Shown one piece after another: positions 1 through 21,650 of a DNA stretch of 21,650 nucleotides. The position numbers were made by a program, and so were the translations under genes. Below the pieces are notes generated by a model. The model was given only the letters and a program-made list of their open reading frames with translations, was not told where the DNA came from and did not search any database. This stretch comes from a virus: the IMG/VR virus record IMGVR_UViG_3300033145_002733, positions 1 through 21,650 of that record. One strand, given 5' to 3'. Every line of letters begins with the position of its first letter. The stretch's first letter is position 1.

Positions 1-94
1 ACCGTAGAAATCGCTAAAAAGCTAAATTTTTAAAATCCCGCAAACCCGCATAGAATCAGGGTTTGACCGTATTTTCAAAGCAACTGACCGAGTG
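1..94. other. Non-coding edge segment replacing the 3' half of a tRNA-Ser
   Basis: No gene is visible here. The segment abuts the anticodon-loop side of the truncated tRNA-Ser and contains a 7-bp inverted repeat (CAAACCC at 41-47, GGGTTTG at 59-65). The A/T-rich left part and the inverted repeat resemble the arm regions beside integrase attachment sites. I infer it may be the end of a second element lying mostly outside the window. Confidence 0.35.
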
Positions 95-136
95 GATTTC
101 GAGTCGAGCGCCTTCGACCAACTCAGCCATCTCTCC
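95..136 (-). pseudogene. 5' half of tRNA-Ser(CGA), truncated after the anticodon loop
   Basis: On the minus strand this begins GGAGAGATGGCTGAG, as the intact tRNA-Ser(GCT) gene at 16034-16128 does apart from a few bases. It continues through the D-arm, the 5' anticodon stem CTCGA and the loop CTCGAAA (anticodon CGA). The 3' anticodon stem should read TCGAG but reads TCCAC. No variable arm, T-arm or GCCA end follows in the remaining 94 bases. The break at the anticodon loop is typical of tyrosine-recombinase crossover. UCG codons could still be read by tRNA-Ser(TGA), so losing this gene may be tolerated. Confidence 0.7.
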
Positions 137-154
137 ATGTTCAAAACAAAAAGC

Positions 155-613
155 TTATTTTTTATTTTCCCTCAATTCCCTGAAAAAATTTTTAAGAATT
201 GCCCGGCACTCATCCTCAAGTACACCGGATACCACCGCCACCTGGTGATTAAAGCGCGGTTCCCTTACGATATCCATAATGGAGTCAATTGCGCCCGCCT
301 TGGGATCCTGGGCACCATACACCAAAGTTTGTATCCTGAATTGAATCATAGCCCCGGCACACATGGAACATGGTTCCAACGTAACATAAAGTACTGCGCC
401 GTTTAGTCTCCAATTACCAATATGACGGGCTGCCTGCCTCAATGCCATAATTTCCGCATGTGCGGTGCTGTCTATCAACGTCTCCCGCAAATTGTGACCC
501 CGGCCAATAATTTTATCGCCTAGTACCACCACCGCACCAACAGGCACTTCACCTAGATCGTAGGCTTTTTGAGCTTCCGTTAGGGCTTCGCGCATATACC
601 CGGCCTGGTTCAA
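155..613 (-). CDS. tadA: tRNA-specific adenosine deaminase TadA
   Basis: TadA deaminates A34 of tRNA-Arg(ACG) to inosine so that one tRNA reads CGU, CGC and CGA. The 152-residue product has the cytidine/deoxycytidylate deaminase fold: zinc ligands H52, C82 and C85 with catalytic E54 in the HAE and PCSMC motifs, and GEVPVGAV near the N-terminus. I chose the TTG start at 611-613 because AAAGGGG lies 8 bases upstream and it gives the usual N-terminus. The frame stays open upstream to 892, but that part crosses the att site and the start of the outward promoter transcript, so it is not coding. Before insertion the gene began about 24 bases after the CCA end of tRNA-Arg(CCT) and was probably co-transcribed with it. 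The nearest promoter now lies inside the inserted element. Confidence 0.93.
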
Positions 614-636
614 TAAAGGTTCCCCTTTAAAAAAAA

Positions 637-683
637 TGGTGCGCCTGGAGAGACTCGAACTCCCGACACGCGGTTTAGGAAAC
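637..683 (-). repeat. Left attachment site: displaced 3' part of tRNA-Arg(CCT)
   Basis: This copy runs from the anticodon loop through the T-arm and acceptor 3' strand to an encoded CCA. The 17 bases at 667-683 are identical to 15685-15701 and form the core. The T-arm differs from the intact tRNA by a compensated pair (A-U here, G-C there), so it is a genuine tRNA 3' end and not random decay. Confidence 0.9.
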
Positions 684-791
684 TGAAATATACCCTTTTT
701 ATAGTTTGCGTAACCTTGCAATCCCTTGGTATTATTGGCTTTGTCATTTCTTGGGATTACCCCCAAGTGCCGTTTTTGGGTGCATTTTAAA

Positions 792-818
792 ATGTTTGCT
801 CCCAAAATGCTCCCAAAA
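792..818 (+). repeat. 27-bp arm-type repeat, left copy
   Basis: This matches 15562-15588 exactly and in the same orientation. It contains GCTCCCAAAAT followed by a second CTCCCAAAA. It lies 108 bases inside the left core; the right copy lies 96 bases inside the right core. That symmetry is expected of integrase arm-binding sites in attP. Confidence 0.8.
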
Positions 819-853
819 AAAACAACCGCCTGTTCCCAATGCGCCCAAGTGAT

Positions 854-882
854 ATTATACGATATATACACAATCCAGTCAA
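854..882 (-). promoter_or_regulatory. Outward sigma-A-type promoter at the left end
   Basis: TTGACT at 877-882 and a consensus TATAAT at 854-859 are separated by exactly 17 bases, reading leftward. Between here and tadA I see no terminator: the hairpin at 750-767 has no U-run on this strand. It would give tadA a promoter after the element cut it off from the tRNA unit, or it drives a short element RNA. Confidence 0.7.
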
Positions 883-1069
883 CACAAGCCACACCTTACC
901 AATAGCAAGGAAAACATTACCCCCCGATCCGTCCCGCTGCTCTGGTGGCTGCCCCCTCAGCACCGGTTGTCCCGCTCACCCCATGCGGGGGTCTTGGCGT
1001 TCGACGGATCATCAATATTAAATTGTACCCCCGGCCCTCAACTACTCCGCAAAATGAGTATAAGTCCCC

Positions 1070-1315
1070 TCAAAATTTACCGGTACCGTACAGCATTACT
1101 CGTATTTCGTCCAGCGTTTCACGGCTGGCTCCCAACCTCCCCGCTACAGTCTGTAATGCTTGAAGGTGCCCGGTCGCCATGCTTACTAGGCGGCGCTTAT
1201 CCTCTTGGGACGATGTTTTCGCCATGAATGAAAAATAAAAACAGGCATTGTCCACAATATCACGATATATCCGCTCAAACAGTTCATTTATTGGCCACGC
1301 CTCCCCCACCCGCAC
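1070..1315 (-). CDS. Hypothetical protein, 81 residues, left-end operon
   Basis: I do not recognise this protein. It starts at a GTG with AAGGGGAG about 8 bases upstream, one base after the TAG stop of the preceding gene, so the two are probably translationally coupled. The product is soluble and mostly helical, without Cys-rich motifs, signal peptide or membrane segment, and ends in a segment with DEIRVMLYG. It is the last gene of a three-gene operon near the left attachment site, where satellites and prophages often carry accessory genes. Function is unknown. Confidence 0.65.
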   Translation of the reverse strand: MRVGEAWPINELFERIYRDIVDNACFYFSFMAKTSSQEDKRRLVSMATGHLQALQTVAGRLGASRETLDEIRVMLYGTGKF

Positions 1316-1316
1316 A

Positions 1317-1649
1317 CTATGCTCCCCTTCGTAATAGCAGCCCGTTAACTAATACATTAAAGTTATCATCATCCAGGGTGTTACACGCTCGGGCCAGGTT
1401 AACGCTACCGCTGCCGCCATACAAGTTTAGTGCCACATCAACCATGAGCTTTTCACCGCCGCTTAACCCGGCTTTCAACTCCCCAAGGGTCATATCACAA
1501 TTAAGGTATCCTATATACCGCTGCCACACATCCCGCCCCAGGGAGGTGATGATGTAACACAGGCTCATATACTCCCGGTCATCATTACCGCCCAGCTCGG
1601 CCAGGGCCTCATTATAGAGTGCCTCATGCGCTTGGCTGTTGAACGTCAT
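1317..1649 (-). CDS. Hypothetical protein, 110 residues, left-end operon
   Basis: AGGAGGGG lies 5 bases upstream of the ATG. The product is a soluble protein with an N-terminal helical segment (EALYNEALAEL) and a C-terminal GGEKLMVDVALNLYGG stretch. The shape (about 110 residues, a GG turn followed by A-x-N-L-[YW]-G) recalls small phage proteins of the DUF6075 kind, but I hold that only weakly. It is the second gene of the leftward operon, 64 bases after the 123-residue gene and directly followed by the 81-residue gene. No catalytic motif is visible. Confidence 0.7.
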   Translation of the reverse strand: MTFNSQAHEALYNEALAELGGNDDREYMSLCYIITSLGRDVWQRYIGYLNCDMTLGELKAGLSGGEKLMVDVALNLYGGSGSVNLARACNTLDDDNFNVLVNGLLLRRGA

Positions 1650-1713
1650 AAGATCCCCTCCTGGTCGTTGGAATAGGTTTTACTGAGTATTTCTCCTGTA
1701 GCTCCGTTTGCCT

Positions 1714-2085
1714 TTATTGCTCAACTGCTTCCTTTGACAGCTTTTTGCTTGCATAAACGTAGTCACATGCAATGCTGATTAACTGGACTATGAAATCGTA
1801 GTCCCAATACCATTTATGAGACTGCTTCCCGTTTGCATCCTCGTCGTTTAGATTTGTATCAGCCCACTTTATAGCAGCATGGGGTGTCGGATTTTCACTG
1901 AAAATATAATTGTTCTCCAAATGGCCTAATACCGTGTTGGCCTTTTCAAGTTTTATTAAGATGTCCTCAAGGGCCATTGTCTTTTTATACAGTTCATCCT
2001 TTAACCCTTCGATTATTTTTTGGGTGGTGTCCGCCGCAAATGTTCCGGATACTTCATTTTCAATAGGCACAGCAACATTAACCAT
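1714..2085 (-). CDS. Hypothetical protein, 123 residues, first gene of left-end operon
   Basis: It has a strong ribosome binding site (AAAGGAGG, 7 bases before the ATG) and a consensus-like promoter at 2176-2204. Residues about 20-60 are predicted helical and possibly coiled (KIIEGLKDELYKKTMALED continuing into LIKLEKANTVLGHLEN). The C-terminal part is rich in aromatic residues (KWYWDYDF). No known domain is recognised. Its promoter faces the small Xre-type regulator across a 210-bp region with repeated operator-like motifs, so the regulator probably controls it. Possible roles are superinfection exclusion, defence or helper interference; nothing in the sequence settles this. Confidence 0.75.
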   Translation of the reverse strand: MVNVAVPIENEVSGTFAADTTQKIIEGLKDELYKKTMALEDILIKLEKANTVLGHLENNYIFSENPTPHAAIKWADTNLNDEDANGKQSHKWYWDYDFIVQLISIACDYVYASKKLSKEAVEQ

Positions 2086-2175
2086 AGTAAATCCTCCTTT
2101 GTTTTTTATTGTCGCGCACTACAAAAGTATATTGATGCATAAAACACAATGCATTATGCAGTTACTATACTTCAT

Positions 2176-2204
2176 ATTGTAGTTTGCATTTTGCAGTATG
2201 TCAA
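2176..2204 (-). promoter_or_regulatory. Promoter of the left-end operon
   Basis: TTGACA (2199-2204) and TACAAT (2176-2181) with a 17-base spacer read leftward into the 123-residue gene. One copy of the ATTTTGCAG motif lies inside the spacer (2188-2196). Confidence 0.7.
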
Positions 2205-2256
2205 TGGTTTTTTGCCTAATATAGTAGTTAAAAAAAAGTATCTATTTTGCAGAATA
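2188..2256. promoter_or_regulatory. Repeated operator-like motif between divergent promoters
   Basis: ATTTTGCAGTAT at 2188-2199 and ATTTTGCAGAAT at 2244-2255 are direct repeats 56 bases apart. The first lies in the spacer of the leftward promoter; the second overlaps the -35 and spacer of the rightward one. A related GCAGTTACTATAC lies at about 2158-2170. A protein bound at both sites could control both directions; the Xre-type protein encoded at 2295 is the natural candidate. Confidence 0.5.
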
Positions 2257-2273
2257 CATAAATCTGTTATAAT
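2245..2273 (+). promoter_or_regulatory. Promoter of the small Xre-type regulator
   Basis: TTTTGC (2245-2250) and TATAAT (2268-2273) with a 17-base spacer lie just upstream of the ribosome binding site of the gene at 2295. The -35 box is weak and overlaps the second ATTTTGCAG motif, which suggests autoregulation. Confidence 0.55.
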
Positions 2274-2294
2274 TACATTGGAGGTGATACATAA

Positions 2295-2510
2295 ATGTCG
2301 GAAATTAAATGCCGCTTGAGTGCATTAATGGGTGCAAAACGTTTAAAGATAGTAGACTTGCACGATATATCCGGAATAGCCAGAGATACAATAAGTAGTC
2401 TTTATCATGAAAAGGGTAAAGGAATAACATTTGACGTTTTGGCTAAGCTCTGTGCTGCTCTAAACTGCCAACCCGGTGATCTATTTGAATACATACCCGA
2501 CGAAAAATAA
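2295..2510 (+). CDS. Small Xre/Cro-type HTH regulator, 71 residues
   Basis: The product is almost entirely a lambda Cro/C1-type helix-turn-helix domain: RLSALMGAKRLKIVDLHDIS, then GIARDTISSLYHEKG as recognition helix, then FDVLAKLCAALNCQPGDLFEY. Such 65-75 residue single-domain regulators are common in Firmicute mobile elements. GGAGGTGAT precedes the ATG by 7 bases. It runs against its neighbours, divergent from the left-end operon and convergent with the late operon, with which it shares a terminator. Cytoplasmic DNA binding is expected. Likely role (inference): repressor of the left-end operon and of itself. Confidence 0.88.
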   Translation: MSEIKCRLSALMGAKRLKIVDLHDISGIARDTISSLYHEKGKGITFDVLAKLCAALNCQPGDLFEYIPDEK

Positions 2511-2573
2511 AATTTCCTGAAAACGCATAATCAGGGAACTGTCATTACTGTCGTTGGTCAAGCATTAACAAAA

Positions 2574-2604
2574 ATAATAAGCGGGATTGCTCCCGCTTAT
2601 TTTA
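2574..2604. terminator. Bidirectional terminator between late operon and small regulator
   Basis: A 10-bp stem (AATAAGCGGG at 2576-2585 with CCCGCTTATT at 2592-2601, loop ATTGCT) is flanked by A-rich sequence on one side and T-rich sequence on the other. It can end transcription from both the regulator and the late operon. Confidence 0.85.
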
Positions 2605-2706
2605 TTATTCTGCCGGTAATACCGCGCCGCCAAAGGCAATGGACAAACTAATCCGCTAACACCTGTCATCGAGTGTGTCACTGGGGCGGTCAACGGTATC
2701 ATCTAT

Positions 2707-2868
2707 TTAAAATAAATCCATTGTTAGCAATAGCCACTCTGCACCGCTATATATATAAACGTCCATAGTATTAGTTTCAAGGTATCGGCTCCCCGGCGGT
2801 ACGTTTTCTGTTGGCTTTGCTTCTGTAGACAGCCCCATATAACGCCTGTAGTAAGTTACCATAATCAT
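2707..2868 (-). CDS. Small phage structural-type protein, 53 residues
   Basis: This short reading frame starts at ATG 2866-2868 with AGAGG upstream, 16 bases after the zinc-ribbon gene, and is the last gene of the late operon. The middle has a pattern recurring in phage head-fibre, head-decoration and tail proteins: STEAKPTENVPPGSRYLE followed by DVYIYSGAEW (a proline- and glycine-rich turn, then a beta hairpin ending in a tryptophan). That pattern argues for a virion component, but the protein is too short to assign. About 100 non-coding bases separate it from the terminator. Confidence 0.6.
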   Translation of the reverse strand: MIMVTYYRRYMGLSTEAKPTENVPPGSRYLETNTMDVYIYSGAEWLLLTMDLF

Positions 2869-2884
2869 TAATAGCAGCCTCTTT

Positions 2885-3109
2885 TCAAATTCCCGCCAGT
2901 TTGGCCACCTTACGGCTCACCCGGGCGGTTTCCTTTCCATCCCGCATAGCAGCGTAATATTTTAACATGCTCCAGGCCCATGCTGCCATATAGCCGGGGT
3001 CCTCTCGTTGTTTAAAGTATTCTGCCGGAAAATATTCACCGTCACAAATAGGGCAGTAGTAATGGTCATCTTTTATCATCATTTCCACTTTGCATGTTGG
3101 GCAGGTCAT
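2885..3109 (-). CDS. Zinc-ribbon protein, 74 residues
   Basis: The N-terminal half is a four-cysteine zinc ribbon (CPTC at residues 3-6 and CPIC at about 19-22) followed by an acidic/aromatic stretch and a basic C-terminal helix. The same pattern, CPxC, a Met, CxxC or CxC, then E[FY][FW]P and [PR]EDP, occurs in the middle of the neighbouring 328-residue protein, so the two ribbons look like relatives. The start overlaps the end of that gene by 44 bases, with a weak GAGG about 10 bases upstream. Function is unknown; nucleic acid binding or a scaffold role are possible. Confidence 0.75.
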   Translation of the reverse strand: MTCPTCKVEMMIKDDHYYCPICDGEYFPAEYFKQREDPGYMAAWAWSMLKYYAAMRDGKETARVSRKVAKLAGI

Positions 3110-4052
3110 CTTTTTGGTACCTCGCTTTCACAGCAGCCCTCCGCGCTTTCTCGTCTTTAAACCACGGGTGTTCTTTCCAATCACCATTGAGTGACCCTTT
3201 CAGCGCCTTCATGTTAGCTACGCCTTTATTTATTGGCAGGTATGCGTCAGACTTTAAGCTAATCCTGATTAACTTATAAACTGCGTCCAGGGTCCACTCA
3301 CGTCCCCGGTTGGTTTTAAAGCCCTCCATGTTTAGACGGTCGGCTATGTCGTGGCAGTTGTAGCCATGCCCGGCCATACTGAGCACTATCTCATTGATGC
3401 GCTCGCGCTGGGCCTGGTAGTCCTCCCCGGTGGCCATTATCCCATTGCGCTTTAGGTGTGCCAAAACATTTGCCCGCGCCCAGGGTTTACCCCGGGGTGT
3501 AAGGTGCCCGGCAGCGTTAAGAGCTGCGGCAATCTGGATTGCATTGTTACCCTCGTTATAAAGGCGCTGCATCAGCTTTACCAGGTCGTCTCCATCCTCA
3601 GTTCTTAACCTCCAGGGTCGGGTCCAGTCCTCGGGATCCTCGGGCACCTGCTTATCACATGGCCAGAATTCCGCGCCACATTCACAGCGCCAGAAGAATA
3701 GGTCCTGCTTCTTCATAGTGCCACCACACTCGGGACAGAATAGGTCATCATTACCTGATATTGTGGTATCAATGCCGGCGCGCTTCATCCAGCTATTGAC
3801 CGTGTTTTCATGTATGCCCGCCTTACGCGCAATTACAGCGGGCGAAAAGCCCTGCCGGGCCAGGTCAAGCGCTGCAGCTTTCTTTGCTTCAAGCTCCCGG
3901 CGGTATTGCTGCCGGTATTCCCGGTACTCAGGTAACTTCAACAGGCGCATGTTTAAAATGTCGCTATCCATGCCCATTTCCCGGGCAACCTCTACCACTG
4001 CAGCACCGGCTAAAACCTTCTTCAGCACTTCTTCAATATCCAGCAGGATCAC
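3066..4052 (-). CDS. Multi-HTH, zinc-ribbon DNA-binding protein in the late operon
   Basis: The 328-residue protein has an N-terminal HTH-like segment (about 10-35) and a clearer HTH (about 65-95, GFSPAVIARKAGIHENTVN). A zinc ribbon follows (about 108-130, CPECGG and CECGAEFWP). Two consecutive copies resemble the DNA-binding Recombinase domain of large serine recombinases: IAAALNAAGHLTPRGKPWAR and IADRLNMEGFKTNRGREW. No serine resolvase catalytic domain is present, so it should bind but not cut DNA. It sits directly after the capsid gene, where connector and tail genes would normally begin. The start is uncertain: a sequence very close to the anti-SD complement (AGGGGGTGATCC) overlaps the nominal GTG, so translation may begin slightly downstream. 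Function is unknown. Confidence 0.8.
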   Translation of the reverse strand: MILLDIEEVLKKVLAGAAVVEVAREMGMDSDILNMRLLKLPEYREYRQQYRRELEAKKAAALDLARQGFSPAVIARKAGIHENTVNSWMKRAGIDTTISGNDDLFCPECGGTMKKQDLFFWRCECGAEFWPCDKQVPEDPEDWTRPWRLRTEDGDDLVKLMQRLYNEGNNAIQIAAALNAAGHLTPRGKPWARANVLAHLKRNGIMATGEDYQAQRERINEIVLSMAGHGYNCHDIADRLNMEGFKTNRGREWTLDAVYKLIRISLKSDAYLPINKGVANMKALKGSLNGDWKEHPWFKDEKARRAAVKARYQKDDLPNMQSGNDDKR

Positions 4053-4100
4053 CCCCTAAGGGCCAGCCGGCAGATGATAACGCCAGCCGGTGTTATAATG

Positions 4101-5936
4101 CTAGGCTCTCGTTGCCAGTGCCACAAACGGACTAACGAGATCAGTCCCTTTGTATGAACTCAGGGGCGCGTTAAACACGGGCTGCCCTGCTACCCGATAA
4201 GTGAATTTAAAGACCTGCTCATCGTACAGGAAGCGTACATGAACGCTCACAGCTGCATCAATACCACCTTTGTCGGCCAGCAGATAGTTTGAAAGGTCAC
4301 ACAAGAGTATATCACCGGTTGTCCCTAGGCTCTCAGCCTGTTCAATGGGAATCACTGGGCGACCGAACAGCGTGCTGTAAGGCTGTCCGGAAATGCCGCC
4401 TGCCGGCATATAAACCGGGATCCCGCCAACCCCAACTGCCATAGACATTGCGAACAGCTGCGGCAAAACATTTTGGTTGATTAGCCAAACGCTGTTTGGC
4501 TGTGAAGGTGCCCACAGCCTAGCCCACATTTTTGTTATGTTCTCAAATATCACACTATTGGCAGCCTGAGCAGTTTCTTTTGGCACCGATACAAGGGCTC
4601 CGCTGTTCATAATTCCAAGCGGTTTTCCAACTCCCTCACCACGGAGGATACAATCATCAATCACAAACGCAAACTCTTCAGCAAAAGCCTGCTGGATAAC
4701 GCTCTGCAAGGTAGCTGAGTTCTCGATCAGCTCATCGGTGGCATAACATAACCCGATCAGCTTATTCAAGCTCAGTTCCATTTGTCTAAATTTTGGCTTA
4801 CTGCCGGTGTATTTATCAGCCTCAGCTGCCCAATATGCCCGGACACCACCCCAACGGCTGCCGGTAGCTCGGCTGGACTCGGCAACAGCGTTTATTTTCA
4901 TGCTGTTGGCGTTGGTGCTGATGGGAATTCTTCGGCAGCGGCTGGCCAACACGCCGGTTTCATAAGTGCGCTTTAAAAGCTCACTGCTAAAATCCTGGTT
5001 AACCAGGAAACCACCGTCAGCCGGCACGGACTCGCCAAGCCCGCTGGCTGCCCGCTTGGTCAAGCGCTCGTCAACATACCCGTCAGGCATACCGGCGCGC
5101 ATTACTGCCTGCAGCTGCTCGCCAAGGCTGCGCCATTCATTGGTTGGTTCAATCACCTTTACATTGGGTTGCCGGCGCTTTTCCTCTTTTTTAAACTCGC
5201 CGTTTTTAATCCGTTTTTCTAGGCTTCTAATCTCGGTCTGCAGGTCGATATAATCACGCTGCTCATCGTCGCTCAGGTCCCGTTCCTCGTCGTCGGCAGC
5301 GGCCATAATAGCGTCGGCCTGTGCTTTCAGATTAGCTAATTTCTGCCTTGCTTCGCGTTCCTGTAATTTCATGGTTTTTTTACCCTCCCGAATTTTTTTA
5401 TATTCTTCCAGTGACCGACAGTTTACCTCATTATTGGGGTAGGCTGGAAAGGCCACAGGAGATATTTCATAGAGTTCAGCGTCAAGAATGGACCGCTTAT
5501 ACAGCTTTTGGCTATCCCGTTCAACACGGGACCATTTGTCTTTAACTACCCTCATACCAAAGGATACGCCGTCAACGTCACCGCGCTTGATACTTTCCCA
5601 GGCATCGCTGCCGGCTTGAGTGTCGGGTAAATCAAGCTCAAAGTTAAGCCCGGCCTGATCAGAGTTAACGCGAAGGGTGTTAGCCTTAGTGTTGCCCAGC
5701 ACTTGGGCGGTGTCATGGCTCCATAATCCCACCACACCCCGGTTTTTTAGGCTATCATCAAAACACCCAGCGCCTAACTCTTCAACAAATGAGTCACCCC
5801 AAAAGTCACGCATAACCGCGCTTTCGGTGTCGTACTTGATCTTACCGGTAATGGTCCGTTTACTGCTATCCTCGGTCTGTCTTACCTCCAGCCTTACCGG
5901 TAATGCCCTAATTTCCTTCCCCTGATTCTTTTTCAT
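4101..5936 (-). CDS. HK97-type prohead protease fused to major capsid protein
   Basis: Residues 1-188 form a serine prohead protease of the HK97 gp4 family: H74 in GLWSHD, S125 in GVSFGM, and YEISPVAFPAYPN. Residues 189-611 form a full-length HK97-fold major capsid protein: a charged coiled delta-domain (about 190-275), then the mature fold from about 300 (ASGLGESVPADGGFLV onward). The ATG at 5934-5936 has AAAGGAG upstream; a frame-compatible upstream ATG lacks one. At the junction (5370-5400) lie two A7 tracts, a GGGAGG, and ATG codon 189 read as ATGA. This suggests an internal start for free capsid protein and an origin by a one-base change fusing two genes. It overlaps the portal gene by 29 bases. 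The protease matures the capsid from within the prohead. Confidence 0.93.
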   Translation of the reverse strand: MKKNQGKEIRALPVRLEVRQTEDSSKRTITGKIKYDTESAVMRDFWGDSFVEELGAGCFDDSLKNRGVVGLWSHDTAQVLGNTKANTLRVNSDQAGLNFELDLPDTQAGSDAWESIKRGDVDGVSFGMRVVKDKWSRVERDSQKLYKRSILDAELYEISPVAFPAYPNNEVNCRSLEEYKKIREGKKTMKLQEREARQKLANLKAQADAIMAAADDEERDLSDDEQRDYIDLQTEIRSLEKRIKNGEFKKEEKRRQPNVKVIEPTNEWRSLGEQLQAVMRAGMPDGYVDERLTKRAASGLGESVPADGGFLVNQDFSSELLKRTYETGVLASRCRRIPISTNANSMKINAVAESSRATGSRWGGVRAYWAAEADKYTGSKPKFRQMELSLNKLIGLCYATDELIENSATLQSVIQQAFAEEFAFVIDDCILRGEGVGKPLGIMNSGALVSVPKETAQAANSVIFENITKMWARLWAPSQPNSVWLINQNVLPQLFAMSMAVGVGGIPVYMPAGGISGQPYSTLFGRPVIPIEQAESLGTTGDILLCDLSNYLLADKGGIDAAVSVHVRFLYDEQVFKFTYRVAGQPVFNAPLSSYKGTDLVSPFVALATRA

Positions 5937-7113
5937 CCTTGGCTCCTTTCGTTGGTGGATATAGTACATCGCTACCAGGTAATGGTCTTAAGTTCTCTCT
6001 GATCCTCGCCTCATTCGGTGTCATAAAGCCGCTGGTAATGGCGGTCTGATAACATGAGTAGCGGGTCTTGGTGTCGGTGCGCAAAAGGCTATCAGTCAGG
6101 AATTCAACAAACAGGTTTTGACGTTCGGTATTGGTGAATAATTTCAGCGTTAAAGCCTCTTCCAATCTTGTTAGGAAGGGCTGTAGAGAGAATGTCAGGA
6201 ATTCAAGGGACTGGGTTTCGACATTGGCATAGGCCCCCCTAACCGTGGGGTCCAGCATGTGCGCCGGTATCCGCAAGGCTGCCGCTATGGCTCGCATGGA
6301 GAATTGCCGGCTTTCAATCAGCTGCGCTTCCTGTGCGTTGCTGGAAATAGGCTCAAAAGCAGTCCCATCTTCCAATACTGCTGTGCCGTGGCTTTTACCA
6401 CGGCCATAGGCAGCCTGCCAGCCTTCCTTCAACCGCTTGGCTGATTCTTCAGTAAGGGTATTGGATACTTTTAAAATCCCTGACGGCCTAGCGCTATTGG
6501 CAAAGTAACTGGCTGCGTGCTCTTCACCGGCCAGGGCTGCCGCTATGCTTTCCCGGGCCAGCTGCACGGGTGATTTCCCGGTAAGGCCATCTAGTGACAA
6601 CATGGTGATATGCAGCATATCATCGGCGGTATAATCCTTGCGCTGCCCCTGCGTGGTTACCTTGTAAAGAAGGGTGCCTTCGTCCTGCAGCTCCATATAC
6701 ACACGGCTGGGGTGTATGGGCCAGAGTGCTTCAGGGCTGCCGTTATCGCCCCACTGAATGAGAATATAGGCGTTGCCGTGCAGCAGCAGGTGCAGACATA
6801 GAGTTTCCTTGAACGCGAAAGGCGTCTGCTGCGGGTTTGGTCTGGTGTGCAGCAGCTCATATACCGGGTGCCCTTCGGCCCGGACTTTACCGCCTGCAGT
6901 GCGTTTGTATGTAATTAGTGGCAGGCTTGCAGTTAATTCCGCAATCATGCGGACAGCTCCCAATACCGCCGGGTGTCCCATGGCGGTTTCAGCTGTTACC
7001 GTTACGCCGGCCGCCGTAGTCCCGCCGATCAGGCTCTGCCAGCCGTCGGGGTCACGCCAGGGCAGGGCGCGCTTTTCAGTTTTCTTCCCAAACAAGCGTT
7101 GAAGAATGTTCAT
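5908..7113 (-). CDS. HK97-family phage portal protein
   Basis: The portal forms the dodecameric ring at one capsid vertex through which DNA is packaged and to which the tail is joined. The 401-residue product has the HK97 gp3 hallmarks: an N-terminal LFGKK segment, GHPAVLGAVRMIAELTASLP near residues 45-65, PxxxYELLHTRPN, HGNAYILI, the L-D-G-L-G-SP loop, and IPAHMLDP near the middle of the C-terminal half. Length is at the short end of normal. The ATG overlaps the terminase stop as ATGA, with AAGGAG 10 bases upstream, so translation is coupled. It forms a continuous packaging cassette with the terminase and capsid genes. Confidence 0.95.
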   Translation of the reverse strand: MNILQRLFGKKTEKRALPWRDPDGWQSLIGGTTAAGVTVTAETAMGHPAVLGAVRMIAELTASLPLITYKRTAGGKVRAEGHPVYELLHTRPNPQQTPFAFKETLCLHLLLHGNAYILIQWGDNGSPEALWPIHPSRVYMELQDEGTLLYKVTTQGQRKDYTADDMLHITMLSLDGLTGKSPVQLARESIAAALAGEEHAASYFANSARPSGILKVSNTLTEESAKRLKEGWQAAYGRGKSHGTAVLEDGTAFEPISSNAQEAQLIESRQFSMRAIAAALRIPAHMLDPTVRGAYANVETQSLEFLTFSLQPFLTRLEEALTLKLFTNTERQNLFVEFLTDSLLRTDTKTRYSCYQTAITSGFMTPNEARIRENLRPLPGSDVLYPPTKGAKDEKESGEGN

Positions 7114-8648
7114 ATGACAAACAACTCCTTCGAGTTATAAACACAATCTTGTTCCTGGTGCCGCGTAGCACGGTCCAATGCCATGATTAGGGCCACCATA
7201 CCGTCAATTTTTTCTGTGCTTTTACTTTTATCCGGCTTAATGTTGCCGGCGGGGTCTTGCTTAACTACCAAGTTATCAGCCATCCACCTTAACACCGGGT
7301 TGCCGCCGTGGATTAATCGCTTACTCAGTACCAGGGTTAGCAGTTCCTTGGTGGGCGGACTCATGGATGCAAACCCTTGACCAAACGGAATAACCGTAAA
7401 GCCAGCATATCCAAGTTCGGTTGTGAGTTGTACCGCGCCCCAGCGGTCAAAGGCGATTTCCTTAATGTTGTAAAACTCACTTATTCGTTCAATGTGTTGT
7501 CGTATGGCTGCGTAGTCTATGACGTTACCCTCCGTGGCGGTGATAAACCCCTGCCTAACCCAAACATCATAGGGCACGCGGTCCCGGTTTATGCGGTCGT
7601 GCATGTTATCCCGGGGGATCCAAAAGTGTGGTAATACCACAAAAGCGCCGTCATCCATCGGGAATACCAGCACAAAGGCGGCTATGTCAGTTGTACTGGC
7701 CAAGTCCAGGCCACCAAAACAGGGGCGGCCTTGTAAGTCTTCCAGCGTTACCGTGCCGGCTGTAGCATCCCAGGCAGCCAGGTCTAGCCAGCGATCCTCC
7801 TGCTGGGTCCACTGGTTCAGGTATAACCGCCGGAAGGTGTTCTGCAGGGCGGGTATCTGCTCGCCCTTTTTGGCCATAGCCCGCATTTCATTAATACCTC
7901 TAAAGGTGCCCAGTGCAGGGTTGGCCTTGTGCCAGGTAGCTTCATCTTTCCAGTCATCTTCAGGTCCGGCAGCATAGATAACCGGGAGGAATGTCGGGTC
8001 CTCAATTACTCCGTCAATTATCTTTTGGGCATAATCATGTTGTTCCCAGCAGATAGAGTTGCGGTCATAGCCGGCTGTAGTGATGGCAAATATCAAAGGC
8101 TGGGTCCTGGTCCCGCCGCTAGTGGTTAGAACGTCCCACAGTTCCCGGTTGGGTTGGGCATGTAGCTCATCGAAAATAACTCCGTGGGCATTAAAGCCGT
8201 GCTTGGTATGTGCGTCTGCGGATATTGCCCGGTAGAATGACCCCGTAGCCGGCATCACTATCCTTTTTTGGCTGTCTATGATCTTGCAGCGCTTGGCCAG
8301 CTTTTTATTTTGCCGGACCATTTGTGCGGCCGTATTAAATACGATGGCTGCCTGGTCCCGATCCGCTGCCGCGGAGTAAATCTCCGCGCCGGGCTCGTTA
8401 TCCGCAAAAAGGAGCTTCAAGGCTATTGCAGCGCCTAACTCAGATTTGCCGTTTTTTCGAGGAATTTCCACATAAGCGGTCCGGTATTGCCGGCTGCCGT
8501 CATCATTCAAAGTCCCAAATAGGGGACTGATTATGTTGTGTTGCCAGGGTTCCAGCTCAAACCTTACGCCGGCCCACTTGCCCTTGGTGTGGGTAAGGTA
8601 GTTTTCTATGAATTTGACGGCCCTTTCTGCGGCCTGTTCATTAAACAT
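7110..8648 (-). CDS. Phage terminase large subunit
   Basis: This is the ATPase-nuclease motor that fills the capsid. The 512-residue protein is of the Terminase_1 (HK97 gp2) family: an adenine-binding ELEPWQ near residue 31, Walker A as RKNGKSE (64-70), Walker B as VIFDE (157-161), a TTSGG coupling motif, and a C-terminal RNase H-like nuclease beginning FGGLDLAST, with conserved acidic residues through EIAFDRWGA. Full length with motifs intact, so packaging activity is expected. It lies 6 bases after the small subunit gene and overlaps the portal gene by 4. Confidence 0.96.
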   Translation of the reverse strand: MFNEQAAERAVKFIENYLTHTKGKWAGVRFELEPWQHNIISPLFGTLNDDGSRQYRTAYVEIPRKNGKSELGAAIALKLLFADNEPGAEIYSAAADRDQAAIVFNTAAQMVRQNKKLAKRCKIIDSQKRIVMPATGSFYRAISADAHTKHGFNAHGVIFDELHAQPNRELWDVLTTSGGTRTQPLIFAITTAGYDRNSICWEQHDYAQKIIDGVIEDPTFLPVIYAAGPEDDWKDEATWHKANPALGTFRGINEMRAMAKKGEQIPALQNTFRRLYLNQWTQQEDRWLDLAAWDATAGTVTLEDLQGRPCFGGLDLASTTDIAAFVLVFPMDDGAFVVLPHFWIPRDNMHDRINRDRVPYDVWVRQGFITATEGNVIDYAAIRQHIERISEFYNIKEIAFDRWGAVQLTTELGYAGFTVIPFGQGFASMSPPTKELLTLVLSKRLIHGGNPVLRWMADNLVVKQDPAGNIKPDKSKSTEKIDGMVALIMALDRATRHQEQDCVYNSKELFVI

Positions 8649-8654
8649 TGCACA

Positions 8655-9113
8655 TCACCAGTCCAGGATTCCGTCGTCCTCGTCCTTGTCCTCACCCGGC
8701 AAGGTCATCCGGCTTCTTGCCGAAGGGGTCAGGCCAAACTCTGCGCAATACAGCTTAATAAGATTAAGATATTTTTGCACAATACCCACCTCGGGACGTT
8801 GGCGAATGTAACCGGTTTCAGTTTCGTAGGTCATACCCTGTGTGGTGAGTACCTTTTCAGCAGCTACCCACCGGGCGTATGCTTGGCAGTATGCCGCCAG
8901 GGCGGTGCCGTCAACTATGGTCAGCAATCCCAAGTTTTCAAGTTCGGGGGCCACTCGTTTCCATTCGCGCTTGGCTTCCTTATCTAGCCAGGCGGGGCAC
9001 TTGGGTGCCACCGGCTTAGGCTTAGGCTCGTTCTTGTTCAATGGCCGCCTGCCTGGGTTCCCCTCGAGTACTTTCAAATGTGTTGGCTTTGGTGCTGGTC
9101 CTCGTTGTCCCAT
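8655..9113 (-). CDS. Phage terminase small subunit, P27 family
   Basis: The small subunit recognises the packaging site and loads the large subunit. The 152-residue product starts MGQRGPAPKPTHLKVLEGNP, the signature N-terminus of the P27 family, followed by CPAWLDKEAKREWKRV and a helical body typical of DNA-binding small terminases. A G-run ribosome binding site stands 7 bases before the ATG. P27 subunits next to an HNH nuclease gene usually go with cohesive-end (cos) packaging. The 88-base gap to the HNH gene contains a CTTTTT/AAAAAG palindrome and a GAC(C)/GGTC pair, but I cannot identify a cos site with confidence. Confidence 0.94.
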   Translation of the reverse strand: MGQRGPAPKPTHLKVLEGNPGRRPLNKNEPKPKPVAPKCPAWLDKEAKREWKRVAPELENLGLLTIVDGTALAAYCQAYARWVAAEKVLTTQGMTYETETGYIRQRPEVGIVQKYLNLIKLYCAEFGLTPSARSRMTLPGEDKDEDDGILDW

Positions 9114-9201
9114 GATCTAACCCCCCCCTTTTTCAGAAAAAGTTTCCAAAACTTGCACCATATTTAACGAGACTGACCCGCCGGTCTTGGTGATTCCCTT
9201 A

Positions 9202-9585
9202 CTAGAAAAAAACGGTTAGCTTTTTTATCAGTTCCGGCCCTTCTGCGCTATGCAGCCGGCCATGACAAGTTTCACATACAGGCAGTAGGTTGTCTGAGTT
9301 ATTGCTCCCACCATCAGCCAGGTGTTTTATATGATGGGTTACAGCACTCACGGTCAGCCGGCCCTCCATCTTGCACACCACACACAGTGGTTCATGCCTC
9401 AGTACATAAGCCCGAGCCTGTGTGTACTGCTTGTTATACCCCCGCTTGTGCGCGCTGCCCCTGCGCGTGTCCTCATCCTTCCGGTATGCTTGCAGATGTT
9501 CCTTGCAGTACCCACGCCCTTGTGGTACCTGCAGGTTGGGGCAGCCAGGGGATCTACATGCTGACATTGGCTTCATAGGTGCCAA
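9202..9585 (-). CDS. HNH endonuclease, 127 residues
   Basis: The HNH core is VTHHIKHLADGG, then SDNLLPVCETCHGRLH, with a zinc knuckle CVVC about 20 residues earlier and an additional CRSPGC..C..H cluster near the N-terminus. HNH proteins beside terminase genes stimulate cutting at cos sites during packaging in HK97-like phages and in capsid-forming satellites. I chose the TTG at 9583-9585 because AAGGAG lies 8 bases upstream; the GTG at 9592-9594 touches the Shine-Dalgarno and the first ATG is 17 bases away. It is the first gene of the late operon, immediately after a terminator. A sequence related to the origin iterons (CCATTGGCA, minus strand) overlaps the start. Confidence 0.92.
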   Translation of the reverse strand: MAPMKPMSACRSPGCPNLQVPQGRGYCKEHLQAYRKDEDTRRGSAHKRGYNKQYTQARAYVLRHEPLCVVCKMEGRLTVSAVTHHIKHLADGGSNNSDNLLPVCETCHGRLHSAEGPELIKKLTVFF

Positions 9586-9610
9586 TGGTATCACTCCTTA
9601 CAAATAGAAA

Positions 9611-9653
9611 AGCCCACCTCAACGCGCGCTTGCAGTCGTGTTTCTGGTGGGCT
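9611..9653 (-). terminator. Terminator between early small genes and HNH gene
   Basis: AGCCCACC (9611-9618) pairs with GGTGGGCT (9646-9653) across a 27-base loop, followed on the minus strand by TTTTCTATTT. The stem includes the end of the Com-like gene. It would separate early from late transcription unless read through or antiterminated. Confidence 0.65.
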
Positions 9654-9771
9654 GTACCCTTACATATTCAGTTAAGGTGATTACCTTACCACATCTCTTA
9701 CACTTTATTATACCAAATATTTCCCCTATTGCAAGAACCTTGCCACAATATGGACAGTTATATTTTCTCAT
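9619..9771 (-). CDS. Com-like zinc-finger protein, 50 residues
   Basis: The 50-residue protein is essentially one zinc ribbon: MRKYNCPYCGKVLAIGE, then IKCKRCGKVITL. This is the layout of the phage Mu Com family (two CxxC knuckles with LA.GE between and a hydrophobic tail). Mu Com activates translation of a downstream gene by opening an mRNA hairpin; similar small ribbons occur in many prophages without known targets. Its ATG overlaps the stop of the RHH gene (ATGA). Its stop codon lies in the loop of the terminator hairpin preceding the HNH gene, a position from which an RNA-binding protein could influence late expression (inference). Confidence 0.72.
   Translation of the reverse strand: MRKYNCPYCGKVLAIGEIFGIIKCKRCGKVITLTEYVRVQPTRNTTASAR
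9707..9734 (-). promoter_or_regulatory. Possible late promoter inside the Com-like gene
   Basis: TTGCAA (9729-9734) and an extended -10, TGGTATAAT (TATAAT at 9707-9712), with a 16-base spacer, read toward the HNH and terminase genes. The transcript would start within the Com-like gene and run into the terminator hairpin. Confidence 0.5.
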
Positions 9772-9944
9772 AGCTGCCTCATCCCGCGTTTATTATATAT
9801 GCTCTCTCGCTCCTGCCGGCGGTTGTCTATTAACGCCCTGATAATATTACCAATGCTCTTGCTGGTGGTGTAACTCTCTGCTTGCAGCCAGGCATACTGC
9901 TCAGGGCTGGTCAGGATTTGCAGCCGGTGCCATTTGTTAGTCAT
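9768..9944 (-). CDS. Ribbon-helix-helix-like small protein, 58 residues
   Basis: The ATG at 9942-9944 has an excellent Shine-Dalgarno (AGGAGG, 7 bases) and overlaps the preceding stop as ATGA. The product starts MTNKWHRLQILTSPEQYAWL, a beta strand followed by a helix, then SKSIGNIIRALIDNRRQE, which together fit the Arc/MetJ ribbon-helix-helix fold. Such proteins bind DNA as dimers and often act as regulators in mobile elements. It sits in a tightly overlapping chain of small early genes before the late operon, which suggests control of early or late transcription (inference). Confidence 0.72.
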   Translation of the reverse strand: MTNKWHRLQILTSPEQYAWLQAESYTTSKSIGNIIRALIDNRRQERESIYNKRGMRQL

Positions 9945-10114
9945 CTGATTACCTCCTTTGCTTCCCGCGCCTTCATTTGCTCCCAACGCTTAACGCCTTT
10001 GCCCCGCCGTATTGCCTCAGCCCACAATGTTGGGTCACGGGCCAGCAGGCGCTGTAGCTCAGTATGAGTTAATACAATTATGTGGCGTGGCATCTGTATG
10101 CGTATGTATTTCAT
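9941..10114 (-). CDS. Hypothetical small basic protein, 57 residues
   Basis: The ATG at 10112-10114 follows the preceding stop by 5 bases, and its own stop overlaps the next start as ATGA, so this lies in a coupled gene chain. The product is strongly basic, with IIVLTHTELQRLLARDPTLW and AIRRGKGVKRWEQ. Similar short proteins with an HTELxxLLxxDPxLWxxAxRRGK motif occur in Firmicute phages near HNH or terminase genes (recollection, not checked). The charge suggests nucleic acid binding. Function is unknown. Confidence 0.68.
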   Translation of the reverse strand: MKYIRIQMPRHIIVLTHTELQRLLARDPTLWAEAIRRGKGVKRWEQMKAREAKEVIR

Positions 10115-10119
10115 AGTAG

Positions 10120-10380
10120 TTAACACCACCCATCATGCTGGCAGTCAGGCAAGGCATTATAAATTTTATCGTAAGCTATATCGTAGGCTTCCGGTGTTCC
10201 AAGGATGCCCGTGGCACAAAACCCAACTAGCTTAAACATTTGGCTCTTTAGTCCGTAATGTCCATACCACACCTGGTGGGCACAAAAGCCCTCAGTAGGT
10301 TTATAGCTTTTGGCTTTCTTATATAGCGTTAATAACCTTGGCTCTATAGTCACCATTTGTTCCCATGTCATACCTGCCAT
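10120..10380 (-). CDS. Hypothetical protein, 86 residues
   Basis: AAGGAGGGGG stands 4 bases before the ATG. The product has MTWEQMVTIEPRLLTLYKKA, then FCAHQVWYG, LVGF and a C-terminal TPEAYDIAYDKIYNALPDC. I recognise this as a recurring type of small phage hypothetical protein, but it has no function I can name. Conserved cysteines and histidine (FCAH near 33-36, CQHDGWC at the end) could bind a metal. It overlaps the preceding gene by 13 bases within the early operon. Confidence 0.75.
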   Translation of the reverse strand: MAGMTWEQMVTIEPRLLTLYKKAKSYKPTEGFCAHQVWYGHYGLKSQMFKLVGFCATGILGTPEAYDIAYDKIYNALPDCQHDGWC

Positions 10381-10829
10381 CGTACCCCCTCCTTGGCAAA
10401 TATCCCGTCAAGTTCTGCAGCCTTATCCTTGGCCAGCTCCCACACCCGGCCACAATCGAAAGCCTTAATGATTTCATCCGTAGTCAATATCCGCTGCCGG
10501 CTATACGTCTTAATCAGCCTGTCAAACGCTGCCTTATACTCACCTATGGCCTTTCGGCTGCCAGCTATGTCCTGAGCCTTAAACATTGCCGCAATCTTGG
10601 CCTCTGCATCCTTCACCGCCCGGTAATGCTCCGGGCTATGCTCTGCCGCCCAGGGCAGGGCACCGTCGGGGTAATGCTGTTTAATTAGTTCATGTGCCCC
10701 CTGCAGTATGCCCAGGGCTTTGGGCTCATCCCATTGACCTATGGCACCTATGGCACTTCGGTGATTGTGCGTTTCAGTATTATTTTTTTGTTTGTAAGCA
10801 TCCAACCATTTATTCAAATTAATCACCAC
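10368..10829 (-). CDS. Hypothetical protein, 153 residues, next to the putative origin
   Basis: A soluble, largely helical protein without recognised domain. The N-terminal 40 residues include RSAIGAIGQW, which is simply the translation of two iteron copies at 10738-10755, so part of the coding sequence doubles as a DNA element. Residues about 85-150 have a charged helical pattern (AIGEYKAAFDRLIKTYSRQR). The start is uncertain: GTG codons at 10827-10829 and 10824-10826 both lack a good ribosome binding site, and a start inside the frame at a TTG is possible. Function is unknown; the position suggests a link to replication. Confidence 0.65.
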   Translation of the reverse strand: MVINLNKWLDAYKQKNNTETHNHRSAIGAIGQWDEPKALGILQGAHELIKQHYPDGALPWAAEHSPEHYRAVKDAEAKIAAMFKAQDIAGSRKAIGEYKAAFDRLIKTYSRQRILTTDEIIKAFDCGRVWELAKDKAAELDGIFAKEGVRWQV

Positions 10830-10949
10830 ATATTTATTTTTTACCCTAAACGACTAATTAAGGAAGTGCCATTGGTGCCATTGGTATCTAATTAATGGAT
10901 TATTTTTTAAATTTTAAGCACCTATGGCACCAATGGCACTTCGGTGATT
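10738..10949. repeat. Iteron cluster with A/T-rich spacers: candidate replication origin
   Basis: A 9-bp unit, CC[AT]ATGGCA, occurs as three tandem pairs: 10738-10755 (plus), 10867-10884 (minus) and 10921-10938 (plus). The outer pairs are each followed by CTTCGGTGATT. The second and third pairs form a perfect 19-bp inverted repeat (10863-10881 with 10924-10942). The stretches between pairs (10767-10862 and 10885-10920) are very A/T-rich. Iterons around A/T-rich DNA next to the primase gene are the pattern of SaPI-type satellite origins. Confidence 0.65.
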
Positions 10950-10955
10950 ATCTGT

Positions 10956-11642
10956 TTAGGTAAAAATTTTAGGATTTATCCGGTATACAATTTTTGGCTG
11001 TCTCCCCGGTATAGGCTCTTGTTCTTCGCGTAGCCAATTAGCTTCGAGAAGTTCCCGACATGCAGATTCCATCAATTCTTTCGTGTCAAGCAGGTGCCAG
11101 TGCTTACGGTGATAGATTTCCCTAATAGTAAAACCGTCTTTCACCATACCCTTTTTAACCCGCTTAGCTAATTCGGATGCTGCCCTGGTGGATATATCGC
11201 CCACCAGTCCATATATACGCCTGGCATGGCTTTCAAGGTAGTCACACCAGGCAGCTGCCATCATCGCCGCTTCGCCTGTAACCGGTCCGGTTGCTTGTCC
11301 ATCTGCAATACTTATCAGGTGAAATATTAACGCCAGGCTTGGCATGAGACTTCTGTATTTTGCTAGGTGTTCTACCATCAAAGGGCTTTCTTCTGTTTGC
11401 AGTTTCATTTGTAGATCGGTTAACCAATCAACAAATATTGCCTGTGCCTCATTATTAAAGTTGAAGAACGGTATCTTTTCACCATCAGGCAGCTTTGCCC
11501 CAACCCCGTTAAAATCCATTTCTGAAAGAGTTTTAAGTATGTTGTACGCCCTATTTTTTGCATTAATATTGGGGAATTCATCAATGTATTTCCATTTTGC
11601 CGGCTCATCAGGGTATACCAACATTTGAAACCGCTGGATCAT
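10956..11642 (-). pseudogene. C-terminal part of Prim-Pol/DUF3987 replication protein, after a nonsense codon
   Basis: This is the continuation of the reading frame that stops at 11700-11702. Translation past that TAA stays in the same frame with no indel and reads PAKLTGYLYQAENDL before the first ATG at 11640-11642, so one base change (probably CAA to TAA, in a conserved GGIQP-type segment) split the gene. The 228 residues contain the end of the DUF3987 helicase-like domain and a C-terminal winged-helix-like tail. AAGGA stands 8 bases before the ATG, so reinitiation could yield a separate polypeptide. The fragment ends 7 bases from the third iteron block. Whether the two parts work together is unknown. 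Confidence 0.75.
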
Positions 11643-11699
11643 GCCATCATTCCTTAAGTCGTTTTCAGCTTGATACAGGTAGCCTGTTAACTTCGCCGG

Positions 11700-13328
11700 T
11701 TATATTCCACCAAAAATACTGACACATAAGTTATCTGATTCAATCGTGCCGCGTCCTATACGGTCATCGGTTCGGCTACCGTACCCGTTCCATGACTCTA
11801 GGTAGTAAGCGCGGTCACCCTGTCGATTTTCTTGGTCCCAGGTAACCAGCAAGCCCACCAATTCATCCCGAAATAATAGCAACCCCCTTGGGTTATCTTT
11901 TTGCAGTTCGGTCATTTTTTCAACCGTAGCATCATTTGTTTTAAATCTGCGCCTTACCGGTGTGTCGGGTTCTTCAAGGTTGGCTAAACTATCTTTTAAT
12001 GTGTCCATCGTTGTAACAGTAGTTCCCGGTGTTACCGGCTTGTTTTTGCTTTTATTTTTGGCAGTGGCCAACATTTCACCCTTTATCGCTTCTTTTGTAG
12101 CTTTAAACGCTTCAAATTCTGCGCCGTAATACTTCATTTTCTGCTCATATTTATTTCTAGCCTCGACTTCCAGTCGTGATAAGGGTTTCATTACCTCGGT
12201 AAGCGAAGGCGTTTTTAACACCACTGACGGCCTACCGACAACGCCACCCCACAAATTCGGTATAACCAACCAATCATCTTTCTGCTTCGGTCGTATGCCA
12301 CACCCCGCACCAATTACCGCCCCGGCAACTACTATTGCAGCAGTAGCTACAAAATCAATCGGGCATTGCATCCTATATGAAATGTCTGTTAACCAATCCC
12401 TGAACGGCTCCGGTATTATCGCCGGTGGCAATGGTTCAACCGGCTGGAGGACGGTTTGTATTTCTTCCGGCTCGGGCCATTCGTCGTCAAATTGGCTAGA
12501 TATGCCCAGCCAGTCGCGCACTTTGGAGACAACTTCAACCCCAATCAGCTCGCCCAGTCGTTTTAAGCCCGTTGCCGGCCGGCCAGCGTTTATTTTCGCT
12601 GCTGTACCCCTTGCTTTGTTAGCCCGCATCCTGATTTCTTCATCACCAGCAGCCAGGGCAACGGCTTCAACAAAGTAACTCGTCTCGCTTTCACTCCACC
12701 CTGCACGAATTAAACCACCCGTCAGGGCCATTGCTGCATCATCCCGGCTACCTTTCGCCGGCCAGTGGCGGGCTATTAATGCAGCAGCTGCTAATTTGCC
12801 TGCTGCCGCTAGTAGTTCATCTGCATCCACCCGCGCCGGCTCCCCGTCCTCATGCCAGGTAATGGCCTCGCCGCTTTCATGCGTGCTTGGCGGGAATACT
12901 GTTTGTCCACCGGTGGATCTAATTTCAACCAGGGTATTACCGTTTATATCTTTAAACTGCCGCGTTGCTGAAATAGTTGTTATATATTCCCAATGTGACT
13001 TTGGCTTGCCGGCTCGGCCAAAAATGCTTTGGGTTTTAGGCATAAACGCTCCGGCTAGGGCAATGGCCTCCAAGCAGTCTAAGTCGATATCGGTTAACCC
13101 GCCAGAGGGTTCACCGAGCAGCACTCCGACATTCTCACCCTGCACAAAACGTCCAGGCAGTTCATCCTCTGTCAGTCGTAGGTTTTGCCATCCAGCACCA
13201 GCAGCTTTATATGGGTTTTTCTCACCAGAAGGGATAGGAATCACCCTCCACCCCCGCCGGACATAGCTTATTGCAGCCCTTAAAGTATTGCTTGTTTCCT
13301 CATTTTTTGGTATACTATTTGTATACAT
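11700..13328 (-). CDS. Prim-Pol primase-polymerase with DUF3987 domain, N-terminal part
   Basis: Residues about 20-175 are a bifunctional primase/polymerase domain (PF09250 type): GWRVIPIPSGEKNPY, then TDIDLDC with the metal-binding aspartates, a SHWEY segment and EIRSTGGQTVFPPS. From about 300 on lies a DUF3987 helicase-like domain, with a P-loop-like GRPSVVLKTP and a Walker B-like GLLLFRDEL. The P-loop appears one residue longer than usual because of a GTGGTG repeat. The protein ends at an in-frame TAA within DUF3987; the rest continues at 10956-11642, and the intact protein would be about 790 residues. I prefer the ATG at 13326-13328 (AAGGTG 9 bases upstream) over a GTG at 13338. It would prime replication from the nearby iterons. 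Confidence 0.85.
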   Translation of the reverse strand: MYTNSIPKNEETSNTLRAAISYVRRGWRVIPIPSGEKNPYKAAGAGWQNLRLTEDELPGRFVQGENVGVLLGEPSGGLTDIDLDCLEAIALAGAFMPKTQSIFGRAGKPKSHWEYITTISATRQFKDINGNTLVEIRSTGGQTVFPPSTHESGEAITWHEDGEPARVDADELLAAAGKLAAAALIARHWPAKGSRDDAAMALTGGLIRAGWSESETSYFVEAVALAAGDEEIRMRANKARGTAAKINAGRPATGLKRLGELIGVEVVSKVRDWLGISSQFDDEWPEPEEIQTVLQPVEPLPPAIIPEPFRDWLTDISYRMQCPIDFVATAAIVVAGAVIGAGCGIRPKQKDDWLVIPNLWGGVVGRPSVVLKTPSLTEVMKPLSRLEVEARNKYEQKMKYYGAEFEAFKATKEAIKGEMLATAKNKSKNKPVTPGTTVTTMDTLKDSLANLEEPDTPVRRRFKTNDATVEKMTELQKDNPRGLLLFRDELVGLLVTWDQENRQGDRAYYLESWNGYGSRTDDRIGRGTIESDNLCVSIFGGI

Positions 13329-13463
13329 ATTGATTGTCACCTTCTTCCATTGCCCCCGGCCCGTAATGCCGGGCTTTTTGTTTTCTACCTGGTTTCCAGC
13401 ATTTCAATTCGTATTCTAATGATTTCCGCGAACACCCAATCACCCCCATCCCGGGCGGGATTT

Positions 13464-13697
13464 TTATTTCAGCCGCCGGATTTTGCCGTTTGTTTCCGGC
13501 TCCGGCATCATACTTGCCTTTTCCTGTTCCTCCAGCCACTGCAGGATGCTTGAACGCCGGAATAGTACGCGCTTGCCAGCTCTCACATGTGGAAGTATTT
13601 TCCGCCGCGTCCAGTCATACACCGCCCATTCCGATATACCAAGCATTTTCCCCACTTCTTTGGCGACTATAGTTTCATGTTCTATGCTTTGTTGCAT
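13464..13697 (-). CDS. Excisionase-like HTH protein, 77 residues
   Basis: The protein is a MerR/AlpA-like winged helix of the HTH_17 type: VAKEVGKMLGISEWAVYDWT, then KILPHVRAGKRVLFRRSSIL, with a basic tail. Proteins of this kind at this position act as recombination directionality factors, bending att DNA for excision, or as activators such as AlpA. GGGAGG lies 8 bases before the ATG. It is the first gene of the early leftward operon, directly downstream of the promoter facing the repressor. That arrangement makes derepression simultaneously switch on excision and replication. Confidence 0.85.
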   Translation of the reverse strand: MQQSIEHETIVAKEVGKMLGISEWAVYDWTRRKILPHVRAGKRVLFRRSSILQWLEEQEKASMMPEPETNGKIRRLK

Positions 13698-13717
13698 AAC
13701 ATAAACCTCCCGTTTCC

Positions 13718-13805
13718 GTACTTTTAATTCGTGTTAATATTAAATTAGCGCATTATTAATTCGGTGTCAATAGTTTTTATTTGAATATCTGTACTTTTAA
13801 TTCGT
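13718..13805. promoter_or_regulatory. Operator-like direct repeats in the repressor/excisionase intergenic region
   Basis: GTACTTTTAATTCGT occurs at 13718-13732 and again at 13791-13805. A shorter related ATTAATTCGG lies at 13755-13764 inside the early promoter spacer. The three sites cover both divergent promoters and are the likely binding sites of the Xre-type repressor encoded at 13839. Confidence 0.65.
13742..13770 (-). promoter_or_regulatory. Early promoter for excisionase-replication operon
   Basis: TTGACA (13765-13770) and TAATTT (13742-13747) with a 17-base spacer read leftward into the excisionase gene. One operator-like motif lies in the spacer and another downstream of the start site, which is a classic layout for repression. 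Confidence 0.65.
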
Positions 13806-13810
13806 ATTGT
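13781..13810 (+). promoter_or_regulatory. Promoter for repressor-integrase operon
   Basis: TTGAAT (13781-13786) and TATTGT (13805-13810) with an 18-base spacer. The boxes are moderate. The second GTACTTTTAATTCGT repeat fills the spacer, which suggests autorepression. Confidence 0.5.
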
Positions 13811-13838
13811 GGTAGTATGTTAGTTGGAGGTGGGTACT

Positions 13839-14345
13839 TTGAGTATTGGCACTAAAATAAAAGAATTAAGAAAAAGTAAAAAGTTAACTCAAAAGGAATT
13901 AGCTAAAAAAATAAATAAGTCTGAACGCGTGTTACAAAAATATGAAAGCGGGGAAATAATTCCGTCATTTACAGTTATAGAAGATATAGCAGCGGCTCTT
14001 GATGTTTCATATCTATCTTTAATGATCGAAACAGTTGCCAATCCTGAAAAAGAGGATTTTTTTGAAGAAACTAAAAAAGCATGGGAAACTCTACATACTA
14101 ATAAAATAAAATTAACCATGTTAGATCATCCTGATATTACAAACCCTGTTCCATTTTCGGAAGTACTCACACCTGATAAAGCAGACGAATTATTGAATAA
14201 AATCTTAGATCAACGCGACATTGGTCGCTTGCTTCAGGATGAAAAGCCAATATACTATAATCGTCATGCTCTTAGTGAATATGAACGAAAACGTGTACTT
14301 GCCATGCTTAGAATAATGTTTCTACAAGAGGGAGAATTGGAATAA
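13839..14345 (+). CDS. Xre-type repressor, 168 residues
   Basis: Residues 1-60 are a lambda-repressor-type HTH: IGTKIKELRKSKKLTQKELA, INKSERVLQKYESGEIIPS, then ALDVSYLSLM. The remaining about 100 residues are acidic and show neither a LexA/CI Ser-Lys peptidase nor an ImmA-type HExxH site, so derepression probably needs a partner and not self-cleavage. This resembles Stl-type satellite repressors, which are lifted by a helper phage protein (inference). I chose the TTG at 13839-13841: GGAGG lies 8 bases upstream. The gene is A/T-richer than its neighbours. Its stop overlaps the integrase ATG (TAATG). Confidence 0.88.
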   Translation: MSIGTKIKELRKSKKLTQKELAKKINKSERVLQKYESGEIIPSFTVIEDIAAALDVSYLSLMIETVANPEKEDFFEETKKAWETLHTNKIKLTMLDHPDITNPVPFSEVLTPDKADELLNKILDQRDIGRLLQDEKPIYYNRHALSEYERKRVLAMLRIMFLQEGELE

Positions 14346-15523
14346 TGGCAGGTTGGGTTGAGCAACGCGGCGAAAATAAGTGGCGGCTTAATGTCCCTGG
14401 AGGTACGAGTCCGGGTGGCAACCGTAAGGTCTACCGCCGCACTGTGGAAGTTACCAGCGAACGTGAAGCAAAAAAACAACTTGATATTTTTTCCGCTGAG
14501 GTGCAGAAAGGCCAATACATTGAACCTTCAAAACTCACCTTTAAGGAGTTTAGTCAAAAATGGCTTGAATCTAAAATAGATTTGGCGCCCAAAACACAAC
14601 ACAGGTATAAGCAGCTTCTTGATATGCGTATCTTACCGGCAATGGGCCACATAAATTTAGAGGACATAAAGCCATTCCATATTATGCAGTTTTATGAGAA
14701 CCTACGGGAAAGTGGTATCCGTGAAGATGGCAAAGAAGGTACACTGTCACCCACAACCATACTGCACCACCACCGGTTACTAGTCACAATATTTAATGCA
14801 GCAGTAAAATGGCAGATACTCCTGACCAACCCCGCCGCCCGGGTGGAATCTCCAAAAGTTCCCAGAAAGCCTGCCACTTGCTATGATGAAAACGATATTG
14901 CCGCATTACTGGAAGCTCTGGAAGGGGAAGAATTAAAGCACCAGGTGCTTGTATATATTGCACTATACTGTGGGCTGCGTCGTGGTGAAATAATGGGCCT
15001 GGAATGGCCTGATATTGATTTCGACAACTCCTTACTTCACATAAGACAATCAAGTCAATACATACCCGGCAAAGGTAGCTTTACAAAAGAACCTAAAAAT
15101 GAAACAAATAAACGGGTCTTATCTGTTCCCGGTTTCGTTATGGCACTTCTGAAGGAATATAAGGTCTATCAGGTCCAGTACCGGCTACAGGTTGGTGATC
15201 TATGGCAGGGATCAACAAGATTATTTACCACATGGGATGGTAAGCCGGGCCACCCGGAATGGCCGTCCCAGTGGTTTTCCAAGTTTATTAAAAAACACAA
15301 GCTGCCTCACCTACCTTTCCACGGCCTCCGGCATACAGCGGCCACAATGTTGATTAACCTTGATGTACAGCTTAAAAATATATCCGGCAGGTTGGGACAT
15401 GCTAACCCGGCCACCACTGGTTTCATATATTCCCACTACCTAAAAAGCGCTGACAAGGCCATTTCTGACAAGCTAGAACAGCAGCATAATATGCAAATAA
15501 ACACAAAAAAAAGACAGGCGTAA
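14345..15523 (+). CDS. int: Tyrosine-family integrase
   Basis: The 392-residue protein has an N-terminal arm-binding domain (about 1-60), a SAM-like core-binding domain (about 62-170, TFKEFSQKWLESKI) and a catalytic domain. The catalytic residues are R212 (GLRRGE), H326 and R329 (HGLRHT), H352 (LGHAN) and nucleophile Y362 (FIYSHYL); all are present. It is translationally coupled to the repressor gene (TAATG overlap, GAGGGAG upstream) and is followed by a terminator and then the att site in tRNA-Arg(CCT), about 130 bases downstream. It should integrate and excise the element at the tRNA 3' end. Confidence 0.97.
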   Translation: MAGWVEQRGENKWRLNVPGGTSPGGNRKVYRRTVEVTSEREAKKQLDIFSAEVQKGQYIEPSKLTFKEFSQKWLESKIDLAPKTQHRYKQLLDMRILPAMGHINLEDIKPFHIMQFYENLRESGIREDGKEGTLSPTTILHHHRLLVTIFNAAVKWQILLTNPAARVESPKVPRKPATCYDENDIAALLEALEGEELKHQVLVYIALYCGLRRGEIMGLEWPDIDFDNSLLHIRQSSQYIPGKGSFTKEPKNETNKRVLSVPGFVMALLKEYKVYQVQYRLQVGDLWQGSTRLFTTWDGKPGHPEWPSQWFSKFIKKHKLPHLPFHGLRHTAATMLINLDVQLKNISGRLGHANPATTGFIYSHYLKSADKAISDKLEQQHNMQINTKKRQA

Positions 15524-15535
15524 AACCTGTCTTTT
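15509..15535 (+). terminator. Terminator after integrase
   Basis: AAAAGACAGG (15509-15518) pairs with CCTGTCTTTT (15526-15535), loop of 7 containing the integrase stop codon. The stem ends in TTTT followed by CC. Confidence 0.75.
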
Positions 15536-15561
15536 CCGGTCTTATTTGCTTCCTATTAATT

Positions 15562-15588
15562 ATGTTTGCTCCCAAAATGCTCCCAAAA
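15562..15588 (+). repeat. 27-bp arm-type repeat, right copy
   Basis: Exact direct copy of 792-818, 96 bases from the right core. In the excised circle the two copies would flank the core on both sides, as integrase arm sites do. Confidence 0.8.
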
Positions 15589-15654
15589 TAGCGTTTCAGC
15601 GAATTACGCTAGAAAAGCGAAAACCCGCAAATCCTTGCGGGCCTTGACTTTCAG

Positions 15655-15730
15655 TGGTGCGCCTGGAGGGACTCGAACCCCCGGCACGCGGTTTAGGAAA
15701 CCGCTGCTCTATCCTCTGAGCTACAGGCGC
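15655..15730 (-). tRNA. tRNA-Arg(CCT), integration target
   Basis: A full cloverleaf: acceptor GCGCCTG/CAGGCGC, anticodon stem GCGGT/ACCGC around TTCCTAA (anticodon CCT), T-arm GGGGG TTCGAGT CCCTC, discriminator A and an encoded CCA (15655-15657). The 3' half overlaps the right att core (15685-15701), so the distal part of this functional gene was brought in by the element. It reads AGG codons. It lies about 80 bases downstream of tRNA-Arg(ACG). Confidence 0.97.
15685..15701 (-). repeat. Right attachment core (17 bp)
   Basis: Identical to 667-683. It covers the 3' part of the anticodon loop and stem of tRNA-Arg(CCT) plus a few bases. Homology continues with three mismatches to the CCA end, but stops sharply on the anticodon 5' side. 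Confidence 0.9.
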
Positions 15731-15766
15731 ATAATGCTGTTTCATATAATTCATTAATAAAATGCA

Positions 15767-15797
15767 GCGACACAATTAGTATATACTTTTGTGTCGC
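15767..15797 (-). terminator. Hairpin between the two tRNA-Arg genes
   Basis: GCGACACAA (15767-15775) pairs with TTGTGTCGC (15789-15797), loop of 13. On the minus strand it is followed by TGCATTTTATTAAT, a poor U-run. It may be a weak or partial terminator or a tRNA processing signal. I see no separate promoter for tRNA-Arg(CCT) after it, so read-through seems required. Confidence 0.4.
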
Positions 15798-15809
15798 CGT
15801 AAAAAATTT

Positions 15810-15886
15810 TGGCGTGCCTGAAGGGACTCGAACCCCCAACCTTCTGATCCGTAGTCAGATGCTCTATCCAATTGAGCCACAGGCAC
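15810..15886 (-). tRNA. tRNA-Arg(ACG), substrate of TadA
   Basis: A full cloverleaf: acceptor GTGCCTG/CAGGCAC, anticodon stem TCTGA/TCAGA around CTACGGA (anticodon ACG), T-loop TTCGAGT, discriminator G and an encoded CCA. Its A34 is the known target of TadA, whose gene was the next but one downstream before the element inserted. It has its own promoter at 15932-15960. Confidence 0.97.
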
Positions 15887-15931
15887 ATATTATTTTTCAT
15901 CCGTAATAAATTCACCAGCACCGCAAACATT

Positions 15932-15960
15932 ATTTTAACAAAATCAATCGTAAAAGTCAA
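15932..15960 (-). promoter_or_regulatory. Promoter for the tRNA-Arg(ACG)-tRNA-Arg(CCT) unit
   Basis: TTGACT (15955-15960) and TAAAAT (15932-15937) with a 17-base spacer, about 45 bases upstream of tRNA-Arg(ACG). Before insertion this unit probably also transcribed tadA. Confidence 0.7.
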
Positions 15961-16003
15961 CTAATAAAAAATGCAAATATTATAACTAAAGTTTACCTTA
16001 CAG

Positions 16004-16030
16004 AAAACCACGGATTAAATCCGTGGTTTT
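16004..16030 (-). terminator. Terminator after tRNA-Ser(GCT)
   Basis: A perfect 12-bp stem, AAAACCACGGAT with ATCCGTGGTTTT, and a 3-base loop. On the minus strand the second arm ends in TTTT followed by CTGT. It lies directly after the tRNA-Ser(GCT) CCA end and separates the Ser and Arg tRNA units. Confidence 0.8.
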
Positions 16031-16033
16031 GTC

Positions 16034-16128
16034 TGGCGGAGAGACAGGGATTCGAACCCTGGATACGAGTTTTAGCTCGTATAATCGCTTAGCAGGCGAC
16101 CGCCTTCGACCTACTCGGCCATCTCTCC
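16034..16128 (-). tRNA. tRNA-Ser(GCT)
   Basis: A class II tRNA with a long variable arm: acceptor GGAGAGA/TCTCTCC, anticodon stem GTCGC/GCGAT around CTGCTAA (anticodon GCT), variable arm ACGAGC/GCTCGT type, T-loop TTCGAAT, discriminator G and an encoded CCA. It reads AGC and AGU codons. Confidence 0.96.
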
Positions 16129-16150
16129 GTACTGTCTTAGGTAATTAAAA

Positions 16151-16240
16151 TGGCGGAGGAGGTGGGATTCGAACCCACGGAACCCGTGAAGGTTCAACGG
16201 TTTTCAAGACCGCCTCCTTAAACCGCTCGGACACCCCTCC
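16151..16240 (-). tRNA. tRNA-Ser(TGA)
   Basis: A class II tRNA: acceptor GGAGGGG with CTCCTCC (one G-U), anticodon stem GCGGT/ACCGT around CTTGAAA (anticodon TGA), long variable arm, T-loop TTCGAAT, discriminator G and an encoded CCA. It reads UCA and, by wobble, UCG, which may make the broken tRNA-Ser(CGA) at the left edge dispensable. Confidence 0.96.
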
Positions 16241-16270
16241 AGTTAATTTCATCAACCAGAGACAATAAAA

Positions 16271-16299
16271 AGTATAACACAGTATAAGTTTAGTGTCAA
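16271..16299 (-). promoter_or_regulatory. Promoter for the tRNA-Ser unit
   Basis: TTGACA (16294-16299) and TATACT (16271-16276) with a 17-base spacer, about 30 bases upstream of tRNA-Ser(TGA) and downstream of the serS stop. Confidence 0.78.
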
Positions 16300-16323
16300 T
16301 AAATCCGTTACTTTTCGATAGTG

Positions 16324-17682
<1,359 letters not shown>

Positions 17683-17757
17683 CTATTTTCATTAACACAA
17701 AACTAATTACGAGCTTTACTACTATTATAACTGTTCAGTATCTTAATAAAACAAAAA

Positions 17758-17775
17758 TGTCGGCTTGCGCCGACA
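17758..17775 (-). terminator. Terminator after serA
   Basis: TGTCGGC (17758-17764) and GCCGACA (17769-17775) with a 4-base loop, followed on the minus strand by TTTTTGTTTT. It closes the T-box/serA transcript before serS. Confidence 0.87.
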
Positions 17776-17807
17776 TAATTGTACCACATTTATACATACA
17801 AGTAAAA

Positions 17808-19397
17808 CTACAGGCTTATAAACTTAACATCAAGCACACCATCTACCTGCGCAATGGCTTTTAAAGTATCTTCAGGCACTGGATAATCAACAGAAAGCAT
17901 CATCACGGCTTTGCCGCCAATTTCCTTGCGTCCCACCTGCATGCTGGCAATATTAATATTGTGTTCACCGATTAACGTGCCCACGGGACCAATTATCCGG
18001 GGTTTGTCCATGTGTGGTATATAAAGCATATTTCCTTCGGGTACAGCATCAATCCTATAACCGTCGACCATCACTATGCGTGGGTCATTTTCCTGGAATA
18101 AGGTTCCGCATACCGTTTTATCACCCTTATCCGATATCACTTTCAAGGTAATCAAACTGGCATAGCCTTCGGCCTGGCCACTAACAGTTTGCTCAACGAT
18201 AATGCCACGATTTTTAGCTAGCAAAGGTGCGTTAATAAAGTTTACCGATTCTTGCAAAATAGGATCCAGGAAACCCTTCAACACTGCAGTGGTAACAGGC
18301 TTGACATCTTCCTGAGCCAGGTCACCATTGTATAGAATTTCTAACTTATTTACCCGTCCTTCCACCAGTTGAGCCTGGAATTTACCTAGTTTTTCAGCCA
18401 GCTTTAGGTAGGGCTGAATCTTGGACATTACCTCGGGTTTAACCGAGGGAACATTTACGGTATTACGAACAACATTACCATGAAGCGCGTTCACTATTTC
18501 CACGGATACATCTATAGCCACGTTAAGCTGTGCTTCTTCAGTGGAAGCACCTAAGTGTGGGGTAGCGATAAAATTATTCAATTCGAATAATGGACTGTCT
18601 GTAGTTGGTTCTTTAACAAAAACATCCAGCGCGGCACCGGCTACTTTACCAGACTGCATGTACTTATAAAGAGCTTCCTCATCTACAATACCACCACGAG
18701 CACAGTTAATGATCCGCACCCCGTCCTTCATGGCAGCAAAAGCTTTGTCGTTTAGTATATTAGTGGTCTCTTTGGTTTTAGGCATATGCACGGTTATAAA
18801 ATCAGCTGCCGGGAATAACTGGTCCAATGCAACCAGCTTAATTCCCATATCCGCTGCCTTTTCTGCGGAAATATACGGATCATACGCTATGATATCCATT
18901 TCCAGGGCCTGGGCGCGCTGGGCGACTGCCGTACCGATTCTGCCCAAACCGATAACCCCCAGTGTTTTACCCCGGAGCTCTACACCTACAAAAGAATTCT
19001 TATCCCATACACCATTTTTCAATTTTGTGGCTGCCTGTGGAATATTCCTGGCTAAGGCCAGCATCAAAGCAACAGTATGTTCAGTAGCAGCAATTGTGTT
19101 GCCGTCAGGAGCGTTAACCACCAACACACCGTGCTGGGTAGAGGCGTCAAGGTCAATATTATCCACACCGACACCAGCCCGGCCCACGATTTTTAATTTA
19201 GAAGCATTTTCCAATACCTTGGGGGTCACCTTGGTGGCACTGCGCACAATCATCGCGTCATAATCACCGATTACAGCAGTTAGCTCATCTTCAGTCATTT
19301 TAGTACCCACAACCACTTCTATATCCGATTCTTTGTATAGTGGTTCTAAACCTTCCGGCGAAACATTATCCATAGCTAAGACTTTATATTGTTCCAT
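17808..19397 (-). CDS. serA: D-3-phosphoglycerate dehydrogenase
   Basis: SerA catalyses the first step of serine synthesis (3-phosphoglycerate to 3-phosphohydroxypyruvate, NAD-linked). The 529-residue long form has substrate- and NAD-binding domains with GLGRIG (about 148), NCARGGIVDE with the catalytic arginine, and TPHLGASTEEAQ with the catalytic histidine. An intervening allosteric domain (about 315-450) and a C-terminal ACT domain (about 455-529, PRIIGPVGTLIGEHNINIAS) follow, the latter typically giving serine feedback. GGAGGTG stands 7 bases before the ATG. The gene follows a T-box leader and the 3' scrap of an aminotransferase gene, whose stop codon lies within 4 bases of this start. 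Confidence 0.97.
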   Translation of the reverse strand: MEQYKVLAMDNVSPEGLEPLYKESDIEVVVGTKMTEDELTAVIGDYDAMIVRSATKVTPKVLENASKLKIVGRAGVGVDNIDLDASTQHGVLVVNAPDGNTIAATEHTVALMLALARNIPQAATKLKNGVWDKNSFVGVELRGKTLGVIGLGRIGTAVAQRAQALEMDIIAYDPYISAEKAADMGIKLVALDQLFPAADFITVHMPKTKETTNILNDKAFAAMKDGVRIINCARGGIVDEEALYKYMQSGKVAGAALDVFVKEPTTDSPLFELNNFIATPHLGASTEEAQLNVAIDVSVEIVNALHGNVVRNTVNVPSVKPEVMSKIQPYLKLAEKLGKFQAQLVEGRVNKLEILYNGDLAQEDVKPVTTAVLKGFLDPILQESVNFINAPLLAKNRGIIVEQTVSGQAEGYASLITLKVISDKGDKTVCGTLFQENDPRIVMVDGYRIDAVPEGNMLYIPHMDKPRIIGPVGTLIGEHNINIASMQVGRKEIGGKAVMMLSVDYPVPEDTLKAIAQVDGVLDVKFISL

Positions 19398-19400
19398 TAT

Positions 19401-19592
19401 TTACACCTCCAAAAAAACTTGCTGGGCAACTTTAATATCGACATCTACTAACTCAACCGGGTAGCCAACTTTTTGCAAAGCCATTTCCAACCCACCAATA
19501 GCAACTATTATATCCATTTTATCGGCAAAACCCATATGAGCAATACGGAAAATCTTATTTTTCAATTTACCTTGGCCATCCGCAAATGTTAT
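19401..19592 (-). pseudogene. 3' remnant of a class V aminotransferase gene
   Basis: The minus strand encodes 63 codons with no start, reading ITFADGQGKLKNKIFRIAHM and then GFADKMDIIVAIGGLEMALQ, up to a TAA at 19401-19403. This is the C-terminal end of alanine-glyoxylate/serine-pyruvate-type aminotransferases (GGQGKLKGKIFRIGHLG pattern), genes often placed before serA in related Clostridia. An in-frame TAA lies immediately upstream, followed by a stray AAAGGAGG near 19610. The N-terminal 300 or so codons are gone, leaving what looks like a large internal deletion between the leader and the 3' end. Confidence 0.8.
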
Positions 19593-19673
19593 TTAGTATT
19601 AATATCATCCTCCTTTAATAAATACTAGTAATATCAGGTATATTGAATGAGTTTATGATAACCAATAATTATA

Positions 19674-19726
19674 TAAAAAATAAACCCCCCATCCCTATAA
19701 TATTAATTCACAGGGACGAGAGGTTT
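19674..19726 (-). terminator. T-box intrinsic terminator
   Basis: On the minus strand the strand complementary to 19712-19726 pairs with that complementary to 19682-19696 (AACC..CGTCCCT with AGGGATG..GGTT), followed by TTTATTTTTT. It competes with the antiterminator containing the T-box bulge. Confidence 0.8.
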
Positions 19727-19945
19727 TTCTCCCGCGGTACCACCCATATTGATTCGTTTAGTATGTAATAACATGCTAAACAAATCCTCTTCGTTCAAGT
19801 AACGGAACTATCCGTGCCCGCCTACTGCTTTTTTCAGCGAACCCCCTACGGGGAGCCTTTTCACCAAATACAATCACCGGTTCACACCAAGCACCGGCTC
19901 TCTGTGGAGTGCATATGGTTACTTTACCCCTACATCGGGTTTATT
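19674..19945 (-). promoter_or_regulatory. T-box riboswitch leader
   Basis: The minus-strand RNA contains the T-box core GGGTGGTACCGCGGG (complement of 19731-19745), a stem I segment with AGAGAGCCGGT and GGTGTGAACCGG (about 19876-19904), a stem III region with AGTAGGCGGGCACGG and TTCCGTTA, and a terminator. Uncharged tRNA binding opens the terminator. The bulge reads UGGU and so prefers a tRNA ending ACCA. I could not place the specifier codon safely. It now lies upstream of the aminotransferase scrap and serA, which it presumably controls. Confidence 0.88.
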
Positions 19946-19971
19946 TTATTTAAAATTATAAATTAATACTA

Positions 19972-20000
19972 ATTTTACTATATACAACTTTTTTTTGCAA
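19972..20000 (-). promoter_or_regulatory. Promoter for the T-box/serA transcript
   Basis: TTGCAA (19995-20000) and TAAAAT (19972-19977) with a 17-base spacer, just after pdxT and upstream of the T-box leader. The surrounding DNA is very A/T-rich, so this assignment is moderate. Confidence 0.5.
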
Positions 20001-20004
20001 TAGT

Positions 20005-20583
20005 TTATATCTTTTGTCTAGCAATATTTTCAATAAAATACCGGTGCATACGTAAGTCATTTGTTAATTCCGGGTGAAAAGCAGCTACAAGAAAGCGACC
20101 CTGACTTGCACATACTATTTTATCTGAACAACGTGCCAAGACATTTATACCTTTAGAAACCTCTGTTATATAAGGAGCCCTAATAAATACCGCCCGGTAC
20201 GGTTCAGCACCTAGTACAGGTATATCTAAATCAGTTTCAAAACTATCTACTTGTCGCCCAAAAGCATTTCGTTCTACCTCTATATCTATCAAGGCAAGTG
20301 TTTCTTGCTGAGAATTTCTTATATGTTTAGCTAGCATAATCAACCCGGCACAAGTACCAAAAATTGGCATACCTTGATTAGCCAAATCTATTATTGGCTT
20401 CATTAAATTAAAACCATTTAATAATTTACCCATGGTAGTGCTCTCACCACCGGGAATCACCAAAGCGTCAACACCTTCAAGTTCAGACGTTTTCTTTACC
20501 TGGCGAGTTGAAACGCCGCATTTATCCAGCAAATACTGGTGTTCCCGAAAGGCACCCTGTAAGGCAAGTACTCCAATAAGCAT
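20005..20583 (-). CDS. pdxT: Pyridoxal 5'-phosphate synthase glutaminase subunit PdxT
   Basis: PdxT hydrolyses glutamine and channels ammonia to PdxS in the DXP-independent route to pyridoxal phosphate. The 192-residue protein is a class I glutaminase: IGVLALQGAFREH at the N-terminus, PGGESTTMGKL forming the oxyanion region, the nucleophile cysteine in GTCAGLI (about 78), and the His-Glu pair in AAFHPELT (about 168-170). I chose the ATG at 20581-20583 (AGGAG 6 bases upstream) over a GTG one codon earlier. It lies 12 bases after pdxS in the same operon. Confidence 0.97.
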   Translation of the reverse strand: MLIGVLALQGAFREHQYLLDKCGVSTRQVKKTSELEGVDALVIPGGESTTMGKLLNGFNLMKPIIDLANQGMPIFGTCAGLIMLAKHIRNSQQETLALIDIEVERNAFGRQVDSFETDLDIPVLGAEPYRAVFIRAPYITEVSKGINVLARCSDKIVCASQGRFLVAAFHPELTNDLRMHRYFIENIARQKI

Positions 20584-20595
20584 CACTATCTCCTA

Positions 20596-21492
20596 TTACC
20601 AACCTCTGTCTTGCATACGCTGTTCCGGAACAATAGTAGATATTTCAATACCAGGCATGGCTTCACCTAGGTCACGGGAAATCTCCGCTAATATTTTAGA
20701 GTCATTATAATGCGTAGTGGCAACAACAATAGCCTTGGCCCTTGACTGCGGATCTTTGGATTTAAATATCCCTGAGCCGACAAAAATACCGTCGCAGCCC
20801 AGCTGCATCATTAAAGCGGCATCTGCAGGGGTTGCAATACCTCCAGCGGCGAAATTAACTACCGGCAATTTGCCATTATTGGCTACCTCTAAAAGTAATT
20901 CGTAGGGTGCACCTATATTTTTGGCTGCACTCATCAGTTCTTCCTTCGGTAAATTTTGCACCCGGCGTATCTCACCCATCACCATACGCATATGGCGGAC
21001 AGCTTCCACCACGTTGCCTGTGCCGGGTTCGCCCTTGGTACGAATCATAGCCGCACCTTCGGCAATGCGCCTGAGAGCTTCACCAAGATTACGAGCGCCA
21101 CATACAAAAGGCACTTTAAAGGAATGTTTATCTATATGATACTGGTCATCCGCCGGTGTTAACACTTCACTTTCGTCTATATAATCAACACCTAAAGATT
21201 CCAATATTTGTGCCTCTACAAAGTGACCAATTCTAGCTTTGGCCATTACCGGTATAGTTACCGCATCCATAATACGCATAATAATAGTAGGATCAGCCAT
21301 CCTGGCTACACCGCCAGTTGCTCGTATATCAGCAGGTACCCTTTCCAATGCCATTACTGCACAGGCTCCCGCGTCTTCAGCTATTTTTGCTTGTTCGGGG
21401 GTGGTAACATCCATAATTACTCCACCCTTAAGCATTTCCGCCAAACCCTTTTTAACTGTCCATGTTCCTTTTTCAGCCACGGTTTCAGCCAT
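20596..21492 (-). CDS. pdxS: Pyridoxal 5'-phosphate synthase subunit PdxS
   Basis: PdxS makes pyridoxal phosphate from ribose 5-phosphate, glyceraldehyde 3-phosphate and ammonia supplied by PdxT. The 298-residue TIM barrel is highly conserved: [15 protein letters not shown], the lysine in [10 protein letters not shown] (about 82), the second lysine in [10 protein letters not shown] (about 150), and [19 protein letters not shown] chose the ATG at 21490-21492 with GGAGGAG 6 bases upstream; an upstream ATG five codons earlier has no ribosome binding site. It is the first gene of the pdxST operon. Confidence 0.98.
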
Positions 21493-21527
21493 ATAATACT
21501 CCTCCAATCAACTACGATCACTAAAAT

Positions 21528-21556
21528 ATTTTACAGTATTCCCATAATAAAAACAA
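21528..21556 (-). promoter_or_regulatory. Promoter of pdxST
   Basis: TTGTTT (21551-21556) and TAAAAT (21528-21533) with a 17-base spacer, about 36 bases before the pdxS start. No MocR-type operator is evident. Confidence 0.6.
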
Positions 21557-21598
21557 GTTGGTTTAAAATTTGAAAAAAATATTGATTTATAGAATACA

Positions 21599-21627
21599 AA
21601 ACGCCACAATTTATCAATGTGGCGTTT
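21599..21627. terminator. Terminator upstream of pdxST
   Basis: AAACGCCACA (21599-21608) pairs with TGTGGCGTTT (21618-21627), loop of 9. T-rich sequence follows on both strands but is interrupted; on the minus strand it would end the gene lying beyond the right edge. Confidence 0.7.
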
Positions 21628-21650
21628 GCATATGTTTATTATAAAATTAA

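Follow-up and report, generated by a model that had tools for sequence, protein, structure and literature searches.

The window, by which we mean the whole 21,650-nucleotide stretch of viral DNA analysed, holds an integrated element of exactly 15,018 bp inserted in tRNA-Arg(CCT), and the host of this island is a relative of sulfate-reducer-type Clostridia. The element is bounded by 47-bp repeats (637-683 and 15655-15701) spaced 15,018 bp apart and perfectly identical across 667-683 and 15685-15701, the right copy being the 3' end of the intact tRNA gene. The same locus without the insert was found in G021, where the flanks are 99% identical and window positions 95-683 and 15655-20397 abut with an overlap of exactly 47 bp; repeats and empty site bear out the att core copies claimed in an earlier note on this DNA. 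Paired TGCTCCCAAAA occur at both element ends and also in the loci L203 and L261, whose integrase and site are the same. As in capsid-forming phage-inducible chromosomal islands (cf-PICIs), a specific attachment site is combined with an own integrase, and the length is near the mean of 14 kb given for this class (PMC10803314). The ends, control region and early genes are as follows.

637-683: left-end attachment repeat, the former tRNA-Arg(CCT) 3' end that the insertion displaced (repeats 15655-15701)
797-818: tandem TGCTCCCAAAA (TRF), likely integrase arm-type sites, left
15655-15730, minus: intact tRNA-Arg(CCT) carrying the attachment repeat 15655-15701 (ARAGORN)
15567-15589: tandem TGCTCCCAAAA (TRF), likely integrase arm-type sites, right
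14345-15523, plus: tyrosine integrase, 392 aa (PF00589 3.5e-21, phrog_1 5e-68)
13824-14345, plus: HTH repressor-like protein, 173 aa (PF01381 3e-16)
13715-13808: two 21-nt direct repeats (90%) in the repressor-xis interval, operator candidates (repeat searches)
13464-13697, minus: excisionase / AlpA-like HTH_17 protein, 77 aa (PF12728 1.3e-12, phrog_66)
11700-13340, minus: primase-helicase, 5' part (Prim-Pol and first part of DUF3987; PF09250, PF13148 positions 1-204), ending at an in-frame TAA
10956-11642, minus: primase-helicase, 3' part, frame unchanged past the stop (DUF3987 positions 223-363)
10737-10939: six iterons GTGCCATWGGT in AT-rich DNA directly 3' of the primase, replication-origin candidate (motif count)
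10368-10829, minus: 153-aa protein of the early operon, no family match
10120-10380, minus: 86-aa protein, no useful family match
9768-9986, minus: 72-aa protein, no family match
9619-9771, minus: Com-like zinc ribbon, 50 aa, common to L002 (the Sporotomaculum syntrophicum island), L245 and L258

Control region and replication gene

Repressor and excisionase are arranged around a divergent control region, as in cf-PICIs, and the copies of the 21-nt repeat start at 13715 and 13788. The element carries the parts of a putative primase-replicon, in which the Prim-Pol/DUF3987 gene is followed on its 3' side by the iterons (6 observed, 0.03 expected), the side on which PICIs have their origin (PMC6092414). 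In the window copy this gene is interrupted inside DUF3987 by the TAA at 11700-11702, a point that the earlier note had missed. As the replication gene is broken, the window element is not fully intact, and the stop may leave this copy reliant on a different replicase or incapable of replication.

It is quite possible, even if we lean the other way, that the satellite lineage is represented here by a dead copy which stays integrated, is at most expressed and does not replicate, since the stop separates two matched DUF3987 halves. However, the other open reading frames are intact, the att sites are precise and the empty sites in close relatives point to recent movement, and a lone stop seen in one record may reflect a sequencing error or have arisen by mutation very recently.

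Head, neck and tail genes

The remaining features, from the packaging genes to the left side of the element, are listed below.

9202-9594, minus: HNH endonuclease (PF01844, phrog_144; 39% to the HNH of Sp7)
8655-9113, minus: terminase small subunit, TerS (PF05119 2e-31; 96% to L002)
7110-8648, minus: terminase large subunit, TerL (phrog_9 3e-192)
5908-7113, minus: portal (PF04860 2e-105), on the satellite-only side of a 100/100 branch
4101-5969, minus: prohead protease (S78) fused to HK97 major capsid, 622 aa (PF04586 2e-40, PF05065 3e-43)
3066-4052, minus: g7, predicted 328-aa DNA-binding protein with tandem HTH and zinc ribbon, in the three neck-less elements only
2885-3109, minus: 74-aa zinc-ribbon protein, directly after g7 in 3/3 neck-less elements
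2707-2868, minus: 53-aa protein, 60% to L002
2576-2601: bidirectional terminator-like hairpin (11 bp, with T runs) closing the xis-to-capsid operon
2295-2510, plus: small HTH_26 regulator, 51% to one in the G023 island
1714-2085, minus: 123-aa protein (family searches)
1317-1649, minus: DUF6075-like protein (PF19552 5.6e-05, just under the cut-off)
1070-1315, minus: 81-aa protein, common to L002 and the G023 island

The long operon ends in HNH-TerS-TerL-portal-protease/capsid-g7. HNH, TerS, TerL, portal, protease and major capsid are all present, as in cf-PICIs; the genes for TerS, TerL, portal and capsid are contiguous with no gap, and the head reading frames are intact. This own portal, protease, capsid and TerL set the element apart from SaPI-like classical PICIs, which have no complete head and packaging set of their own and redirect the capsid of the helper. 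Searches with Pfam and PHROGs recovered every component that the earlier note had named (integrase, repressor, divergent xis-primase, HNH, both terminases, portal and protease-capsid), and the terminator that it proposed corresponds to the hairpin at 2576-2601.

No protein of the element matched tail, baseplate, tape measure, holin or lysin families in Pfam or PHROGs, which agrees with the earlier reading and with the want of a complete tail or lysis module in cf-PICIs, and the neck, tail and lysis genes expected of a complete temperate phage were not found. The positive control worked, as the identical search in the prophage L254, which has a related TerL, yielded tail and neck genes right after the capsid gene, namely Ad1, Hc1, neck, tail terminator, major tail protein, tape measure and Dit.

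Head-tail connectors belong to the published description of cf-PICIs (PMC10690885), and neither Pfam and PHROGs nor Hc1/Ad1 profiles detected them in the element. A six-frame search with the Hc1 and Ad1 profiles gave no match in the window, in L002 or in another element, L165, and recovered the neck in every control; the Hc1 profile also recovered Hc1 in L254 and L266, both outside its training set, and strongly diverged neck proteins may evade such sequence profiles. The absence of neck genes had been overlooked in the earlier note. An island in G035 was considered as neck-less too and was rejected, as connector searches detected both Ad1 and Hc1 in it, and likewise in G068; the neck-less elements are therefore three only, the window element, L002 and L165.

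Neck proteins are small and fast-diverging and several genes of 50-150 aa have no family, so that ordinary cf-PICI anatomy with a neck present in, for example, such small genes and simply unrecognised can be entertained. We consider this unlikely, as the profiles that succeeded on the held-out loci found nothing in the three elements, the genes from TerS to capsid leave no space between them, nothing in L002 matches the 153-, 86- and 72-aa genes, and past its capsid gene L165 has g7 and the zinc ribbon alone.

The slot after the capsid gene holds a DNA-binding or sigma-like protein in five elements, the sigma-like protein standing at the g7 position in the G035 and G426 islands. As the same place holds a sigma-like protein in these two related satellites, g7 is most likely a late-gene regulator. 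In IMG/VR neither g7 by itself nor an alignment of three g7 rows gave a full-length match, INPHARED queried with two g7 proteins gave no relative, and neither a sequence search of the PDB nor Foldseek with a low-confidence model (pLDDT 64, pTM 0.32) returned anything significant.

Relatives and portal lineage

The closest relative is the tail-less 16.3 kb island of Sporotomaculum syntrophicum (L002, G001:C4), which is 87% identical in capsid, portal and TerL, 96% in TerS and 80% in g7. It shares the block HNH-TerS-TerL-portal-protease/capsid-g7-Zn-53aa at 51-96% identity, with the 328-residue gene again following the capsid, and is likewise neck-less; it differs in its integrase, its att site and a D5-type primase. 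As the same tail-less set is found there with a different integrase and primase, the head and packaging set appears to move as a unit and not to be the product of a recent deletion. In G001 the family Phage_capsid matched once, in the satellite, and the major tail family weakly, so this genome is without an evident resident helper. In the third tail-less and neck-less element, L165, the identities fall to 32% for capsid, 34% for g7 and 43% for the zinc ribbon, and the chromosome directly follows. The same phylum holds four further tail-less or nearly tail-less islands of 13.0 to 16.3 kb. The tail-less islands of G035 (L266 and L258; 15.3 kb) and G426 (L272; 16.2 kb, in the same tRNA-Arg as the window element) have the same satellite architecture and block order but encode Hc1 and Ad1 and have no g7. 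The recurrence at conserved length that the earlier note had asked for is seen.

The portal tree compared 10 satellite portals with 38 others, including near named phage portals, with long branches for L258 and the three Gram-negative elements. A 100/100 branch separated the 38 other portals from those of seven islands and of Sp7, Pmp8 and vB_KppS-Ant, the three Gram-negative elements, which have cf-PICI anatomy, so that the window portal groups with known capsid-forming elements and not with tailed phages.

These comparisons also bear on whether the element is a decayed prophage whose tail and lysis genes were deleted and whose head genes are passengers, for which the nonsense codon in the primase-helicase and the ordinary siphophage families of capsid, terminase and protease could speak. 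The same head set followed by tail and lysis genes, named beforehand as the sign of a recent deletion, was looked for among relatives; no tailed relative of the head set was found among 90 capsid loci and 66 TerL loci, where the best TerL reached 73% (L093) and the whole set with g7 occurred at no locus other than L002. Recent deletion from a prophage was rejected in view of L002 and L165, and these two largely refute the decayed-prophage reading, which we rate as very improbable; diverged elements whose integrases and primases differ carry the tail-less set again at conserved length, the head reading frames are intact, the portals are separate from the tailed-phage lineage, and the insertion is precise, with empty sites in close relatives.

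Among named systems, prophage Sp7 of E. coli O157 Sakai, which we take to be the counterpart of the cf-PICI EcCIEDL933, resembles the window element in size (~15.5 kb) and in having integrase, primase, capsid, protease, portal, HNH, TerS and TerL and no tail, with identities of 35% for TerL, 32% for portal, 40% for protease and 39% for HNH. It differs in that it has both neck proteins, encodes protease and capsid in separate genes and lacks g7, and its early genes have no detectable similarity to the window except for a weak integrase match. Pasteurella phage Pmp8 (15.3 kb) and Escherichia phage vB_KppS-Ant (16.5 kb, an induced element) also combine capsid, packaging and replication genes with an incomplete tail, and their portals belong to the satellite lineage together with that of the window. 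However, each has a head-closure and a connector gene, and Pmp8 has a tail terminator and vB_KppS-Ant a tape measure, neither of which the window element has. The gene order also differs in these three, which all read capsid-protease-portal-Hc1-Ad1-HNH-TerS-TerL with Hc1 and Ad1 both present, and the order HNH-terS-terL-portal-protease-capsid, given in the earlier note as the known one, is not theirs. The Streptomyces satellites MulchRoom and MiniFlayer are described as having their own capsid and packaging genes and depending on a helper, but they parasitise virulent phages and have direct terminal repeats and no obvious replicase (PMC10690885). We found no literature report of capsid-forming satellites in the bacterial order of the host.

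A probable capsid-forming satellite and its proposed helper

A capsid without a tail gene also occurs in encapsulated or domesticated systems, yet we find it scarcely credible that the element is a domesticated transfer agent or serves the host through its capsid, in place of being a selfish satellite, given that integrase, excisionase, repressor, iterons and terminases are all its own and that near relatives have precise empty sites, which speak against vertical conservation at one locus.

The precise insertion with its empty site, the recurrence at conserved length and the shared portal lineage make a capsid-encoding, tail-dependent satellite the best reading. From sequence comparison, we put the probability that this is a capsid-forming phage satellite residing in the chromosome and mobilised by a helper at about 0.85, and regard it as a neck-less variant of these satellites that a tailed helper would mobilise. 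The earlier proposal of a capsid-forming satellite is partly supported, by the tail-less capsid set, the empty site, the recurrence and the portal lineage, and had to be amended as regards gene order, connectors and an intact replication gene.

When a tailed helper becomes active, repression would be lifted and the island would excise and replicate from the iteron region. The satellite would then build its own small, portal-capped heads and package its own cos-ended DNA with its HNH, TerS and TerL, after which the helper's neck (adaptor and stopper) and tail would join the satellite portal and the helper would lyse the cell.

As the portal lineage of satellites in Sporotomaculum relatives and other members of their phylum is shared with gammaproteobacterial elements, the sequences suggest that the satellite head is old and not repeatedly borrowed. 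Tentatively, and at a little less than even odds, we propose that a branch of satellites has shed both neck and tail and kept only a portal-capped head to which the helper's adaptor and stopper would dock, that the post-capsid gene would encode a dedicated late switch, namely the sigma-like protein of two elements and, in all three that are neck-less, the zinc protein with its tandem HTH, and that the portals of Desulfotomaculia-type and gammaproteobacterial elements would form an old satellite-specific head lineage crossing phyla. The post-capsid slot, be it g7, a sigma-like protein or a tape measure, may reveal the late function that it matters most for a satellite to encode itself. The loss of the neck, if true, would shift the compatibility interface between satellite and helper from neck-tail to portal-neck, and predicts which helper proteins sit in the particle.

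Integration site and gene content

The window, a 21,650-bp IMG/VR virus record, contains an element precisely 15,018 bp long, bounded by two 47-bp repeats, the right copy of which is the 3' end of a tRNA-Arg(CCT) gene. In the genome G021, flanks 99% identical to those of the window meet directly, overlapping by exactly 47 bp, and G020, G022, G001 and G024 are also without an insert at this locus. The repeats at the tRNA gene together with this empty site bear out the att copies and the integrated element proposed in the earlier note, and all of its listed components (integrase, repressor, divergent excisionase-primase, HNH, both terminases, portal, protease-capsid and terminator) were found in the element.

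Features of the window element
637-683 and 15655-15701: 47-bp repeats with 3 mismatches, identical over 667-683 / 15685-15701
15655-15730: intact tRNA-Arg(CCT)
797-818 and 15567-15589: tandem TGCTCCCAAAA motifs, just inside both element ends
plus strand: integrase, HTH repressor
minus strand: HTH_17 excisionase (divergent), Prim-Pol/DUF3987 primase-helicase, small genes, HNH, TerS, TerL, portal
minus strand: S78 protease fused to HK97 capsid
3' of capsid: g7, 328 aa, with a zinc ribbon and tandem HTH regions, namely HTH_23 and two HTHs of Recombinase type that lack the catalytic domain
after g7: 74-aa zinc-ribbon protein, 53-aa protein
2576-2601: bidirectional terminator, after the 53-aa protein gene
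11700-11702: in-frame TAA, splitting the primase-helicase between two matched parts of DUF3987

Because of this in-frame TAA, the primase-helicase of the window copy is broken. Directly 3' of the primase lies AT-rich DNA, with six iterons GTGCCATWGGT at 10737-10939 against 0.03 expected, and PICI origins are likewise positioned 3' of the primase (PMC6092414). Motifs similar to TGCTCCCAAAA are present again in other islands sharing the integrase and site, the pattern expected for integrase arm sites, which these motifs probably are.

Absence of tail and recognisable neck genes and its recurrence

No protein of the window element matched tail, baseplate, tape-measure, holin or lysin families, in agreement with the first reading of the sequence, and the same library applied to the post-capsid genes of L254, a G023 prophage with related TerL, matched the head-tail connectors Ad1 and Hc1, a neck protein, tail terminator, major tail protein, tape measure and Dit. 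Hc1 and Ad1 profiles run against all six frames recovered the neck in every control, including L254 and L266 (part of the G035 island), which had been omitted from one Hc1 training set, and gave nothing in the window or in the islands L002 and L165. The TerS, TerL, portal and capsid genes of the window are packed without room for an overlooked gene.

L002, from Sporotomaculum syntrophicum strain FB, is 96% identical to the window in TerS, 87% in capsid, portal and TerL, 80% in g7 and 77% in HNH, and follows the same gene order as far as the zinc-ribbon and 53-aa genes, after which the chromosome follows. Its integrase is 36% identical, its primase is of D5 type, unlike that of the window, and its att, a 44-bp imperfect repeat delimiting 16.3 kb, differs from the window att site. 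The tail-less module is thus present in two elements with swapped integration and replication modules, contrary to the prediction of recent deletion. Such a deletion from a prophage, which by the earlier note close relatives with tails would have shown, was rejected, as L002 carries the same head set with no tail behind it. Just before the L002 primase, a protein at 3159-3572 has a J domain-like look by eye.

L165 (in G044) is a third element of at least 13.0 kb, reaching the contig edge, with the order HNH-TerS-TerL-portal (MuF extension)-protease/capsid-g7 (34%)-zinc ribbon (43%) and then chromosome. Among 398 genomes of the phylum, g7 had strong matches only in L002 and L165, five others being short (E 7e-5 to 9e-4), and no relatives were found in IMG/VR or INPHARED.

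The wider island set

A 16,191-bp island of G426 (L272) occupies the same tRNA-Arg as the window element and is 52% identical to it in integrase, 62% in HNH, 59% in TerL and 68% in portal. It encodes Hc1 and Ad1, with a sigma-70-like protein after capsid and Ad1. In the 15.3-kb G035 island, TerS and TerL flank Ad1 and Hc1, and the capsid is followed by a sigma-like protein 28% identical to that of G426; such proteins close the head operon in these two tail-less satellites (L258 10235-11191; L272 15989-16948). The G068 island (L253) encodes Hc1 and Ad1 and, behind the capsid, a 622-aa tape-measure protein. The post-capsid slot therefore holds g7 in three elements, a sigma-like protein in two and a tape measure in one, and g7 would be a late-gene regulator.

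Two satellite-like elements from two phyla, L253 (G068:C199, 2818-5484) and vB_KppS-Ant (L275, 2036-4333), encode a tape-measure protein without tail tube or baseplate genes, and this protein may set the length of the borrowed tail. Two islands that share the tRNA-Arg site of the window element, L203 (14.8 kb; G023:C1, 686-15569) and L261 (13.2 kb; G025:C3, 4565-17844), with integrases 83-85% identical, carry capsid gene(s), two in tandem and no protease seen in L261, and a 674/675-aa tape measure without recognised TerL or portal; they are either decayed or another satellite type. L245 (G033:C18:13500-23494), a satellite candidate near tRNA-Thr (integrase 57%, excisionase 63%, portal 70%), ends at the contig end within the portal.

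Relation to known capsid-forming satellites

The order HNH-terS-terL-portal-protease-capsid, cited in the earlier note as known for capsid-forming phage-inducible chromosomal islands (cf-PICIs), is not that of the Gram-negative references Sakai Sp7, Pasteurella Pmp8 and vB_KppS-Ant, which unlike the window run capsid-protease-portal-Hc1-Ad1-HNH-TerS-TerL or a circular equivalent. Sp7, which we take to be the counterpart of EcCIEDL933, has proteins homologous to those of the window (TerL 35%, portal 32%, protease 40% and HNH 39% identity); its HNH, the packaging-module endonuclease, is annotated 'holin protein' (ECs_1595, L264 21297-21737), and in vB_KppS-Ant the HNH position is occupied by a gene annotated hypothetical. 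In a midpoint-rooted portal tree of sequences chosen by similarity, in which G035 and the Gram-negative references have long branches, a branch with 100/100 support separated the seven islands and the three references from 38 other portals from named phages (near relatives included), prophages and viral contigs; another portal tree agreed.

For this predicted satellite we infer the following mechanism. Helper activity would relieve repression, Int/Xis would excise the element and replication would initiate at the iterons. The element's own protease/capsid would form portal-capped heads and HNH-TerS-TerL would package satellite DNA, the HNH-linked terminases suggesting cos packaging, after which a helper neck and tail would complete the particle and the helper would lyse the cell. 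A tail-bearing prophage in a near-identical host species (L265, G021:C11:222000-241900), with a 1213-aa tape measure and unrelated terminase and portal, is a possible helper type. None of the papers listed in a literature search on satellites and Desulfotomaculum dealt with that host. The window element would work like a cf-PICI and shares its portal lineage, but as it lacks recognisable versions of the cf-PICI connectors, it is a variant of the capsid-forming satellites rather than a plain member.
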